A DNA stretch of 61,218 bases, taken from assembly GCA_017502085.1 (NCBI GenBank), contig JAFVVQ010000056.1, positions 1 through 61,218 on the forward strand, given 5' to 3'. The stretch is from Clostridia bacterium. Lineage in GTDB: Bacteria > Bacillota > Clostridia > Oscillospirales > Acutalibacteraceae. A program made the position numbers and the translations under genes. This document shows positions 1-61,218 of the stretch, piece by piece. Within the stretch, counting starts at the first letter, position 1. Each line of letters begins with the position of its first letter. Under the pieces are notes generated by a model. It saw only the letters and a list, made by a program, of their open reading frames with translations, did no database searches and was not told where the DNA came from.

Positions 1-2
1 CG

Positions 3-113
3 CAGTCGGTAATCGACTCATTCGCAAGGTTTCTTGTGCCGGAGATACGAAAGTATTATGAATCCGAAGAAGGCAAAAAAGCGTTTGAAAAATGGCAGCA
101 AGAAAATGGGTAA
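3..113 (+). CDS. C-terminal end of a small hypothetical protein (5' partial)
   Basis: The reading frame is open from the left edge of the window and stops at TAA 111-113. It encodes about 36 residues ending in a charged, probably helical tail (KYYESEEGKKAFEKWQQENG). Similar acidic/basic tails occur in short uncharacterised proteins of clostridial mobile elements, but I cannot assign a family. The hairpin terminator at 152-184 lies just downstream and supports a real gene end here. The start and the rest of the gene lie outside the window. Confidence 0.5.
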   Translation, partial: QSVIDSFARFLVPEIRKYYESEEGKKAFEKWQQENG

Positions 114-151
114 GACAGTAAGTCTATGGTGACATAGCAACTCATAAATAA

Positions 152-184
152 AAGAGAGCCAAGGCTTTAAACCTTGACTCTCTT
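152..184 (+). terminator. Rho-independent terminator
   Basis: Stem AGAGAGCCAAGG / CCTTGACTCTCT with one mismatch, followed by a T-rich run. It ends the partial gene at the left edge. Confidence 0.7.
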
Positions 185-259
185 TTCTGTTTTGCATCAG
201 ATCGGAACCCTTACGGCGAAACCGCCTTTGAAAAAATAAGTGTTCATCCAATGCCCGTT

Positions 260-335
260 TGGTGGACCTGGTGGGATTCGAACCCATGACCTCTCGGATG
301 CGAACCGAACGCTCTCCCAACTGAGCTACAGGCCC
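260..335 (-). tRNA. tRNA-Ala (anticodon CGC)
   Basis: Read on the minus strand the sequence folds as a standard cloverleaf: acceptor GGGCCTG/CAGGTCC, D-arm GCTC/GAGC, anticodon stem TTCGG/CCGAG around loop TTCGCAT, and T-arm ATGGG/CCCAC with TTCGAAT. The anticodon is CGC (reads GCG, Ala). The acceptor contains the G3-U70 wobble pair that identifies tRNA-Ala. The terminal CCA is encoded (260-262). Confidence 0.95.
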
Positions 336-403
336 AAATTATATTGAAATTATACTGCTTTTAATTCGGCTTGTCAATAAGCGCATCCGAAAATTACTTT
401 GTA

Positions 404-438
404 AAAACAGAGAACGGATTTACTCCGTTCGCTGTTTT
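404..438 (-). terminator. Terminator of the acyltransferase gene
   Basis: Inverted repeat AACAG-GAACGGA / TCCGTTC-CTGTT with flanking A and T runs, overlapping the end of the minus-strand acyltransferase gene. Confidence 0.6.
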
Positions 439-1523
439 TATGCTTTGTTCTTTTTTGTGCTGAAAGAGATTTTATTGATACCTGCATCGAGTTTTTTATC
501 AAGCAGAGCCATACATCTTTCAAAACCTTCGGCAATCAGAAGTGTCACCGCAAAGCTGATGGCGGCAAAAACAACAGGGTTGTTGTTAAATCCGAAGTGG
601 TAAAGAATCGTCATCGGAATTCTTTGCAGAATATAAACACCGAAAACTCTTGTGCCGAGCCAACGCAGAACACCGTTGTTGACGCTCATTCTCATCGATA
701 TAAACACAAGAAGCAGAGTAAAGATGAATGACATCGGAACGAAAATCGCACGATCCCTGCGACTTTGCTCAAAGAAATAATAGAGCGTTATGAATGCGGT
801 GAGAGTAACTCCCGTGCAGGCGAGCCATTTGCCGATATTCGGAAGAAGAGCCTTATCTATATACGGCTTAGCTATTGCATACCACATTCCGAGTGGATAG
901 CAGAGGAGTGTGTCATACCACCAGCTTTCATACTTTTTGAAGACGAAAAGCAGGATAACGGCGACAACCGAGAGCAGTGTCGCAATGCACGTGCTGATGA
1001 TAATCCGCTTTTTAATAAATCTGAAGGATAACCAGGTTACGATATAAAGAATCAGCGTGACAAAGATAAACCAGATACTGCTGCCGACCGAATCCAGGCC
1101 TATAAAAGAAAGAAGAAGTTTTTTGACCGGATAATTCTTGCCGAGTGCAAGACCGAGAAGCCAGTAAATCAGCACTGCGATATCAAAGTGAATCCAAACC
1201 TTCAATGCCCGTCTTGAAAGGAGCGTTTTTACGTAACCTTCCTTTTTCATCAGACCGAGAGTAACGCCGTAGCCCGAGTAAAAGAGGAACATAACAACCA
1301 TAAGCTGACCGAGGAATGACAAAAAATCAACGTACGGCTTGTTGAAGGGGGATGCATCGAGGGATAAATACTGTCTTACGTGAGAAAAAAGAACGATTAC
1401 GGTGAAAACGCCTTTGATTGAGCCCGTTTTCTGAGGTGACATATAATCTTCGAAGCCGTTTTTTCCTGAGAATTTTATTCCGACAAGGCAAAGAACGAGC
1501 AACGCCGCAAGAAAGAATACCAT
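438..1523 (-). CDS. Acyltransferase 3 family membrane protein
   Basis: 361 residues, almost all hydrophobic, with about ten predicted membrane segments. The conserved acyltransferase-3 signature is visible at residues 41-52 (FTVIVLFSHVRQ), with the essential His preceded by F/S. Members (OafA, OatA, YrhL types) move acetyl or other acyl groups across the membrane onto sugars of the cell wall or surface polymers; the exact acceptor cannot be read here. The ATG at 1523 has a strong AGGAGG site. It lies 17 bases after murD on the same strand, so the two are probably co-transcribed, which fits a role in envelope modification. There is no periplasmic SGNH domain, so this is the short form. Confidence 0.85.
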   Translation of the reverse strand: MVFFLAALLVLCLVGIKFSGKNGFEDYMSPQKTGSIKGVFTVIVLFSHVRQYLSLDASPFNKPYVDFLSFLGQLMVVMFLFYSGYGVTLGLMKKEGYVKTLLSRRALKVWIHFDIAVLIYWLLGLALGKNYPVKKLLLSFIGLDSVGSSIWFIFVTLILYIVTWLSFRFIKKRIIISTCIATLLSVVAVILLFVFKKYESWWYDTLLCYPLGMWYAIAKPYIDKALLPNIGKWLACTGVTLTAFITLYYFFEQSRRDRAIFVPMSFIFTLLLVFISMRMSVNNGVLRWLGTRVFGVYILQRIPMTILYHFGFNNNPVVFAAISFAVTLLIAEGFERCMALLDKKLDAGINKISFSTKKNKA

Positions 1524-1540
1524 AAGTCCTCCTGAGGGGG

Positions 1541-2842
1541 TTATTTATGCTCTCTGATGAGCTGCTTGAAGTGATTACCTTTGTGCTCAAAGTCCTTGTA
1601 GACATTGTAGCTCGATGCGGCGGGGGACATCAGGCAGCTTTTGCCCTTTTCCGTGTATCTGAATGCGGCATCAACCGCTTCTTCAAGATCCTGGGCAATG
1701 ACAATGTTTTTGGTGCATCCGCTTTCGATCAGAGCGTTGCAGATTTCGACGCCCGTATCAGGGGTGCCGATAAGATTGCGGACTCTGCATTTGCGGAGAT
1801 AACGCTTGAAGCCCGAATAATCGATGCCTCTGTCGAGACCGCCGAAGATAAGAGTATCAACGTCTCCGATGGCTTCGATTGCGCACTCGACTGCGTGAGG
1901 AATGGTTGCGATGGAGTCGTTATAGAATTTGATTCCGTCATATTCGCCGACGGGTTCCATTCTGTTTTCAATACCTGCAAAATTTTTGATTGATTCGAGA
2001 ATATCCGCATCGCTTATGCCGAGACAACGGGCAACGGTTGCGGCAACGCAGACGTTCTGTCTGTTGTGACTGCCCTTGAGACGCTCGTTTTCCGCAGCGG
2101 CGGCAATGATATCTTCATCACCGAGGCTGCCGTTGAGACCGACCTTGATGACGGAGGGCTTTGCGTTTGCAAAATCAAAATAGCGGTCAAAATCCTGCTC
2201 GGCATTGCATACGAAATAGTCGCTGCCCGTCTGATGGCGGATAATATTGAGCTTTGCGGCAACGTAACCGCCGAAGCCGTTATAGTGGTCAAGATGTTCG
2301 GGATAAATGTTTGTCATAACCGCAATATGAGGTGATGCGGTTGTGAATTCAAGCTGATGTGAGGACATTTCGATAACCGCAACGTCAACCTTTTCGTTTT
2401 CAAGGCTGTCAAGTACGGGTACACCGATGTTACCGATGAGACAGACCTTCTTGCCCGACTGTTTCACCATACCGTAGATGAGTGTTGAGGTTGTTGTTTT
2501 GCCCTTTGTACCCGTAACACCGATGCAGGTACAGTCTGCAAATCGGAGGAAAAGGTCTGTCTGACAAGTGACTTCTACGCCTTCGGGAACAATAACGTCT
2601 TTGAACGACATACCGGGGGTCTTGATGACGGTATCGTACTCCTTGATTGCGTCAAGATAATTTGCACCGCAATGAAGAGTGACGTTGTTATCAAAAACCT
2701 CAAGCTCACGCATATCGGCAATACCGATGTGCTTATCGGGGAGGTTGTGACGGATTATGTCATAGGTTGACCTGCCCTCTCTGCCGAAACCGAGAACAAG
2801 CACCTTGCGTTTTTCAAAATATTCAATCAGTTGCTGAAACAT
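1541..2842 (-). CDS. murD: UDP-N-acetylmuramoyl-L-alanine:D-glutamate ligase (MurD)
   Basis: 433 residues, close to the usual MurD length. The N-terminal Rossmann-like UDP-binding domain begins with VLVLGFGREGRS (15-25). The Mur-ligase ATP loop GTKGKTT is at 111-117, followed by GNIG and MSSHQLEF, typical of MurD, and the NIYPEHLDHY segment that supports metal and ATP binding. The C-terminal ligase domain has NDSIATIPHA and FGGLDRG. The enzyme adds D-Glu to UDP-MurNAc-Ala in the cytoplasm during peptidoglycan synthesis. It is not in the usual dcw cluster, but stands with an acyltransferase gene only. A sigma-A-like promoter sits 40-65 bases upstream. Confidence 0.95.
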   Translation of the reverse strand: MFQQLIEYFEKRKVLVLGFGREGRSTYDIIRHNLPDKHIGIADMRELEVFDNNVTLHCGANYLDAIKEYDTVIKTPGMSFKDVIVPEGVEVTCQTDLFLRFADCTCIGVTGTKGKTTTSTLIYGMVKQSGKKVCLIGNIGVPVLDSLENEKVDVAVIEMSSHQLEFTTASPHIAVMTNIYPEHLDHYNGFGGYVAAKLNIIRHQTGSDYFVCNAEQDFDRYFDFANAKPSVIKVGLNGSLGDEDIIAAAAENERLKGSHNRQNVCVAATVARCLGISDADILESIKNFAGIENRMEPVGEYDGIKFYNDSIATIPHAVECAIEAIGDVDTLIFGGLDRGIDYSGFKRYLRKCRVRNLIGTPDTGVEICNALIESGCTKNIVIAQDLEEAVDAAFRYTEKGKSCLMSPAASSYNVYKDFEHKGNHFKQLIREHK

Positions 2843-2879
2843 TTCTGCATCTCCTTTACGGATAGTCGCTATTTATAAA

Positions 2880-2908
2880 AGTATATCATTTTTATTTTGC
2901 ATATTCAA
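2880..2908 (-). promoter_or_regulatory. Promoter for murD
   Basis: On the minus strand TTGAAT, 17-base spacer, TATACT, ending 38 bases upstream of the murD ATG. Confidence 0.6.
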
Positions 2909-2959
2909 GAAGAAAGATACTTATTTTATATAAAAACATAAAAACACGGAGGATTTACC

Positions 2960-3205
2960 ATGAAACGTCTGTTATCATGCGAGTTTAACTTTGATACGGT
3001 CTGCGTGGAGCTGAAGTTCTCAGACGGCACTATGATTGCCATTGATACCATTGCGGTTGAAAACGAGGTGGCGGACAATATGTATCAGCGCTCAGAGCTT
3101 GATTATCTTATCTGCAATGACCCGATTGCATACGCCGATCTGATACTCAATGGCAACCTCGAAGCCTACCTGAAAGCAGTAACTGAATACAAAATGCTCG
3201 ATTGA
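2960..3205 (+). CDS. DUF6061-like small protein
   Basis: 81 residues starting at ATG with GGAGG eight bases upstream. The protein reads LLSCEFNFDTVCVELKFSDG followed by IDTIAVENEVADNMYQRSEL, acidic and probably soluble, without signal peptide. It matches, from memory, the DUF6061 family common in gut clostridia; its function is unknown. A clear paralogue is encoded at 50565-50822 (same order SCEFN..TVCVE..DG..IDTxAVENE..NNMY..SEL). It stands alone between divergent murD and the XRE-ktr operon. Confidence 0.75.
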   Translation: MKRLLSCEFNFDTVCVELKFSDGTMIAIDTIAVENEVADNMYQRSELDYLICNDPIAYADLILNGNLEAYLKAVTEYKMLD

Positions 3206-3293
3206 GAACAAAAAGTATCCACAGACTTAGCTGTGGGTTCTTTGCCGTTATGGGTGTTCACAAAAAAAGAAAAATACAAGATAGTGCATCGCA

Positions 3294-3322
3294 TTGACAA
3301 AACACCTAATTTATGCTATAAT
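3294..3322 (+). promoter_or_regulatory. Consensus sigma-A promoter of the XRE-ktrBA operon
   Basis: TTGACA at 3294-3299, a 17-base spacer and TATAAT at 3317-3322: a perfect match to the consensus, 30 bases before the start of the XRE gene. Confidence 0.9.
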
Positions 3323-3352
3323 AACGCTTAAATAGTGCAAGGAGGGCGCCAA

Positions 3353-3568
3353 ATGAGTTTAGGAGATGCTATAAGAATGTCTCGGCAGAAGGCTTTTTTT
3401 ACACAGCAGGATTTTGCAAAGAAGCTAAACGTGGCTCTTTCAACAGTCAATCGTTGGGAACTTAATAAAGCCAAGCCGAATATGAAAGCAATGAAAAAAC
3501 TCAAAGAATTTTGCGATGAATATGGGATTGACTACGAAATCATAGAAAAAGAGTGGTTGATATTTTGA
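3353..3568 (+). CDS. XRE-family helix-turn-helix regulator
   Basis: 71 residues from ATG 3353, chosen because GGAGG lies at 3341-3345; an upstream GTG in frame at 3335 would overlap the ribosome site. One HTH_3 domain fills the protein: TQQDFAKKLNVALSTVNRWE (residues 18-37) is the helix-turn-helix. It is the first gene of an operon with ktrB and ktrA (56-base gap to ktrB), so it may regulate the K+ uptake genes or its own promoter. That link is inference from position. Confidence 0.85.
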   Translation: MSLGDAIRMSRQKAFFTQQDFAKKLNVALSTVNRWELNKAKPNMKAMKKLKEFCDEYGIDYEIIEKEWLIF

Positions 3569-3624
3569 GCTTAAGCAACTGCAAAATGCTCAGGAACCGT
3601 ATTTGTCCACGGAGAGTAAATGGT

Positions 3625-4977
3625 ATGAAAAGGATTAGATTTACAACGACTCAAATTATACTATTGAGTTTTCTTCTGGTGATATTGATCGGAAGTGTTC
3701 TTCTGGCACTGCCGATAAGCTCAACTAACGGGATAGCAGTGCCGTATATCGATGCTCTGTTCACGGCAACAACTTCGACCTGTGTTACCGGACTCGTAAC
3801 ACTGCCAACTTCTTCAACATGGAGTGTTTTTGGGCAGATTGTTATACTGATTCTGATACAGGTTGGCGGACTTGGGGTTATCACGATTATGACAGGATTG
3901 ATGCTTCTCTTGAACAGAAAACTGGGCATCAGCGACAGATTGCTCATTCAAGAAGCTTTCAATCTCAATACTATGTCGGGCCTTGTCAAGTTTGTCAAGA
4001 ACGTGTTATTCGGCACGCTGATCATTGAGGGAATTGGTGCAGTTCTGTATATGCTCGTGTTCGTCCCTGAGTTTGGTGCAAAAGGCATTTGGATATCAGT
4101 ATTCAATTCAGTTTCCGCCTTTTGTAACGCAGGTATTGACATTATCGCTGATAACAGCCTTTGTAATTATGCCGCAAATCCCTTAATTAACATCGTAACC
4201 TCTGCGCTCGTAATTCTCGGGGGTCTCGGATATATCGTATGGTGGGACGTTCTCCGTGTAGTTAAGAGCCGTTCACCCCAAAATAGAAAAATATTTAGAC
4301 ATCTGACCTTGCACAGCAAGATAGCAATTACCGTTACGGCGGGGCTCATCCTTGCCGGTGCGATTCTCATATTTATTTTTGAATATGCAAATCCTTTGAC
4401 CATCGGAGAGATGGACTTATTCGATAAGATTCAAGTATCTTTCTTCCAATCGGTCACTACGAGAACCGCAGGCTTTGCCTCTGTTCCGCAAGAGAATCTG
4501 ACGAATGCATCTGCTGCCGTATCTGTTATTTTGATGTTGATAGGCGGTTCGCCAGTGGGAACAGCAGGCGGCATGAAAACAGTAACCATCGCTGTACTTA
4601 TCTGTTCGGCGTTCGCTACCATCAGAAACAAGAATAGCGCAACTCTGTTTGGTCGTCGCATTTCCGATGACTCAGTAAAAAAGGCTGTTGCTGTGGTTGT
4701 AATGTTTCTTACGATCTGCGCCGGCTCAACGGTTCTTATACTGGCAACGAGTAACGCTTCTGTCATTGATGCAGTTTATGAAACAGTTAGTGCAACGGCA
4801 ACAGTTGGTCTTTCAAGAAATTTTACGGCAACACTCAACGCATTTGGGAAACTCATTATAATTGTTACCATGTATTTTGGCAGAGTCGGTCCCATATCGC
4901 TTGCGGTCGCTTTGGGTAGAAAAAATGAAAGTCAGAATCTTATTTCCGAGCCGACGGAAGATATCAGTATTGGATAA
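3625..4977 (+). CDS. ktrB: Potassium uptake channel subunit KtrB (TrkH/KtrB family)
   Basis: 450 residues from ATG 3625 (GGAGAG at 3611-3616); longer in-frame starts would run into the XRE gene. The four M1-P-M2 repeats of the family are visible through their selectivity-filter loops: TTSTCVTGL (49-57), SAFCNAGID (164-172), TTRTAGF (278-284) and TATVGLSR (391-398), each with the K+-coordinating Gly. The GGSPVGTAGGMKT segment (307-319) is the flexible gate region of KtrB. It forms a membrane dimer that takes up K+ (often with Na+) and is controlled by the cytosolic ring KtrA, encoded 11 bases downstream. Confidence 0.95.
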   Translation: MKRIRFTTTQIILLSFLLVILIGSVLLALPISSTNGIAVPYIDALFTATTSTCVTGLVTLPTSSTWSVFGQIVILILIQVGGLGVITIMTGLMLLLNRKLGISDRLLIQEAFNLNTMSGLVKFVKNVLFGTLIIEGIGAVLYMLVFVPEFGAKGIWISVFNSVSAFCNAGIDIIADNSLCNYAANPLINIVTSALVILGGLGYIVWWDVLRVVKSRSPQNRKIFRHLTLHSKIAITVTAGLILAGAILIFIFEYANPLTIGEMDLFDKIQVSFFQSVTTRTAGFASVPQENLTNASAAVSVILMLIGGSPVGTAGGMKTVTIAVLICSAFATIRNKNSATLFGRRISDDSVKKAVAVVVMFLTICAGSTVLILATSNASVIDAVYETVSATATVGLSRNFTATLNAFGKLIIIVTMYFGRVGPISLAVALGRKNESQNLISEPTEDISIG

Positions 4978-4988
4978 AGGAGAATCCT

Positions 4989-5639
4989 ATGAAAGTAAAG
5001 AAAACATACGCAGTCTTCGGACTTGGAAGATACGGTAGAGCAGTAGCAAGAGAACTTGTCGAGAATGGCATGGAGGTTGTTGCAGTAGATACTGAACAAA
5101 AAATTGTGAATGATGCAGCGGCATATTTGCCGGTTTGCAAGTGTGCGGACGTAACCGATCCGGAGGTCATATCGCGCCTTGGTATTAGCAACATCGATAC
5201 TGTGGTCGTTTGTATGGCAAGTAATCTTGAAGCAAGTGTAATGGCTGTCACGCTCTGCAAGGAAGCGGGCGTAAAAAAAATTATAGCAAAATGTGCAAAC
5301 GAGATGCATCAAAAGATATTGCTTCGTGTGGGTGCGGACAAGGTGGTATTTCCCGAGAACGAGTCCGGCATCCGTCTTGCCAAGAACCTACTTAGCTCAG
5401 GTTTTATTGATATGATCTCTCTGTCGAATGATGTGTCAATGATCGAGATTAATGTGAGAGATGAGTGGCGTGGCAAAAATTTGATTGAATTAAATCTCCG
5501 AAAAAAATACGGTTTCAATATCGTTGCTATCAAAAAAGGCGAAAAGGTAAACGTAAATATCAATCCCGAACAACCTCTTGAAGAAGAAACCACGCTGATC
5601 GTTATTGCCAACACAGCTAAGTTAGGAAAAATAAAATAA
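4989..5639 (+). CDS. ktrA: Potassium uptake regulatory subunit KtrA (RCK protein)
   Basis: 216 residues, the usual KtrA size. The N-terminal RCK_N domain starts with the nucleotide-binding GLGRYGRAV (11-19) and an acidic residue ending the second strand (AVDTE); the C-terminal RCK_C (TrkA-C) domain covers roughly residues 130-216. KtrA forms an octameric ring on the cytoplasmic side of KtrB and gates it according to bound ATP/ADP or NAD(H); RCK_C usually senses c-di-AMP. It has a GGAGAA ribosome site overlapping the end of ktrB and shares the promoter at 3294. Confidence 0.95.
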   Translation: MKVKKTYAVFGLGRYGRAVARELVENGMEVVAVDTEQKIVNDAAAYLPVCKCADVTDPEVISRLGISNIDTVVVCMASNLEASVMAVTLCKEAGVKKIIAKCANEMHQKILLRVGADKVVFPENESGIRLAKNLLSSGFIDMISLSNDVSMIEINVRDEWRGKNLIELNLRKKYGFNIVAIKKGEKVNVNINPEQPLEEETTLIVIANTAKLGKIK

Positions 5640-5849
5640 GTCTCACAAAGCACCATCGGTGCGTAGCCGATTCCTCTGAAATTGTTAAAGGGTTTGGGAT
5701 GTTTCCCAACAAGTACGTACAAGTGGGTACCGCCGTGCATTGCTTGCTAATACCATCGGTACTTGGCAAGCAAACGGCAAACGCAAACAGATCATAGAAA
5801 TAGAATATGACATTATAGGATTTATACCACTGAATGAGCTTATGCAATC
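5640..5849 (+). ncRNA. Candidate structured RNA / non-coding flank of an IS200/IS605-type element
   Basis: No convincing reading frame lies here. The stretch is rich in short complementary pairs, for example CACCATCGGTG (5649-5659), GGGATGTTTCCC (5697-5708), GTACGTAC (5714-5721) and TTGCTTG..CAAGCAA around 5749-5774. Together with the four hairpins just downstream it has the look of the conserved non-coding RNA that accompanies IS200/IS605 transposons (omega-RNA-like), but no tnpB or isrB gene is present. No covariance search was possible, so the RNA call is tentative. Confidence 0.35.
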
Positions 5850-5852
5850 ATA

Positions 5853-5959
5853 ACCACGCCCGAAAGGACGTGGTTTGAATAATAACCCTATAAGGGTAAA
5901 CAATACCAGCGGCACCTGAAGGTGCATCTAAGCAACACCAACTGCAAAATGGTGTTGCT
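5853..5959. repeat. Right-end hairpin array of the IS200-type element
   Basis: Four consecutive hairpins: ACCACG..CGTGGT (5853-5874), CCCTATAAGGG (5888-5898), GCACCTGAAGGTGC (5912-5925) and AGCAACACCA..TGGTGTTGCT (5931-5959). The last touches the 3' end of the transposase gene and may also act as its terminator. Y1 transposases recognise subterminal hairpins of this kind. Confidence 0.55.
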
Positions 5960-5961
5960 TT

Positions 5962-6391
5962 TTATTTTGCTATATGGGCAAACGGATCTTCGTATTCTTT
6001 GAACGTCAGCTGGTCTGAAACCATATCCTCTGTCTCCTGATCCTGTATGTACTTCTGTATCGCCGCTTTATTACCGCCAACCGTGCTTACATAGTACCCT
6101 TTTGCCCAGAACACTCGCCTTCCATATTTATATTTCAGCTGAGCGTGTCTTTCGAATATCATAAGTGTACTTTTACCCTTCAGGTATCCCATGAATTCCG
6201 ACACACATATACTCGGTGGTATCGACAGCAACATATGTATGTGGTCCGGCATTGCGTGTGATTCTATTATCTCTACGTATTTGCAGTCGCATAACCGCCT
6301 CAATATTGCTCCTAATATCTTTTCTTAATTTCCCATATACCGCTTTTCTTCTGTACTTCGGTACAAGAACTATGTGATAAACTACTTTCAT
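5962..6391 (-). pseudogene. tnpA: IS200-type Y1 transposase TnpA, frameshifted
   Basis: The N-terminal part (VVYHIVLVPKYRRKAVYGKL) and the rest (RRLCDCKYVEIIESHAMPDH and onward) are in different frames. Joining them needs removal of one A after GATATT at about 6315, which restores the usual order KDI-GAILRRLC. All catalytic parts remain: the HUH metal site in MPDHIHML and the tyrosine in QKYIQDQE near the C-terminus. TnpA nicks and joins single-stranded DNA at subterminal hairpins. Start taken as ATG 6391; a TTG at 6397 has better spacing to AAAGGAGG. With this single-base shift the gene should give no full-length enzyme unless frameshifting occurs. Confidence 0.85.
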
Positions 6392-6403
6392 CCACAATTA
6401 TTC

Positions 6404-6466
6404 GACCTCCTTTGATTTTTGGCTTTTGCAGTTGGTGTTGCATTTTCTATTATATCAAAGGAGGTC
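6404..6466 (-). promoter_or_regulatory. Hairpin sequestering the tnpA ribosome-binding site
   Basis: A perfect 13-bp inverted repeat: GACCTCCTTTGAT (6404-6416) and ATCAAAGGAGGTC (6454-6466). On the tnpA transcript the downstream arm contains the AAAGGAGG ribosome site, so transcripts entering from outside would mask translation. IS200 is known to use such a 5' hairpin. Confidence 0.65.
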
Positions 6467-6504
6467 TTTTTTTCTAACAATCAACGCTTCCGCTTTGGTG
6501 TTTT

Positions 6505-6523
6505 CCACAAGTATAACTTGTGG
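6505..6523. repeat. Subterminal hairpin at the left end of the IS200-type element
   Basis: CCACAAGT-ATA-ACTTGTGG, a perfect 8-bp stem with a 3-base loop, outside the ribosome-site hairpin and next to TTGATTAC. Confidence 0.5.
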
Positions 6524-6540
6524 TTGATTACATAAAGCAT

Positions 6541-6568
6541 AACAGGCATGACCGAAATCATGCCTGTT
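6541..6568 (-). terminator. Terminator of the rmuC-GH3-phosphoesterase operon
   Basis: Perfect 11-bp stem AACAGGCATGA / TCATGCCTGTT with a 6-base loop, about 65 bases beyond the stop of the minus-strand phosphoesterase gene. Confidence 0.65.
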
Positions 6569-6633
6569 CCAAGAAAATTGCGAATTACTGTTTTACTAGC
6601 AGGGGGCATTATGCCGGAGCGGAACTTTCAAAT

Positions 6634-9600
6634 TCAGATAGCGCGGATGATTTCAAGAAATCTGCCGAAAATGTTAAGGAAGAAATTCAGCGGTTTCCAG
6701 ATGAGCTTGATGTTGAGCTTGGCAAGAATCGAGGTTATGAGATTATCGATTGCTCCGACCGAATTGAAGGGAGCATCCTCTGTGCTTTCGATTGCAAAGG
6801 AGTCAACACGGATTGCCTCGCCTTCAACAACCTTGTAAGCATTGTAGTAGAGTCTGTCGCCGTCAACGGTGATTGCGGAGAACATCGAATATTCGCTCTC
6901 GACGATTGCTTCCGCTCTGGGGAAAACACCGTCTGTTGCGGTGACGTCAACGGTATCGTAGACCTTAACACCCGAAGTGCCGCAGATGGAATAAATTGTG
7001 CCCTTGGGATTGATTTTCATTTCATAATCCTGACCGTTATAGCTGACGGTTTCGGTTTTGCAGGGAACAACCGCATTTGCGTTGAGTGCATCGGTGCGCA
7101 GATATACGTGGTCGTGACCCTGAACAACGAGGTCAACGCCGAGGTAAGGAAGAAGACCGCTGAGCTGATTTCTGATACCCTCAACGTCGCCGTCCTCAAC
7201 GTGTGAGCCGTTGGAATAAGGCGCTTTGTGAAGAACAACAACGTTGAATTTTGCGTTGCTGTTCTTGATATCGTTTGTGAGCCACTCGATCTGTGCATCG
7301 CTGAGTTTATCGTCCTCGTCATCGTTGGTGTTAAGAACGGTGAAATGAACTCCATTATATTCATATGAATAGAATACACCCGAATCGAGATCCTGCTCGG
7401 GAACGTTCGGAAGCTCGAAGATATTTGTGATAACCGCTCCGTCTTTTTCGTGGTTACCCGTTGTGGGCATAAAGGGGAGAGAGAGGAATTCGTTGGTGGA
7501 GTTAAGGAAATAATTCCAGTGTTTGTTGTTGCCGCCCATATCAACCTGATCGCCTGCTGAAACAACGAATCTTGCATCGGGATAGAGTGCGTGAGCTGTT
7601 TCGATTGTTTCCGCATATCTGTCATAGTGGTCGGGTCTCTGTGCCTGCGGATCTGTTATCGTGAGGAAGGTGAATGCACCGTCACCGCCTGCCGTGTGAA
7701 TTACACCCGCATCGCTCCACCAGCCTTTTTTTGCATCGCCGATACGGAAACTGTATTTCGTATCGGGTTCAAGTCCCGTAAGCTTTATTGTGTGATAAAC
7801 ATATTCTGTTTCGTAGGGGATAATCGACAGAAGAAGACCGATATCTGCACCGGGATAGCTTCTGATAACGGTTTCGCTTGATGCGTTGATTCTTGAATCA
7901 ACGGTCGGTTTGCCTGTGAAAACAGGGTCTGCACTGTAGGGGATCAGTTCGATATCCGAAGCGGTGAGACTGTATTTCGTAAGCCAGGTGATGTTTGCCT
8001 CCGTTGAAGAATCGTCACCGAGAGTGACGGCTATCTGCGAGGGCAGACGGTAGGTTTCCTTTGAAACGTCAACGTCAACTGTTCCCGAATAGGGGAGAGA
8101 AGTGTTGATATCCATATCGGGTGCGGGATTATTATCGATAAAGAACGAGCCGAGCATCCAGGAAATTGTGTAACCCCAGGATTCAAACTGGCTGAACGTC
8201 AGGAATTTACCTGCAAGATTGTCGATGATTGAGTTGATTGAAGAGTATTCCTCGGGAATAAGCGGAATGCTGAGCACGGATTCAACAAGGTTAAGAAGAC
8301 TGTTGTCACCGCCAAGAAGCGTTACGGTTGCGCCCTGAAGTACTTTGCCGAGAAGGGCAAAGACCGTTTTGGGCGGGAAGAGTGCGCCCGGATTGAGGTT
8401 GATGTTTGCAAGAATTTCGTTCTTGACAAGATCGTCAACAACAACCTCAAGAAGAAGGTTGAAGAATTTTTCCGTCAGTACGCCGCTGTTGAAACCGTCA
8501 AGGATGTTCTGAACGTAAGGATAATTGCTTATATCCTCGTTGCCGTCATAGTAGGTGAGCATAACGGTTGTTGCAAGTTCTCCGACGGTGCATCCGCCGC
8601 TGACCTCGTAACCGAGCATATCGTTGAGATATGTTGCGGGCATTTCCGTCAGCTCAAAAGAAAGGAGCTTGTTGAGGATTGCGTCAACCTTCTGAAGCGT
8701 AAGCTCGGGCTGGTTGATATAAACCTTGTCAACCTGAGAGCCGATATCGTTGATGAGACCCATCAGGTTGGTGCTGACGGTAAGAATATCAACGTTGCCG
8801 AGAGCAAGACCGTTTGTGCCGAGAGCATCCGTGATAATCTGCTGAAGGTCAAGACCGCTTGCGGCAAGGAATTTTATAAGACCGCCTGCCTCTGCGATTT
8901 CAGCAAAAATATCGGTGATGAACGGGTGAATGATACCGTCAAGCAAATCCTTGACGCTTCCCTTGCCAAACGTGCGCTCAAATGAATGAGTGAGTCTGTA
9001 AGGCTTTTCGTAAACAGTACCGTCATCGGCAACAACGTTCTGATATTCGTCAACCTCCATTGTGGTCATCTCGAAATCGATGTTTGTACCGTCTGTAACG
9101 AAGTCAACGATTTTATAGTAGTTGGGGTAACCCGTGAGTGTGGGTGTGAGTATGTCATAGACAGTTTCGCCGTTGTCGGAAACGTGGGCGGAAACGTCGT
9201 TTGCATGGAGGTGACCCGTGAAAACGTAATGCATACCCGCATCGGCATATGTGTCTGCGATACGCACCCAATCCTGAACAACGAAGGGCCAGAAAGTAGC
9301 CTCTTCAATTGCCATATGGGGGACAAGGTTGTGGTGCTGAACACCGATGACGGTCAGACCTTTTTCTTCTGCATCTTCACATTCGGCAACTATCCATTCA
9401 AGAAGATCGTCACCGATTCTGCCGTCGGTCATATGCTCGTTACCTTCTGCTCCGTTATCTTCGCTGTACATACAACTGTCGATAGCGATGAGCTTATAGT
9501 TACCGATCACTTCGGTATATGAGAGCATACCGCCTTTGTTACCTTCCTTGGGAACAAAAACACTGTCTGCATCGGCATAGCCGAAATCCGCATAGATTTC

Positions 9601-10083
9601 ACGGAATTCTTCGGGAGTTGTAGTGTCAGCGGGCTCTTCAATACCGTTTTCAAACGTCATTGCATTTGAATTGTTGATATCGTGATTGCCGGGAATAACG
9701 AAAACGGGGATGCCGGTTTCCTCTTCAAACTCAGCAAGCTTTGCGGCGAGTTCCTGATGGCTCTTTTGAGCACCGTCTTTGGTCAGGTCGCCAGGGATGA
9801 GAACGGCATTTTCGCCATTCTCAACGGCGTTCCTGAGAACACCGTCGAGAGCGTTTGCTAAAAGCGAATCTGCGTCGTCATATTCTTTGTGTTTGTTATA
9901 AAGCCATTCCTTGTATTCCTCTGTATCGCCCTTGAGTGACTGGGCGAAGTAATGGATATCGGAAATTAAGCCGAATCTGACTGCCGAGGTTTCTGCACTG
10001 ACGGTGAACGGAATGCTCACAACAATCAGTGCGAGAGCAAGGAAAATGCTTAATGCCTTGAATGAGGCTTTTTTATTTTTCAT
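6634..10083 (-). CDS. Exported protein with two metallophosphoesterase domains
   Basis: 1149 residues with a signal peptide (KK-rich start, hydrophobic 10-28, cut near SA-ET at 30). Domain 1 (about 35-330) has a full calcineurin-like metal site: SDIH, GDLT, GNHD, QHH and GHLH. A long helical, Leu-rich middle (about 380-640) matches nothing I know. A purple-acid-phosphatase-type Fn3 domain (about 690-800) leads to phosphoesterase domain 2 (about 810-1040) with a second complete site: AGDQVD, TGNHE, HKAP and GHDH. The substrate is probably a phosphate ester outside the cell. No LPXTG or S-layer anchor is visible. It follows the GH3 gene by 18 bases, so it probably belongs to the rmuC operon. 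Two catalytic domains in one chain is the odd feature. Confidence 0.85.
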   Translation of the reverse strand: MKNKKASFKALSIFLALALIVVSIPFTVSAETSAVRFGLISDIHYFAQSLKGDTEEYKEWLYNKHKEYDDADSLLANALDGVLRNAVENGENAVLIPGDLTKDGAQKSHQELAAKLAEFEEETGIPVFVIPGNHDINNSNAMTFENGIEEPADTTTPEEFREIYADFGYADADSVFVPKEGNKGGMLSYTEVIGNYKLIAIDSCMYSEDNGAEGNEHMTDGRIGDDLLEWIVAECEDAEEKGLTVIGVQHHNLVPHMAIEEATFWPFVVQDWVRIADTYADAGMHYVFTGHLHANDVSAHVSDNGETVYDILTPTLTGYPNYYKIVDFVTDGTNIDFEMTTMEVDEYQNVVADDGTVYEKPYRLTHSFERTFGKGSVKDLLDGIIHPFITDIFAEIAEAGGLIKFLAASGLDLQQIITDALGTNGLALGNVDILTVSTNLMGLINDIGSQVDKVYINQPELTLQKVDAILNKLLSFELTEMPATYLNDMLGYEVSGGCTVGELATTVMLTYYDGNEDISNYPYVQNILDGFNSGVLTEKFFNLLLEVVVDDLVKNEILANINLNPGALFPPKTVFALLGKVLQGATVTLLGGDNSLLNLVESVLSIPLIPEEYSSINSIIDNLAGKFLTFSQFESWGYTISWMLGSFFIDNNPAPDMDINTSLPYSGTVDVDVSKETYRLPSQIAVTLGDDSSTEANITWLTKYSLTASDIELIPYSADPVFTGKPTVDSRINASSETVIRSYPGADIGLLLSIIPYETEYVYHTIKLTGLEPDTKYSFRIGDAKKGWWSDAGVIHTAGGDGAFTFLTITDPQAQRPDHYDRYAETIETAHALYPDARFVVSAGDQVDMGGNNKHWNYFLNSTNEFLSLPFMPTTGNHEKDGAVITNIFELPNVPEQDLDSGVFYSYEYNGVHFTVLNTNDDEDDKLSDAQIEWLTNDIKNSNAKFNVVVLHKAPYSNGSHVEDGDVEGIRNQLSGLLPYLGVDLVVQGHDHVYLRTDALNANAVVPCKTETVSYNGQDYEMKINPKGTIYSICGTSGVKVYDTVDVTATDGVFPRAEAIVESEYSMFSAITVDGDRLYYNAYKVVEGEAIRVDSFAIESTEDAPFNSVGAIDNLITSILAKLNIKLIWKPLNFFLNIFGRFLEIIRAI

Positions 10084-10101
10084 TATTTTTTTCTCCCGAC
10101 C

Positions 10102-12519
10102 TTAAATGTTCTTAAGAAGAGGACCGATACCCGCGATTGCTTTGGGAATACCCTTGAGAATCATACGGATGCCGCCTTTTTCGCCGCTGAGAAGCTTTAC
10201 AAGGCCCTCTGCCATCTGCTCACTGAATACACCACCGCTCATGCTGATGAAATCGCGGAAGGGAGTCTGAAGTGCGATAGCCTGAGCGAAGCCTGCGGGA
10301 ACGAGTTTCTTGAGAAGGTTATACATCTTCTTGCCGTTCTTTGTGTGGCTGCAGCTTTCGAAGGTATCAACGATACCAAGCTTTCTGTCGGGAGCGTAGT
10401 CAGAGGGAGGAAGCTCTCTGCCGAGAACTGCAACGAACTGTTCTGCGGGAACGTTCTGAACCTCACCTGTGTAGTAGAGAGGAGCGGTCTGCGAATAATC
10501 GGGGATTGAAACTTCGGGAGCGGTTACGTTGACTGCAGCGGAAAGTCTGATATCTGCGCTCGAAGCACCGATAAGAATATCGAAATCGCCGCTTTCAACG
10601 CACCAGTCGTTGATGTTTACGTTATAGAATGCGAAAGCTCTCTTTCCGAGCTGGACTGAGATTTCCTTGCTTTCGCCGGGCTCGAGCCATACTTTCTTGA
10701 AGCCCTTGAGCTCCTTGACGGGTCTGTAGATGGTGCTTTCCTTGTCGGCGACGTAAAGCTGAGCTGTTTCGTAGCCTGCAACTGCACCTGTGTTTTTGAC
10801 TGTGAATGAAACGGTGAGAGTATCGTTTTCATCCATAGCGGTCTTGTCGAGCTTGAGATTGCTGTATTCAAAGGTTGTGTATGAAAGACCGAAGCCGAAG
10901 GGATAGCGGACTTTCTTTTCAATCTTGTCATAATATCTGTAACCGATATAGATGCTTTCTCTGTATTCAACCGAAGCGGGATTGCCGGGGAAGAAATTCT
11001 TTGCGGGTGTGCAGTTGTAGCACATGGGATATGTTTCGGAGAGCTTACCGCTGGGGTTAACGTCACCGCAGAGAATATCGGCAACCGCACCTGCACCTGC
11101 CTGACCGCCGAGATATGAGTGGAGAACTGCATTTACGCCGTCGTTCCAGGGCATTTCAACAGGTGAGCCGCCTGCGAGAACAACAACAACGTTCTTGTTG
11201 ACCTTGAGAACTTCTTCAACGAGCTTGTCGTGAGCCTCAGGGAGAGCCATAATTGTTCTGTCGAAGCCTTCTGCTTCGTAATCGTCTGTAAGACCGATGA
11301 AGAGAACAACTTTTTCGCTTCTCTTGGCGAGTTCAACTGCTTCTGCGATGTGTGCGGGATTTTTCTTGGCTTTCTTTGCCTTGAGTTCATAACCTTGAGC
11401 AAATTCAACCTCAAAGCCCGAAGCCTTCAGTTCATCGAGAGCGTTATCAAGCTTTGTGGGGTTGATGTGTGATGAACCTGCGCCCTGATATCTGGGAGAT
11501 CTTGCAAGTTCACCGATAACAGCGATTTTGCTGCCTTTTTTGAGGGGCAGAATGCCGTCGTTCTTGAGAAGAACCATTGACTGAGCGGCGATTTTTCTTG
11601 CAAGAGGCTGATCGTCAGCATCATTGTATGCATAGTTTGCCTTAGCTCCGTCAGCAGCTTTCTTCATAAGCTTGAGCATATTGAGAGCTCTTTCATTGAG
11701 AACTGCTTCGTCGAGTTCACCGTTTTTGACTGCTTCAACGATTTTCTTTGCGCCTGAACCTGAGGATGAGGGCATTTCAAGGTCGTTACCGTTCTTGAGA
11801 CCGAGAACTCTGTTGTTGACTGCGCCCCAGTCACTGACTACAACGCCTTCGAAGCCCCACTCGTCACGGAGGATTTCAATCTGAGTGTGTTTGTTTTCGG
11901 AACCGTGAGCACCGTTGATCTTGTTATATGAGTTCATAACGGTCCAGGGCTGAGCCTTTTTGACTGCGATTTCGAATGCGGTGAGATAGATTTCACGCAG
12001 AGCTCTTTCGTCAACGACTGAATCACAGGTCATTCTGCGTGTTTCCTGGCTGTTTGCACAGAAATGCTTGAGAGAAGTACCGACACCCATTGACTGAACG
12101 CCGTTGATGAAGCTTGCGGCAAGTTCACCTGCAAGGATGGGATCTTCTGAGAAATATTCGAAGTTTCTGCCGCAGAGGGGAGAGCGCTTCATATTGATGC
12201 CGGGGCCGAGAAGTACGCCGACTTCTTCTTTGAGACATTTTTTGCCGAGGGCAACGCCCATTTCATAGAGCAGATCGGGATCCCATGAGCAAGCGGTTGT
12301 TGCCGCTGTGGGATAGCTGATTGCGGGAACACTGTTGCTCAGGCTGTCACCCGTTTTGCTGTAGTCCTTTTTACGGAGTCCGTGAGGGCCGTCGCATACC
12401 ATGATTGAAGGAATGCCGTATTTTTCCATGCCTTTGAGGTGCCAGAAATCGGCACCGTCGCAGAGGGCGGCTTTTTCTTCAAGAGTCATCATTGCGAGAA
12501 TTTCCTTGGGATCTTTCAT
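10102..12519 (-). CDS. Glycoside hydrolase family 3 beta-glucosidase-like enzyme
   Basis: 805 residues without signal peptide, so cytoplasmic. The GH3 N-terminal barrel contains the nucleophile Asp230 in GVVVSDWGAV, the substrate-binding SLKHFCANSQETRR (149-162) and an early CDGPHGLR. The GH3 C-terminal sandwich (about 310-520) has LFIGLTDDYEAEGFDR with a plausible acid/base Glu, and an Fn3-like domain (about 580-650) follows. Such enzymes release glucose or xylose from imported oligosaccharides. It lies 13 bases behind rmuC and 18 bases before the phosphoesterase gene, all on the minus strand. A C-terminal helical extension of about 120 residues goes beyond the usual Fn3 end. Confidence 0.9.
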   Translation of the reverse strand: MKDPKEILAMMTLEEKAALCDGADFWHLKGMEKYGIPSIMVCDGPHGLRKKDYSKTGDSLSNSVPAISYPTAATTACSWDPDLLYEMGVALGKKCLKEEVGVLLGPGINMKRSPLCGRNFEYFSEDPILAGELAASFINGVQSMGVGTSLKHFCANSQETRRMTCDSVVDERALREIYLTAFEIAVKKAQPWTVMNSYNKINGAHGSENKHTQIEILRDEWGFEGVVVSDWGAVNNRVLGLKNGNDLEMPSSSGSGAKKIVEAVKNGELDEAVLNERALNMLKLMKKAADGAKANYAYNDADDQPLARKIAAQSMVLLKNDGILPLKKGSKIAVIGELARSPRYQGAGSSHINPTKLDNALDELKASGFEVEFAQGYELKAKKAKKNPAHIAEAVELAKRSEKVVLFIGLTDDYEAEGFDRTIMALPEAHDKLVEEVLKVNKNVVVVLAGGSPVEMPWNDGVNAVLHSYLGGQAGAGAVADILCGDVNPSGKLSETYPMCYNCTPAKNFFPGNPASVEYRESIYIGYRYYDKIEKKVRYPFGFGLSYTTFEYSNLKLDKTAMDENDTLTVSFTVKNTGAVAGYETAQLYVADKESTIYRPVKELKGFKKVWLEPGESKEISVQLGKRAFAFYNVNINDWCVESGDFDILIGASSADIRLSAAVNVTAPEVSIPDYSQTAPLYYTGEVQNVPAEQFVAVLGRELPPSDYAPDRKLGIVDTFESCSHTKNGKKMYNLLKKLVPAGFAQAIALQTPFRDFISMSGGVFSEQMAEGLVKLLSGEKGGIRMILKGIPKAIAGIGPLLKNI

Positions 12520-12532
12520 TTTGAGTTCCTCC

Positions 12533-13861
12533 TTATGTATCTGAATTATTTTCTTCCAAACCTAATATTTCGTCGGCATTCATACCGTCGATTTCTTCAA
12601 CTTTTCTGAGCTTTTTGCGGATAACCTCGTTGCGGTGGTCAGCCTCGTCGAGCGACCTGCCTGCTTCCTCGATTTTTTGTTTTGCCTTGTGAAGCACAAC
12701 TCCGAATTTATCATACTGAACCTTTGCCGCGGCAAGAAGCAGACGGACTTCGTTTGCTTTTTCGTTGATGGCAACGGCTCTGAAACCGAGAGAAAGGGAA
12801 TTGAGCAAAGCGGTTATTGTCGAAGGCCCTGCGATCATAATGTTATATTCGCTACGGATTTTTTCGCAGATACCGTTTCTTGATGAAACAATTTCTGCGT
12901 AAAGACCTTCGGTTGCGAGATAAAGGATTGCAAAGGGTGTTGTTGTCGGAACGTTTATATATTTTGCAACCGTTTTGGCTTCGGCAAGAACTCTCAGTTC
13001 GAGAGCTTTTCTTGCCGCCGCAAGAGCTTCGGCATCGGCTGAATCAGCGGCATCGCACAGGCGGATGTAATCCTCCATCGGGAATTTTGAGTCGATGGGC
13101 AGATAGGTTGTTCTGCCGCCGTCCTCACCCGAGGGAATGCGTACCGCAAACTCAACTCTGTCCTTGGATGCGGAGTCGGATGCGAAATTTGTTTCGTACA
13201 TACCGGGAATTGTCTGATCAAGAATTGCACCGAGCTGGACTTCTGCCCAGGTGCCTCTCGCTTTGACGTTTGTACGAACTCTGTTGAGCGAAGCAACGTT
13301 TGCAGTGACTCCGTTTGAAAGTTCTTTCATTTCACCGAGGGATTTATAGACGCTTTCGAGTCTGTCGGATACGGTCTTAAAGGACGTATCAAGACTTTTT
13401 GAGAGGGTGGAGGTGAGCTTTTCGTCAACAGTCAGCCGCATTTCTTCAAGCTTCTTTTCGTTGCTTTCACGCAGACGGTCAACCGCATCGGAGAGCGCCT
13501 TGCTCTGTCGGTTATTCTGCTCGGCATTGTTGAGCCTGATAGCATTCAGCGAATCGCTGATTGAGCGGAGAAGTTCTGCATTCTGCTTGGTGCTGTCGAT
13601 ACGGAGCGACTCAAGTTTCTGACGCATATCATCGAGAAAACGTGCTGTTTCGAGTCGGGTATCACGCTGAGCTGCGAGATTTTCCCTGCGGCTTCTTTCG
13701 AACTCCGTTCCCAGTGAACGGGAGAGATTGCCGATGCTTTCCGCAAGCGATCCGAGGCTAACGTCAGGCGGTGCGGCGGATTTCTTCGACTGTCTTGAAA
13801 TGACCGTAACAAGCAACACGATTATGACCGCCAGAAGGGCAACGACGATATAAAATTCCAT
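12533..13861 (-). CDS. rmuC: DNA recombination protein RmuC homologue
   Basis: 442 residues from ATG 13861, chosen because GGGGAGG lies just upstream and overlaps the alternative ATG at 13876. Residues 1-22 form a membrane anchor (EFYIVVALLAVIIVLLVTVI). A long coiled coil follows (about 50-190), then the RmuC domain with NVKARGTWAEVQLGAILDQ, LPIDSKFPMEDY and PFAILYLATEGLYAE. RmuC limits inverted-repeat rearrangements; its domain is nuclease-like (PD-(D/E)XK type). First gene of the operon, with its own promoter at 13894-13922. Confidence 0.93.
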   Translation of the reverse strand: MEFYIVVALLAVIIVLLVTVISRQSKKSAAPPDVSLGSLAESIGNLSRSLGTEFERSRRENLAAQRDTRLETARFLDDMRQKLESLRIDSTKQNAELLRSISDSLNAIRLNNAEQNNRQSKALSDAVDRLRESNEKKLEEMRLTVDEKLTSTLSKSLDTSFKTVSDRLESVYKSLGEMKELSNGVTANVASLNRVRTNVKARGTWAEVQLGAILDQTIPGMYETNFASDSASKDRVEFAVRIPSGEDGGRTTYLPIDSKFPMEDYIRLCDAADSADAEALAAARKALELRVLAEAKTVAKYINVPTTTPFAILYLATEGLYAEIVSSRNGICEKIRSEYNIMIAGPSTITALLNSLSLGFRAVAINEKANEVRLLLAAAKVQYDKFGVVLHKAKQKIEEAGRSLDEADHRNEVIRKKLRKVEEIDGMNADEILGLEENNSDT

Positions 13862-13893
13862 TACAAACCTCCCCATTCTAATAATATATAGTT

Positions 13894-13922
13894 ATCATAA
13901 CATATACAACAAAAATTGGCAA
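13894..13922 (-). promoter_or_regulatory. Promoter of the rmuC operon
   Basis: Minus-strand TTGCCA, 17-base spacer, TATGAT, 33 bases upstream of the rmuC ATG. Confidence 0.65.
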
Positions 13923-14025
13923 CATCAAATATTACAATATTTTGAATTGCAGATTAAGATTCCCATAAGAATTTTTTAAGGATCTTAAAATTGAATTAAG
14001 AAATATTAAGATTGCACCGATGCCG

Positions 14026-14054
14026 TTGACAGTATTGAAAACCGGGGATAAAAT
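14026..14054 (+). promoter_or_regulatory. Promoter of the small exported protein gene
   Basis: TTGACA (14026-14031), 17-base spacer, TAAAAT (14049-14054). Confidence 0.7.
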
Positions 14055-14101
14055 CGGTTACGGGGAGCGGTAAAAAACATATGATTCAAGGAGGACAAAA
14101 G

Positions 14102-14533
14102 ATGAAAAATATCAGAAAATTTTTTGCGGTTATTCTTTGCGTTGCAATGATGATGACGGTGTGTGTTCCCTTTGCTTCTGCGGATGAATCGGGCAAAGGC
14201 ATAACGGATATCACGCAGGAATCACCCGAAACGGAAATCCCCGATACGGATATTACGGTTTCCGAAGAGCTTGAGAAAGAGGATACGTATTCCGAACGTC
14301 TCAGACACTGTTTCAAAGGCGGTCTGCAGAACCTTATGAATGCGGGACTGTTTTTGACAGGTACGGCATTAAGTCCGGTCACATTTTTTGTGTTTCCTCC
14401 GATAGCCGTGGCGCTGGGTCTTATCGGTGTGCCCATAAGCGCTGCGAGTCTGTTTGTTGGCATTGGTGAAATTATCGCATCGCCGATTCTTGCTTTTTTC
14501 TTTGATACAAATGATTATATGGGTCTGATTTAG
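14102..14533 (+). CDS. Small exported/membrane protein of unknown function
   Basis: 143 residues from ATG 14102 (AAGGAGG at 14088-14094). It has a classical signal peptide (MKNIRKF, hydrophobic core, cut near ASA-DES), then an acidic Thr/Glu-rich segment of about 45 residues, then two hydrophobic stretches (about 85-135) that could be membrane helices. I recognise no family. A 28-residue membrane peptide is encoded 15 bases downstream, probably on the same transcript. Confidence 0.7.
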   Translation: MKNIRKFFAVILCVAMMMTVCVPFASADESGKGITDITQESPETEIPDTDITVSEELEKEDTYSERLRHCFKGGLQNLMNAGLFLTGTALSPVTFFVFPPIAVALGLIGVPISAASLFVGIGEIIASPILAFFFDTNDYMGLI

Positions 14534-14548
14534 GAAAGGAGAGTACGT

Positions 14549-14635
14549 ATGGGCTTGCTTTTACCTGCATTTCTGATTATGTATCTGCTTGCACCGGTTG
14601 AACTGTTTGTTGATCTGGTCAGAAACTTGTTTTGA
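14549..14635 (+). CDS. 28-residue hydrophobic peptide
   Basis: MGLLLPAFLIMYLLAPVE-, then FVDLVRNLF and stop TGA 14633-14635. GGAAAGGAGAG lies at 14533-14543 with good spacing. The hydrophobic stretch of about 18 residues could span a membrane. It follows the exported-protein gene closely; the function is unknown. Confidence 0.5.
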   Translation: MGLLLPAFLIMYLLAPVELFVDLVRNLF

Positions 14636-14653
14636 AAACAAAACACCTTCGTG

Positions 14654-14682
14654 TTGCTATTTTCCGCAGGATATGATAAAAT
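14654..14682 (+). promoter_or_regulatory. Promoter of mtnN
   Basis: TTGCTA (14654-14659), 17-base spacer, TAAAAT (14677-14682), 31 bases before the mtnN start. Confidence 0.6.
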
Positions 14683-14712
14683 ACTGCGGTAAGCTTCACG
14701 GAGGTGTTTTTT

Positions 14713-15402
14713 ATGACAGGTATTATCGGAGCAATGAAAATCGAGGTTGAAACCATCAAAGCTCTTATGGAAAACAAACAGAGCGAGGTTATCAGCGGCG
14801 TTGAATATGTCAGCGGTACGCTTCACGGCAAAGAAATCGTTATTGCCGTTTGCGGTATCGGAAAGGTAGCTGCCGCAATGTGCACTCAGACAATGATTCT
14901 GAAATATGCGCCCGAAAGAATAATCAATACGGGTGTCGGCGGCAGTCTGAGTGAAAAACTTGCAATCGGCGATATTGCCGTTGCGGAAAGCCTTGTACAG
15001 CACGATATGGATACATCGCCTCTCGGTGACCCCATCGGTCTCATTTCGGGTATCAACGTGGTCAATATGCCTTGTGACGAAAAGGTGGTCGAAACTCTCA
15101 TCAAGGGTGTTGAGTCTCTCGACGGAATCAAGGCGCTCAAGGGCGTTATTGCATCGGGTGACCAGTTTATTGCCGACCCCGCAAAGAAAGATTTCATAAA
15201 GAGCAACTTCAATGCAGTAGTCTGCGAGATGGAGGGCGCAAGTATTGCGCAGGTATGCTACACAAACGGAGTACCTTTCGGTGTTGTCAGAGCGGTTTCC
15301 GACTGTGCAGACGGCAGTTCGCATATGGATTACGGCGAATTCCTCCCGATTGCGGCGGCAAATGCGGCAAAGCTGATTGAAAATTTCGTAATGAATATTT
15401 AA
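14713..15402 (+). CDS. mtnN: 5'-methylthioadenosine/S-adenosylhomocysteine nucleosidase
   Basis: 229 residues from ATG 14713 (ACGGAGG at 14698-14704). Family motifs are present: GIIGAMKIEVE at the start, NTGVGGS, the VVCEMEGASIAQVCY purine-binding/catalytic segment with Glu, and VRAVSDCAD with the catalytic Asp. It splits adenine off MTA, SAH and 5'-deoxyadenosine in the cytoplasm, in the methyl cycle and sulfur salvage. It is transcribed alone, ending at the terminator 15408-15437. Confidence 0.95.
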   Translation: MTGIIGAMKIEVETIKALMENKQSEVISGVEYVSGTLHGKEIVIAVCGIGKVAAAMCTQTMILKYAPERIINTGVGGSLSEKLAIGDIAVAESLVQHDMDTSPLGDPIGLISGINVVNMPCDEKVVETLIKGVESLDGIKALKGVIASGDQFIADPAKKDFIKSNFNAVVCEMEGASIAQVCYTNGVPFGVVRAVSDCADGSSHMDYGEFLPIAAANAAKLIENFVMNI

Positions 15403-15407
15403 ACAGA

Positions 15408-15437
15408 AAGAACGGATGTTGTGAGCATCCGTTCTTT
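15408..15437. terminator. Bidirectional terminator between mtnN and the Ogg-like gene
   Basis: Stem AAGAACGGATG / CATCCGTTCTT with a 7-base loop, with A and T runs on both sides; the two convergent genes end at 15402 and 15440. Confidence 0.85.
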
Positions 15438-15439
15438 TG

Positions 15440-16264
15440 TTATTTTGAGTGTATTCTGTACCAGTGGAAAAGATATTGCTGTGCAATACCCCGCACACCG
15501 TTGGCGCATTCGGGCAGACCGTCGGGATAAAGCTCTGCCATTATGCGTTTGACCCAGACGTCAACGGGGAAGGCGTCAACCTTGCCGAAACCGTAGAGGA
15601 GTGAGCATTGGGCAACCTTTTCGCCGACGCCCTTGATTTTTATCAGTTCGTCTCTGCCCTCGTCAAGCGGCGCAAGAGCGATTTTCTGTAAATCCACCTC
15701 GCCCGAAGCGATTTTTTCTGCGGCATCAATGATATATTTTGCCCTGAAACCTGCACGCAGGGGCGCAAGCGAATCAATTCCCGACTGTGCGATTTTTTCT
15801 GCACTCGGGAAAGAGAATCCGCCGTCAATCGGATTGCCGAGAGTTTCGCAGAGGCGGTCAATGATGCCTTTTATTCTCGGAATATTATTGTTTTGCGAAA
15901 TTATAAAGGAGCAGATAGCTTCCCACGAATCCTGACGGAGAATACGGATTCCGCGGAATTCTTCAACTGCTTTTCCGAGATAAGCATCAGCTTTCAGCCG
16001 TTCGCAGATTGCGGAATAATCCCTGTTGAGGTCGAAATACGGCACCCAGATTTCTACAAATTCCTCGTCTGAAACGCCGAGAAAAGTGACTGTTTCTTCG
16101 TTCTGAACAAAGCGGAGACTTTTGCCGAAGGCGATGCCGCATATTTCATTTTCGCCGACTTTTTTCCATCTGAAAGACTGTCCGCAGTCAACGGAAAGAG
16201 CAGCATCAAAGCAATCTCTCGCAACAGAAATATTATCCGATTTTTTTATGTAGTCTACGTTCAT
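15440..16264 (-). CDS. 8-oxoguanine DNA glycosylase/AP lyase, OGG1-like
   Basis: 274 residues from ATG 16264 (TTGGAGAA upstream; the longer TTG start has no ribosome site). The N-terminal Ogg domain has CGQSFRW. The HhH-GPD core has SFIISQNNNIPRIKGIID, then IKGVGEKVAQCSLLYGFGKV with the catalytic Lys in GVGEKVAQC and DAFPVDVWVKR with the catalytic Asp. It removes 8-oxoguanine and cuts the backbone in base excision repair. It shares its neighbourhood with the repair gene nth about 650 bases away. Confidence 0.92.
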   Translation of the reverse strand: MNVDYIKKSDNISVARDCFDAALSVDCGQSFRWKKVGENEICGIAFGKSLRFVQNEETVTFLGVSDEEFVEIWVPYFDLNRDYSAICERLKADAYLGKAVEEFRGIRILRQDSWEAICSFIISQNNNIPRIKGIIDRLCETLGNPIDGGFSFPSAEKIAQSGIDSLAPLRAGFRAKYIIDAAEKIASGEVDLQKIALAPLDEGRDELIKIKGVGEKVAQCSLLYGFGKVDAFPVDVWVKRIMAELYPDGLPECANGVRGIAQQYLFHWYRIHSK

Positions 16265-16391
16265 CCGTAATTCTCCAATTTGTAATATTATCAAAAAAAT
16301 TTCTATGAAATGACGAAATTTTCACGACATTTTTCATCAAAATGTCAAAAATAAACAAGCAAATAAATATTCTGAAAGAGAATAATAAAAG

Positions 16392-16467
16392 TTATCCACG
16401 CGTTAAAATGTTGATAAAACAAGCTTTCCGACCTCAGTTATCCACCTTTTCCACCGGGTTTTCCACA
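16392..16467 (+). promoter_or_regulatory. Cluster of four DnaA-box-like sites
   Basis: TTATCCACG (16392-16400), TTATCCACC (16438-16446), TTTTCCACC (16447-16455) and TTTTCCACA (16459-16467), all in one orientation and close to TTATNCACA, inside a non-coding stretch of about 380 bases with an AT-rich left part. No dnaA or dnaN gene is nearby. Binding and role are inferred from sequence only. Confidence 0.45.
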
Positions 16468-16487
16468 CAAATGTTGAAAAGGTGGAT
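16440..16487. repeat. 12-bp inverted repeat within the DnaA-box-like cluster
   Basis: ATCCACCTTTTC (16440-16451) and GAAAAGGTGGAT (16476-16487), a perfect repeat around a 24-base loop holding two of the DnaA-box-like sites. Confidence 0.6.
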
Positions 16488-16645
16488 TATACAAAGCGTA
16501 TTTTTTGGTTTACACCTGAGCATGCATAATATGATGAAAAAAAGCGGTAAATATCCGCAGACAAAGGTATAAATTCATCCGCTTTATCCCAAAATAGAAG
16601 AGTGAAAGTCAAGGCATTCAACATTATGTGAGGGGAGAAAACGCT

Positions 16646-16918
16646 GTGATCAAAGGGGTCAACAGACAAGTTGTGGAAATTACCGAAACTCAGTGTGAAT
16701 ATTTTGAAAGGGTGCTGTTTTTTATCAAGCCGGAGTATTCTTCCGTCAGCGAGGGTGACCTCAAGGAGAGGGCAACCGCAATCGCCGAAAGCGCGGGTAT
16801 GCCTCCCGCAACAAGGCTGAAGAAAAACAGAATCCGTCTGATGCTGAATATGGGTGCCGCCGCCTGTGCGGGTGCGGCAATCAGCAGCGGTATATTTATT
16901 GTTGCATCGTTTATTTAG
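16646..16918 (+). CDS. Conserved-looking small membrane protein
   Basis: 90 residues from GTG 16646, which has AGGGGAG at 16631-16637; another GTG at 16628 would overlap it. The soluble part starts IKGVNRQVVEITETQCEYFE; a basic RLKKNRIR precedes a C-terminal hydrophobic segment of about 23 residues ending in FIVASFI. So it is probably a tail-anchored cytoplasmic protein. The family is unknown to me. It converges with nth and overlaps its last bases. Confidence 0.65.
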   Translation: MIKGVNRQVVEITETQCEYFERVLFFIKPEYSSVSEGDLKERATAIAESAGMPPATRLKKNRIRLMLNMGAAACAGAAISSGIFIVASFI

Positions 16919-17543
16919 AGTTTGCGTGTGAGCAGAATTCACGCATCACGCATTCGTCACATTTCGGTCTGCCCGAGATGCAGGTTTCTCTGCCGTGAAG
17001 CACACAGCGATGGCAGAAATCGTTGCTTTCCTCGGGCGGAAGAATTTCACGAAGCTGCATTTCCACTTTGAAGGGATCTTTAGTGTCAACAAGACCGAGA
17101 AGATTGGATATTCTGATAAGATGGGTATCCGCAACAACGGCAGGTTTACCGTAAACGTCGCCGACAATGAGGTTTGCGGTTTTTCTGCCTACGCCGGGGA
17201 GCGAAGTCAGCTCCTCAATTGTTGAGGGCACTTCACCTCCGAAATCGCTGATCATTTTCTGACACATTCCGACTATATCCTTTGCTTTTGCTCTGAAAAA
17301 TCCGCAGGAATGAATGATTTTTTCAACATCCTCCACATTGGCGGCAGCGAAATCTTCAACGGTTTTGTATTTTGCAAAAAGCTCGGGAGTTACGAGATTG
17401 ACTCTCGCATCGGTGCACTGTGCAGAGAGTCTGGTTGCTATTATCAGTTGAAGCGGATTATCCGCATTGAGAGAGCATATACTGTCGGGAAATTTATTTT
17501 TAAGTGCCTGCACGGCGTGCAGGGCTTTTTCTTTTTTTGTCAT
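16911..17543 (-). CDS. nth: Endonuclease III
   Basis: 210 residues, the normal length. The HhH motif LPGVGRKTANLIVGD carries the catalytic Lys, and VVADTHLIRISN the catalytic Asp. The C-terminal [4Fe-4S] loop is complete: C-x6-C-x2-C-x5-C (CISGRPKCDECVMREFC). It removes oxidised pyrimidines and nicks the abasic site. It is transcribed from an AT-rich region divergent from the lipoprotein gene. Confidence 0.96.
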   Translation of the reverse strand: MTKKEKALHAVQALKNKFPDSICSLNADNPLQLIIATRLSAQCTDARVNLVTPELFAKYKTVEDFAAANVEDVEKIIHSCGFFRAKAKDIVGMCQKMISDFGGEVPSTIEELTSLPGVGRKTANLIVGDVYGKPAVVADTHLIRISNLLGLVDTKDPFKVEMQLREILPPEESNDFCHRCVLHGRETCISGRPKCDECVMREFCSHANSK

Positions 17544-17655
17544 ATCAACACTCCGGATTATTGAATTTCTGCTTTAATTATATCTTAAATCCGATAAAAA
17601 ATAAATACAAATCGTTAAACAAATATGAATTTTTCTCATTAAAACTCAAAAACGG

Positions 17656-17684
17656 TTGATTTTAAATTGTATTTATGATAGCAT
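17656..17684 (+). promoter_or_regulatory. Promoter of the beta-propeller lipoprotein gene
   Basis: TTGATT (17656-17661), 17-base spacer, TAGCAT (17679-17684), 41 bases before the ATG. Confidence 0.5.
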
Positions 17685-17725
17685 ATTATCGAGCAATTTG
17701 TTTAAATAAAAAAAGGAGGATTCCT

Positions 17726-19696
17726 ATGAAGAATAAACATAACAAAGCTTTATGCATTCTGATGTGCATCATTCTTATCGCATCCGTCTTTACCGCATGC
17801 GGTGTCAAGGATGGCGACGAAACGACTGCACCCATAACTGTTGATAACGGTTGGAGCAATCAGGTTCCCGAAGACGTTTCCTATTCAAAGGTCGTCATCG
17901 AGGGCGTTGAACTTGCCGATCTTATCAGCGGTGCACTCGGTGAAGAATTCAGAGATACCGGTGTCGGCGAGTTGACAGATGCAGAAAAAGATAAGGTTAA
18001 GGATTTTGCAACCGATAAGGGTTACATAGTTGAAGAAGATAATGAGGGCAACCTTGTTATACAGAAGCCTGCGGTTGAGGCTCCTTCAGAGGTAGTCAGC
18101 AACATCTTCAATCAGGCAAGCATCAAAGACCCCTCAAACCTTACTCCCGAAGAAATCACAAGACTTTCTCAGGTTGCCGCAAGCAATAATATGCAGCTTG
18201 TGACCAAGGATAACGGTGCGGTTGAAATTGTTAAACCCACACTTGTCCCCCCCACAAAGGCACCTACAAACGCTCCCACTAAACAGCCTAACAATAATGC
18301 GGGGGATTACAAAACAACAATCAAGGTTGAAATTCCTTCGTACGTTAAGCCCACAGTCGGCTACGTTGCTCCGATGGGCACAACTCTTCCCAAGACAAAA
18401 CTTGCAAAAGCGGGTTGGCTCAAGACCTACGGCAATAACAAGGATCACTTTGTTTTCTCCGACAGTGCGTTAACGAGTGACGGCGGTATTGTTGCGGTCG
18501 GTGGATCCGTTGCGATTGACAACGCTTCAGGCAAGTCGACGGCTTACAGTGCGGTTGTTGCAAAGTATACCAAGGACGGCAAACTTGCATGGCACGACGT
18601 TATCGGAGCAGATAAGCTCTGCCAGCTTGAAAAAGTTGCAGTTCTCAAGGATGGCAGTATCGTTGCAGTCGGTTACACCAGTTCAACCAAAGTTGACGGT
18701 ATGAGTGTTGCAGAACTCCGTGGTCCCGGCTCTGCAGAGGGTCTTATCATCAAGTATTCTCCTTCAGGCAACAAGACCTATACCAAGATTTTCGGCGGTT
18801 CGGGTTCGGATATGATTTACAGCATTGCAGCAACGGCTGACGGCGGCTTCGTTATCGGCGGTAAGTCAGACTCCATTGACTATGACCTCAAGGACATCGG
18901 TACACAGAGACACAAGGCGTTCATCGTCAAGATGGATGCAAACGGCAACAAGAAATGGACAAAGGCTCTCTCGTCATATTATCATACCGCAGTCAGGGAT
19001 ATTTCAATTGCTCCCGACGGCTCAATCTACTCCGTACTCGAGCTTATGGGTGATGACGGCGACTTTGCCGGTCTCGAGGGCGTAAAGAAAGGTCTTGAAA
19101 CAACCGTACTCCTCAAGCAGGATGCAAACGGCAATATGCTCTGGAAGAATGTTTATTACGGCAGCGGCAGAACTCAGCTCGGCTCGGTTATCGCAACGTC
19201 TGACGGATGCCTTATTGCAGGTCAGTATGCAGGCGGTGTCAAGGGTAACTCAGGTACCTTCAAGGATATTTATAACGGCGGCAATCAGGGTACGTTTGAC
19301 GGTGTTGTTATCAAGGTAGCTGCGAACGGCAAACAGAAGTGGCTCAAGCCTCTTGTCGGTTTCCAGAACGATTTCATCACAGATATAACTCCCGTACCCG
19401 GCGGCTTTGCCCTTTCGGGTTATACAAACTCAACCAACAGAGATTTCGCAATCAAGAATAACGGCGAAGTTGATTCGTTTGTTTATATCATTTCCGCATA
19501 CGGTGATCTTCAGACCGTGTCGTCATTTGGCGGCAGCGGTGCGGACTATGCGAGATCCATCTGCTCGAACGGTAAGACGGTCTATGTCGGTGGCTTCACA
19601 CAGTCTGCAGACGGCACCTTCCTCAATACCGACGTTAAGGGTACTGACGGAAGAGGAGCAGCTTTGGTTTACCAGTTCAATCTGGAAACAACCTGA
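17726..19696 (+). CDS. Surface lipoprotein with beta-propeller-like repeats
   Basis: 656 residues from ATG 17726 (AAAAGGAGG at 17711-17719). The lipobox VFTAC puts the lipidated Cys at 25. Residues 30-170 hold acidic, helical SpoIIIE-unrelated segments; a Pro/Thr linker (VPPTKAPTNAPTKQP) follows. From about 230 on come at least six repeats of the type GSG-SD..SI..T.DGGF..GG...........F..K...NG.K.W, typical of delta-60/propeller surface proteins. It is probably anchored outside the cell and binds a ligand or polymer; no catalytic motif is seen. A terminator follows directly (19714-19738). Confidence 0.8.
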   Translation: MKNKHNKALCILMCIILIASVFTACGVKDGDETTAPITVDNGWSNQVPEDVSYSKVVIEGVELADLISGALGEEFRDTGVGELTDAEKDKVKDFATDKGYIVEEDNEGNLVIQKPAVEAPSEVVSNIFNQASIKDPSNLTPEEITRLSQVAASNNMQLVTKDNGAVEIVKPTLVPPTKAPTNAPTKQPNNNAGDYKTTIKVEIPSYVKPTVGYVAPMGTTLPKTKLAKAGWLKTYGNNKDHFVFSDSALTSDGGIVAVGGSVAIDNASGKSTAYSAVVAKYTKDGKLAWHDVIGADKLCQLEKVAVLKDGSIVAVGYTSSTKVDGMSVAELRGPGSAEGLIIKYSPSGNKTYTKIFGGSGSDMIYSIAATADGGFVIGGKSDSIDYDLKDIGTQRHKAFIVKMDANGNKKWTKALSSYYHTAVRDISIAPDGSIYSVLELMGDDGDFAGLEGVKKGLETTVLLKQDANGNMLWKNVYYGSGRTQLGSVIATSDGCLIAGQYAGGVKGNSGTFKDIYNGGNQGTFDGVVIKVAANGKQKWLKPLVGFQNDFITDITPVPGGFALSGYTNSTNRDFAIKNNGEVDSFVYIISAYGDLQTVSSFGGSGADYARSICSNGKTVYVGGFTQSADGTFLNTDVKGTDGRGAALVYQFNLETT

Positions 19697-19713
19697 CAGA
19701 TTTAAAAACATTC

Positions 19714-19738
19714 AAGGGGCATACCTCGGTATGCCCTT
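19714..19738 (+). terminator. Terminator of the lipoprotein gene
   Basis: GGGCATAC / GTATGCCC stem with 4-base loop, followed by TTTAATTTT. Confidence 0.75.
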
Positions 19739-19757
19739 TAATTTTCGGGATATGATT

Positions 19758-20864
19758 ATGGATAGGATTAAAAAATTTTTGAAAACCGAGCCTGTTCTGC
19801 TGATTTCAATTGTGTTGGCGGCGGTATCAGCGTTTATCGTTAAACCGGGTGAGGATTATCTCGGATATATTGATTTCCGCACTCTTGCATTGCTTTTTTG
19901 CCTGATGACGGTCATGGCGGGCCTCGGAAGACTCGGAGTATTCCGTGTTTATGCGGCGAAGATGCTCAGAGGGGTCGGATCGGTCAGAGCTTTGACGTTG
20001 ATACTGAATATGCTCTGTTTCTTTTCGGCTATGCTCATCACAAATGACGTTGCACTGATAACTTTCGTGCCGTTTACGGTGGAGGCTCTTCGGATTTCGG
20101 GTAAAAAAGAAAAGCTTATACCGATAGTGGTGCTTGAAACGGTTTCCGCAAACCTCGGGAGTATGCTTACTCCGATAGGCAATCCGCAGAATCTTTATCT
20201 CTTTTCCGCCTTTGAAATGAGTATAGGCGAATTTGTTTCGGCAGTTCTGCCTTATACCGTTTTGTCGCTGATTCTCGTCACGGTGTTTTCACTGGTTTCG
20301 GGTAAAGAAAAAACAGAATGCCCTGCCGCAGATGGAGACGAGAAGATTTCCGCAGGCAAAGTATCTGTTTATGCGGTGCTTTTTGCGGTCTCGATTCTCA
20401 CTGTTTTCAAAGTTATTCCTTATCCGGCAACTCTTGCGGTCACCGTTGCCGCCGTGTTGATTTTTGACAGAAAAACCTTGCTCGGTGTGGATTACAGTCT
20501 GTTGCTGACGTTTGTTTTCCTTTTCATTTTTATCGGCAATCTCGGAAACATTGCTTCCGTCAGCGAATTCCTGAAAAAGATTGTTATCGGTAACGAGGTG
20601 ATTGCGGGCATTGCGGCAAGTCAGGTGTTTTCCAACGTGCCGGCGGCACTTCTGCTTTCGGGATTCACCGATAATGCAAAGGATTTACTTATCGGTGTCA
20701 ATCTCGGCGGTCTGGGTACTCTGATAGCATCAATGGCAAGTTTGATTTCGTTCAAAATTGCTGTCAAAGAAGACATAAAATCAGGAAGATATCTGCTTGT
20801 GTTTACGGTTGTGAACGTAGTCTTCCTCGCCGCAAACATAATTCTCCGGATTATCATAAAGTGA
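19758..20864 (+). CDS. Anion/Na+ transporter of the ArsB/NhaD/SLC13 (ion transporter) superfamily
   Basis: 368 residues from ATG 19758; an ATG at 19752 is also possible, and GGGAT upstream is a weak ribosome site. About ten membrane helices. Family marks are MLITNDVALITFVPFTVEAL (first re-entrant helix with Asn-Asp) and ETVSANLGSMLTPIGNPQNL (the T-P-x-G-N-P loop), repeated in the second half as QVFSNVPAALLLSGF and NLGGLGTLIASMASLISF. It could carry dicarboxylate, arsenite-like anions or Na+/H+; the substrate cannot be decided. Only the weak spacer after the lipoprotein terminator can hold its promoter. Confidence 0.8.
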   Translation: MDRIKKFLKTEPVLLISIVLAAVSAFIVKPGEDYLGYIDFRTLALLFCLMTVMAGLGRLGVFRVYAAKMLRGVGSVRALTLILNMLCFFSAMLITNDVALITFVPFTVEALRISGKKEKLIPIVVLETVSANLGSMLTPIGNPQNLYLFSAFEMSIGEFVSAVLPYTVLSLILVTVFSLVSGKEKTECPAADGDEKISAGKVSVYAVLFAVSILTVFKVIPYPATLAVTVAAVLIFDRKTLLGVDYSLLLTFVFLFIFIGNLGNIASVSEFLKKIVIGNEVIAGIAASQVFSNVPAALLLSGFTDNAKDLLIGVNLGGLGTLIASMASLISFKIAVKEDIKSGRYLLVFTVVNVVFLAANIILRIIIK

Positions 20865-20879
20865 TTTTTTTCAATGAAA

Positions 20880-20905
20880 AAGGACTGTTCAGGCGAACAG
20901 TCCTT
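20880..20905. terminator. Bidirectional terminator
   Basis: Stem AAGGACTGTTC / GAACAGTCCTT with loop AGGC, A-rich to the left and T-rich to the right, between convergent genes ending at 20864 and 20912. Confidence 0.85.
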
Positions 20906-20911
20906 GATTTT

Positions 20912-22294
20912 TTATTTTTCACTTACCGTGCGGAGAACTTCCTGTTTGAAGTCACCGTAAATTCTGTATTTCTTTGAGAAAATGATTAATGAAATGATTA
21001 TCATAACGGGCGGAACGATGAACATAAGGAACGAAATTGCGCTCTTTGCGGTTTCGGTCTGAACAACAGCCTGACCGTCATAACCCGTCACGCTGAATGC
21101 GGCATACATGATGATTGCCTGAAGTGTGTATGCCATCTTCTGAAGAAAGCCTTTCATCGAGAAAGTGAGACTCTGATTGCGTTTGCCGGTCTTGAATTCG
21201 CCGTAGTCAACGCAGTCGGCAAGCATAACCGTCTGATTGACGAACATACTGCCCGTGCCGAGTGACGTGAGAATATAAAATAAGCCGAGGGCGGTGACGT
21301 TACCGCTGAAGCAGTAACCCATAAACGCCATACCGATGTAGCCCGCCGCCGCCATACTGAGCGAAAGCTTGTATATTGAGCGGTTATTCATAAATTTTGA
21401 GCAGACGGGAACAACGAGGATTGCAAGTACCGAGCCGACAGTACCCATCAGATTGAATTTTGACTGGAGGGTGAGGTCGCCGAGCACGGATGCGAAATAG
21501 TAACTGCTGATGCCTGAGGTCATATAGAATCCTGCGTTTGAAATCATCGCAAACAACATAAATACGAGAAGCTGATCGTTGCTTCTGATAACGTTGATTG
21601 CTGCCCTGAATGAGAATTTTTCGGGGTTGGCAACAACGTTTTTTTCTTTTGTTGAAAGAACGCAGATGAGTGCAAACACAATAAGACCGACGGATGCAAT
21701 AACTGACCAGATTCCGAAGCCCCTGCTGAGAGAATCGGAGCTCATAGCGTCAAGCTTGCTTCCCGCAACGCCTCCGAAATATGCAACCGCAATAGGTGTG
21801 AAAATTGAAATAATACCCTGACCGAGACCCGAGAAGGCTCTCGCAATGGTGGAAACAAGGTTTCTGTCTTTTTCTTCGGTGGCGAAAGAGGGAACCATCG
21901 ACCAGAAGGGGATATCTGCAAGAGTGTTTGTCATGCCCCAGAAGACGTAGAGTATTGCGGCATAAACGTAAAGACCGACAGAGCCTGAAGCAAATCCGGG
22001 ATTATTGAAAAGCAGACAAAGAACAACTGCATTGAGCAGTGTACCGATAAGAATCCAGGGGCGGTATCTGCCCATTTTTGTTTTGGTTTTGTCAACCAGC
22101 ATACCCATCATCGGGTCGTTGATTCCGTCCCAGATTCTTGCAAGGGGAGCGAGAATCAGAAGAAAAACAGGGCTGATGCCGAGCGCATTGGTAAGATAAA
22201 TCGAGAGGTATGAATAAAACATACCGTAGCTCAGGTCAAGACCGACGGCACCCACGCCGTAACCGAGCTTTCTGCCGAGAGAAATCCTGTTCAT
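20912..22294 (-). CDS. GPH-family sugar:cation symporter (MFS-related)
   Basis: 460 residues from ATG 22294 (GAAAGGAG upstream), twelve membrane segments. Marks of the glycoside-pentoside-hexuronide family are GYGVGAVGLDLSYGM at the start, the DGINDPMMGMLVDKTKTKMG loop with RYRPWIL, and late DCVDYGEFKTGKRNQSL. It imports a sugar or glycoside with H+ or Na+. The gene stands alone, with a promoter and a nearby partial inverted repeat that might be an operator. Confidence 0.9.
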   Translation of the reverse strand: MNRISLGRKLGYGVGAVGLDLSYGMFYSYLSIYLTNALGISPVFLLILAPLARIWDGINDPMMGMLVDKTKTKMGRYRPWILIGTLLNAVVLCLLFNNPGFASGSVGLYVYAAILYVFWGMTNTLADIPFWSMVPSFATEEKDRNLVSTIARAFSGLGQGIISIFTPIAVAYFGGVAGSKLDAMSSDSLSRGFGIWSVIASVGLIVFALICVLSTKEKNVVANPEKFSFRAAINVIRSNDQLLVFMLFAMISNAGFYMTSGISSYYFASVLGDLTLQSKFNLMGTVGSVLAILVVPVCSKFMNNRSIYKLSLSMAAAGYIGMAFMGYCFSGNVTALGLFYILTSLGTGSMFVNQTVMLADCVDYGEFKTGKRNQSLTFSMKGFLQKMAYTLQAIIMYAAFSVTGYDGQAVVQTETAKSAISFLMFIVPPVMIIISLIIFSKKYRIYGDFKQEVLRTVSEK

Positions 22295-22328
22295 AAAAAT
22301 CTCCTTTCGGGATGTTGATACAATAAAT

Positions 22329-22357
22329 ATAATACTGTATCCGTCAACATTAATCAA
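22329..22357 (-). promoter_or_regulatory. Promoter of the GPH symporter gene
   Basis: Minus-strand TTGATT, 17-base spacer, TATTAT. The pair GTTGATACA (from 22314) and TGTATCCGTCAAC (22337-22349) forms an imperfect palindrome around the -10 region, a possible operator. Confidence 0.55.
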
Positions 22358-22374
22358 GGAGAATTTGGAAAAGA

Positions 22375-24603
22375 TTATTGCCTGATAATATATTTTACTC
22401 CGATAACAGTTGAATCCGCACCTTCATAAAGTGAAGAATAAATTACGGATACCCTGTCACCGACCTGCCAGTTATGACCGTCATATTCACGCACTGCAAT
22501 GTTTTTGCCCGACATCCACGTGCCGTTGATATGAATGACTTCACCTTCGTCGGGTTTTATTACAATAACGTTATCGTTGACGGCGATAATTTCGCCGAAA
22601 AGATCGTTGTGCAAGTCCGATACGGCATTGCTTTCTCCCATAAGAGTATTTTTTTCAATCCACGCATCAAAGGTCTGTGCTTTGGGAATGTGATCCTTTC
22701 TGACCTCAATGGCAATGTTGGTGCCGTAAGCTCTTTCGGCATTGTCATATTTTTTCGGATGTGTTTTCTCAATCAGCACCCATACGTCGCTTCCCGAGGA
22801 GTAAACACCGATAAGACCGTAAGCAAAGTTTTTGTTTGCTTCGAGCGTGTTTATCATAATCAGCATATTGTCCTTGAAAAAAGCTTCGTCATAGTCGTTG
22901 AGCATGGAGTGTTCGGAATATTCCGTAGTGCCGAGGGTGATTCTTTTATAATTCTCAAGCTCCTCAACGCTTCTGACCGCATGGGTCGGCAGATGCTGAA
23001 TACTGCTTATGTAGAGCTTTTCTCTGTTTGATGCACCCGCATAAATCGGCACGTCGTCATAGCCGTCGGGAATCGGATATTTTTCGCTTCTGGCTTCCGA
23101 ATAAGGAATGCTTGACGATTGGATTCCAAGGAATTCGTTATTGGCGGTTACGCTTTCGGGCTCAAGAGGAAACGGATTTGTTGTGTTTGGAGCAACGGCT
23201 TCACTCAGCGAAAATCCCGCATATGCGGTGAGTACAACTGAACGTGACATATCCTGATAAATATCCAGTTCATAGTTTACGACGACTCTGTAATCGCCCG
23301 ACCTTGAAAGGTTAAAATTCTTTATGTGATACACCATTTCTTTTTTAGCCTCAGGATTGAGCATATAGAGAGGCAGTTGGAAATAGTTTTCGGTATCGGG
23401 TTTGAGGCAGCTTACCCATCTGCCGTTTTCAAAGTAAAGGAGGTCAAAAACTTCTCCGAATAAAATGCCGTTTTTGAGTTTGTTTGACAATTCAACCGTA
23501 ACGGTCGGGTCATCGCCGTCAAGTCTGAGGTCAGTGACAGTCATCCGCACTCCCTCGTGAGACGCGCCGCTGTCGGTTGAAACGTAGGTTTTTGAGGCAC
23601 TTTTATCTTCGGGATTTTCAGGGTTTGTCATAAAAAGAATGACGACAAGTATGCACATCAGCATAGCGGTGATTACGGCAATAACTGCAGGTTTTTTGTA
23701 TTTCAGAGTATTTCGGACTCGTTGTTTTATGCTTGTTTCACCGAATGCAAGGGGGCAGGCGGCGATTCTCTGACGTCTGATTCCGCATTCGAGAATGGCG
23801 TTTGCATATTCTTTGCGTTTTTCAATTTCCATATTACGGATAACTTTTTCGTCGCAGGCAAGCTCGATGTCCTTGCAGAAAAGATTATAGGAAATCCATA
23901 CAAGCGGATTAAACCAATGTACGCAGAGAATGAGAAATCCGAGCATTTTGGTGATATGGTCGAAACGTTTCAGATGAGCGTTTTCGTGCGCTTCAACGTG
24001 TTGCAATGTTTCCTCCGAAAGTCCGTAGGGAATATAGATTTTCGGTTTTATAAATCCGAGTATGAAAGGTGATTCAACCTTTTCGCTCTGATAAATTCCG
24101 TCACGGAGAATAACTGCATCCCTTACTCCGTTTTTCAGTTTCAGATAGCTGATAACGGCATAAATCATAAGAGCGGCAAACCCGATAACCCATATGATGG
24201 AAGCGACCGTCATAATAATCAGCAACGGATTTACCGTCTCAACGTCGGGAGCGCAGTATTCGTTGAATATTATTGACCCGTCCTGAATTCCGATACTGTA
24301 TGAAACGGGATTGTTGCCGATGTATCCCAATATTTCCGCTCCGCTGATATTATCCGGAGTATGGGCGTGTATAATTTCCTGCGGTATGGGTCTGGCACTT
24401 GTCGGAATAAGACTGCGCATAAACTCGACAGAAAACGGAAAAACAAGTCGGATTCCGACCATGGCCCATAGAAAGCCTCTGCACCATTTTGGGAATTCAC
24501 TGCGGATAAATACCAGTCTGTATAGTATAACGGCGAGAATCAGCCAGCTTGCGTTGATACTCATATTCAGAATTTCACTGAAGAAATCAGCCACATCATT
24601 CAC
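22375..24603 (-). CDS. M56-family membrane metallopeptidase, BlaR1/MecR1-like sensor
   Basis: 742 residues. Four N-terminal membrane helices surround a cytoplasmic gluzincin domain with SPFILGFIKPKIYIP (178-192), the zinc motif HENAH (206-210) and a third acidic ligand in DIELACDEKVI. After the last helix near 310 comes a large extracellular part of about 400 residues: an Ig-like section, a protease-complex-like middle, and a DUF3221-like beta-barrel ending (GEIIAVNDNVIVIKP to the C-terminus). There is no penicillin-binding domain, so the signal is probably not a beta-lactam. On signal, such proteins lead to cleavage of the partner BlaI-type repressor. Its ATG overlaps the stop of the repressor gene by 8 bases. 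Confidence 0.85.
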   Translation of the reverse strand: MNDVADFFSEILNMSINASWLILAVILYRLVFIRSEFPKWCRGFLWAMVGIRLVFPFSVEFMRSLIPTSARPIPQEIIHAHTPDNISGAEILGYIGNNPVSYSIGIQDGSIIFNEYCAPDVETVNPLLIIMTVASIIWVIGFAALMIYAVISYLKLKNGVRDAVILRDGIYQSEKVESPFILGFIKPKIYIPYGLSEETLQHVEAHENAHLKRFDHITKMLGFLILCVHWFNPLVWISYNLFCKDIELACDEKVIRNMEIEKRKEYANAILECGIRRQRIAACPLAFGETSIKQRVRNTLKYKKPAVIAVITAMLMCILVVILFMTNPENPEDKSASKTYVSTDSGASHEGVRMTVTDLRLDGDDPTVTVELSNKLKNGILFGEVFDLLYFENGRWVSCLKPDTENYFQLPLYMLNPEAKKEMVYHIKNFNLSRSGDYRVVVNYELDIYQDMSRSVVLTAYAGFSLSEAVAPNTTNPFPLEPESVTANNEFLGIQSSSIPYSEARSEKYPIPDGYDDVPIYAGASNREKLYISSIQHLPTHAVRSVEELENYKRITLGTTEYSEHSMLNDYDEAFFKDNMLIMINTLEANKNFAYGLIGVYSSGSDVWVLIEKTHPKKYDNAERAYGTNIAIEVRKDHIPKAQTFDAWIEKNTLMGESNAVSDLHNDLFGEIIAVNDNVIVIKPDEGEVIHINGTWMSGKNIAVREYDGHNWQVGDRVSVIYSSLYEGADSTVIGVKYIIRQ

Positions 24604-24958
24604 CTCCCGCAGAGTCGATCATCGCCCGGATTTGTGCAATCTCCTTTTCGGTGAGTTTTGTATGCTTTGTGAAAGCGGCAATAAAAGAGGGGAGCGAGCC
24701 TTCAAAGGTTTTTTCAACCAGTTCATCAATTTCCGATGCCTGAACCTCGTCTTTTGTAACGAGTGAGGTGACGGTTGAATTTTCGTTTCTGACAACGCCT
24801 CTGTCTGAAAGTCGCTTGATAACGGTATATGTGGTTGTTCTGGACCAACCGAGTTTTTCTTTGCAGAGAGCGGCAAGCTTTGAACTTGCAATCGGTTCGT
24901 TTTCCCAGAGAATGAGGCAGAAACGGTATTCGCTTTCAAAAATTTTTGGTGTCGACAT
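24596..24958 (-). CDS. BlaI/MecI-family transcriptional repressor
   Basis: 120 residues from ATG 24958 (GGAGG seven bases upstream). The winged helix covers residues 5-75 (ESEYRFCLILWENEPIASSK, WSRTTTYTVIKRLSDRGVV), and a C-terminal dimerisation helix pair follows. In this family the repressor binds palindromes in its own promoter and is cut when the M56 partner is activated. Two matching palindromes lie directly upstream (24971-25012), which supports autoregulation of the two-gene operon. The region it controls beyond itself is unknown. Confidence 0.92.
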   Translation of the reverse strand: MSTPKIFESEYRFCLILWENEPIASSKLAALCKEKLGWSRTTTYTVIKRLSDRGVVRNENSTVTSLVTKDEVQASEIDELVEKTFEGSLPSFIAAFTKHTKLTEKEIAQIRAMIDSAGGE

Positions 24959-24970
24959 AATCAAGCCTCC

Positions 24971-25012
24971 TTGTCTAATGTATTAGACAAGTGTAGTCTA
25001 ACACATTAGACA
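24971..25012. promoter_or_regulatory. Twin palindromic operators for the BlaI-type repressor
   Basis: Site 1 TTGTCTAAT-GT-ATTAGACAA (24971-24990) is a perfect palindrome. Site 2 (24994-25012) reads TAGTCTAACACATTAGACA and shares GTCTAA..TTAGAC with site 1. Both lie between the ribosome site of blaI and its upstream region, spaced about two helical turns. Confidence 0.85.
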
Positions 25013-25030
25013 GAATTTGTCAAGAAAAAA

Positions 25031-25054
25031 ATCCGCTGATCTGAATCAGCGGAT
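25031..25054 (-). terminator. Terminator of the (spoVT) transcription unit
   Basis: Perfect 10-bp stem ATCCGCTGAT / ATCAGCGGAT with loop CTGA; on the minus strand it is followed by TTTTTTTCTTG. It lies downstream of the SpoVT-encoding end. Confidence 0.9.
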
Positions 25055-25095
25055 GGGCAGACAATACTGTCTGTTCTGGTATGATGCGGAAAAAA

Positions 25096-27312
25096 TTATT
25101 CCTCCATCTGTTTGCCGAGAAATGATGCGGCAATCTGTGCGAGTTTGATTTCGGTCTGGGTGGGGCAGGAGCCGTTTTCGTGCATAAGCATAACCAACGA
25201 TCCCGAAACGTCGCCGCCGCCGACAATGGGAAAAGCAACCGCAGCTTCTTTTTCAAGCCCCTCAACGGGTTTCATTCTTTCGCCGTCGATGACACAGACA
25301 AAGTTTTCGCGTTTTTCCATAGTGCTTTCCAGACTGCGGCTGACTCTGCGGTCAAGCACCTCTTTTTTGCTCATACCTGCAGCAGCGATAACCGTGTCAC
25401 GGTCGGTGACAATAACGGGCAGTCCTGTACCTCTGAAAAGCACTTCGGCATACTGGGCTGTTATTGAAGAGAGTTCACCGATAGGCGAGTATTTTTTGAA
25501 AATAACCTCACCGTCCGCATCCGTGTAAATCTCCAACGGGTCGCCTTCACATACAACATTGACACCGAAAGCCTTGTCCGTCCGGTGATTAGCCTTCTGG
25601 ACTATTGTGGCTGATAAGTTACCTTCGATGTCCCAATTAAAATTTACGACAGTACCTCTATATCCCGCTTCTTCAAGCTGTTCTTTGGTAAGCGTTCCTG
25701 ACTTAAGCAACATAGCAATATCTGACTTTAGCTGTATTTCAATGGCAGGCTCTTTTCCGTCATAAACATAGATTTTTTCAATAATCAGAGATAAATCGCC
25801 TTTATCAAGAGTCTCCTTTGCAAGCAGGGCACGGAATATATCGATTGCTGTTTTTGCGATTCGGTTAACCTCTATGGTTGTGTTTCTGCGTTCAACCGTG
25901 AGAGAAATTTGCTTTTCCAAGCCTTCGATTTTCTGCAACAGCTCTTCTTCGATTTCTTCGTAAGTTTCTTCGATAATATCACGGTTGGCTTCTTCGCATT
26001 TCATAAGCTCACGGATTTTTTGCTTTTGAGTCGCTTTGAAGCTTTCTCTTGTTTTTGCCAAATCAACCTCTAAATCCGCAATGGTTGATGCAGATGTGTT
26101 CATCATTTGCGGCTCGTCTTTAATCGCTTTTTCAAGCTCAGCTATCATAATATCCGCATTCATCATAACCCGCTCGATATATTTTTTGAGCATAGTGTCA
26201 AGCAAATCAATACGGATATGATGTGAGGTGCACCCCTTTAAACCTCTTTTATGATACGTTCCGCAGGTGTAAGCAGGTGCCAAATCGGGTCTGCTCATTG
26301 AAAACATAGGACTGCCACAGTCACCGCAGAAAAGAAAGCCCGAATAGGTTGTATCGTATTTCTTTATGCCTCTGTAATTAGATTTTGTTCTTGATTTCAA
26401 CTGCTGTTGAGCTTTCATAAAAGCCTTGACTTCTACGATTGCTTCGTGGTGATTTTCAAAAACAATGTGTTCTTCATTATCTAATTTCTTTTCGGGACCG
26501 TTGATTTTAGTCCGTGTGTATTTGCGCTGACGAAGAGTTCCGATATAAAAATCGTTCTGCAAAATTCCGCTGACCGTAGGTATAGCCCATATCGAACTTG
26601 CTTTGATTTTAACCTCTTTTTTGCCCTTGCTCTTTGCCGCTTCGGCTTCCTTGCGTTCCTTTTCTATCATACGGGGCGTGGGAATGTTTTGTTCTGTGAG
26701 ATAATTCGCAATTTTTTTGTATCCCCAGCCGTTATTGTAAAGCTCGAATATCTTCCGAACAACCTCTGCAGCCTTTTCGTCAATCTCAAACACCATGTTC
26801 TTTGTGTCAACAAAGTAGTAGCCGTAAGGCACGGCGCACACCCAATTCGCTCCGTTTTGACGGAGTTCAACAACCCGCTTTACCTTTTTGGATGCATCGG
26901 TAACAGGCATTTCATTTAGCAAAAACCGAACCTGAATATTATTCCAGTCATCGTATGTCGGATAGTCAATACTGTCGCCGATTGATATGATTCTGACCCC
27001 GGCATCCCTCAAATCTTCAAGTTCAACAAGACCTCTGCTGTTTCGGCGTGAAAAACGGGAAAAGTCCTTGATAATCAGAATCTGATAGTGTCCGTTCATC
27101 AAAAGAGGTCGCATCTGCTGATAGCTTTCTCTCTGCTCAAAAGTGTAACCGCTTCGGTCACGGTCCTCATAATAATCAACCTGAGCATCGGGAAAAGTTT
27201 GTTTTATATATGCTTTTATTATTTTTCTTTGGTTTTCAATCGACGTATTATCTCTGTCTTTTTCCGTATCAACGGAAATTCGCATATACGCCGCTATTCT
27301 TTTTGTGCTCAT
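25096..27312 (-). CDS. Large serine recombinase fused in frame to the C-terminal 4/5 of SpoVT
   Basis: 738 residues. Residues 1-588 are an element recombinase: resolvase domain with catalytic Ser in YMRISVDT, the DRDRSGYTFEQR and KDFSRFSRR motifs, the recombinase domain, a zinc ribbon (CGDCG .. CGTYHKRGLKGC), a coiled coil (about 410-490) and a C-terminal domain. From EGDPLEIYTD (589) to the end the protein is SpoVT: the rest of the swapped-hairpin region plus the GAF domain (SPIGELSSITAQYAEVLF, PVIVTDRDTVIAAAG). The join is exactly at the 16-bp attachment core. In the excised circle the frame would instead continue 24 residues (LHISLTPCERF..) and give a 616-residue recombinase. SpoVT is a forespore regulator of sigma-G genes; here its DNA-binding part is cut off. 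Whether the fusion protein works as a recombinase is unknown. Confidence 0.92.
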   Translation of the reverse strand: MSTKRIAAYMRISVDTEKDRDNTSIENQRKIIKAYIKQTFPDAQVDYYEDRDRSGYTFEQRESYQQMRPLLMNGHYQILIIKDFSRFSRRNSRGLVELEDLRDAGVRIISIGDSIDYPTYDDWNNIQVRFLLNEMPVTDASKKVKRVVELRQNGANWVCAVPYGYYFVDTKNMVFEIDEKAAEVVRKIFELYNNGWGYKKIANYLTEQNIPTPRMIEKERKEAEAAKSKGKKEVKIKASSIWAIPTVSGILQNDFYIGTLRQRKYTRTKINGPEKKLDNEEHIVFENHHEAIVEVKAFMKAQQQLKSRTKSNYRGIKKYDTTYSGFLFCGDCGSPMFSMSRPDLAPAYTCGTYHKRGLKGCTSHHIRIDLLDTMLKKYIERVMMNADIMIAELEKAIKDEPQMMNTSASTIADLEVDLAKTRESFKATQKQKIRELMKCEEANRDIIEETYEEIEEELLQKIEGLEKQISLTVERRNTTIEVNRIAKTAIDIFRALLAKETLDKGDLSLIIEKIYVYDGKEPAIEIQLKSDIAMLLKSGTLTKEQLEEAGYRGTVVNFNWDIEGNLSATIVQKANHRTDKAFGVNVVCEGDPLEIYTDADGEVIFKKYSPIGELSSITAQYAEVLFRGTGLPVIVTDRDTVIAAAGMSKKEVLDRRVSRSLESTMEKRENFVCVIDGERMKPVEGLEKEAAVAFPIVGGGDVSGSLVMLMHENGSCPTQTEIKLAQIAASFLGKQMEE
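25535..25550. repeat. Attachment-site core, left end of the spoVT element
   Basis: AACGGGTCGCCTTCAC, identical to 43690-43705. On the minus strand it encodes the GEGDP-type turn of SpoVT (codons for E-G-D-P). Confidence 0.9.
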
Positions 27313-27438
27313 CCAAATATTACCACCAATGTTATATTAAATATATTCGTTGTTCAACAAACAACATTGTAACATAATAATTTTGTTTTTTCAACTGACT
27401 TTGAGAAATTAATTTGCTTTCGGATGTTACATGTATGT

Positions 27439-27458
27439 AGGCAGAATAATTTCTGCCT
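27439..27458. repeat. Inverted repeat downstream of the 82-residue gene
   Basis: AGGCAGAA-TAAT-TTCTGCCT, perfect 8-bp stem; no T-run on either strand, so it is not a clear terminator. Confidence 0.4.
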
Positions 27459-27472
27459 ATACAGAGCTGCAC

Positions 27473-27721
27473 TCACCGTGCCTCTCTGTCACGCTCTCTC
27501 AAATTCTTTTTTGCGAGAACCATTTTGTTGTGTACGAGAAGCTCCTTTGTGTTTTCAACAAGACTCTCCTTGCCTGAAACAAAAACACAAACCACATAGC
27601 CTTTGTTTTTCCATTCTCTGTATTGCGGTCTGAGAGATTCATAAAACTCCTCATTGTTTCGCTCCTCCTGAGATAACCAAAAATAAGCTATCTTTGTTTT
27701 GTCGCATACATCCAAAAGCAA
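27473..27721 (-). CDS. Small mobile-element protein of unknown function
   Basis: 82 residues from TTG 27721, with GGAGG seven bases upstream. The sequence (DVCDKTKIAYFWLSQEERNN; CVFVSGKESLVENTKELLVH) has no signal peptide or membrane helix and looks soluble. Proteins of this size and pattern occur next to relaxase genes in clostridial elements, but I know no function for them. It lies downstream of the relaxase gene on the same strand. Confidence 0.65.
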   Translation of the reverse strand: MLLDVCDKTKIAYFWLSQEERNNEEFYESLRPQYREWKNKGYVVCVFVSGKESLVENTKELLVHNKMVLAKKNLRERDREAR

Positions 27722-27790
27722 ATTTTATCCTCCTTTCCTTACATATTTTTCCTCATACTCGGGTCTGCTATACGATTTAGTAATCTTTTC

Positions 27791-28993
27791 TTATCGGACA
27801 TCCTTGTCCTTGTCTTTGTGAATAATTCGTTTCGGTTTTCTGAAACGTGACGTACGCTGTTCATATTCGACTCGTCTTGCTTCGTTAATCAACTCAACAA
27901 CACGTTCATCACCAAAGAGTCTTCTTACTAGACGGAAGTCCTGAACTTCGTGTGTGAGCTTTTCATTTTCACTCCGAAGCTCGTTGTTCGCCTTAACATA
28001 TTTGTCACTGTCAACTACTCGGCAATTAAAACGAGCAGTCATTCCGTCGAGTCTTTCCTTAATCTCAAAGCAACGTTTGACTGCTGTCTTTGCAATCGCA
28101 AGGAGCTTTTTTATCAGCGGCTCTACGAACTTTGTCTTGTAAGTTTTTGCTGACATCAGAGGCGGAGGCTCGGGCAGTTGGAACTCTTCTTCATCGTAAA
28201 ATTGATTAGAGATTTCTTCCATCTCATTTTCAAACTCCAATAGGTTTGAAACTCTTGCATTGAGTTCATCAACCTTTATGTTCAGTTCTTCGGATTCCTT
28301 CGTGAGCTTCTCAACTTCTTCAATTCGTATCTTCTTTTTGTAATCGTAATCGGATAAATGTTTTTCACTCGTGCCTTTATGTTCCCACTCAATGCCATAC
28401 TTTTGCATTACGGCTGCAAGTTCTTTCTTCTCGGCAAGTACCCATAGACTCCATTCCGATTCGTGCTTTGAGTTGCCGATGAAGCCTTGGTTGGCGAGTG
28501 CCTGCTTGAGTGATACTCTTGTATCCATTCCTCGTTTGCTTCCAGTTGTGAACGGAACAAAATCAATGTGAAGGTGCGGCGTCGATTCATCCATATGCAG
28601 ATGTGCGGAGAAAACTTTCAGATACGGATTGCGTTCTTGGAACGATTGAAAATATTCGTCGAGTATTCTTTCAGCAAGTTCACCATTCTCATCTTTCGCA
28701 CTCATATCTTCACGGTCACCAATCTGTAAAATGATTTCTTGAAAAGTTTTTTCCTGCTTACCCGTTCGGATTTTCTCATAGTAGTTTTCGATTTTTCTGT
28801 CGGCACGTTTCTGTTTTTCGTTGTACCTTTTCTGTGCCTCATCGAAAAGCTGATGATACACATCCGTTATTTCTTCGTTGCAGTATTCAATGTTTCTGTG
28901 AGTTCTTTCGGGGTCTGTGTTCTTCGCATTGAACTTTCTGCTGTTGTGATTGACCGAGCCTTTACCTACCATTGCACTTATCGTTCTTTTAAT
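27791..28993 (-). CDS. MobV-type relaxase (Mob/Pre family)
   Basis: 400 residues if read from ATT 28993. That start is proposed because GGAG sits 8 bases upstream, an in-frame TAA lies directly before it, and the next ATG (28972) is 29 bases from any ribosome site and would drop the IKRTISA start that relatives, as I recall them, share. The relaxase motif HLHMDESTPHLHIDFVPF holds the metal-binding His residues; GSVNHNSR near the start is also typical. Past residue 200 the protein is a long coiled coil. It would nick oriT and lead the strand during mobilization by a helper conjugative element. Confidence 0.88.
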   Translation of the reverse strand: MKRTISAMVGKGSVNHNSRKFNAKNTDPERTHRNIEYCNEEITDVYHQLFDEAQKRYNEKQKRADRKIENYYEKIRTGKQEKTFQEIILQIGDREDMSAKDENGELAERILDEYFQSFQERNPYLKVFSAHLHMDESTPHLHIDFVPFTTGSKRGMDTRVSLKQALANQGFIGNSKHESEWSLWVLAEKKELAAVMQKYGIEWEHKGTSEKHLSDYDYKKKIRIEEVEKLTKESEELNIKVDELNARVSNLLEFENEMEEISNQFYDEEEFQLPEPPPLMSAKTYKTKFVEPLIKKLLAIAKTAVKRCFEIKERLDGMTARFNCRVVDSDKYVKANNELRSENEKLTHEVQDFRLVRRLFGDERVVELINEARRVEYEQRTSRFRKPKRIIHKDKDKDVR

Positions 28994-29040
28994 TTAATCA
29001 ACTCCTTTAAAATTAAAAATCTACAAACCTTAAAAACGGT

Positions 29041-29274
29041 TTTGTTCAATAAGGTGCAAAGCACCGTCATTCAACAAAATTCTATGTCGCGTCAGCGACT
29101 GCGGTAACACCGCAAAATACAAGCAAAGCGAAGTATTTTATTTTGTTACTTTTGTCAAAAGTAACGCAAAAGCACTTTTGACATCCATAAGGCTATCAAA
29201 AGATGCTGTTGCGCCCTCCGAGGGGTATAGGCTTACTGTGGTAAGCCCCCAAGACGGTACAAATGCACCGTCTT
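29041..29274. other. Hairpin-rich intergenic region, candidate oriT
   Basis: Six perfect or near-perfect hairpins in about 230 bases between the relaxase and RepA-like genes: GGTGC-AAA-GCACC (29053-29065), GTCGC-GTCA-GCGAC (29086-29099), GCGGT-AAC-ACCGC (29101-29113), GTTACTTTT-GTC-AAAAGTAAC (29145-29165), GGCTTA..TAAGCC (29230-29247) and AAGACGGT..ACCGTCTT (29251-29274). A position just upstream of a MobV relaxase is where its oriT usually lies. No nick site can be named. Confidence 0.5.
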
Positions 29275-29351
29275 GCGTGACGATGGTGACGACCGTGACG
29301 GTCTTTTACACGCCCTCTAAATCATCGTCACCATCGACACGATCGTCACGC
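29275..29351. repeat. Nested inverted repeats over the end of the RepA-like gene
   Basis: GCGTGACGAT (29275-29284) pairs with ATCGTCACGC (29342-29351), and CGATGGTGACGA (29281-29292) with TCGTCACCATCG (29325-29336). The right arms encode the last residues of the RepA-like protein. Confidence 0.6.
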
Positions 29352-30334
29352 AGAAGATGAAAACTCAACTTTCTTCCTGCGTGACTTCGACTGCTGCTGT
29401 AAGAAATGTTGTACTCATTCAGCAGTCGTGAAGCGTTGACGTTTAGCTTTAACGAGAGCGTATTTGCTTTCAGGTCAACGCCGAGAAGTGCAACAAACTC
29501 CGATGCACTTCCTTCCCAATCGGGATTGTTGGTTGTGATTATTTCTGCAACCTTTTCAAGAAGCGGGTCAGGTTTTTCTTTCCAAAGTTCCGCTTCCATT
29601 TCTTCAAGTTCCCACACCAACTGTTCTTCGTTTCGTATTAAATGAAAAAGCAAATCGGGTTGGTCTCTGCCTGAAACATCGAGCGTTGCTTTGTTGCTTG
29701 TGCGTTTTTCTTTTTGAAGAATCAATGCACCGTCTGCCGCACCGAACAATCCGTTGGTGCCTGAAATCATATCGTACTTGTCATCTGCTTTCAGTTTTCG
29801 TGTGTGATGAACAACCAAGATGCAAACACCGTGCTTGTCCGAAAGATTTTTAAGACGAGTGATAACCTTGTAATCATTCGCATAGGTGCTGTCGCTTTCT
29901 TCCTCACGGATTTTTTGAAGAGTGTCAATCATAACGAGAGTGGTGTCGGGATGCTCATCAAGGAATAACTGTATCTGTTCTTCAAGACCGTTTGTGAGTT
30001 TACCTGCCGAAACGGAGAAGTGCAGAAGGTCGGTTGTTTCGGTTCCGAACATACGGTACATTCTTTCCTGAAGTCTGCGGTAAGTATCTTCAAGAGCGAG
30101 GTACAAGACCTTTCCTTTTCTTGTCGGCAAGTCCCAAAGCGGTGTGCCTGTGCTTACGTGATAGGCAAGCTGTGTTACGAAAAAACTTTTACCAATCTTC
30201 GGTGAGCCTGCAAAAAGATATGTTCCCGGATAAAGCAAATCTTTGATGACCGCTGCGTTTGTGCAGTAAACATTTTCAAAAAGTTCCTGCATTGTTATCG
30301 TGTCAAGCGGTGCGATTTTATTTTTGTCTGCCAT
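29306..30334 (-). CDS. RepA-like AAA ATPase (RecA/DnaB-type helicase fold)
   Basis: 342 residues from an ATG with GGAGG nearby. Walker A is AGSPKIGKSF (about 43-52), Walker B is TLVMIDTLQK, and a sensor-like HHTRK follows (VVHHTRKLK). A KGKVLYLALED strand fits the AAA_25/RepA class. A C-terminal winged-helix-like section (about 250-330) may bind DNA. Proteins like this unwind replication origins of plasmids and of elements that replicate after excision. The iteron-like repeats (30428-30722) lie directly upstream, which fits an origin. The stop lies within the nested inverted repeats. Confidence 0.8.
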   Translation of the reverse strand: MADKNKIAPLDTITMQELFENVYCTNAAVIKDLLYPGTYLFAGSPKIGKSFFVTQLAYHVSTGTPLWDLPTRKGKVLYLALEDTYRRLQERMYRMFGTETTDLLHFSVSAGKLTNGLEEQIQLFLDEHPDTTLVMIDTLQKIREEESDSTYANDYKVITRLKNLSDKHGVCILVVHHTRKLKADDKYDMISGTNGLFGAADGALILQKEKRTSNKATLDVSGRDQPDLLFHLIRNEEQLVWELEEMEAELWKEKPDPLLEKVAEIITTNNPDWEGSASEFVALLGVDLKANTLSLKLNVNASRLLNEYNISYSSSRSHAGRKLSFHLLRDDRVDGDDDLEGV

Positions 30335-30427
30335 CGGTTTCCTCCTTTCTTTTAGAATTGTTTTTCTTTTCGGCGGGTACTAAATCATAGACATCAACTC
30401 CTTAATTTTTAATGAAGGGCAAAAACA

Positions 30428-30722
30428 CCTTTCACTTATTTGAACAAACACCCCCGAAATGGACACCCAGATTTGGCTGTTTTCGGAAAAGTTCATAAAG
30501 AATTAAAAAAAGCCCTTCATTATGTATGAACTGGGAGAGGTCAAATTGTAGGGTGTTTTGCAAAAAAATTAAAATAGCCTTCACTTATTCCCACCGAGAG
30601 AAAGCGTTTGTACGCCCTAATTCCAAAATATTTACAAAGAATTCAAAATCCCTCTCATTATGTTTGCACTGGTAGACCCCAAATTCGGCATCATTTCCGA
30701 AAAGTTTTTAAAAATTTTTTTC
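30428..30722. repeat. Four imperfect direct repeats, iteron-like
   Basis: Units at 30428-30511, 30513-30576, 30577-30649 and 30650-30722 start with CCTTTCACTTAT, CCCTTCATTATG, CCTTCACTTATT and CCTCTCATTATG and end in an A-rich tract (AAGAATTAAAAAA type). Units 1 and 4 also share AAATTYGG..TTTYCGGAAAAGTT-like centres. The 590-base space 30335-30927 otherwise holds no gene that I can support. Confidence 0.55.
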
Positions 30723-30879
30723 GTGACGGCAAGAGTGCCGCCACAATTTCAATAATCATTCCGTGTTATCTGTGGGACGACGGCAGAATTGCTGTCATTT
30801 TCAACACCTCCACTTGTTTGGAATTAGAAGGCGTTTTTGCCACCTTGATTTCAAAAATATTTGCAGACAATAAAAAAAT

Positions 30880-30901
30880 GCCCTCCCGAAATCGGGAAGG
30901 C
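30880..30901 (-). terminator. Terminator of the esterase-kinase-AraC operon
   Basis: Minus-strand stem GCCTTCCCGA / TCGGGAGGGC (one G-T pair) followed by ATTTTTTTATT. Confidence 0.8.
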
Positions 30902-30927
30902 AAATAAAGTATTATCTAAGATTAAAT

Positions 30928-31662
30928 TCAAGTATTTGTTTTGTGCGTTCTGGTTATTTTAATATACTCTGATGGTGTCATGTTATAAAACCTTTTAAAT
31001 GCCGTTACAAAATATGCCTGTGAAGAAAAACCGACTTCAATACATATCTCTTTTGATGACATTCCGTTGAGAAGTAAGTTCTTCGCCTTTTCAAGTTTCT
31101 GTCTCAAAATATATGAACTGAGATTTTCTCCGATCTCTCTTTTGAAAACCTGCGACAGATAATCTGATGAAATTCCGCAATGCTCTGCAACAGCAGAAAC
31201 GCTTATTTTTTTACAAAGGTTTTCGTTTATATATTTGATGCAGTTTCTTATATGAGGAGAAAATTCAGGTTGCTTCTTGTTCTTTTTCACATCCTGCGTC
31301 AATTTTAATATTTCAATACCGAGGCACATAAATATTTCATTTTTATCCGCAAGCGAATCAATCGTTTTAATAACTCTGTCCGAAAATTCATAGGCTTTGT
31401 TTTCGTTGAGTCCGCCTTGTATTGCATATCGGGTTGCAAGGGTGATTGCGCTTACCGCCATATATTTATGCTGCATCAATTCATTGTCGGACATTTTGCC
31501 CATAACAATAAGAGAATCAAGATTTTTTATCTGCATCATCAATGAATCAATATCGCCTTGCTGAACGCAGGAAAACAAACGGATTTCTGCACTGTATGGC
31601 GTGTGTTTTTCAAGAGTGTTTTTTTCTATCGTCTTGACGGTTACGAGTTCGCCTATGTTCAT
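30928..31662 (-). CDS. AraC-family transcriptional regulator
   Basis: 244 residues. The C-terminal 100 residues form the double helix-turn-helix: ISVSAVAEHCGISSDYLSQV, then RQKLEKAKNLL and the second motif SSKEICIEVGFSSQAYFVTA with FKRFYNMTPSEYI. The N-terminal 140 residues are helical and do not match the usual cupin sensor. It is the last gene of a three-gene operon with the esterase and kinase genes (4-base gap) and probably controls it. Confidence 0.88.
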   Translation of the reverse strand: MNIGELVTVKTIEKNTLEKHTPYSAEIRLFSCVQQGDIDSLMMQIKNLDSLIVMGKMSDNELMQHKYMAVSAITLATRYAIQGGLNENKAYEFSDRVIKTIDSLADKNEIFMCLGIEILKLTQDVKKNKKQPEFSPHIRNCIKYINENLCKKISVSAVAEHCGISSDYLSQVFKREIGENLSSYILRQKLEKAKNLLLNGMSSKEICIEVGFSSQAYFVTAFKRFYNMTPSEYIKITRTHKTNT

Positions 31663-31666
31663 TGAA

Positions 31667-32608
31667 TCACATCTTTTCTTTCAGCTTTTTCATTTCTTTT
31701 TTCAGACGATTATTGCATAAAACTTCCCAAAGCGGCATAATCAGACCGCCACCTAAACGGCAATGCGCCTCATTCATTGCACCGTAATATGCAACTCTGA
31801 AATCCGCATATTCGGATAGTTTATATTTTTGTTTGTATGTCTCGTATAAACCATAGGCATCGCCCCACATATTACGAAGCTGGAACAAATCATATTCTCT
31901 CTCTGCCCACATACAAGCGCAAGGGTCAATGAAGGCTGTGAGTTTTAATGTTTTGGGGTCAGCCATTATGTTCATTATGTTGAGGTCGCTGTGAACGAGA
32001 ACAGGAGATGAGTTTTCTTCGGGAAGATTATTAAAGATTTCAGTTGCTTCACAGAGAAGCTTCAAATTTTTCTTGCTGAACTTTCCTTTTTCGCTCAATT
32101 CTTTCAAACCGGCAATCCAAAGCTCTTGCTTTTCTTTTTTGTAGTATTCAAGCCAACTATCATAACAAGGATTTGATAACTCACCGAATTTGTCATTTGT
32201 AACGCTGTGCCATTTAAGCATACCCGAAACAACATCATCAGCAAATTTCTGTTTCTGACTCTTGTTTTTTAACAAAAACAACGGATTTAACACATTTTGT
32301 CCATCAACAAAGCTCATAGCTAAAATTGCCGTTTCTTCATCTTTATGTGTAAAAAGAACCTTCGGCATTTTCACACTTGTGTTTGCAGAGAGGATGTTGA
32401 GCTGCTGAGCTTCTTCGTACTGGGAACCCTGAATTCTGTATGCTTTGACAGCGATTGTTTCTCCGTTTGAAAGGATTGTTTTATAAACTCTTCCGTAACT
32501 GCCTCCGCCGATAAATTTAATATTCGAAACTTTCTTGTCGAGTTTTTCAGAAACAAGTTCAGGTATTATCGGCAATATATGTTTGTTACTGTTATCGAGA
32601 ATTTTCAT
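31667..32608 (-). CDS. APH/fructosamine-kinase-like phosphotransferase
   Basis: 313 residues with a protein-kinase-like fold: the Gly-rich loop FIGGGSYGRVYKT (33-45), Lys in TIAVKAYR, the catalytic loop VLVHSDLNIMNIM (H-x-D-x-N type) and metal-binding AFIDPCACMWAERE. APH enzymes phosphorylate aminoglycosides, macrolides, choline or sugar amines; the substrate is not evident. It starts 2 bases after the esterase stop, in the same operon. It could be a resistance gene, but nothing here proves it. Confidence 0.8.
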   Translation of the reverse strand: MKILDNSNKHILPIIPELVSEKLDKKVSNIKFIGGGSYGRVYKTILSNGETIAVKAYRIQGSQYEEAQQLNILSANTSVKMPKVLFTHKDEETAILAMSFVDGQNVLNPLFLLKNKSQKQKFADDVVSGMLKWHSVTNDKFGELSNPCYDSWLEYYKKEKQELWIAGLKELSEKGKFSKKNLKLLCEATEIFNNLPEENSSPVLVHSDLNIMNIMADPKTLKLTAFIDPCACMWAEREYDLFQLRNMWGDAYGLYETYKQKYKLSEYADFRVAYYGAMNEAHCRLGGGLIMPLWEVLCNNRLKKEMKKLKEKM

Positions 32609-32610
32609 TG

Positions 32611-33534
32611 TTATTCCTCCGCAATTCTTCTTTTAACAATTTGGTATGCAGTTTTGCTTTCGGGTAAAAACGAAAACAGTTGGAAGCAATGGCACATACC
32701 CTCAAATTTATGAAGCTCGGCATCTGCACCGGCGGCTTTCAGTTTTTCATAAACTCTGTCGTTATCGCTTTCATCAAGCTCCGCAGTTCCGCATATCAGA
32801 GTAACTTTCGGAAAATCTTCAAAACTGCCGAACAACGGTGAGATATACGGATCGGTTCTGTCAACATTCAGAACGTACTTTGATATTCTTCTAAGCAGAT
32901 GAAGGTTATCTTCGATTTTCTTATGCTTTGCTATCCCGTAAAACGGATCTGTGTATGCATTTGTGATTCTTGAATCACCGCTTGATGTTGCATCTGCCCA
33001 AAGAGAAAAACAAACAATATGATTCGGCATGGGATAACCGTTATCACGAACCCACAAAGATGATGTCATTGCAAGAGTTGCACCTGCGCTGTCGCCGATA
33101 AAAACAATATCAGAATTATTGATACCTTCGTCAAGCAGATGAAGATAAACCTTTACTACATCGTGCATCTGAGACGGAAGCTGATGTTCGGGAAATCTGC
33201 CGTAATCAACATTTATAACCGTTGCACCGCAAAACAATTTGCTGTATTTTTCGGCGAGCCTACGGTAAAAATCGTTCAGTTCAATTTTGAAACCGCCGCC
33301 GTGAATCATAAGTATAACTTTTTCTGTTTTGCAATTACGGTTTATGAGCTTTTCATATTTCACATCGTCGGTTGTATGTTTTGAATGGATAAAGTTTTTT
33401 GAGGGCTTGTATTTTGATTTTTTATCCTTCGTCAGCTTTGCCGCGTTGTCGGACAGCTTTGAACTGTCAGATAACGGCGAATGAAAAATCAAACGCAATG
33501 TTGACATAAATATTTTTGAAATCAGAGATTGCAT
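32611..33534 (-). CDS. Alpha/beta hydrolase, HSL/acetyl-esterase type
   Basis: 307 residues from ATG 33534 (GGGTGA upstream; the longer start at 33606 would run over the promoter -10 and -35). The oxyanion motif HGGGFKIE, the nucleophile elbow GDSAGATLA, and late Asp (ELDESDND) and His (GMCHCF) make a complete triad of the Aes/hormone-sensitive-lipase family. The substrate is probably a short-chain ester or an acylated drug. First gene of the cargo operon. Confidence 0.87.
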   Translation of the reverse strand: MQSLISKIFMSTLRLIFHSPLSDSSKLSDNAAKLTKDKKSKYKPSKNFIHSKHTTDDVKYEKLINRNCKTEKVILMIHGGGFKIELNDFYRRLAEKYSKLFCGATVINVDYGRFPEHQLPSQMHDVVKVYLHLLDEGINNSDIVFIGDSAGATLAMTSSLWVRDNGYPMPNHIVCFSLWADATSSGDSRITNAYTDPFYGIAKHKKIEDNLHLLRRISKYVLNVDRTDPYISPLFGSFEDFPKVTLICGTAELDESDNDRVYEKLKAAGADAELHKFEGMCHCFQLFSFLPESKTAYQIVKRRIAEE

Positions 33535-33559
33535 AACATCACCCGTCTTTCTGATTGAA

Positions 33560-33588
33560 ATTTTATCACAAGAAAAATATAAATACAA
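33560..33588 (-). promoter_or_regulatory. Promoter of the esterase-kinase-AraC operon
   Basis: Minus-strand TTGTAT, 17-base spacer, TAAAAT, 26 bases upstream of the esterase ATG. Confidence 0.65.
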
Positions 33589-33658
33589 CAATCTTACAAT
33601 TTTCATATCTGCAAATCAAAACAATCAAGGAAATATGAAAAATGGTTTCAAAGAAAAA

Positions 33659-33682
33659 CTGCCCTCACAGATGTGAGAGCAG
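33659..33682 (-). terminator. Terminator of the methyltransferase gene
   Basis: CTGC-CTCAC / GTGAG-GCAG stem with loop AGAT and one internal mismatch; on the minus strand it is followed by a TTTTTC run. Confidence 0.7.
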
Positions 33683-33698
33683 TCGAGAACAACGTTAT

Positions 33699-34445
33699 TT
33701 ATAATTTTACACCTTTATAAATATAATACGGTTTTGAGAATATGTAACTTCCGTCTTGCTGTGCTGATTTCAGATTGTCTATAAAACCATCATATTCATT
33801 CTTGGTTAATGCCTCTGTGTTTTCCTTGTGAAGCCAAGCTATATCCAAACTTAAATCATAACCGAATGTACCTTCTTTATATTCTGTTTCAACAACATTA
33901 TGGACACATACAGAACTTTCGAACAATTTGCTCTTATTGAAAATCCCGTACATCCTTCTGCCAATCCAACTGTCAAGGTCATCCATCCAAGGCTGTTTTG
34001 TTACGGCGTAAGCATGAACTGCTTTTGAAATAAGGTCTTTGTTTTCACCGTTATATGCAACACTGTCCCAGTCACAGTTTACGCAAATTACAACTCCGCC
34101 TGGTTTTAAAATTCTGTGTATTTCACTTACCAATAAATCTTTGTCAGATACACATTCAAACATATCGGCAGAGAATATAAAATCAAATGTATTGTCCTCA
34201 AACTCAAGTTTTTTTGAACAATCCATTATTTTGAGTTTAATGGGACTTTTGTATTTTACATCTTTAAACCATTTATCGGTAATATCAACACCTATAGCCT
34301 GATGTATTTTATCAGGAAATGCTTGTTGTAATCCTACAAGGAATCCCGCATCACGGCAGCCCAAGTCTGCAACAACTGCATTATCGGGTAATTTTATTTG
34401 TTCAAAAATGGCTTTATTTAATGATGAAAACTTATTAATGCTCAT
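33699..34445 (-). CDS. Class I SAM-dependent methyltransferase
   Basis: 248 residues. Motif I is VADLGCRDAGFL (20-31), the acidic end of strand 2 is GVDIT, motif post-I/II is NTFDFIFSADMFECVSD, and motif III is LKPGGVVICVN, the Methyltransf_11/25 pattern. The target is not evident; no rRNA-methylase signature (Erm, Cfr) is seen. GGAGG lies upstream of the ATG at 34445. The gene sits behind a leader peptide and an attenuator (34455-34651), a layout known from antibiotic-induced resistance genes. Confidence 0.85.
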   Translation of the reverse strand: MSINKFSSLNKAIFEQIKLPDNAVVADLGCRDAGFLVGLQQAFPDKIHQAIGVDITDKWFKDVKYKSPIKLKIMDCSKKLEFEDNTFDFIFSADMFECVSDKDLLVSEIHRILKPGGVVICVNCDWDSVAYNGENKDLISKAVHAYAVTKQPWMDDLDSWIGRRMYGIFNKSKLFESSVCVHNVVETEYKEGTFGYDLSLDIAWLHKENTEALTKNEYDGFIDNLKSAQQDGSYIFSKPYYIYKGVKL

Positions 34446-34458
34446 ATTATATAACCTC

Positions 34459-34500
34459 CAAAAATTAAAAATACTGTTAACAGCTATATGCCGTTAACAG
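34459..34500 (-). terminator. Attenuator hairpin before the methyltransferase gene
   Basis: Minus-strand CTGTTAAC-GGCATATAGCT-GTTAACAG (34474-34500), then AGTATTTTTAATTTTT, ending about 10 bases before the ribosome site of the methyltransferase gene. Confidence 0.75.
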
Positions 34501-34579
34501 TAATGTAAAAGGTAAACTTTTCTCTATCACTCTATCAGGCACACAGCATAATAAGCCTGTACCCAATACAAGATACAAG

Positions 34580-34615
34580 CTATCTTCGTCTGCGTCGAAT
34601 AGAGATAAAGAACAT
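34580..34615 (-). CDS. Arg-rich leader peptide (11 residues) of the methyltransferase gene
   Basis: ATG at 34615 with GGAGG 8 bases upstream, reading MFFISIRRRRR and stop TAG at 34580-34582. Five Arg codons (CGA, CGC, AGA, CGA, AGA) end the peptide. Short leaders with basic C-termini (for example R-L-R of erm leaders) stall drug-bound ribosomes. Between leader and attenuator lie alternative pairings (CAGGC..GCCTG at about 34543-34556). Function is inferred from layout. Confidence 0.7.
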   Translation of the reverse strand: MFFISIRRRRR

Positions 34616-34645
34616 ACCGATTTCCTCCAATTAAGATTTGAATAA

Positions 34646-34673
34646 ATTATACTACAATATTTTAAATTTGCAA
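34646..34673 (-). promoter_or_regulatory. Promoter of the leader peptide and methyltransferase gene
   Basis: Minus-strand TTGCAA, 16-base spacer, TATAAT, ending 30 bases before the leader ATG. Confidence 0.65.
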
Positions 34674-34740
34674 GTATGATATTACTACTCACATAAAAAT
34701 ATTTCAATGTGTTTCTTAGACGCTTGCTACATTATGGCAG

Positions 34741-34880
34741 GTGTTTTTTGTTTTTATCCAAATTGGAAGTAAGGGAAGCGGTTATCATTTTGCCACAATG
34801 CTATCAACGGGCAACAAAACAATTGAATATCTGACTGACGCAAACACATCTATATTGTTTTGTGTCGTTTTGTGTCGTTA
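34741..34880 (+). other. Intergenic stretch with an apparent gene remnant
   Basis: A short open stretch (GSKGSGYHFATMLSTGNKTI and on to TAA near 34880) without start signal looks like the tail of a lost gene. The rest up to 35096 is AT-rich with TTTTGTGTCG repeats; I see no other gene, and only GAAAGGAAA before the next ATG. Confidence 0.3.
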
Positions 34881-35096
34881 ATTGTCACAAAAACAAACAA
34901 TCGATTTTGTCCAAAAGGTAGAAAAACAAAATTTGCGAAAACTTTTCCGTAACATTTTGCATTTTTTGTCATATATATAGATTCAAATATTAAAATTCTA
35001 CTTAATAAAAATCATAGTTAGTGATTTATCAACATATGAGAGTGTTTTTCAAACTTCTCATTTTTATATATAATAACTTAAAGAAAGGAAATAAAT

Positions 35097-36431
35097 ATGA
35101 AAGAAAAAAATGAAACAAACATTTTGCGTGTTATCGCAACGATTTTTCTTGTGGCAATTATTGTTCTCCAAATAATTGAAAAAATAGTTTCTGGCGTTAT
35201 GTTTGATGCAAACGACAATTCTTTCTTTTCGATATTTGCAGCGGTATTACAGTCTTACAGTAATTTAATACAATCAACAAAAGCATGGGCTACTTTTCTA
35301 TGGCTTGCCTTTGTTTCGTGTCTCTGTTATTCAATTTACAAAAATGAGACAAAAAAATACCTGCTTATGTGTATCTCTTGCTTTATCAATATTATTTTAG
35401 CAGGAGGATTTTCTATAGAATATGTGTCTTATTTAAAAGATACTATAAAATCCGATTGGGAAATAATTACTGTTCTTTTGGGAACACTAGTGATTCTTTA
35501 TTTATCTACAATAGTTGTAAGAAAAAACAAGGAAATTTTATCTGCTTTTCCGAAAGAATATCTTGCCAACAGGAACTATCTAAAAGTAATCGACAAATCA
35601 TTTGAAAGTTTCGATGATGAGCAACTCAGTGAAACAGAAGATTCTTTGGGAAGTTATTTAAATGAAAATGAAGTTCATACAGGCGATGAATCAAAAGAGT
35701 CTATACTTACAAACACAGATTCTATTTCTTCAAAGGATAATGACGAAACATTTAATCAAAAGGATGAAACAGAGACTATTGAAGATTCTAATTCAATTGA
35801 AAACAACGCAGAAATAGTTCTTGAACATCCTATTTGGTGCAGAATTTACGACAAACGAATATTCAAAGCTGCTAAAAGAAAAATTATCCACAAAAGACAG
35901 CTTCAAGACTATGAAAGCGATTTGGAATTCGGGACATATGATGCTAGCAATATTATAATATATGTCTTTTCCTTTTTAATCGTTTTGGGCATTATAGGAT
36001 ATGTTGTATTTAGAGGCATACAGAATAATGATTCGCCGGATTTGTTGGCCCAAGCTTTTAAATCCCTAATAAACTTTGTTACCCAAATTGGTCCTGGCGC
36101 AGATCAAATAGGTAATGATTTGTATCATGCTGTATTAGCAATAGGAATAATTTTATTAATTCCTATTGTGATCATATTATTGACATTAACAGTTTTCTTT
36201 TTGTTTAGAGCAATCGTTCATTTTGTTCTACATAGTAAAAGTTTGACTCCTCATATTAGTTCCTTTTCAAAACAAATTGAGCTCTTTTTCTTTGGAACCA
36301 TACGAGGTGTGATGTTTTTCTTGTTGTTTATCCCAGATTTTATAGCTACTATTTTTCCCACACTTTTTGGTAATGAGATACAAGACTCTTTTAAAGAAGA
36401 GTTAAATCGAAATAAAAACAAGAAAAAATGA
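35097..36431 (+). CDS. Multi-pass membrane protein of unknown function (first of a pair)
   Basis: 444 residues from ATG 35097 (AAGAAAGGAAAT upstream). Four N-terminal helices are likely (about 9-30, 62-83, 88-108, 121-141), then an acidic Ser/Asp/Glu-rich cytoplasmic-type segment (about 175-245), then two or three helices (about 283-303, 342-376, 395-423), and a basic tail (NRNKNKKK). No motif I know. It precedes the 628-residue membrane protein by about 40 bases on the same strand, so the two are probably made together. Very AT-rich, within the spoVT element, and facing away from the methyltransferase gene. Confidence 0.75.
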   Translation: MKEKNETNILRVIATIFLVAIIVLQIIEKIVSGVMFDANDNSFFSIFAAVLQSYSNLIQSTKAWATFLWLAFVSCLCYSIYKNETKKYLLMCISCFINIILAGGFSIEYVSYLKDTIKSDWEIITVLLGTLVILYLSTIVVRKNKEILSAFPKEYLANRNYLKVIDKSFESFDDEQLSETEDSLGSYLNENEVHTGDESKESILTNTDSISSKDNDETFNQKDETETIEDSNSIENNAEIVLEHPIWCRIYDKRIFKAAKRKIIHKRQLQDYESDLEFGTYDASNIIIYVFSFLIVLGIIGYVVFRGIQNNDSPDLLAQAFKSLINFVTQIGPGADQIGNDLYHAVLAIGIILLIPIVIILLTLTVFFLFRAIVHFVLHSKSLTPHISSFSKQIELFFFGTIRGVMFFLLFIPDFIATIFPTLFGNEIQDSFKEELNRNKNKKK

Positions 36432-36473
36432 AGTCAAACAAAAAACTAGAATAATAGAAAGGAAGAAAGTAAC

Positions 36474-38360
36474 TTGGACGAAAAAACAAATGATAAAATT
36501 GTTGAAATTTCTGAAAACAACAATGTTGTATCAAAAACAAATAAAAATTATACAGCTAACGCTTTAAGATATGCAATTGCCTTACTTACAATAGTTTCTT
36601 TTTTCACAACAAGTAATGGTCTTAAAAATTTACTGGTTGGTAACCATAGCATCACATCATATTTTATTTCATTTGGAATTCAGGTTGTTGTTTTGGTTGT
36701 TGGTTCAAATCTGTGGAATATTATTGAAAACACATATAAAAAACATAATAATGGTAAAGAGACAGTCAAAAAAATCGCAGCTGTTCTGATAATTGTTGCG
36801 TATTTATTTTCAGTTTTTTTCTCATCTTTTTTTAGTTATGTATTTATTTCAACCAATGTATATTCGAATGTTGCTTCAATAAATTACAACATTGAGCTGG
36901 AGAGCTTTATTACAAGAGAACTGAAAAATCTCAAAGAAATAAATCAGCTTGAAGGAAGAATTATTTTAGAACAAATTCAAAGTAATATGCCGGAACTTCA
37001 AAAAATTGTTGATGATTTGCAAACAAAAGCCTCTGAAGAATTGGATGATACATTCAACGAATCAACTATCTCAAAGGTCAGTTTTTATGGCACAGAAACC
37101 GGATTTGATGCAGAAGCGTTAATTGCTTCATATGAAAATTTGAACGAAGCACAACAAGTTCGAGCACGTGCTATAGAACAAGCTCTAAACGGTATTGCTG
37201 CTGTATATGAATCCGAATATGATAGTTATGAAAAAATATACAATACAATAAGTGTAGGTATTAAAGAATCAGATATTTCGTCGCTACATAGTACAATAAC
37301 AAGTAGCAGAAACAATCTTATTTCCATGCGAGATAATTTGGATAATTTGTCAGATACTAACAGTACTTTTAATAATACTTTACAAATTTCTAAAAATACA
37401 CTTCGTAGCAAATTAAATTCTTTAATAAATATATATGATTCATATTTGGTGTTACTTCAAAATGCATCTGAAGATAAAAATATAGTTTTAGGTCAAATTG
37501 ATGTTGACGATCTTTATAAAACGATATATTCAGCCGATAAAATAGATGATAATGAGTTAAAGACTGCAATAGAATCTCTTCAAAAACTGTTGCAAGCATA
37601 TCAAGAAACTACCGAATCGGCAGAAATAAAAAATGAAATAATGTCTAATTTGTCTAATTGTATTGTATATCTTGGAGAATATCAAAAGTATGTTGCTTTG
37701 GATGATGCTATTGCAAAATACGAAAACACTGTTTTAAATCAGGTTTATGTTATTGAAGTAACTACTAAAGCAATAACTACGGAGCCTTCAACAGAAGATA
37801 CTACAGATATTTCAGAAACTACAGAAAGTACTACCAATATAACCACCCAACCACCAACAACGATTCTTTCCGAAACCAAATCTGAAACAGAAACAATAGA
37901 GACGACCACTCCGCTCACCACCGGAGAGGAGGGGGAAATTGATGTTAATATCGTTTATGAGAATGAATGGAATGAAGCAAAAAGAGTTGATATGGGCAAG
38001 TTCATTAAATTACTTAAATCATTACCAGATGTAAATGTTTTACTTAAATTGGTTGAGGGACAGTCCACCTATGTTAATGCCTTAAAGGACTATAAAGAAT
38101 ATCAGACCGACACAATTTATGAGGCTTATAAATATAGCAGAAATAAGTTGGAAGGAATAAGCGAAGTTGAAAGCGCCATTTTATATTTTTTTTCAGATTT
38201 TCCTCTTATGGCATGGTTTAGTTTGATAATGTCATTGTTTATTGATTTTACACCTTTCGGTGTTGGAATGTATTTATCTTTGAATGAAACATCAGAAAAA
38301 AAGAGCCGTTGCAGTTTGATTCAAGACAAAAATCAAGAAGCAGATGAAAATGTAAACTAA
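36474..38360 (+). CDS. Large membrane protein with extracellular coiled coil and Thr-rich stalk (second of a pair)
   Basis: 628 residues from TTG 36474 (AAAGGAAG upstream; ATG 36489 is an alternative). Three helices lie near the N-terminus (about 27-48, 57-78, 96-125), then a long helical region of about 270 residues with heptad patterns (150-420), a Thr/Glu stalk (about 425-490, TTEPSTEDTTDISETTEST type), a further helical part, and one C-terminal helix (about 565-600). The helical region and stalk are probably outside the cell. No enzyme motif is visible. Followed by the terminator 38416-38457. Confidence 0.72.
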   Translation: MDEKTNDKIVEISENNNVVSKTNKNYTANALRYAIALLTIVSFFTTSNGLKNLLVGNHSITSYFISFGIQVVVLVVGSNLWNIIENTYKKHNNGKETVKKIAAVLIIVAYLFSVFFSSFFSYVFISTNVYSNVASINYNIELESFITRELKNLKEINQLEGRIILEQIQSNMPELQKIVDDLQTKASEELDDTFNESTISKVSFYGTETGFDAEALIASYENLNEAQQVRARAIEQALNGIAAVYESEYDSYEKIYNTISVGIKESDISSLHSTITSSRNNLISMRDNLDNLSDTNSTFNNTLQISKNTLRSKLNSLINIYDSYLVLLQNASEDKNIVLGQIDVDDLYKTIYSADKIDDNELKTAIESLQKLLQAYQETTESAEIKNEIMSNLSNCIVYLGEYQKYVALDDAIAKYENTVLNQVYVIEVTTKAITTEPSTEDTTDISETTESTTNITTQPPTTILSETKSETETIETTTPLTTGEEGEIDVNIVYENEWNEAKRVDMGKFIKLLKSLPDVNVLLKLVEGQSTYVNALKDYKEYQTDTIYEAYKYSRNKLEGISEVESAILYFFSDFPLMAWFSLIMSLFIDFTPFGVGMYLSLNETSEKKSRCSLIQDKNQEADENVN

Positions 38361-38415
38361 AAACGTAAGATAAATGTGGCAATAAAGCTCTTTTTTTGAG
38401 CCTTATAAAAGCAAT

Positions 38416-38457
38416 AACACCATTACTAAAAGCTGTACAGCTGTTGGTAATGGTGTT
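38416..38457. terminator. Bidirectional terminator
   Basis: AACACCATTAC / GTAATGGTGTT stem, with AGCTGTACAGCT in the loop, followed by TTTTG; lies between convergent genes ending at 38360 and 38475. Confidence 0.85.
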
Positions 38458-38474
38458 TTGTCTATTATTCTGAT

Positions 38475-39167
38475 TTAATCATCTTTCGGTTGAAAGCAAA
38501 TGCCTAAATTGGTATATCTGTTAAGAGAATTCTTCCCTTGTTTTATAAAATCCCAAGAATCCTTATAATTACTTGTTACGGAAAAATCTGATTCTCCTAT
38601 AAATCGTAAAAACTCAGGAACTTTATCTTTATAGGTTTTTGCAAATTTGAATGAATTATTCTCTTTTTCTTCGTCACTGCAGTTAAGTTGGTTATACAAC
38701 ACGTGATCTAAATTACAGGACATATAATATACACTATACGGCACATCCCATATAGATTGTTTGGAACACAATTTATTGATGTTTGTACTTTTTCTCTTGT
38801 TTCGGGATTCAATTCCTTTTTTATTTTTTGTGCGTATCTCAGTTAATGAATAAAATGGTTCTGTTGCGTTTTCATCTTCTACAATACACTCATCCGGAAC
38901 ATAGGTGCCATCTGTATCAACAATGTGTATAATCTCTTTAAAATCATCTTTATTCAGATGATTGTTTGAAGCGTAGTGATTAATTTCACCTGCAACTTTT
39001 GTAAAAATATTTTCTTGAGATGTTTCGTTGAATTGAGTTGTGATATCACCATGTACTACATGAACATATACTTCGTTACTACTGTATATTCGAGATAAGA
39101 TAACAGCCAAAGCATCTTGGTCTGAAGGCCCTTCTACAATCACAAAAACTATTTTCTTACGAGCCAC
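38475..39167 (-). CDS. Toprim-like nuclease-type protein, partner of the ATPase
   Basis: 230 residues from GTG 39167, chosen since a GGTGAG lies just before it and the longer start would lie deep in the ATPase gene. The Toprim/OLD signature is visible: Glu12 in FVIVEGPSDQDAL and the D-x-D pair 84/86 in IIHIVDTDGTY. The rest is not recognisable to me. It overlaps the ATPase stop by 11 bases, so the two are translationally coupled. Pairs of an AAA/ABC-type ATPase with a Toprim protein occur in phage-defence systems (OLD/Gabija, PARIS, AbiL type); which, if any, this is cannot be fixed without searches. Confidence 0.7.
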   Translation of the reverse strand: MARKKIVFVIVEGPSDQDALAVILSRIYSSNEVYVHVVHGDITTQFNETSQENIFTKVAGEINHYASNNHLNKDDFKEIIHIVDTDGTYVPDECIVEDENATEPFYSLTEIRTKNKKGIESRNKRKSTNINKLCSKQSIWDVPYSVYYMSCNLDHVLYNQLNCSDEEKENNSFKFAKTYKDKVPEFLRFIGESDFSVTSNYKDSWDFIKQGKNSLNRYTNLGICFQPKDD

Positions 39168-40575
39168 TATACTCACCAGCCTCTCTGAAAGCAAAAGCGA
39201 TTTCATAGTTGTTTGTCGGCTCGTAAACAGGCTCATCTTGTTCACCTAAAACAATATCACGATAATAGAAATCACGAAGATTATTATTTGTTTTGATATT
39301 GCTCATACGAATATATCTATTTTCTTTATTAGTAGTGGTAAACGCAATGAATCCTTTATCAAGTGTTTCAAGAGGTCTTAAATTATGTGAAGTGAAAATT
39401 AATTGACCTTTACCTTTTTCTGAAATTATTCTGAGAAGTTCGCCTAACAGATACTCGAAAACGCCGGAATCCAGTTCATCAACAGCAACTGTAATAGAGT
39501 CATTATTATAGACTACAATTAATAATTGCAAAATAGATATAATCTTTTTTATACCTTCAGATTCATATTGCAAAGGAATTTCTTTGCTGTTTTTATGTGA
39601 CATTAGCTGTATTTTTGAACCGACTTTTCCGTTTTTAAGGAGTTCTGTTCCCAAATCTTTAACACTTATGGTTAACCCAGGGATTATTTGAGTCAATACA
39701 ACATTCATATTTGCGATAACATTTTTTACAACTTCAAGCGCCTCTTGTGGAATAAGTGAGGGTTTATTTAATTCTATCATTAAACTTCCAAAAGAAGTTT
39801 TACGCTTTTCTCTATCCTCATATCTAAAAGCTAAAGGAAGAGCATTCATTGAAATCAAACCGGAATTAGTAGTATTAATAATAAATAATTCATAATTACC
39901 AAACCAAATTAAAGCCTCAAAAAGATCTAAATGGCGTTGCTCTTTACAGTTTTGTCTAATAATATTTAATAACTCCCAAGAAAATATAAATGTTCTTGAT
40001 GTAGACATTGTAAGCTTTTTTGCGGTAAGAAGTTCTGTTTTTTTCTTTTGGCTAGTCCCTATTAAAATTTTATATTTACTATCTGGTACAAATACTTCGT
40101 CAGTTCTTGTATCAACAATTGGTCCCATTTTTGTTTTTGAGTTTTCGTCTGCAAAGGAGTATGATAAAACCTCATCAAAGATAGTTGATTTATATTTTTC
40201 ATCAACTAAATCTTCTTGATTTATGTTTTGCGTCGTTTCATCGATATCTTTTCTGATACTGAATTCGTAGTTAACTATGTACTCGCCTAAAGTTTCTTTA
40301 TTTTTAACTCTCAAATTAAATTTTAAAGTAGCAAACGAAGCATCGACATTAATATAATCCGCAAAATATGCAGGTACACTCTTTCCTGACAAAACAAGTT
40401 TAAGCAAAGAAAGAGCATCTATCAAAGCGGTTTTTCCAGAACCATTCTGTCCATATAATCCTAAAACACTAGATTTGAATGCTTTTCTATTGTTTGTAAA
40501 TTCAAGAATTCCATGTTTTACATTTTTAAAATTGATTATCTCTAAACTTTCAATCCTAACAACCATTTTTTTCAT
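39157..40575 (-). CDS. AAA_15/AAA_21-type ATPase (SMC/OLD-like), partner of the Toprim protein
   Basis: 472 residues from ATG 40575 with GGAGG. The N-terminus IESLEIINFKNVKHG and Walker A GQNGSGKT (42-49) are typical of the ABC-ATPase branch with RecF/OLD. Late motifs are the Walker B strand ITVAVDELDSGV (Asp-Glu) and the switch His in LIFTSHNLRPLE. The middle 300 residues vary and would form the insertion that senses the trigger. No nuclease domain is fused; that role is probably taken by the following Toprim gene. A consensus promoter lies 33 bases upstream. Confidence 0.8.
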   Translation of the reverse strand: MKKMVVRIESLEIINFKNVKHGILEFTNNRKAFKSSVLGLYGQNGSGKTALIDALSLLKLVLSGKSVPAYFADYINVDASFATLKFNLRVKNKETLGEYIVNYEFSIRKDIDETTQNINQEDLVDEKYKSTIFDEVLSYSFADENSKTKMGPIVDTRTDEVFVPDSKYKILIGTSQKKKTELLTAKKLTMSTSRTFIFSWELLNIIRQNCKEQRHLDLFEALIWFGNYELFIINTTNSGLISMNALPLAFRYEDREKRKTSFGSLMIELNKPSLIPQEALEVVKNVIANMNVVLTQIIPGLTISVKDLGTELLKNGKVGSKIQLMSHKNSKEIPLQYESEGIKKIISILQLLIVVYNNDSITVAVDELDSGVFEYLLGELLRIISEKGKGQLIFTSHNLRPLETLDKGFIAFTTTNKENRYIRMSNIKTNNNLRDFYYRDIVLGEQDEPVYEPTNNYEIAFAFREAGEYSGS

Positions 40576-40607
40576 TGCTCTATCCTCCGTTTCGTATCTC
40601 CATAGTC

Positions 40608-40636
40608 ATTTTAGCATATACCCAACAATATGTCAA
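40608..40636 (-). promoter_or_regulatory. Consensus promoter of the ATPase-Toprim operon
   Basis: Minus-strand TTGACA, 17-base spacer, TAAAAT. Confidence 0.85.
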
Positions 40637-40742
40637 CAACAAACAGGCAAAACGATACATTTTGTTTCATTTTGCTTGTTTGTTTGTCGCTTTTGCGTGA
40701 ACTTTGTTTCTTTTAGATGTTTTTAAAAAGTTACACCATTAT

Positions 40743-40946
40743 CTATTCATTGATAACAATCTCTCTTGCCCTAGCTTCAATGCTATTAATTCTTCGAACC
40801 CATTCCATTTGGTTATCTTCTTTAAATTGCTCTGTGATTCCCTCGTTGACTTTCATTTGTTCTACCAACCGAGAGAACATAGCTAATGCCTGTTCATCAA
40901 TTTCTACAAGATTAGTCCATAATGTTCCATTCATAAGCATAATGTT
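40743..40946 (-). pseudogene. tnpV: Truncated tnpV copy
   Basis: 65 codons matching the C-terminal half of the intact TnpV at 43227-43592: MLMNGTLWTNLVEIDEQALA against MLMNGTLWTHLAEIDEQASD and on to the stop. The first half (about 52 residues) and any ribosome site are missing. Homology begins abruptly at CATAAGCATAATGTT (40932-40946), so it is a deletion or recombination remnant. Confidence 0.85.
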
Positions 40947-41137
40947 ATAAGACTAAGATGATGTATGTTAAATTATCGTTCGCCGAATTTTATGTTTGCT
41001 GTACTGACACCTCTCGACCAAAGCTATTATCCAAAATCAACACAAATTCATTTTTGGCTAATAGATATCGATTTAAACAAATGATATTTCTTCAACGTTT
41101 CCCTCTTGTTCACGAATATTCAAATATTTTCACGGTT

Positions 41138-41166
41138 TTGCTTGACGAGCATTAACATTTGTGCTA
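41138..41166 (+). promoter_or_regulatory. Possible promoter of the DeoR gene
   Basis: TTGACG, 17-base spacer, TATTTT near 41138-41166; the following ACTGTTAATAACCGTTAAT could be an operator. Confidence 0.4.
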
Positions 41167-41225
41167 TTTTATACTTGTATCTACGGCAATACTGTTAATA
41201 ACCGTTAATGAAAGGGGCAAAAATC

Positions 41226-41996
41226 ATGTTTATTGAAGAAAGACATCAGGAAATTCTCAAAATCTTATCAGAAAAAGGCAGAATATCAAATTCTGAGATT
41301 CAGGAAACATTTCAAATCAGCTATGACTCGGCAAAAAGAGATTTAAGACTTCTTGAAGAACAAGGACTTTTGAAAAGAACTCACGGCGGTGCTATTCCTG
41401 CAAGACAAATCGGCGGAAATGTAATTAAAAATCTTTCCCCCGATGAGCGTGTTGTTGAAGTCAAGGAAAACTACCTTGCGATAGCAAAAGAAGCTGTAAA
41501 AACAATTGAAGAAAATGACGTTGTTTATATCACCAATGCAAGTGTAGGTTATCTGATGGCACAAAACATTGGTAATGTTTGCTGTACTGTTGTTACAAAC
41601 TCAATTGCAATTGCCGAAGAACTTCGCAAAAAGGAAAACATTACAGTTATTCTTGCAGGCGGCGAAATGCAGGCAAACGGTTGTTTCTATGACAGTTTTG
41701 CATTGTCGGTAATCAACAGACTTCGTTTTGATAAATGCTTTGTTACCTCTGCTTGTGTTTCTGCAAAGTTCGGTCTTTCAATTCAGAAGTCAAGAAGTGT
41801 TGAACTTACAAACGCTATCATTAACAATTCAAAAACAGTTTACGGTTTATATCCCGTTGAAAAAATCGGATTTGATTCTATAATCAGCATTTGCCATGCA
41901 AACAAGCTGAATTATATTATTACTGACAGCGATTCTTCGGAAGATGATTTAATGCAGTTCGAAGAACTCGGAGTTAAAATTAAAATAGCTAAATAA
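41226..41996 (+). CDS. DeoR-family transcriptional regulator
   Basis: 256 residues from ATG 41226 (AAAGGGG at 41211-41217). The N-terminal winged helix has FIEERHQEILKILSEKGRIS and the recognition helix YDSAKRDLRLLEEQGLLKRT, then HGGA. The C-terminal DeoRC sensor domain (about 70-250) has the sugar-phosphate isomerase fold marks VVTNSIAIAEEL and VILAGGEMQ. These proteins sense a phosphorylated sugar and repress a catabolic operon. No such operon is adjacent, and the gene stands isolated between two tnpV copies, so its target is unknown. Confidence 0.9.
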   Translation: MFIEERHQEILKILSEKGRISNSEIQETFQISYDSAKRDLRLLEEQGLLKRTHGGAIPARQIGGNVIKNLSPDERVVEVKENYLAIAKEAVKTIEENDVVYITNASVGYLMAQNIGNVCCTVVTNSIAIAEELRKKENITVILAGGEMQANGCFYDSFALSVINRLRFDKCFVTSACVSAKFGLSIQKSRSVELTNAIINNSKTVYGLYPVEKIGFDSIISICHANKLNYIITDSDSSEDDLMQFEELGVKIKIAK

Positions 41997-42010
41997 ACTA
42001 TCGTATAGAA

Positions 42011-42052
42011 AAAGCCATACAAGTTGATTTCAAAGTCAGCTTGCATGGCTTT
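42011..42052 (+). terminator. Terminator of the DeoR gene
   Basis: AAAGCCAT-CAAG / CTTG-ATGGCTTT stem with mismatches, then TTAATTATTT. Confidence 0.7.
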
Positions 42053-42400
42053 AATTATTTGTGTTATTTGCGTTTTTCAAAATCGGATAAAAATTTCGTA
42101 TGTGAATCTTTCATGCAAAAGAAAAATCATCAAAATTCTCCGACGATGAAGAGTTTTTTTAAAGATTTAAAAATGTGCGCGCAGTTGGAATTATACCCTA
42201 TAATCCAATGCTTTGCAAGTAAAAAAATCATCAAATTCGTTGCCTTTGACAAATTCTGCATAATTAACAAAAAATTTGTGAAAATGCTTATAAAGTTATT
42301 AAATACTCCGTCTTGACCAAGACTTAGAAATATAGGATAATCTTCAATGGTGGTACAGAAGGAATAGGCATGACCGACTCTATTGGAAGGACGTGGTATA

Positions 42401-42721
42401 ATGCCATTGCTTATTCTCTTTACTTGGAAAACACTACCGCCATTCCAGGCTTTTATTGTCTCCCTTCTCGAAATAACAGTTGTGTTCGTTGAGCATCTGT
42501 TCAAAAAGGATTCAAACGGCATAAAGAGTACAATTTCATTCATTGTTTCTGTAGTTGCCGTTACCCCGTTAATCTTGGTTATAATGTCAAGAGTTATGGC
42601 GGGTGGTGATAACATACCTGCTGATGTTTGGCAAGCAATCATTGATTACTTCTCAATATTCAGTACAATATCCTCGCTCAACGATTTCGTTGATGCTGTT
42701 TCGGCACTTTTAGCCTGTTAA
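42401..42721 (+). CDS. Possible small membrane protein
   Basis: 106 residues from ATG 42401 with GGAAGG at 42385-42390. Two hydrophobic stretches are likely membrane helices (about 12-34, 48-72: FIVSLLEITVVFVEH; ISFIVSVVAVTPLILVIM). Ends in LNDFVDAVSALLAC. No homology recognised; it could be a real small gene or a chance frame in a decayed area. Confidence 0.4.
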   Translation: MPLLILFTWKTLPPFQAFIVSLLEITVVFVEHLFKKDSNGIKSTISFIVSVVAVTPLILVIMSRVMAGGDNIPADVWQAIIDYFSIFSTISSLNDFVDAVSALLAC

Positions 42722-42749
42722 AACAAAAAGCACCACTCATCACCGACTG

Positions 42750-42900
42750 GCCTCGGTTTTGAATAGCGGTGCCTTAAGTTACATTCAGCTAAGCGCTCTC
42801 TTTAATGTGCCTATCTGATATGTACCACCAAATTGACGCTCTCGTCCTTGTGACGGGGGCGTTTTGGCTATCTTTTGAATAGCGGTTAGTATATTATCAT
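42750..42900. other. Non-coding stretch with short repeats
   Basis: TTTTGAATAGCGGT occurs twice (42754-42767 and 42873-42886), with a hairpin-like CGCTCTCGTC..GACGGGGGCG between. I see no gene here; it may be a remnant of an inserted element. Confidence 0.35.
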
Positions 42901-42969
42901 AAACGCAAAGAAAATGCAAGTGTTTTTTTAAATTTTTTGCAATTTTTCTATGTTTTATATTATTTATAA

Positions 42970-43128
42970 ATGATTTACGGAACAGAGTTAATTATGAACA
43001 TAACTGTTAATGATGCGGAATCGTTCAGAGTTTCACAAAAGCAAATGAGATATTGTTTTTACCGAACGGAGAAAAATTTCTGCATTATCCTCGATGAAAG
43101 ATATCTCTTTAATGCATCTATTTCATAG
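42970..43128 (+). CDS. Possible 52-residue protein
   Basis: ATG 42970 to TAG 43126-43128: MIYGTELIMNITVNDAESFR continuing with KQMRYCFYRTEKNF. There is no ribosome site before the ATG. It may be a decayed or chance frame; nothing else is seen between 42900 and 43226. Confidence 0.2.
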   Translation: MIYGTELIMNITVNDAESFRVSQKQMRYCFYRTEKNFCIILDERYLFNASIS

Positions 43129-43226
43129 AATCAAAGGGAGTGGTGTCTCCGTACATTTTTTCATCTCTTAATATGGGTAATAATCATATTGAAGAAGAAT
43201 CTCGGCAAGTATCCCTGGAACAATCA

Positions 43227-43592
43227 TCATAAAATCAATTCTGATGTTACAATCTCCCTTGCACGAGCTTCAATGTTATTTATTTGGGCAACCCATTCCA
43301 TTTGGTCATCTGCTTTGAGTTGTTCTGTAATTCCCTCACTGATCTTCATCTGTTCTGCTATCTGAGAGAACATATCTGATGCTTGTTCATCAATCTCTGC
43401 AAGGTGAGTCCACAGTGTGCCATTCATAAGCATAATGTTGAACTGAACTCGTTTATGTTTCATAAGATGATCTTTGCGTTTCAGTCCCCATACACCGAGC
43501 GGTTTGTTTGCTTCGGCAGGTAATGCGATGTTGGGGATTATGTAGTCTGCTACTTGTCGGTAAGTGATGTTTGTTTTTGCTTGCTGTGTCAT
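43227..43592 (-). CDS. tnpV: TnpV-family protein of the mobile element
   Basis: 121 residues. The start is TYRQVADYIIPNIALPAEAN and KPLGVWGLKRKDHLMKHKR, then a helical half ending in MEWVAQINNIEARAREIVTS. It fits the TnpV family known from Tn4451-like elements, where it lies beside the end opposite to, or near, the serine recombinase TnpX; its biochemical role is not established. It has an AGGTC site 7 bases before the ATG and lies only 25 bases from the SpoVT remnant stop. A truncated copy is at 40743-40946. Confidence 0.88.
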   Translation of the reverse strand: MTQQAKTNITYRQVADYIIPNIALPAEANKPLGVWGLKRKDHLMKHKRVQFNIMLMNGTLWTHLAEIDEQASDMFSQIAEQMKISEGITEQLKADDQMEWVAQINNIEARAREIVTSELIL

Positions 43593-43616
43593 AGTTTTTG
43601 ACCTCCGTATAATTTA

Positions 43617-43790
43617 TTATTCCTTGCAACGCTTATAGAAATTAAGCATTGCATAACAGAATCTTTCACACGGTGTCAATGATATATGTAACGGGTCGCC
43701 TTCACGGATACGCATAGTGCGGCGGATTTCCTTGGGGATAACGACTCTTCCGAGGTCGTCGATTCTTCTGACAATACCTGTGGCTTTCAT
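43617..43790 (-). pseudogene. spoVT: N-terminal fragment of spoVT ending in element sequence
   Basis: ATG 43790 (GGAGA ten bases upstream), reading MKATGIVRRIDDLGRVVIPK and on to REGDP at residue 33: the AbrB/SpoVT DNA-binding domain. After the 16-bp attachment core the frame enters the element and adds 24 foreign residues (LHISLTPCERFCYAMLNFYK and four more) before TAA. The missing part, SpoVT 34-179, is fused to the recombinase 18 kb away. The 57-residue product keeps most of the swapped-hairpin domain, so it might still bind DNA. Confidence 0.95.
43690..43705. repeat. Attachment-site core, right end of the spoVT element
   Basis: AACGGGTCGCCTTCAC, identical to 25535-25550. The chromosomal side (towards 43706) is CGTATCC on the minus strand; the element side reads TACATAT. 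Confidence 0.9.
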
Positions 43791-43965
43791 TTTATATCTT
43801 TCTCCTTATATTTTGGTTGCCTTGTTATTGTTTGTCAGAAATTGCGGTTTATACGGAAAATTTTTATTTTGCTGTTTTAATATGACCGAATAACTCGGGC
43901 GGCTTGATGTTTATATGTGCGTATGATATACTGAACCCGTAACATTGCGAAACGGAGGCAAAAAC

Positions 43966-45090
43966 ATGAAATACGATATAGCTGCATTTATATGGCCGTC
44001 ATATACGGGCGATGAGCCGCGCACACGCATTTTCTGGCCCGAAGGCTACGGCGAATGGCAAACGGTAAAAGCGATGACCGATAAAGGCTACAAAGGTTGC
44101 CGCTGGCCGAGAATACCGACCTGGGGTTACGTCAACGAAGCCGACAGCCGTGTTATGGAAATGCAGATTGACTGCGCCGTTTCGTACGGAGTTAACGTTT
44201 TCATCTATGACTGGTATTGGTACGATAACCGTCCGTTTCTCGAAAACTGCATTAATGACGGATTCCTCAAGGCACGCAACAACAAGGATATGAAATTCTG
44301 TCTGATGTGGGCAAACCACGATGCAACCCATCTCTGGGACAAACGGAATTCCGACAATGACCTTTCAACCGTTATATGGAGCGGTGTTGTTACTCCCGAA
44401 ATATTTTCAAACATCTGTGACAGAACGATTGAAAAGTATTTCAGCCGTGAGAATTACTATATGATTGACGGTTGCCCCGTCTATATGATTTTTGACATTG
44501 ATAACTTTATCCGTTCTTTCGGCACGAGTGACGAATGCAGAAAAGGTATTGATGAATTCCGCAGAAAAACCGTTGAGGCAGGCTTTGACGGACTACATTT
44601 TCAGGTTGTTCATTGGCGCAACCGTGTTTTCAACTGGCTCGATGATTCCGACATCAATAAAGGTGTTGACTCTGCTGAGATGTACCGTTTTCTCGGAGTT
44701 GATTCCGTAACGAGCTATAACTGGGGCTGTTCAACGGATTTTGACGGCGATTATACCGAGATTACGGACAGATACGTTGGTGAAATTGAAAAGGAAACAG
44801 AGAAACTCAACATTCCGTTTTATCCGAATATTTCGGTTGGTTGGGATAACAACGTGAGATTCAATAAATTTATTCCCGGAGTTGTGGAAAACAATACGCC
44901 CGAAAACTTCAGGACCGCCTGCGAAAGAATAAAGGATTTTGCGGATTCGGCGCTTGAAAGCGGCATAATGAAAGCTCCGTTTATAACGGTAAACAGTTGG
45001 AATGAATGGACAGAAACAAGCTATCTTCAGCCCGATGACCTCTACGGTTACGGCTATCTTGAAGCGATAAAAGAAGTTTTCGGTGAATGA
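43966..45090 (+). CDS. WbsX-like protein (glycan enzyme of the GH99-related type)
   Basis: 374 residues from ATG 43966 (GGAGG at 43954-43958). The start IAAFIWPSYTGDEPRTRIFW and WPRIPTWGYV, then GVNVFIYDWYWYDNRPFLE and late VNSWNEWTETSYLQPD are typical of the WbsX family, which has a barrel related to GH99. Members occur in capsule or O-antigen clusters and are often called glycosyltransferases, but may be hydrolases acting on mannose/rhamnose chains. No signal peptide. It is followed by the XRE-desulfoferrodoxin gene. Confidence 0.85.
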   Translation: MKYDIAAFIWPSYTGDEPRTRIFWPEGYGEWQTVKAMTDKGYKGCRWPRIPTWGYVNEADSRVMEMQIDCAVSYGVNVFIYDWYWYDNRPFLENCINDGFLKARNNKDMKFCLMWANHDATHLWDKRNSDNDLSTVIWSGVVTPEIFSNICDRTIEKYFSRENYYMIDGCPVYMIFDIDNFIRSFGTSDECRKGIDEFRRKTVEAGFDGLHFQVVHWRNRVFNWLDDSDINKGVDSAEMYRFLGVDSVTSYNWGCSTDFDGDYTEITDRYVGEIEKETEKLNIPFYPNISVGWDNNVRFNKFIPGVVENNTPENFRTACERIKDFADSALESGIMKAPFITVNSWNEWTETSYLQPDDLYGYGYLEAIKEVFGE

Positions 45091-45166
45091 TATTTACTAT
45101 CCACGAAGCGTAGGTTGTGGTTTTGCCGATGATAAGTTATACTGTAACCGTAAAGGAGAAACAGCT

Positions 45167-45751
45167 ATGGATAATTATATTACAGGTGCAACAATCAAAC
45201 GCTTGCGTGAAGCAAAAGGTGTTACGCAGACTCAGCTTGCCGAGCAGATAGGTGTCAGCGATAAGGCGGTATCAAAATGGGAAACGGCAAAGGGTCTGCC
45301 CGATATTACGCTGATTGAACCGCTTGCAAAGACTCTCGGGGTTTCGGTTATGGAGCTTATGTCAGGCAATACGGTTATCAATAAAAATATTTCGTCAAAC
45401 ATACTGCGTTCAAAGTTTTACGTTTGCCCCGTATGTGGCAACGTAATCCGTACAACGGGTGACACGGTTATAAGCTGCTGCGGAATTGCTTTGCCGCCGC
45501 TTGAAGCGGAAGATGTTGACGAAGCACACGGTGTAACCGTTGAAAAGGTTGAAGATGAGCATTTTATAACGGTCAATCACGAAATGGCAAAGACTCATTT
45601 CATATCGTTTATCGCATATCTGACATCCGACAGAGTGCAGTTTGTCAAGTTTTATCCCGAAGGCAACGCAGAAACACGCTTACAACTCCGTGGCAGAGGA
45701 TATCTGTATATCTACTGCAACAAGCACGGACTTATGAAAAAGAAGATATAA
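45167..45751 (+). CDS. XRE regulator fused to a complete desulfoferrodoxin (superoxide reductase-like) module
   Basis: 194 residues from ATG 45167 (TAAAGGAGAA upstream). Residues 5-65 are an HTH_3 domain (VTQTQLAEQIGVSDKAVSKW). Residues 83-106 are a desulforedoxin-like centre I: Cys87, Cys90, Cys104 and Cys105 (CPVC .. SCC). Residues 125-192 form the superoxide-reductase domain with all centre II ligands: His132, His138, His144, Cys184 and His187 (EHF, NHEM, THF, CNKHG). So it may bind two irons, sense superoxide or peroxide and switch DNA binding, or act as enzyme and sensor both. It is followed by the terminator 45757-45786. Confidence 0.88.
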   Translation: MDNYITGATIKRLREAKGVTQTQLAEQIGVSDKAVSKWETAKGLPDITLIEPLAKTLGVSVMELMSGNTVINKNISSNILRSKFYVCPVCGNVIRTTGDTVISCCGIALPPLEAEDVDEAHGVTVEKVEDEHFITVNHEMAKTHFISFIAYLTSDRVQFVKFYPEGNAETRLQLRGRGYLYIYCNKHGLMKKKI

Positions 45752-45756
45752 TGCAA

Positions 45757-45786
45757 GAGCCGTCCGAGCTTAAAACTCGGGCGGCT
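45757..45786. terminator. Bidirectional terminator
   Basis: GCCGTCCGAG / CTCGGGCGGC stem with A-rich loop, followed by TTGATTTTTTA, between convergent genes. Confidence 0.85.
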
Positions 45787-45793
45787 TGATTTT

Positions 45794-47485
45794 TTAACCG
45801 ACAATCTGTTTGCACGACAATATTTTTGAACCTGAGCAGGAAAGCTCAACGGTGTCGCCTGCTTCAAGGAGCAGCATATTTTCATGTTCTGATGCTTTTG
45901 CTTTGAAAATATTGTTTTCTGTGTCAATCAGATAAATATAGGTGTTTCCGTCGATATCGATATATTTTACTGAAGCGATTGCAACGGTTACATTCTTAAT
46001 TTCATCGGCAGGAGTCTGAATTTCGCTTATGCCGAGCATAGCCTTGTATTTTGCGATACATTCTGCCTGCGTTGCGGCAGTTGTTACGATGTTGTACTGC
46101 TCAACATTGACTGCGGCATAAAGCTTCACAAGTCCGCCCGAATCCTTAAGCACCATAATATATGTGGGATTTCCCTCAACGTTAATCAAAGAGGGGAACG
46201 AAGCCTGATAGCCTTTTTCCTGAACTTCGCCCTCTGCGGCTGCCATTGCAGATTTTTCATCGGCACCTGCAATCGCATAATAACGGCTTTCGCCCGTTCT
46301 TTCGTTGGCAAGAAGGAAGCCTATGTTTGAGCTGTCGCCGTTAACTGAAGTTACACCCGTGTATATCCATATATCGCCGTCTTTGGCAACATAACCGTAA
46401 TCGGAAACAGGCTTTTCGTCTGAGGAATCATCTTCTGAACTGTAGGTTGTAACCTGCTTGCAGCCCTTTTTGGCAAACAGACTGTTCATAAATCCGTTCT
46501 GATACATTCCGTACCAGTTATACTGTTCGCAGATAAGGTCGCCGTGGAAAACAACATCAATCCATCTCGGAATATCAGCAACATCATATCTGACGGTTTC
46601 GCCCGATACGGGGTCAAGCACGATGCAACCGATTACGGTTTTTCCTCCGAAGAGAGAAATTGTTTTATCAACGATTGATGCAACATAATAAGGCTTTCCG
46701 CTTTCATCGATTTCAAAATGAAGATTTTCGGTCATCAACGTGGGATATTCCAGCCAGATGTGTCTTTTTGCATCTTCAAGAAAATAGGCGGAGGGAATAT
46801 ATTTCATGCCTTCGGATTTTTCAAACGAAGCTGACATTGAAACGGGGTCAACGGTAACATAACCTTTGACGCCCTCTTTGTTGTTCATCCATTTGAAGAA
46901 TCCTGCATATTCAAGAGCAGAAACCTTTACGGGTTTTCCGTTGTAGTCAATCTGTATGTAATCGTTCGAAACATCAAACTGGCTTACAACATCCGAAAGA
47001 GCACCTATTTCACGGTCGCCGAGCATTCGTGCCGATGCGGTATCCATGAGAGCAATGGAATCTGTTTCAACGGACTCAGATAAATCGGCGGTAAAATCCG
47101 AGTCATTAACCTTCAGAATTTTTGCATAAGAGGTTGCGTTGAACATAGTGCTGCCGATAATGCCTGCTCCGATAATGATAACAGTCAAGGCGATGGGCAG
47201 AATATAGGGCACTATTGAAAATCTGAATTCGCTGTGTTTCTTTGTACGTCCTTTTGAACCTGTCTTTTTTGAAACGGTTATCCAACCGAAATCTTTGCAT
47301 CCTTTTGTAAGCCTACCGGCAAGGATTGCCGCAAACAGGGCAAGGATAACAATAACCCAAAAGCCGGGATTGTGGATGTTGATTGCGGTGCTTGAAATAA
47401 AAAATCCCGCTGCTGATACAATCAGACCCGTAACCAAGCCCGTAATCAAACCTGTAATAACAGGTACTACACCTGATTTTTTCAT
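45794..47485 (-). CDS. Large membrane-anchored protein of unknown function
   Basis: 563 residues from ATG 47485 (AAGGAG eight bases upstream). Two N-terminal helices (about 9-33 and 40-57), a basic cytoplasmic loop, one more helix (about 92-115), and then about 440 residues of probably extracellular beta-rich sequence with repeats of the kind GYVTVDPVSMSASF / GCIVLDPVSGETVRY and a CvpA-unrelated end. No enzymatic motif recognised; possibly a transporter-like or cell-wall-linked protein. Confidence 0.7.
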   Translation of the reverse strand: MKKSGVVPVITGLITGLVTGLIVSAAGFFISSTAINIHNPGFWVIVILALFAAILAGRLTKGCKDFGWITVSKKTGSKGRTKKHSEFRFSIVPYILPIALTVIIIGAGIIGSTMFNATSYAKILKVNDSDFTADLSESVETDSIALMDTASARMLGDREIGALSDVVSQFDVSNDYIQIDYNGKPVKVSALEYAGFFKWMNNKEGVKGYVTVDPVSMSASFEKSEGMKYIPSAYFLEDAKRHIWLEYPTLMTENLHFEIDESGKPYYVASIVDKTISLFGGKTVIGCIVLDPVSGETVRYDVADIPRWIDVVFHGDLICEQYNWYGMYQNGFMNSLFAKKGCKQVTTYSSEDDSSDEKPVSDYGYVAKDGDIWIYTGVTSVNGDSSNIGFLLANERTGESRYYAIAGADEKSAMAAAEGEVQEKGYQASFPSLINVEGNPTYIMVLKDSGGLVKLYAAVNVEQYNIVTTAATQAECIAKYKAMLGISEIQTPADEIKNVTVAIASVKYIDIDGNTYIYLIDTENNIFKAKASEHENMLLLEAGDTVELSCSGSKILSCKQIVG

Positions 47486-47574
47486 GTTTTTCACTCCTTA
47501 TTAATGGCATTCATCTATAAGACGCTTTAAAAAATTTTTGGTCTATAATATTATGCCAAAATTTCTTTTAACAG

Positions 47575-47799
47575 TCAACAACACGCCTTAAGCAATCCCA
47601 CCGCACCGGCGATTAGTGCAACGGGTAAGAGTAAAACGAATCCGCCGACGAAAATTGCGAGAAGAATAAATGCGGGCACTGCAATTGCAAGCAGTATTGT
47701 TGCAACGATTTTAGCTGCACCCCAAGTTAACTTGAATGCCAATCCTATGGCTTTGAAGAAAAGCCAGATTGCAAGAATCGAAAATATTATTTCAATCAA
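47575..47799 (-). CDS. Small hydrophobic membrane protein
   Basis: 74 residues from TTG 47799 (GGAGTGA upstream), nearly all hydrophobic, with two or three helices and a Cys-Cys end. Its TTG start overlaps the TGA of the 52-residue gene upstream (TTGA), so both are translated together. Function unknown. Confidence 0.65.
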   Translation of the reverse strand: MIEIIFSILAIWLFFKAIGLAFKLTWGAAKIVATILLAIAVPAFILLAIFVGGFVLLLPVALIAGAVGLLKACC

Positions 47800-47954
47800 T
47801 ATAAATCACTCCTTGATATTATTATATTGCCGTCTGAATTATCCTTGCCGTCTTTTTTGTTTGATATCTCTACCCCGATAGTTCGTGCATATTCGGGATT
47901 CTTTGCAAGTTTTTCTGTCAGCCTGATGGCCAATATTTTCTGTCTCGGACTCAT
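47796..47954 (-). CDS. Small soluble protein of unknown function (52 residues)
   Basis: ATG 47954 with AAGGAGTG seven bases before it. The sequence starts MSPRQKILAIRLTEKLAKNP and continues EYARTIGVEISNKK; charged and helical. Proteins with a similar start are common in clostridia next to small membrane proteins, but I know no function. Translationally coupled to the 74-residue gene downstream. Confidence 0.65.
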   Translation of the reverse strand: MSPRQKILAIRLTEKLAKNPEYARTIGVEISNKKDGKDNSDGNIIISRSDLY

Positions 47955-48064
47955 ATGCAACACTCCTTCGTGTTTTCTTGACTATATGATAGCGCAACAA
48001 ATCACAAAACGGAATGACACTTTGTGCGGAAAACATACTCTGTTTTTTCACAATAAATGCAAAA

Positions 48065-48093
48065 ACGGTGCCCGGTTTAATTCCGGACACCGT
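48065..48093 (-). terminator. Terminator of the 166-residue HTH gene
   Basis: ACGGTG-CCGG / CCGG-CACCGT stem with a mismatch; on the minus strand followed by TTTTTGC. Confidence 0.75.
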
Positions 48094-48099
48094 AATTTA

Positions 48100-48600
48100 T
48101 TATTCGCCTTTGATCTGATTGTATTTTTCTATGTTGATTTTCTTATCTGCAAGCATCTGCTCAACCCATAACTGCAGGGTTTCAACGGTAATTGAAATTC
48201 GTTCAAGTTCTTTCTGAATAAAAACAAAATCCTTGATTTCATCGTCATCTATCATACCGTCGGCGGTGATTTCGATAAGTCTTTCCTGGCTCTTTTTCAT
48301 TGAATTGAGCGACGAAAGCATTTCGAGAACAATCTGTGCAAGGTCTTTGACCTTGACTTCGGGTACGTATTTTTCACCTATAGGACACTCTTTTGAGCAG
48401 TAATGGTTGCAGAGAGTCGGCTCGCCGTAAATTTCGGCAAGTAACATCACTTCATCGGGAGTTATCGGAAATTTGCCGTTTTCTATTCTTTCCAGACGCT
48501 CGGGCTGAATGGGATTATCCATAAGCGATGCCTTGTCACAAACATCGTCTCTCGTCAGGTCATGCTTTTTTCGTGTTTCTTTGTAGATTGTGTCTGCCAT
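48100..48600 (-). CDS. Helix-turn-helix protein with Cys-rich motif and C-terminal helices
   Basis: 166 residues. The N-terminal part (KETRKKHDLTRDDVCDKASL, then ERLERIENGKFPITPDEVML) is a Cro/C1-like HTH. A short Cys cluster follows (CNHYCSKECPIG, about 63-74), which could bind a metal. The rest is helical (MLSSLNSMKKSQERLIEI .. ELERISITVETLQLWVEQM). Such proteins are usual in gut clostridia; a target is not evident. It stands between GH5 and the two small genes, all on the minus strand. Confidence 0.75.
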   Translation of the reverse strand: MADTIYKETRKKHDLTRDDVCDKASLMDNPIQPERLERIENGKFPITPDEVMLLAEIYGEPTLCNHYCSKECPIGEKYVPEVKVKDLAQIVLEMLSSLNSMKKSQERLIEITADGMIDDDEIKDFVFIQKELERISITVETLQLWVEQMLADKKINIEKYNQIKGE

Positions 48601-48657
48601 ATTAATTCACCTTCATATAATATCGATCTTCTGAAAATATCAGACGGCTTTCAACTT

Positions 48658-49740
48658 TTACGGTTTTATGTAGTCGGGGAATTCAAGGATGTGTGTTGTT
48701 CTGTCGAAAAGTCTGAAATCCAGACCGTTATCCCACACAAGGCAAGGAATACCGAATTTGTTTGCGGTTGTGATAAAATATTCTGCTCTTTCGGAAAGAT
48801 TTTCAAGATTGACTCTGTCTGTCCAGCCGAATTCTCCAAGCACAACACCGTAGCCTTTTTTGATTATAATCCTGTAAATATCCCTGAGGATTTTATACAT
48901 TTCATATTTTTCAATCAGTGTGAGTCTGTTTTCGCAGTCGAGGAATTCGCTTCTGTGTGCCGTTCCGTAGTAGCAATGTATTGAAACAAGAACATGGGGG
49001 TCATCGGGAAGTCTGAGTGCGGAAACGGGTTCGGTTTCACAGCGTGCCGCATAGGTTGTGACTGAAACAAAACGGCTTTCGTTTTTGCCTCCGCTTTGGC
49101 GTATGGCTTTGAGTGCCGCAAAGTTGAGGTTATTGACCACCTCATAGTGCTCAGGAATACCGCTCCATTCGGTATCGCATCCCACTACTCTCGGCTCGTT
49201 CATTGTTTCAAAAATGAGGCGTTCGTCGTAGTCCTTGAAATACTCGCTCACCTGCGACCAGATGGCGGTGATAACCGCTGTTGCGTTTTCTTCGTGCGCT
49301 TTGTCGGTAATAAGCCAGAATGTGTCATCGTGATGGATATTTATTATGGCGTACATTTCACACTCGAGCACCCAGTCAACAATCTGCTTTACACGGGCAA
49401 GCCACTCGTCGTCAATCACATAATTCTCATCAAGGTGTTGTGCCCAGGTTATCGGAATTCTGACCGTTCTGAAGCCTGCATTTTTTACAGCTTCTATCAT
49501 TTCCTTGGTTGTATATGGATTGCCCCAATAAGTTTCGCTTTCGAGACCCATTTTTTCGGCTGAACCCATTTCGCAGGCTTCAAGTGTGTTTCCGAGATTC
49601 CAGCCGTTGCCTAAGTTTTTTGCAAATTCAACGGATTCTGTCTGCGGTGATTCAGGGAAAAATACTGTGTCAACGATATTTGAAAAACAACTGCTGAAAA
49701 AAGTTACGACAGCGGTAATGAATGCAACAACCGACTTCAT
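48658..49740 (-). CDS. GH5 endoglucanase (cellulase)
   Basis: 360 residues. The N-terminus is a signal-peptide-like hydrophobic stretch ending in SSCFSN, possibly a lipobox. The GH5 barrel has GWNLGNTLEA (46-55), FRTVRIPITWAQHL, the acid/base Glu182 in FETMNEP and the nucleophile Glu303 in VVLGEFGW, plus HCYYG and LVWDNG near the substrate site. It cuts beta-1,4-glucan outside the cell. No carbohydrate-binding or dockerin module is attached, so it is a single-domain enzyme. Confidence 0.94.
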   Translation of the reverse strand: MKSVVAFITAVVTFFSSCFSNIVDTVFFPESPQTESVEFAKNLGNGWNLGNTLEACEMGSAEKMGLESETYWGNPYTTKEMIEAVKNAGFRTVRIPITWAQHLDENYVIDDEWLARVKQIVDWVLECEMYAIINIHHDDTFWLITDKAHEENATAVITAIWSQVSEYFKDYDERLIFETMNEPRVVGCDTEWSGIPEHYEVVNNLNFAALKAIRQSGGKNESRFVSVTTYAARCETEPVSALRLPDDPHVLVSIHCYYGTAHRSEFLDCENRLTLIEKYEMYKILRDIYRIIIKKGYGVVLGEFGWTDRVNLENLSERAEYFITTANKFGIPCLVWDNGLDFRLFDRTTHILEFPDYIKP

Positions 49741-49844
49741 AATAATATCTCTCCGTATAGTTTGTTTACAAGATATATCTTATCAAAAAGCAGATTGAAA
49801 ATCAAGCGGATGAAGCGTTATAGGTCCTGAACGCTTAAATGAAA

Positions 49845-50000
49845 ACGCCTGAAACCGTTGATATGTAAGGGATTTACTCAAGCCGTTTCTCTAAATCGAG
49901 CAGAGCGGAAATGTAGTTTTCCGACTGTGTCCATGTTGTCTGTAACGGGTCAATTTCATGGATCAATATGGTTAATTTATTAGTATATGTTTACAAACAT
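49845..50000 (-). pseudogene. Remnant of a reading frame between GH5 and the DUF6061 gene
   Basis: The minus strand has an open tail of about 30 codons ending TAA near 49878 (HEIDPLQTTWTQSENYISAL, then LDLEKRLE) without a start signal. It looks like the end of a lost gene. The first copy of the palindromic repeat (49850-49873) overlaps its end. Confidence 0.3.
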
Positions 50001-50515
50001 ATAATTATTCATAAAATAAAAAATTAATCATTCTGAATGTTTATAATTAAAACTATTATACAATTTGTCTGTATGCAGATTCACAAAAAGCCGACGGGGG
50101 TTAGCTGGGTGCTCATAAAACAGTAATTTAAAAAATTTTTATTTAGAGCATCTGTCTGACATGGTTGGTAAAAAGTAGAACACGAGAAATTGAAGCATAG
50201 CTTCATTTCTCGTGTTTTTATTTTTCTACATCTTGAAATATCGCCTTTGTAACGAATAAAACGCAAAATCAGGGTTACAGGTCAAACTATACGCACCCCT
50301 CAATTACCGTACTCTGAAACCGTTGATATACAAGGGTTTCAGAACCTCTATTTGGTTAATTTTTTACAGTAACGGAAGTGATTTATATTTCTTGTTTTTT
50401 ACAACAAAAAATATGTTATGTGGAAAAAGTAAATGCAAAATCGGGGCAACAGGTCAAACTATACGTACCCCTCGATTACCGCACTTTCAAACCCTTATAT
50501 ATCAACGATTCCAGA
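49850..50515. repeat. Three copies of an imperfect palindrome, two within longer direct repeats
   Basis: Copy 1 CTGAAACCGTTGATATGTAA (from 49850), copy 2 CTGAAACC..GGTTTCAG (50314-50342) and copy 3 AAACCCTTATATATCAACG (50487-50505, in reverse orientation). The stretches before copies 2 and 3 (from about 50261 and 50431) share GGTCAAACTATACG and ACCCCTC.ATTACCG.ACT. Such quasi-palindromes resemble recombinase core sites; no recombinase gene is near. Confidence 0.5.
50179..50216. terminator. Strong hairpin, terminator-like
   Basis: AACACGAGAAAT(T)GAAGC / GCTTCATTTCTCGTGTT with a single bulged base and a T-rich end. There is no intact gene before it on the plus strand; it may end a lost gene. 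Confidence 0.6.
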
Positions 50516-50564
50516 GCCTACTTTTCCTACGTTTTTCAAACTATTAAAAGGAGTTTTTTATTTT

Positions 50565-50822
50565 ATGATTAATAACATTATTTCTTGTGAATTTAATATC
50601 GATACCGCTTGTGTTGAGGTGAAACTCGCCGACGGTTCAATGGTGTCAATCGATTGCACTGCAGTTGAAAACGAATATGCAAACAACATGTACGAAACAT
50701 CAGAACTCGATTTTCTTATATACAATGAGCCGATGAGTTATGTCAGATTATTGCTCAGCGGCAAGGTGAAAGAATATTTGCGAAACAACACAGATTATAC
50801 GCCGTTATCTGATATGAGATAA
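50565..50822 (+). CDS. DUF6061-like small protein, second copy
   Basis: 85 residues from ATG 50565 (AAAAGGAG at 50546-50553). Reads IISCEFNIDTACVEVKLADG and IDCTAVENEYANNMYETSEL, matching the 81-residue protein at 2960-3205 in length and order. Longer upstream starts would cover the repeat region. Function unknown. A terminator follows (50830-50861). Confidence 0.75.
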   Translation: MINNIISCEFNIDTACVEVKLADGSMVSIDCTAVENEYANNMYETSELDFLIYNEPMSYVRLLLSGKVKEYLRNNTDYTPLSDMR

Positions 50823-50829
50823 AATTTCA

Positions 50830-50861
50830 GCAGGCAACATCATTTTCGGTGTTGCCTGCTG
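50830..50861 (+). terminator. Terminator of the second DUF6061-like gene
   Basis: AGCAGGCAACA / TGTTGCCTGCT perfect stem followed by GTTTCGTTT. Confidence 0.8.
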
Positions 50862-50963
50862 TTTCGTTTAAACACATAACTATCGTACTAAGATTTTTTG
50901 TGGAAAAGCAGAAAATTATATGATATAATAAAGATAATTCTTCCATTTTTGTGAGGTAAAAAT

Positions 50964-52494
50964 ATGAGATTTAAAATATATGAAAGAAGCAACCTTATCA
51001 ATTTTACACAGGATACAGTATATATGCAACGAGATAATTGGGATGATTATTTTTTCAAAACATCTTTTTGTATGTTTTATTGCTACTCTCCTGGTAAATT
51101 AAAACCAATCGGAAATTTGAAAATTGGTATCAAGGATATGGAAGAAGGAAAAATTGTTGATCATATGACTAGAGAGTTTGACAAACTCGATGATAATTAT
51201 TTTTCACTTGGCCAAGATGAAACATACTATGCCAAACTTTTAGAGTTAGGCGAAGAAAAACGCATTGAAATTCTAACTGCCTTACAAGATGTAGCATTTA
51301 ATCTTGACCACTTTAATAAAGTACGCTCAGAAAAAGTTATGAAAACTTCTCTTTTAAGAAGTGTTTCACCTCTTTCTGTTGAAGGGCAGTTGAATCGCAT
51401 TGCTCACGGCGGGGCTAGACTTACAAAATACAAATTCTCTTACAATTTGTCGGACTCTGATAACGAAGAACATGATTCAAGCCAAATTACATTTGATGTT
51501 AATCCTAAATCAAACCCACCAACTAACATACACGTTTTGATTGGTAGAAACGGTACAGGGAAAACAACATTAATTAAAAATTTGATAAAGAGTATTCGTC
51601 AGCGTGACTTTAGCAACAACAGATTTGATTACGAAAAAATTGGGCGCCTTTCATCCGGTTCAAAATTTACGAATGTATTATGTGTTGCATTTAGCCCTTT
51701 TGATGATTTTTACCGAAATCGATAATGATGTTTCGGAAATACCATATTCATACATTGGTTTAAACAAACAGAGCGGGAATTTATTCAAGGAAATAGAGAA
51801 CCAATTTTGTGATTCGTTTTCTAATTGTATGATAAATGCTCGAAAAAAGAAACTATGGTTAAATGCAATAAAGACGCTTAAGAGTGATCCAACATTTAAC
51901 GACATAGCAATTGATTCTGTAGTGAGCACTATTTTATCTGATGAAAAAGATAAGCTTGCGCAAGATAAAACGGAATCTATCAGAGAAAAATTTTCAACTT
52001 TAAGCTCTGGTCATAAAGTAGTACTGTTAATTATTACATGCTGTGTTGATAAAATAGTGGAAAAAAGTATAGTTTTCATTGATGAACCGGAAAATCATCT
52101 TCATCCACCTTTACTCTCGGCATTGATTAGAGCTTTATCAGATTTGTTAATGGATAGAAATGGTGTTGCAATTATTTCTACGCATTCTCCAGTTGTATTG
52201 CAGGAAGTACCTAGTAGCTGCGTTTGGGCATTGAGGCGCTCGGATGAAAAAATAATAGCCGAACGCTTGGAAAATCAAACATTCGGTGCAAGTATTGGTT
52301 CATTAACAAATGAGGTTTTTAAGCTTGAAGTTACAAATTCAGGCTTTCATAAATTGCTGTCTGAAGCGGTATATAATTCAGGAAATTTCGGTGATTACGA
52401 CATAATTGCTAGTCATTTTGATAATCAGTTAGGAAACGAGGCTGCAATTCTTTTAAGAACACTTTTAGCACTACATAAAAATGAGGAAAACTAA
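50964..52494 (+). pseudogene. ptuA: Septu ATPase PtuA, interrupted by a one-base frameshift
   Basis: Two overlapping frames make one protein of about 510 residues. Frame 1 (50964-51725) has the N-terminal part with Walker A HVLIGRNGTGKTT. Frame 2 (in use from about 51711 to 52494) has the signature-like FSTLSSGHK, Walker B SIVFIDEPENHLHP and switch His IISTHSPVV. The join needs deletion of one T in a run of five (51707-51711), giving FDDFTEIDND. PtuA in the Septu system is an SMC-like ATPase which, with PtuB, stops phages. A -10 TATAAT lies at 50924-50929. The frame break could be real decay, a slippery-run phase switch or a sequencing error. AT-rich unlike the neighbours. Confidence 0.85.
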
Positions 52495-53333
52495 TGAAAA
52501 CATTATCAAAACCATTGCTTAACACCAAAGCAGAAGATATTTTTGAAGAATGTGTTAATGGGTATAGGGATGCTCAAAAAAAGAACAAACTGTTATCTTG
52601 CAAAAATTTGATTGCAACAGATTCTGCATCTTTTGATAATACTATCCCTCATAACGCAAACAATTTTTCTCAATCAACTCTTCCTGATGAGGTTTCAAAT
52701 AAAGAGGTTTATTCGGTGTATGATGATAAGTTTGCTCGGCAAGGAAGTCCAGGAAGGCACTATTATGATACGATTAAATCGCAACCCCCGAGAGGTGTGT
52801 GTCCTATTTGTGGTATACGTATAGTTAACACTTTAGATCATTATCTACCCAAAAGCGAAGTGCCGACTTTATCGATTACACCAAACAATTTGATCCCTTC
52901 GTGCAGAGATTGTAATATGGATAAACGTGCAAACATTTCATTCGTTCCATCAGAAATGCCCGTGCATTTATATTTTGATGAAATCCCTAATGAACCTTGG
53001 CTTTACGTAAAAATCAAGGATAATTTTGAAACACTTTACTATGTTTCTTGTCCCGAATCATGGGAGGTAGGTTTGCGAAACCGAATGAAAAACCATTTAG
53101 ATATTTACAACCTACACTCGCTATATAGCAGTCATGCTGCACAAGAAATTGCTGACAATATGATGCGATGGGAAAATCTGGTTAATCAAGCAGGCATTGA
53201 TGAGTTGAAAATTCATATTGAAAGGGAATGCAAAAGTATAGAAAGTAACGATATTAATTCATGGAGGGCAGCTCTTTATCGTGCTTTAGTTTCAGATTTT
53301 GACAAACTAAAGGACTATTTGCAATCTATATAA
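52494..53333 (+). CDS. ptuB: Septu HNH nuclease PtuB
   Basis: 279 residues. The HNH core lies at about 100-145: CPICG, then NTLDHYLPKSEVPTLSITPN and NLIPSCRDCN, with the zinc Cys pairs C-x2-C and C-x2-C and the catalytic His in LDHYLPK. The start ATG overlaps the last base of the ptuA frame (TAATG), the usual coupling of the pair. It is intact, while ptuA is frameshifted. A helical C-terminus follows. The terminator 53396-53434 ends the unit. Confidence 0.87.
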   Translation: MKTLSKPLLNTKAEDIFEECVNGYRDAQKKNKLLSCKNLIATDSASFDNTIPHNANNFSQSTLPDEVSNKEVYSVYDDKFARQGSPGRHYYDTIKSQPPRGVCPICGIRIVNTLDHYLPKSEVPTLSITPNNLIPSCRDCNMDKRANISFVPSEMPVHLYFDEIPNEPWLYVKIKDNFETLYYVSCPESWEVGLRNRMKNHLDIYNLHSLYSSHAAQEIADNMMRWENLVNQAGIDELKIHIERECKSIESNDINSWRAALYRALVSDFDKLKDYLQSI

Positions 53334-53395
53334 AATCGTTACATATTTACTGATCGAGTGGGAATGTATTGCAGAACAGTTAAATAAAAATATAT

Positions 53396-53434
53396 AAGCC
53401 ATACACATTGACTTTTAATCAAGGTGTATGGCTT
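53396..53434. terminator. Bidirectional terminator behind ptuAB
   Basis: AAGCCATACAC / GTGTATGGCTT stem with inner TTGA/TCAA pairing, then TTGAATTTTTT. Confidence 0.8.
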
Positions 53435-53461
53435 TGAATTTTTTAGTAATATTAAATTAAC

Positions 53462-54010
53462 TTACAGTTTAAAATTATTCTCAACAAACTCAATCATTGC
53501 TTGTTCTTTATCTTGGTCGGGTTCCGAAATGAAATCCAAATCGGCGTCGTTGAACCAAAGATACGCAATTTCTTTTGTTTCATCATTCCAACCAACTATT
53601 CCGAACTTTTTGGGATATTCGCCGCCGTCGGCAACTCGCATCTGAAAGCCTTTATACTCAAATTCCGTTACGGGAATATCATAGTGTCCTTTAAGCATAT
53701 CGGATTCAATCGGTTCGGTCAGGAACTTATAAGTTTGTTCAACTTCGTTTTTCTTGGCAATGTAGAAATCATCATATTTTGCCTTAACTGTCATTGTGTT
53801 TGTTTCAAATATGAAAAATATATCTTTATCATAGTCATAGTAAACACTGTCGTAGCTTGCAAAACCCGTGGGCAAGAAATTCTCTGCTTCATATTTCTCA
53901 CGGTGATATTCATAGATATACCGTTCAACTGTCCAGTTTGAACACGAAGAGAAAACAAGAGAAATCATTAACAAAGCAACTGCTGTTACAACATATTTAA
54001 TCTTCTTCAT
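53462..54010 (-). CDS. Lipoprotein of unknown function
   Basis: 182 residues from ATG 54010, one base after the stop of the preceding gene (translational coupling). Signal peptide with lipobox VFSSC (Cys near 22). The mature part has Tyr/Asp-rich, probably beta-structured sequence (YDSVYYDYDKDIFFIFET, then DDFYIAKKNE). Its layout resembles YfjL-type and DUF3139-like small exported proteins, but I cannot assign it. Last gene of the minus-strand run that begins at the sigma factor. Confidence 0.7.
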   Translation of the reverse strand: MKKIKYVVTAVALLMISLVFSSCSNWTVERYIYEYHREKYEAENFLPTGFASYDSVYYDYDKDIFFIFETNTMTVKAKYDDFYIAKKNEVEQTYKFLTEPIESDMLKGHYDIPVTEFEYKGFQMRVADGGEYPKKFGIVGWNDETKEIAYLWFNDADLDFISEPDQDKEQAMIEFVENNFKL

Positions 54011-54011
54011 T

Positions 54012-54767
54012 TTAAAAATCCTCAATGTTATCCTGAATATAATTGATTACCAAAAAATTCAGATAAGGTTCGTATTCGCCTTCGGGAATGTAAATATCCA
54101 TATAGGCATCGTTGAATTCATTGAAAGGCTTGTTTTTTTCAAACTCAATACTCTCCTCAATACTGTTGGTTTCAACAGAATTGAATTCAATATCGTTTTC
54201 TGTCATGAACGTTTCAAGCAATGTTGCTTGTTCTTCTGCACCGAGCATTCGGAGATAATCAACGATTTTTTCAATATACTCATTCTCTTCATTGATTAAA
54301 TACTGAGCTAAACCGCCGTTCTGAATTTCAAAATCAAAGTTGATAACCGCTATAACCGCTTTCTGCTTTTCATTTTTTGGAACGCCGATATTATCTCTTA
54401 TCGAGTAAAGACCTTCTTCAAAGTATTCTTCACCGTATTTTTCATCATACAAAGAATAATCATATGTATCCCATTCGAGATCACCTGATTTAGAATAATG
54501 AAGCCAGAATGTTCTGCCCGTTTTTTCAAGATGTACCTCAACATGATAAGGACCTTCGACGGGAGTGTCAAAATAATCAATATCAACAATTGAGGGGTTC
54601 ATTTCAGAATAGTTTTCGGCAAGGTATTGCTCAGCGACATTTCGGATATTTTTTCTGTCAAGAGGATTGCCGAAAAAGGAAAGAGCCGCCCATATTACAA
54701 AACCGATTACAAAAGCAGAAACAGTTGCAATTACTGCGGCAGTAAGAATTTTCTCTATTATTTTCAT
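54012..54767 (-). CDS. Membrane-anchored protein with a DUF4375-like domain
   Basis: 251 residues from ATG 54767 (AAGGAGG upstream). One N-terminal helix (about 8-32, TAAVIATVSAFVIGFVIWAA). A YfjL-like exported section (about 35-105) follows with RNVAEQYLAENYSEMNP. The third part (about 120-240) has AVINFDFEIQNGGLAQYLIN and DYLRMLGAEEQATLLETFM, the pattern of DUF4375 (DMP19-like), which is usually cytoplasmic; here it is fused behind a membrane anchor. Function unknown. It starts 17 bases after the LRR gene and is coupled to the lipoprotein gene. Confidence 0.7.
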   Translation of the reverse strand: MKIIEKILTAAVIATVSAFVIGFVIWAALSFFGNPLDRKNIRNVAEQYLAENYSEMNPSIVDIDYFDTPVEGPYHVEVHLEKTGRTFWLHYSKSGDLEWDTYDYSLYDEKYGEEYFEEGLYSIRDNIGVPKNEKQKAVIAVINFDFEIQNGGLAQYLINEENEYIEKIVDYLRMLGAEEQATLLETFMTENDIEFNSVETNSIEESIEFEKNKPFNEFNDAYMDIYIPEGEYEPYLNFLVINYIQDNIEDF

Positions 54768-54783
54768 AGCAATCCTCCTTTGA

Positions 54784-57700
54784 TTACATAAATATTGAAG
54801 CGAAGAATGAAATAACTCTTGCAAAGAACGAGCTTATAGATGAAAAGATTTTTGCGAAGAATCCGGGTTCTTCCGCTTCTTTTGAGATTTGGAAATTGGT
54901 TGTTGCGGTGCCCGAATAGTTGCCGATACCCGTTATTGTTGCAGTTGCCGTACCTTCATTAACGTTATTTGCATAGGTTACGGTATAGTCGGTACCTTCA
55001 CGGAGAACTTTTATGCCGTCAGTAACAGTGATTTCGGGAGTAACAGCTGTACCTGTGTAAGGCTGGTCTGCTATGGGAGCAACTGTTACGGCAGAGATGT
55101 TCTTTGTTACGATTGTGAACTTCGCCTTGCTTGCAAACATTCTGAAATCGCCTTTGCCCTTAACTGTAACATCAGCATTGCCCACATTAATGTTATTGGC
55201 ATAGGTTACACCGAAATCAACGTTTTCAGCAAGCTTGTCACCCGAAGCGGAAACAGAGATTTCAGGTTTGATTTCATATCCCGTATAGGTCTGATTGGGA
55301 ATAGGTGCAATAACGAAAGTGCTGACTCTGATGCCTTGTGTCTGTGCATATGAATGTGCATAGGAGTTTTCAGCGCAATAAATTGTGAGTTTGTCGCAAC
55401 CGTCAAAAGCATCATCGGCAATTTCAGTAACACTGTCTGCGATAACTGCTGTTTCGAGGTTTTCGCAGTTTGCAAATGCCTGAGTTTTGATTGTTGTAAC
55501 ATTACCGCCGATACCAAGGGTTGCAAGGTTATCGCAGTCCATAAAGCTCTGAACTTCAACTGTTGTCAGCGGAGTACGGCTTGATTCGTTTTCAGTTTCG
55601 CCAAGCTGAACAACATTAACACCGCTTCCGAGGAAACTGTTAACATAAAGCTTTTCAACATTCATAAAATCGAAATCGGTGAGCTTCACACAGTTACCGA
55701 AAGCAAGTCTGCCGACAAGTTTGCTTTCTGCATCCCAAGTGAAAGTTGAAAGCTCTTTGCAGTTGTAGAATGCTTCACGGGGTATATAGTCAACATTCGG
55801 TGACATACGAACGGTATGAAGTGCGGAGCAATTCTTGAATGCTTCCATTTCGATGTTAGTTACGGTATCGGGAATATAAATTTCGGTCAGCTTATCGCAA
55901 CCGGTGAAAGCACCTGCACCGATAAGCATAATATTGTTTCCGATATCTACTGATTCGAGATTTTCACAGCCGTAGAACGCAGATTCTTCAACGCTTTCAA
56001 GGTTATCCGATCCCTTGAAGCTTGTGATACTGCTGAATGCAAATGCATACATACCCACATCCGTAACCGTTGGAGGAAGAACAATTTCGTCTATTGAATC
56101 AATTCCGCAGAAAAGGTATGCAGGAAGCTCTTTTATGTTTTCACCGAGATTGATCGTTTCGAGTGACTTAAGTCCGATGAAAGGTGAGTAATATGCCGCT
56201 TTGCCTTCAATTATTGTGAGAGATTTAAAAATACAGTTTATTGCATTGAAATTCACGGTTTTGATTCCGGAACATCCTTTGAAAGCGGTACAATAATACT
56301 CCTTGAGATTTTCAGGCAGAGTTATTTCAGTAAGAGAAGTACATCCTTCAAAAGAATTCGGACCTATATATTCAATACTGTCGGAAAAAACGATTTCAGA
56401 AAGGTTTGTGCAGTTATAAAAAGTCCGACCGTTCACTTCTTTCAGATTTTTGGGCAATTCAATCTTTTCCAGAGCTGAACATCCCTCAAACGCACCGGTT
56501 GATATATACTCAATGCTGTCTGAAAAAACAACTTCTTCAAGAGTATCGGACATATAAGACAGACGGTAAGGGATAGATTTGACTTTATTGCCGAAAACAA
56601 TCTTTTTAAGTGTATCACAGTCAAATATTGCTCTTTTATCCAGTGCCAGATTTACGGTTGTTTTCGGGCGATAGCAGTCGACTGCGTTAAAGTATACCGT
56701 TTCAACAGAGGAACCTGATATAATTTCTTTACCAAATTTATATACACTTTCGGGTATGGTGATTTCTTTTGCGATGCAGTATGAAAACGCGGAATCGCCT
56801 ATTTCCTCAACTCCGTTTTCAATGGTGATTTCCTTAAGATTGTCGCAGCAGTCATAAGCCGACTTGCCTATAACCTTTACGGTTGACGGAATAACGATGC
56901 TCTCAAATTTGAGACAGCCTGCAAAAGCGTAATCACCTATCTCGGTGACAAGAGGTGGAACATCAAAGTATTCAAGCTGTTCGCAGCCTTCAAAAGCACC
57001 TGCGCCGATGTGATTTACCGTGTCGGGTAAAGCAATTTTTTCAAGCGGTGTGCCGCAAAATGCGTAGTCGCCGATTTTTTCAAGTCCGTCAGGAAGAACA
57101 ACGGATTTGAGAGGTGTTACATAAAACATACCTTCGCCCAATTCTTTAATCGGTGCGGATATAATTGCTTTTTCGATAGATGAAAGCCTGAAAACATCTT
57201 CTCCTATGGTCTTGATGCTTCCGGGAATTGTCATTTCAGTAAGTGTCTCGCAGGCGCGAAACGCTTCCGAGCCGAGATATTCGAGGCTGTCGGGCAGCTT
57301 GGTTGCTGTGATATTTGCCGTGCCGGATTGACCGTTTGATGTAATGGAGGTAAAAGCTTCGTCACCGATTTCTTTCAGCGTACTGCCGAAATTATCAACA
57401 TTTAACGATACGCAACTTATGAATGCTCCTCCTGCAATAATCTCAACATTTTTAAAAATGTTGAAATCTTCAAGGCTTCTGCAATTATAAAATGCTCTGG
57501 CGGGGATTTGTTTGATGTTTTCCGGCCAATTTAATGATTTGAGTGAGGTGCAATTACAAAAAGTTGCGAGTCCGATGCTTTTTAATGCGTCGGGAAGAGT
57601 TATGTTTTCGAGTGCTTTGCATCCGGAAAATGCGTAATTCCCTATTTTTTCAACGGAATCCGGAATGTTGATGGTTTCAAGAGTTTTACAATTATAAAAA

Positions 57701-58824
57701 GCATAACTTCCTATTTTTTTTATTGTGTCAGGTAAATCAACTCTTGTTACGGCTGTGTCCGTAAAAGCGCGGTTTCCTATTTCTGTTACTATCCCGTAAT
57801 TAATGCCAACAAAGCCTACATATTCGGGGATTTTGATATATGTGTTAGTGCCCGTGTATTTTGTGATAACGGCTTCACCGTTTTCGTTTATGTAATATTC
57901 AAAAGACTGGTCGCTGTAAACTGTCGATGTATTCTGAGGTAATACCTTGAAATGCCAGTAACCGATTTCTTCATCATAGTTTACATCATATGATTCAAGA
58001 TAAGCTGCTCCGGCAGAATATTTAAAATAAACATCTTCAAGGGTTTTATTTACAGAAGTGTCCATAAATGCATAGGGGTCAACAGCATTTTTTGAAAAAG
58101 TACCGTTAATGGTTACCGACTTTACTTTGCTGTTCTGAAAAGCAGCTTTTACAATACTTTTAACCGATGAAGGAAGTATAACGTCAGTTATTTTTGTACC
58201 GTTGAACATTCCGTTATTGATTTTTGTTATTCCTTCGGTAAGGTTTATCTTTTCTATAGAGCTCCCGTAAAAAGCACGGTTATTGTATGAAATGTCTTTT
58301 CCCGGAATAGTGATTTCCTTGAGATTTTCACAGCCGTAGAATATATCACCTGCTATAGATTTTACTGAACTTGGAATATTTACGGATGTAAGCTTTTTGC
58401 ACATTGCAAATACATCATATCCAATAATCGTTATTGTTTCGGGTAAAACAACCGTTTCAATTTCTTTGAGTGCCGGGTTTGCGGGAATATATCCTTCATA
58501 ACTGCTGTATTCCGATGTTGATGTGCCATTATAGCTGAAGCATTCATCGTCTATCCATTTAACGGTCAATCCTTCTATTTCATCGGGAACAACAATGTTT
58601 TTTTCGCTTCCCGTGTATTTAACCAGGCAAACACACGGTCCGTCTCTGTCTTCGTCAACATAATAGATATAGTCGCCGTAAACCTTATGTGCATCGCTTT
58701 TGTAGACTTCCGCTTTGGCAACGGCAAAATATCTCTGAAAATCTATCCCCGTCAGCGGCATTGCAGTAACAACCATAGCCACAACAACTGTCAATATCAA
58801 TAATTTTTTAATAAATTTTTTCAT
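54784..58824 (-). CDS. BspA-like leucine-rich-repeat surface protein
   Basis: 1346 residues. Signal peptide (KKFIKKLLILTVVVAMVVTA, cut near AKA at about 38). Residues 90-1110 are more than thirty LRR_5 repeats of the form (L)..I.LP.SL..IG..AF..C..L (for example IGSYAFYNCKTLETINIPDS). Two Ig-like repeats with TYTGYEIKPEI.. and PYTGTAVTPEI.. (about 1150-1310) follow, then a hydrophobic end (FFAKIFSSISSFFARVISFF) that may insert in the membrane. Such proteins bind host or polymer surfaces, in some species fibronectin. The gene follows the membrane sigma partner by about 40 bases, and is probably expressed under the ECF sigma factor. Confidence 0.88.
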   Translation of the reverse strand: MKKFIKKLLILTVVVAMVVTAMPLTGIDFQRYFAVAKAEVYKSDAHKVYGDYIYYVDEDRDGPCVCLVKYTGSEKNIVVPDEIEGLTVKWIDDECFSYNGTSTSEYSSYEGYIPANPALKEIETVVLPETITIIGYDVFAMCKKLTSVNIPSSVKSIAGDIFYGCENLKEITIPGKDISYNNRAFYGSSIEKINLTEGITKINNGMFNGTKITDVILPSSVKSIVKAAFQNSKVKSVTINGTFSKNAVDPYAFMDTSVNKTLEDVYFKYSAGAAYLESYDVNYDEEIGYWHFKVLPQNTSTVYSDQSFEYYINENGEAVITKYTGTNTYIKIPEYVGFVGINYGIVTEIGNRAFTDTAVTRVDLPDTIKKIGSYAFYNCKTLETINIPDSVEKIGNYAFSGCKALENITLPDALKSIGLATFCNCTSLKSLNWPENIKQIPARAFYNCRSLEDFNIFKNVEIIAGGAFISCVSLNVDNFGSTLKEIGDEAFTSITSNGQSGTANITATKLPDSLEYLGSEAFRACETLTEMTIPGSIKTIGEDVFRLSSIEKAIISAPIKELGEGMFYVTPLKSVVLPDGLEKIGDYAFCGTPLEKIALPDTVNHIGAGAFEGCEQLEYFDVPPLVTEIGDYAFAGCLKFESIVIPSTVKVIGKSAYDCCDNLKEITIENGVEEIGDSAFSYCIAKEITIPESVYKFGKEIISGSSVETVYFNAVDCYRPKTTVNLALDKRAIFDCDTLKKIVFGNKVKSIPYRLSYMSDTLEEVVFSDSIEYISTGAFEGCSALEKIELPKNLKEVNGRTFYNCTNLSEIVFSDSIEYIGPNSFEGCTSLTEITLPENLKEYYCTAFKGCSGIKTVNFNAINCIFKSLTIIEGKAAYYSPFIGLKSLETINLGENIKELPAYLFCGIDSIDEIVLPPTVTDVGMYAFAFSSITSFKGSDNLESVEESAFYGCENLESVDIGNNIMLIGAGAFTGCDKLTEIYIPDTVTNIEMEAFKNCSALHTVRMSPNVDYIPREAFYNCKELSTFTWDAESKLVGRLAFGNCVKLTDFDFMNVEKLYVNSFLGSGVNVVQLGETENESSRTPLTTVEVQSFMDCDNLATLGIGGNVTTIKTQAFANCENLETAVIADSVTEIADDAFDGCDKLTIYCAENSYAHSYAQTQGIRVSTFVIAPIPNQTYTGYEIKPEISVSASGDKLAENVDFGVTYANNINVGNADVTVKGKGDFRMFASKAKFTIVTKNISAVTVAPIADQPYTGTAVTPEITVTDGIKVLREGTDYTVTYANNVNEGTATATITGIGNYSGTATTNFQISKEAEEPGFFAKIFSSISSFFARVISFFASIFM

Positions 58825-58864
58825 AGAATAACCTCCCTTGATTTATAATAAATTCATAATCAAG

Positions 58865-59803
58865 CTATTCCTTAAATACCATAAACGAACACGAACATCC
58901 TTCGTAGCTGATTGTTACAAATGCTTCTTCTTTTATCAAGTTCTTTTCGATTTCAATATCGAGCGTGTATTCGTCTGCGGTCAGCTCCATTTCATCGCCG
59001 TTGCTGTAAACCGCATAAACCTGCATTTCGGAAAGGTCGATGTTGTTTAAATCATTTGCCGTGAAATCAAAATCATCGGGGAATATTGCGTAAATTGATG
59101 TCAGTTTTTTCGTTTCAAGGCTTTCGATAACTCTGACTTCAAGTGTCTGTGTGAAATCACCGACTGTGATTTTTACCGTTTCATATTTCGGTTCTGTGCC
59201 GAATGTGTCGGAAACCTCAACGGTGTAATCGTCAATACGTACAAGCCGTCTTTCACCGTTATCGTATTCGCCGAAAACTTTGAGTCCCTTGTTACTGAAC
59301 TTTTCTCCAACATAATACTCCGTCTTGAAATCGGGTGTTGTTTCAACGGTGATATTAATTAAACTTGCTTCCTTTTCTGTGGTAGTTGTTATAGGCTGAG
59401 TTGTCACCTCTTCAATTTGTTTTGTGTTTGTGAAGAAATCCGAAACGATGCCTGAAAGCGCCTGAACAATTGAAACGTTTTCTTCAACTTCAATCTGTGT
59501 GCCTGCGGTGAAAAGAAATGCAATTGCCGCAGCTGCCGCAATCCAAACTTTGAATTTGCGTTCGGTCTTTATACCGACTTTCTTCAAGAAATCCTTACGT
59601 GAAATAAGGGGAAGTATCTGTGACTCATCACCCGAGCGGATGGCATTTATCGCATCTGCACATTCGTCAATAAAATCAAAATCAGTGTCATCGCCTTTAT
59701 CGAATTCCGCATCAATAATCGCTTCGAGCATAGTGCAAAGTTCATCGGCGAGATTTGTCATAAAATCGGGGTGCATTAAAATTTCTCTGCTTACTGTCAT
59801 CAT
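58865..59803 (-). CDS. Membrane-anchored anti-sigma-like protein with extracellular Ig-like domains
   Basis: 312 residues from ATG 59803 (AGGAGGC eight bases upstream). The N-terminal cytoplasmic part of about 85 residues is acidic (LADELCTMLEAIIDAEFDKG, DFIDECADAINAIRSGD); one helix follows (about 88-106, VWIAAAAAIAFLFTAG), and outside come a Thr-rich stalk (TTQPITTTTEKE) and one or two Ig-like domains (about 150-310). It starts 4 bases after the sigma stop. The position and topology fit an anti-sigma factor, though no known ZAS or RsgI motif is visible. Confidence 0.75.
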   Translation of the reverse strand: MMTVSREILMHPDFMTNLADELCTMLEAIIDAEFDKGDDTDFDFIDECADAINAIRSGDESQILPLISRKDFLKKVGIKTERKFKVWIAAAAAIAFLFTAGTQIEVEENVSIVQALSGIVSDFFTNTKQIEEVTTQPITTTTEKEASLINITVETTPDFKTEYYVGEKFSNKGLKVFGEYDNGERRLVRIDDYTVEVSDTFGTEPKYETVKITVGDFTQTLEVRVIESLETKKLTSIYAIFPDDFDFTANDLNNIDLSEMQVYAVYSNGDEMELTADEYTLDIEIEKNLIKEEAFVTISYEGCSCSFMVFKE

Positions 59804-59807
59804 TCCG

Positions 59808-60344
59808 TCAGCCTCCTTTCTTTTCAATATCAAAAGAATAAACCATATCTTTTATTTTGTTTCGTAATCGCATTAACCGCATCGATGCGGCAGGTCTTGA
59901 AATTCTGAGCTTGTCTGAAATCTCCTCAACTCCGATTTTTTGTATGTACCGCAAATCGTAGATTTGTTTTTCTTCATCTGTCAGAAGATTCAGAAGAATT
60001 CTTGCAATTTCTTCGTAGTCAATCAGGTCAAGCCGCAATAAATATTCATCCGTGACTCCGACATCTGCTGCTTCATCAAGCGGGATACTTCGTTTCAATT
60101 CAACAGCTTCTTTTTGCTTTTGCCGTTTGACAAAATTATCGGCTGTCCGATAGAGAAACGCTCTCGGATTTTCAAATTCTTCTCCGTCGAGAAGTTTGTT
60201 ATAAAAAACAATGAAGGTCTCTTGCACACAGTCGTCTGCAGCCTCCCGTGAGTCAAGGCGTGACAGACAATAATTGAAAAGTCTGATGCGGTATTGGTCG
60301 TAGCATTCCTGCAGTAATGCGTCGGCTCGCTTCTTTTCGCTCAT
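59808..60344 (-). CDS. ECF-type RNA polymerase sigma factor
   Basis: 178 residues from ATG 60344 (GGAG nine bases upstream; an ATG at 60362 would overlap it). Sigma region 2 has YRIRLFNYCLSRLDSREAAD and DCVQETFIVFYNKLLDG with FENPRAFLYRTADNFVKRQ; region 4 has LLTDEEKQIYDLRYIQKIGV and EEISDKLRISRPAASMRLMR. It is co-transcribed with the membrane partner and probably the LRR and downstream genes, and would control surface proteins in response to an outer signal. Confidence 0.92.
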   Translation of the reverse strand: MSEKKRADALLQECYDQYRIRLFNYCLSRLDSREAADDCVQETFIVFYNKLLDGEEFENPRAFLYRTADNFVKRQKQKEAVELKRSIPLDEAADVGVTDEYLLRLDLIDYEEIARILLNLLTDEEKQIYDLRYIQKIGVEEISDKLRISRPAASMRLMRLRNKIKDMVYSFDIEKKGG

Positions 60345-60561
60345 TATCCTCACTCCTTTCATTGTCCTTCATTATGTAGTCAACGAATTTTCAAAATGTA
60401 ACAGAATTTTTTGATATTTTTTCAATTTAATTATAAACCTTTATATTTGAGATAGCAATAAGGGAAAATTTGCATAAAAAGATAAGATAAACATTCTGTC
60501 TTTACCCCAAAATTTACTTGTAAACTTTTTGTTAACAATCAACTTGTGCCCAACACTATCC
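60345..60561. other. AT-rich intergenic region upstream of the sigma factor
   Basis: No gene is visible. It must hold the sigma-factor promoter (a weak candidate TTGACT near 60385 on the minus strand) and probably the left boundary of the mobile element that starts at 60562; no repeat marking that boundary could be found without the other end. Confidence 0.3.
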
Positions 60562-60590
60562 TTGACAAAAAAGTTGGTCCAAATTATAAT
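60562..60590 (+). promoter_or_regulatory. Consensus sigma-A promoter of the DUF3847-mob unit
   Basis: TTGACA (60562-60567), 17-base spacer, TATAAT (60585-60590): perfect match. Confidence 0.9.
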
Positions 60591-60661
60591 TCAAGTATAC
60601 GAACATTTGTTTGTCTTGCAAACATAAACTTTTATAAACAAAAAAGGAGATAGAAAAATCA

Positions 60662-60970
60662 GTGTCAAATGAAAATCTCAGCAATAAATCTCTTGATGAA
60701 CTTCGTGAAATGAAAGCGAAGGGCGAAGCTGAACTGAAGGTGTTGCATAACAAAAGCAAATATTATGAGTCACAGATAAATTTACTGACACGGAAAGAAC
60801 GCACTCACAGACTCTGCACCCGTGGAGCAATGCTTGAAAAATTTCTCGGTTGTCCCAACGAACTGACCGATGAGCAGGTTGAAGAAATTCTGAAAATTGC
60901 ATTTCATCCCGAAGCAGTCGGCAGGGCGATTGAGCAATTCAGAGAGAGCAACAAAAACACCACTTTGTAA
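60662..60970 (+). CDS. DUF3847-family protein of a mobilizable element
   Basis: 102 residues from GTG 60662 with AAAAGGAG 11-18 bases upstream. Helical, charged protein (LDELREMKAKGEAELKVLHN, then CTRGAMLEKFLGCPNELTDE). DUF3847 proteins typically lie just upstream of MobA/MobL relaxases, as here, and may help oriT binding; the role is not proven. Confidence 0.8.
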   Translation: MSNENLSNKSLDELREMKAKGEAELKVLHNKSKYYESQINLLTRKERTHRLCTRGAMLEKFLGCPNELTDEQVEEILKIAFHPEAVGRAIEQFRESNKNTTL

Positions 60971-61013
60971 AAGTGCGCAATTATACACCGTTGCGGTGAA
61001 ATTGCGGTTTTTT
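60968..61013 (+). other. Candidate oriT between the DUF3847 and relaxase genes
   Basis: TAAAAGTGCGCAATTATACA is similar to the nick region of MobQ-type oriT sites (AGTGCGC core). It is followed by ACCGTTGCGGT (hairpin) and AATTGCGG. Placement just before a MobA/MobL gene is typical. Confidence 0.5.
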
Positions 61014-61100
61014 GCAAAAACACTCGGAACAAAGTTCCGCTGATTTCATCAGACAAGGGCTTCACCCCTGCGACTTTGTCTACCCCAATTTGAAAGGAGC

Positions 61101-61218
61101 GTGATAAAAATATCCTGTACCCATTTTCAGATTTCAATACAAAAACGTAGTGAAAATAAATCCGCTGTTGCCGGAGCCGCTTACCAAAGCGGCTCCAAAC
61201 TTTTCTCGGAATATGATA
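61101..61218 (+). CDS. MobA/MobL-family relaxase, N-terminal part (3' partial)
   Basis: About 39 residues are inside the window (ISCTHFQISIQKRSENKSAV, then AGAAYQSGSKLFSEYD), the conserved start of MobA/MobL relaxases with the SAVA-AAY motif. The GTG at 61101 lies only one base after GGAG; an ATA at 61110 would have better spacing, so the true start is uncertain. The catalytic Tyr/His motifs and the rest lie past the window end. Confidence 0.85.
   Translation, partial: MIKISCTHFQISIQKRSENKSAVAGAAYQSGSKLFSEYD

Follow-up and report, generated by a model that had tools for sequence, protein, structure and literature searches.

An integrative mobilizable element that splits spoVT exchanges C-termini with it and most likely leaves the gene in the sporulation lineage

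Analysis of the window, a stretch of 61,218 nucleotides from a Clostridia bacterium, raised the question of what becomes of a sporulation gene, spoVT, that a mobile element has cut in two. The split described in an earlier note was reproduced in its repeat, codon positions and 179-amino-acid join. The 16-bp repeat AACGGGTCGCCTTCAC is present in exact copies at both ends of the element and nowhere else in the 2.63-Mb assembly, and joining the flanks across it gives a SpoVT with an unbroken reading frame. Profile TIGR02851 matched at 25102 to 25554 with positions 27 to 180 and at 43680 to 43787 with positions 1 to 36. By its sequence, the element is recombinase encoding and lies inside a sporulation gene, which a precise join would reopen. 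The split itself stood, but the earlier note had overlooked that the recombinase and spoVT exchange their C-termini. A second intact spoVT, which that note had raised as an objection, was looked for, and no other full-length SpoVT was found in the source genome, whose completeness is 84.5%. The first 36 codons occur a second time, at 153110 to 153217 of contig C52. The objection that the strain might not sporulate has so far found no footing, as the genome retains matches to SigG and SpoIVA.

Table 1. Features of the element and its junctions, with positions in the window
Feature	Position	Strand	Basis
Integrated element between its two crossovers, each a minus-strand GA (25541-25542, 43696-43697)	25541..43697	.	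attP symmetry, 5AMG empty site
attL copy of the 16-bp repeat	25535..25550	+	exact-match search
attR copy of the 16-bp repeat	43690..43705	+	exact-match search
attP palindrome arm, left end	25557..25564	+	rebuilt attP
attP palindrome arm, right end	43674..43681	+	rebuilt attP
spoVT 3' part (codons 34-179 whole, preceded by the final two bases of the core codons), in-frame C-terminus of the recombinase ORF	25096..25548	-	
Fusion ORF of 738 aa, a large serine recombinase of about 592 aa joined to SpoVT_C	25096..27312	-	Pfam Resolvase, Recombinase, Zn_ribbon_recom, SpoVT_C; structure model, PDB matches
Vegetative-type recombinase promoter, TTGAAA-17-TACAAT, extended -10 TGTTACAATG	27366..27394	-	9-locus alignment
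82-aa ORF near the recombinase start, conserved among relatives, candidate accessory or directionality factor	27473..27721	-	tblastn, 41/84 loci
MobV-like relaxase	27791..28972	-	Pfam Mob_Pre above cut-off; NCBIfam MobV below, 58 vs 100 bits
AAA_25 ATPase, DnaB/RepA-like	29306..30334	-	Pfam
AraC-type regulator, cargo	30928..31662	-	Pfam
Fructosamine-kinase/APH-fold phosphotransferase	31667..32608	-	Pfam; far under NCBIfam resistance cut-offs
Alpha/beta hydrolase, cargo	32611..33606	-	Pfam
Methyltransferase, cargo	33699..34445	-	Pfam
Two proteins (444 and 628 aa) without Pfam match, membrane-like by eye	35097..38360	+	
Defence-like cargo: AbiLi/AriA-like ATPase (39157-40575) next to an unmatched ORF (38475-39245)	38475..40575	-	
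DeoR-type regulator	41208..41996	+	profile match
TnpV	43227..43592	-	profile match
57-codon ORF: SpoVT 1-33 + 24 residues (recombinase C-terminus in the circle)	43617..43790	-	sequence, tail alignment
spoVT codons 1-33, AbrB-type DNA-binding part	43692..43790	-	flank join, TIGR02851
sigF/sigG-like spoVT promoter, GTATA-N17-AACAATA	43826..43854	-	loosened-pattern matches

Because attP is located within the recombinase gene, at its 3' end and in frame with spoVT, integration swaps the two C-termini reciprocally. Judged by the two junctions, the integration products are recombinase-SpoVT_C and SpoVT(1-33)-tail, derived from recombinase-tail and SpoVT. The PDB sequence matches of the recombinase included a TnpX chain. 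Alignment of the tails of the 57-amino-acid ORFs (30 tails, 26 distinct; the set leaves out three G030 sites, two of them frameshifted, as well as L161 and the MSJ-21 fragment) revealed one ungapped frame, with R54 in 25 of 26 and the most variation at third codon positions.

The crossover is the GA dinucleotide by att geometry, and the element therefore measures 18,155 bp. Rebuilt attP sites are palindromes with GA at the centre, readable in 12 of 16 pairs; the other four, unreadable by the pattern of the script, were left out, and the An100 pair is spread over two contigs. Symmetry of the readable attP sites averaged 18.3 of 24 positions at GA versus 3 to 9 at 13 other centres tried. Arms with swapped partners scored nearly as high (8.9 of 12) as true pairs (10.0), which marks the arms as a shared motif and not as proof of pairing. 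Symmetry of attB, with 9.0 of 24 positions at GA versus 10.1 at another centre, was rejected as support. In the source's own genus, no empty-site genome with both flanks was found: the left flank recurs in intact genomes (blaI/blaR-like genes in G018, transporter genes in G030), whereas the right flank does not, so the clean comparison was taken from the R. bromii genus. Of the 38 intact loci there, 12 were taken for comparison, of which one was close on both flanks. This genome, G479, has the empty site for the R. bromii 5AMG element, with 97.6% identity over 1595 bp upstream and 96.5% over 540 bp downstream. Differences between the two genomes flank GA on both sides, which places the crossover at GA. 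A search for the circle junction with a degenerate attP pattern, which fits the rebuilt site of the window and which other element types could escape, gave 0 exact matches in viral contigs and 0 matches at up to three mismatches in 45 own-genus genomes. Two short records from a phage collection, each with a close recombinase, were considered as circles; neither shows a circle, and one is also fused to SpoVT_C.

The presence of a serine recombinase, a relaxase and TnpV bore out the earlier claim of a mobilizable element with site-specific integration in spoVT. TnpX-type features (Resolvase, Recombinase and zinc-ribbon domains, a relaxase and TnpV) were present without conjugation families, none of which were found among the element ORFs given to Pfam. 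By its gene content, the element is an integrative mobilizable element (IME) with defence-like cargo. It has the serine recombinase, relaxase, TnpV and GA crossover in common with the Tn4451-type IMEs of TnpX or TndX; this gene list and the GA crossover are those of Tn4451. A Tn4451/TnpX-type IME is described as recombining without a directionality factor, and IMEs with site-specific serine recombinases as disrupting dispensable genes (PMC5704250), whereas the present element hits spoVT.

The same arrangement recurs widely. In the best 80 of 428 recombinase relatives, a set that overlaps the genus set by three own-genus contigs (L100, L112, and L113), 73 have an in-frame SpoVT_C fusion. Six of the seven unfused relatives lack any SpoVT_C in the locus DNA, and an intact spoVT lies close to the seventh; thus, no out-of-frame cases were seen. 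The 45 own-genus genomes comprise 9 fused, 8 intact and 28 without a whole SpoVT_C match, and the 60 genomes of the R. bromii genus comprise 9 fused, 38 intact, 3 partial (G453, G460, and G474) and 10 without a match. No full-length spoVT was found beside the fusion in 9 own-genus, 9 R. bromii-genus and 11 further fused genomes, many of them incomplete assemblies and 5AMG being counted in both of the latter sets. The dN/dS of fused SpoVT_C (0.092) was close to that of intact SpoVT_C (0.086), both being pair sums that are phylogenetically non-independent; recent insertions could be an alternative source of this constraint. Some recombinases that are 95 to 99% identical adjoin SpoVT_C domains just 53 to 82% identical (duplicates L100, L112, and L113 removed). 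Such near-identical recombinases in divergent spoVT genes point to strong horizontal spread of the element family.

We consider it probable that the IME, which integrates at GA in spoVT with C-terminus exchange, leaves spoVT in the sporulation lineage, because no spoVT other than the split gene was found and spores of Clostridia need SpoVT to mature. The C. difficile spoVT mutant is reported to form zero heat-resistant spores, and spoVT in that species to depend on sigF and sigG (PMC3789822); the argument of the earlier note that excision in the forespore would carry an uninterrupted gene into the spore is sound in this respect. Loss of spoVT is described as better borne by B. subtilis than by B. 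cereus (PMC5061766), and by analogy it may be tolerated in other Clostridia. In the proposed course of events, the element's own large serine recombinase would integrate at GA in the conserved REGDP-coding stretch of spoVT. As the geometry and a genome with an empty site for a related element show, precise excision would return both spoVT and the recombinase to their normal forms. The element would exit before or in the forespore of cells completing sporulation and would then re-integrate or move on. Excision during sporulation is our best inference. As many gut bacteria have the arrangement, their spore formation probably includes the exact removal of the element.

The promoters bear on the timing of this exit. 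Of the 78 relatives whose sequence extends 260 bp upstream of the recombinase, 39 have the motif TGnTAYAATG there. As this promoter is conserved and of the vegetative type, timing would rest on a separate directionality factor. The only candidates in the element are the 82-amino-acid ORF, which has no Pfam or NCBIfam match, and the 57-amino-acid attR product. Inspection of the element yielded no recognisable directionality factor under a sporulation promoter; strict sigG-type matches within it numbered 2 versus 1.2 expected. Upstream of spoVT, a sigF/sigG pattern loosened after inspection of the data matched 27 of 40 regions versus about 1 in mononucleotide shuffles, and the strict sigG -10 motif (CATNHTA) matched 0 of 29 upstream regions in the own genus.

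Alternatively, the element may be a plain mobile parasite for which the most conserved spoVT stretch serves as attB, which excises rarely, for transfer and independently of sporulation, so that spores would come only from a few cured cells. This is possible, although we hold it to be unlikely. The vegetative-type recombinase promoter, the mobilization genes, the horizontal spread of the recombinases, the lack of a recognised sporulation-controlled directionality factor in the element and the excess of intact over split spoVT in the R. bromii genus are all consistent with it. However, spoVT is split in 9 of the 17 own-genus genomes with a whole SpoVT_C, and damage to the SpoVT_C end, which is shortened and altered, is confined to L108 among the 70 uncut fusions. 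The recombinase of skinCd in C. difficile is likewise described as constitutive, yet a separate directionality factor sets the timing and the element is excised developmentally (PMC5025042). The recurrence of the arrangement in many species, the open and constrained SpoVT_C and the lack of heat-resistant spores in the C. difficile mutant together count against a merely harmful parasite.

As a further rival to the reading that we prefer, the two chimaeric proteins might themselves act as the switch. The DNA-binding half of SpoVT with its tail, expressed from the spoVT promoter, would then act in trans on the fusion and license excision in sporulating cells only. The tail is conserved as protein beyond attP, the loosened promoter pattern is kept upstream of many split genes, and SpoVT_C forms a separate domain in the predicted structure of the fusion (structure model, PDB matches). 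Moreover, orphan short genes of SpoVT(1-31)-tail make-up are constrained; these cassettes may simply be attR sites left by second elements, but no partner recombinase end was found for them. The tail is, however, also explained as the normal C-terminus of the recombinase in the circle, its constraint is moderate (dN/dS of 0.27 for eight type-2 copies and 0.44 for three type-1 copies), and a fixed attP frame alone yields an in-frame fusion, which leaves licensing by the chimaeras improbable. We regard as quite improbable the full form of this idea, a developmental switch by tail exchange, in which the forespore promoter would drive the SpoVT half with the tail, the recombinase would gain the GAF sensor of SpoVT and the tail would be supplied in trans only in the sporulating cell. 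If it were true, SpoVT would be rebuilt by excision in the spore lineage, which is a germ line, and not in the mother cell, which is doomed. The element would then have to be carried along in circular form and integrate again when the spore grows out. Since spoVT acts in the forespore, rebuilding would alter the genome inherited through the spore. The mother cell is a terminal cell that dies. Excision of skinCd and SPbeta is described for the mother cell (PMC5025042).

That spoVT is dead in carrier lineages that are losing sporulation is very improbable: the 28 own-genus genomes without a whole SpoVT_C match would agree with it, SigG being matched in 6 and SpoIVA in 5 of them, but the split genomes fall on the spore-gene-bearing side (SigG in 9 of 9, all SigG matches in the 45 genomes lying under the curated cut-off of the family) and the constraint on SpoVT_C is unchanged. 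SpoIVA was matched in 6 of the 9 split genomes, the other 3 all being less than 80% complete, and in all 12 further genomes searched, of which 11 carry the fusion.

The sporulation genes for which the literature drawn on here describes intervening elements are sigK, spsM, spoVFB, spoVR, gerE, and yabG. Relative to these elements, the present one stands out by its target, spoVT, and by the C-terminus exchange between recombinase and target. The gin element in gerE of Bacillus cereus ATCC10987 is alike in being non-phage, in its serine recombinases and in interrupting a sporulation regulator that a precise join reopens (PMC5595907). For gin, excision at the time of sporulation and the GirX factor have been demonstrated, whereas the present element is known from sequence and differs in its target and in the swapped C-termini. 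A large serine recombinase is common to skinCd in sigK of Clostridioides difficile (PMC5025042) and SPbeta in spsM of B. subtilis (PMC4191935), but these are prophages or prophage-like, and the portions of the two reports drawn on describe no recombinase-target fusion. The yin element in yabG of Clostridium botulinum (PMC10747680) is likewise a serine recombinase element in a sporulation gene and has integrated and circular forms; it is prophage-like, reported from one strain and has its recombinase beside the 5' part of yabG, whereas the spoVT family is spread over many species and its recombinase is joined to the 3' part of the target. In integration-dependent immunity of mycobacteriophage BPs (PMC4557955), attP also lies within a gene and integration alters the C-terminus of the product; there the repressor is truncated, while here the recombinase and the host gene both gain new C-termini. 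The in-frame exchange would represent a natural design that links integration state to protein function. For annotation, a "738-aa recombinase" and a "missing spoVT" in such genomes are one split gene. Carriers of the element family were found in many Clostridia, including cultured strains of R. bromii, R. bicirculans, and R. flavefaciens, so that the question can be tested in existing strains.

Analysis of the window, a contig (C59) of a 2.63-Mb assembly that is 84.5% complete, bore out the claim of the earlier note that spoVT is split by an element bounded by the direct repeat AACGGGTCGCCTTCAC. Both parts of the gene were located, and joining the flanks across the repeat, of which the whole assembly holds only two exact copies, yielded a 179-residue SpoVT. 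No second full-length SpoVT was found elsewhere in this genome within the 84.5% complete assembly. The G+C content is 0.36 in the element and 0.45 and 0.39 in the flanks. The earlier note overlooked that the 3' part of spoVT forms the in-frame C terminus of a 738-amino-acid (aa) recombinase open reading frame (ORF), in which the Pfam domains Resolvase, Recombinase, and zinc-ribbon of a large serine recombinase (LSR) are followed by the C-terminal domain of SpoVT (SpoVT_C). As read from the sequence, the LSR encoded by the circular form would terminate in a 24-residue tail specified at the opposite end of the element. In the integrated state, this tail terminates the SpoVT 1-33 fragment, giving a 57-aa ORF. 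Because SpoVT 1-33 now carries the tail of the LSR and the LSR carries SpoVT_C, integration is an exchange of C termini between recombinase and SpoVT.

Coordinates of the split spoVT gene, the recombinase fusion, and the orphan short genes
Feature	Position	Strand	Remark
Repeat AACGGGTCGCCTTCAC	25535-25550 and 43690-43705		exact-match search of assembly
spoVT codons 1-33	43692-43790	-	
Remainder of spoVT	25096-25548	-	
LSR-SpoVT_C fusion ORF	25096-27312	-	one 738-aa frame
Orphan SpoVT 1-31 + tail gene (L008)	C52:153110-153217		own genome
Further orphan short genes			L038, L039, L041, L044, L046-L049, L064, L068, L069

A structure model of the fusion, generated from a 42-sequence alignment (mean pLDDT, 72.9; pTM, 0.39), gave block means of 80 to 91 for residues 611 to 738 and a poor joint at about residues 541 to 610. 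Foldseek matched it to serine integrases and to Bacillus subtilis SpoVT (2w1t, 2w1r). The tail is kept as protein past the circle site, attP: 26 distinct tails share one ungapped 24-codon frame, with R54 in 25 and F/Y44 in 24, and third codon positions vary most. Its constraint is moderate (dN/dS of 0.27 in eight copies of the type-2 tail and 0.44 in three of type 1).

The attP site rebuilt from the LSR end and the tail is a near-perfect palindrome with GA at its center. Of 16 element pairs, 12 were readable by script; in these, symmetry at GA averaged 18.3 of 24 positions, versus 3 to 9 at the 13 other centers tried. The empty site, attB, is asymmetric at GA (9.0, versus 10.1 at a different center). 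The attP arms scored 10.0/12 in true pairs and 8.9/12 with swapped partners; since swapped partners also score well, the arms represent a shared motif and give no proof of pairing. For the 17,435-bp element of Ruminococcus bromii 5AMG, genome G479 provided an empty site, whose flanks match at 97.6% identity over 1595 bp on the upstream side and at 96.5% over 540 bp on the downstream side. Differences among this site and the element ends, attL and attR, flank GA on both sides, and crossover of the 5AMG element is therefore placed at those two bases. These results demonstrate integration into spoVT at GA, with a reciprocal exchange of C termini. A degenerate attP pattern detected no circle junction in viral contigs or in 45 own-genus genomes.

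Searching those 45 genomes with the SpoVT profile TIGR02851 revealed intact spoVT in 8 (frames of 179 to 211 aa). In 9 others, profile positions 25/27-180 lay inside a frame of 722 to 750 aa, each an in-frame LSR fusion. Genome contigs were scanned with LSR alignment A1, and the best 80 of 428 relatives were taken, including 3 contigs of the same own-genus genomes. These 80 comprised 70 in-frame SpoVT_C fusions with a stop 130 to 152 aa past the core (the crossover region), 3 fusions truncated where their contigs end, and 7 unfused recombinases, one of them because the contig stops first. Among the seven, a SpoVT_C within the available sequence occurred only at locus L177, as part of an intact spoVT; insertions out of frame were thus not observed. 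At L177 (9959-15063), the recombinase ends in a short tail of its own that lies on attP-like DNA, and the intact spoVT is 2.8 kb away on the same strand. Every fusion seen was in frame; that at L108 has a shortened and altered SpoVT_C end. Carriers include R. bromii 5AMG, R. bicirculans 80/3, R. flavefaciens 007c and ATCC 19208, Anaerotruncus massiliensis AT3, Flavonifractor An100, Eubacterium MSJ-21, and Lachnoclostridium MSJ-17.

In 11 of 12 genomes reached via relative loci, the fusion was present and a full-length spoVT was not found; the remaining genome, that of R. flavefaciens NALB, has an unfused LSR and an intact spoVT. The 60 genomes of the R. bromii genus comprised 38 with intact spoVT, 9 with fusion-sized frames (5AMG read directly, the other 8 as an LSR match ending in the same frame), 3 with partial matches, and 10 without a match, and none had both an intact gene and a fusion-sized frame. 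At family level (PF15714, 398 genomes), SpoVT_C was found in 322, with fusion-sized frames in at least three genomes among the matches listed (G191, G271, G420). The spoVT split thus recurs, with no spare copy in the assemblies searched. A fusion-bearing genome, G497, encodes a second full-length recombinase relative (C101:6007-7707), whose 636-aa frame indicates that it lacks a SpoVT_C fusion. In a close relative (L103:2928-4700), the recombinase frame continues into a different gene, endonuclease/exonuclease/phosphatase-like by eye.

Across 74 fusions, LSR and SpoVT_C identities were weakly correlated (Spearman, 0.20), and some pairs were alike in both. The LSRs of the window and genome G012 are 98% identical and their SpoVT_C parts 82%; for L107 and L108, the values are 95% and 53%. 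Near-identical LSRs on divergent SpoVT_C thus indicate repeated entry into different spoVT genes.

SigG and SpoIVA matches accompany the split genes: they were found in 9/9 and 6/9 split own-genus genomes, 6/8 and 7/8 intact ones, and 6/28 and 5/28 of the others. The SigG matches are strong (E < 1e-120), yet all fall below the curated cutoff of the family. SpoIVA was present in 12/12 further genomes, 11 of them fused. For codons 34 to 178, dN/dS was 0.092 in nine fused genes versus 0.086 in eight intact ones. In Clostridioides difficile, spoVT is reported to be dependent on both sigF and sigG, and no heat-resistant spores were obtained from a spoVT mutant (PMC3789822); spoVT deletion reportedly causes a severe sporulation defect in B. 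cereus that is absent in B. subtilis (PMC5061766). R. bromii L2-63 is described as forming spores, and 5AMG as lacking 3 of 73 listed genes (PMC5814915). We infer that spoVT is rebuilt by excision in sporulating cells. Within the open literature, with most subscription journals outside its scope, no report was found joining spoVT with a serine recombinase, with a mobile genetic element and Ruminococcus, or with excision and attB; a large LSR survey leaves spoVT unnamed in its main text (PMC10083194).

Alignment of nine loci revealed a conserved TTGnnn-17-TGTTACAATG promoter upstream of the LSR, and of the 78 relatives with 260 bp of upstream sequence, 39 contained TGnTAYAATG, where shuffling predicts 0.4. 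The predicted LSR promoter is of the vegetative type, which resembles the constitutive expression reported for the skinCd recombinase (PMC5025042). An attP-arm-like motif lies over its -10 region at 27361-27374 (by eye; arms compared, 25557 and 43674), which suggests that the recombinase may bind its own promoter. For spoVT, whether split or intact, GHATR-N16-18-[ACG]A[TC]NHTA, a pattern loosened after the data were seen, was present in 27 of 40 upstream regions against an expectation of about 1; a strict sigG -10 was found in 0 of 29 upstreams.

Orphan short genes consist of SpoVT codons 1-31 and a recombinase-type tail, with SpoVT_C absent nearby; many have the spoVT-type promoter. For eight in-frame type-2 copies, dN/dS was 0.043 across the SpoVT portion and 0.27 across the tail; genome G030 has two frameshifted orphan genes. 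These genes may represent a real family of small genes. In the window, a half-site of the type-2 tail, comprising core and tail (49822-49939, minus strand), lies upstream of a GH5 gene, joined to DNA with only faint spoVT likeness; the matching spot in G026 holds a full SpoVT(1-31)-tail cassette. At L161:11680-11900, a recombinase end stands head to head with an antisense spoVT 5' part, an inverted junction. The DeoR gene of the element (41208-41996, plus strand) is 94% identical to one adjoining intact spoVT in G018 (L052), a locus that lacks any element. Beyond the element, PADLOC identified a PDC-M01 defense pair (50964-53333, plus strand), whose ATPase gene is split across two overlapping frames (50964-51725 and 51604-52494).
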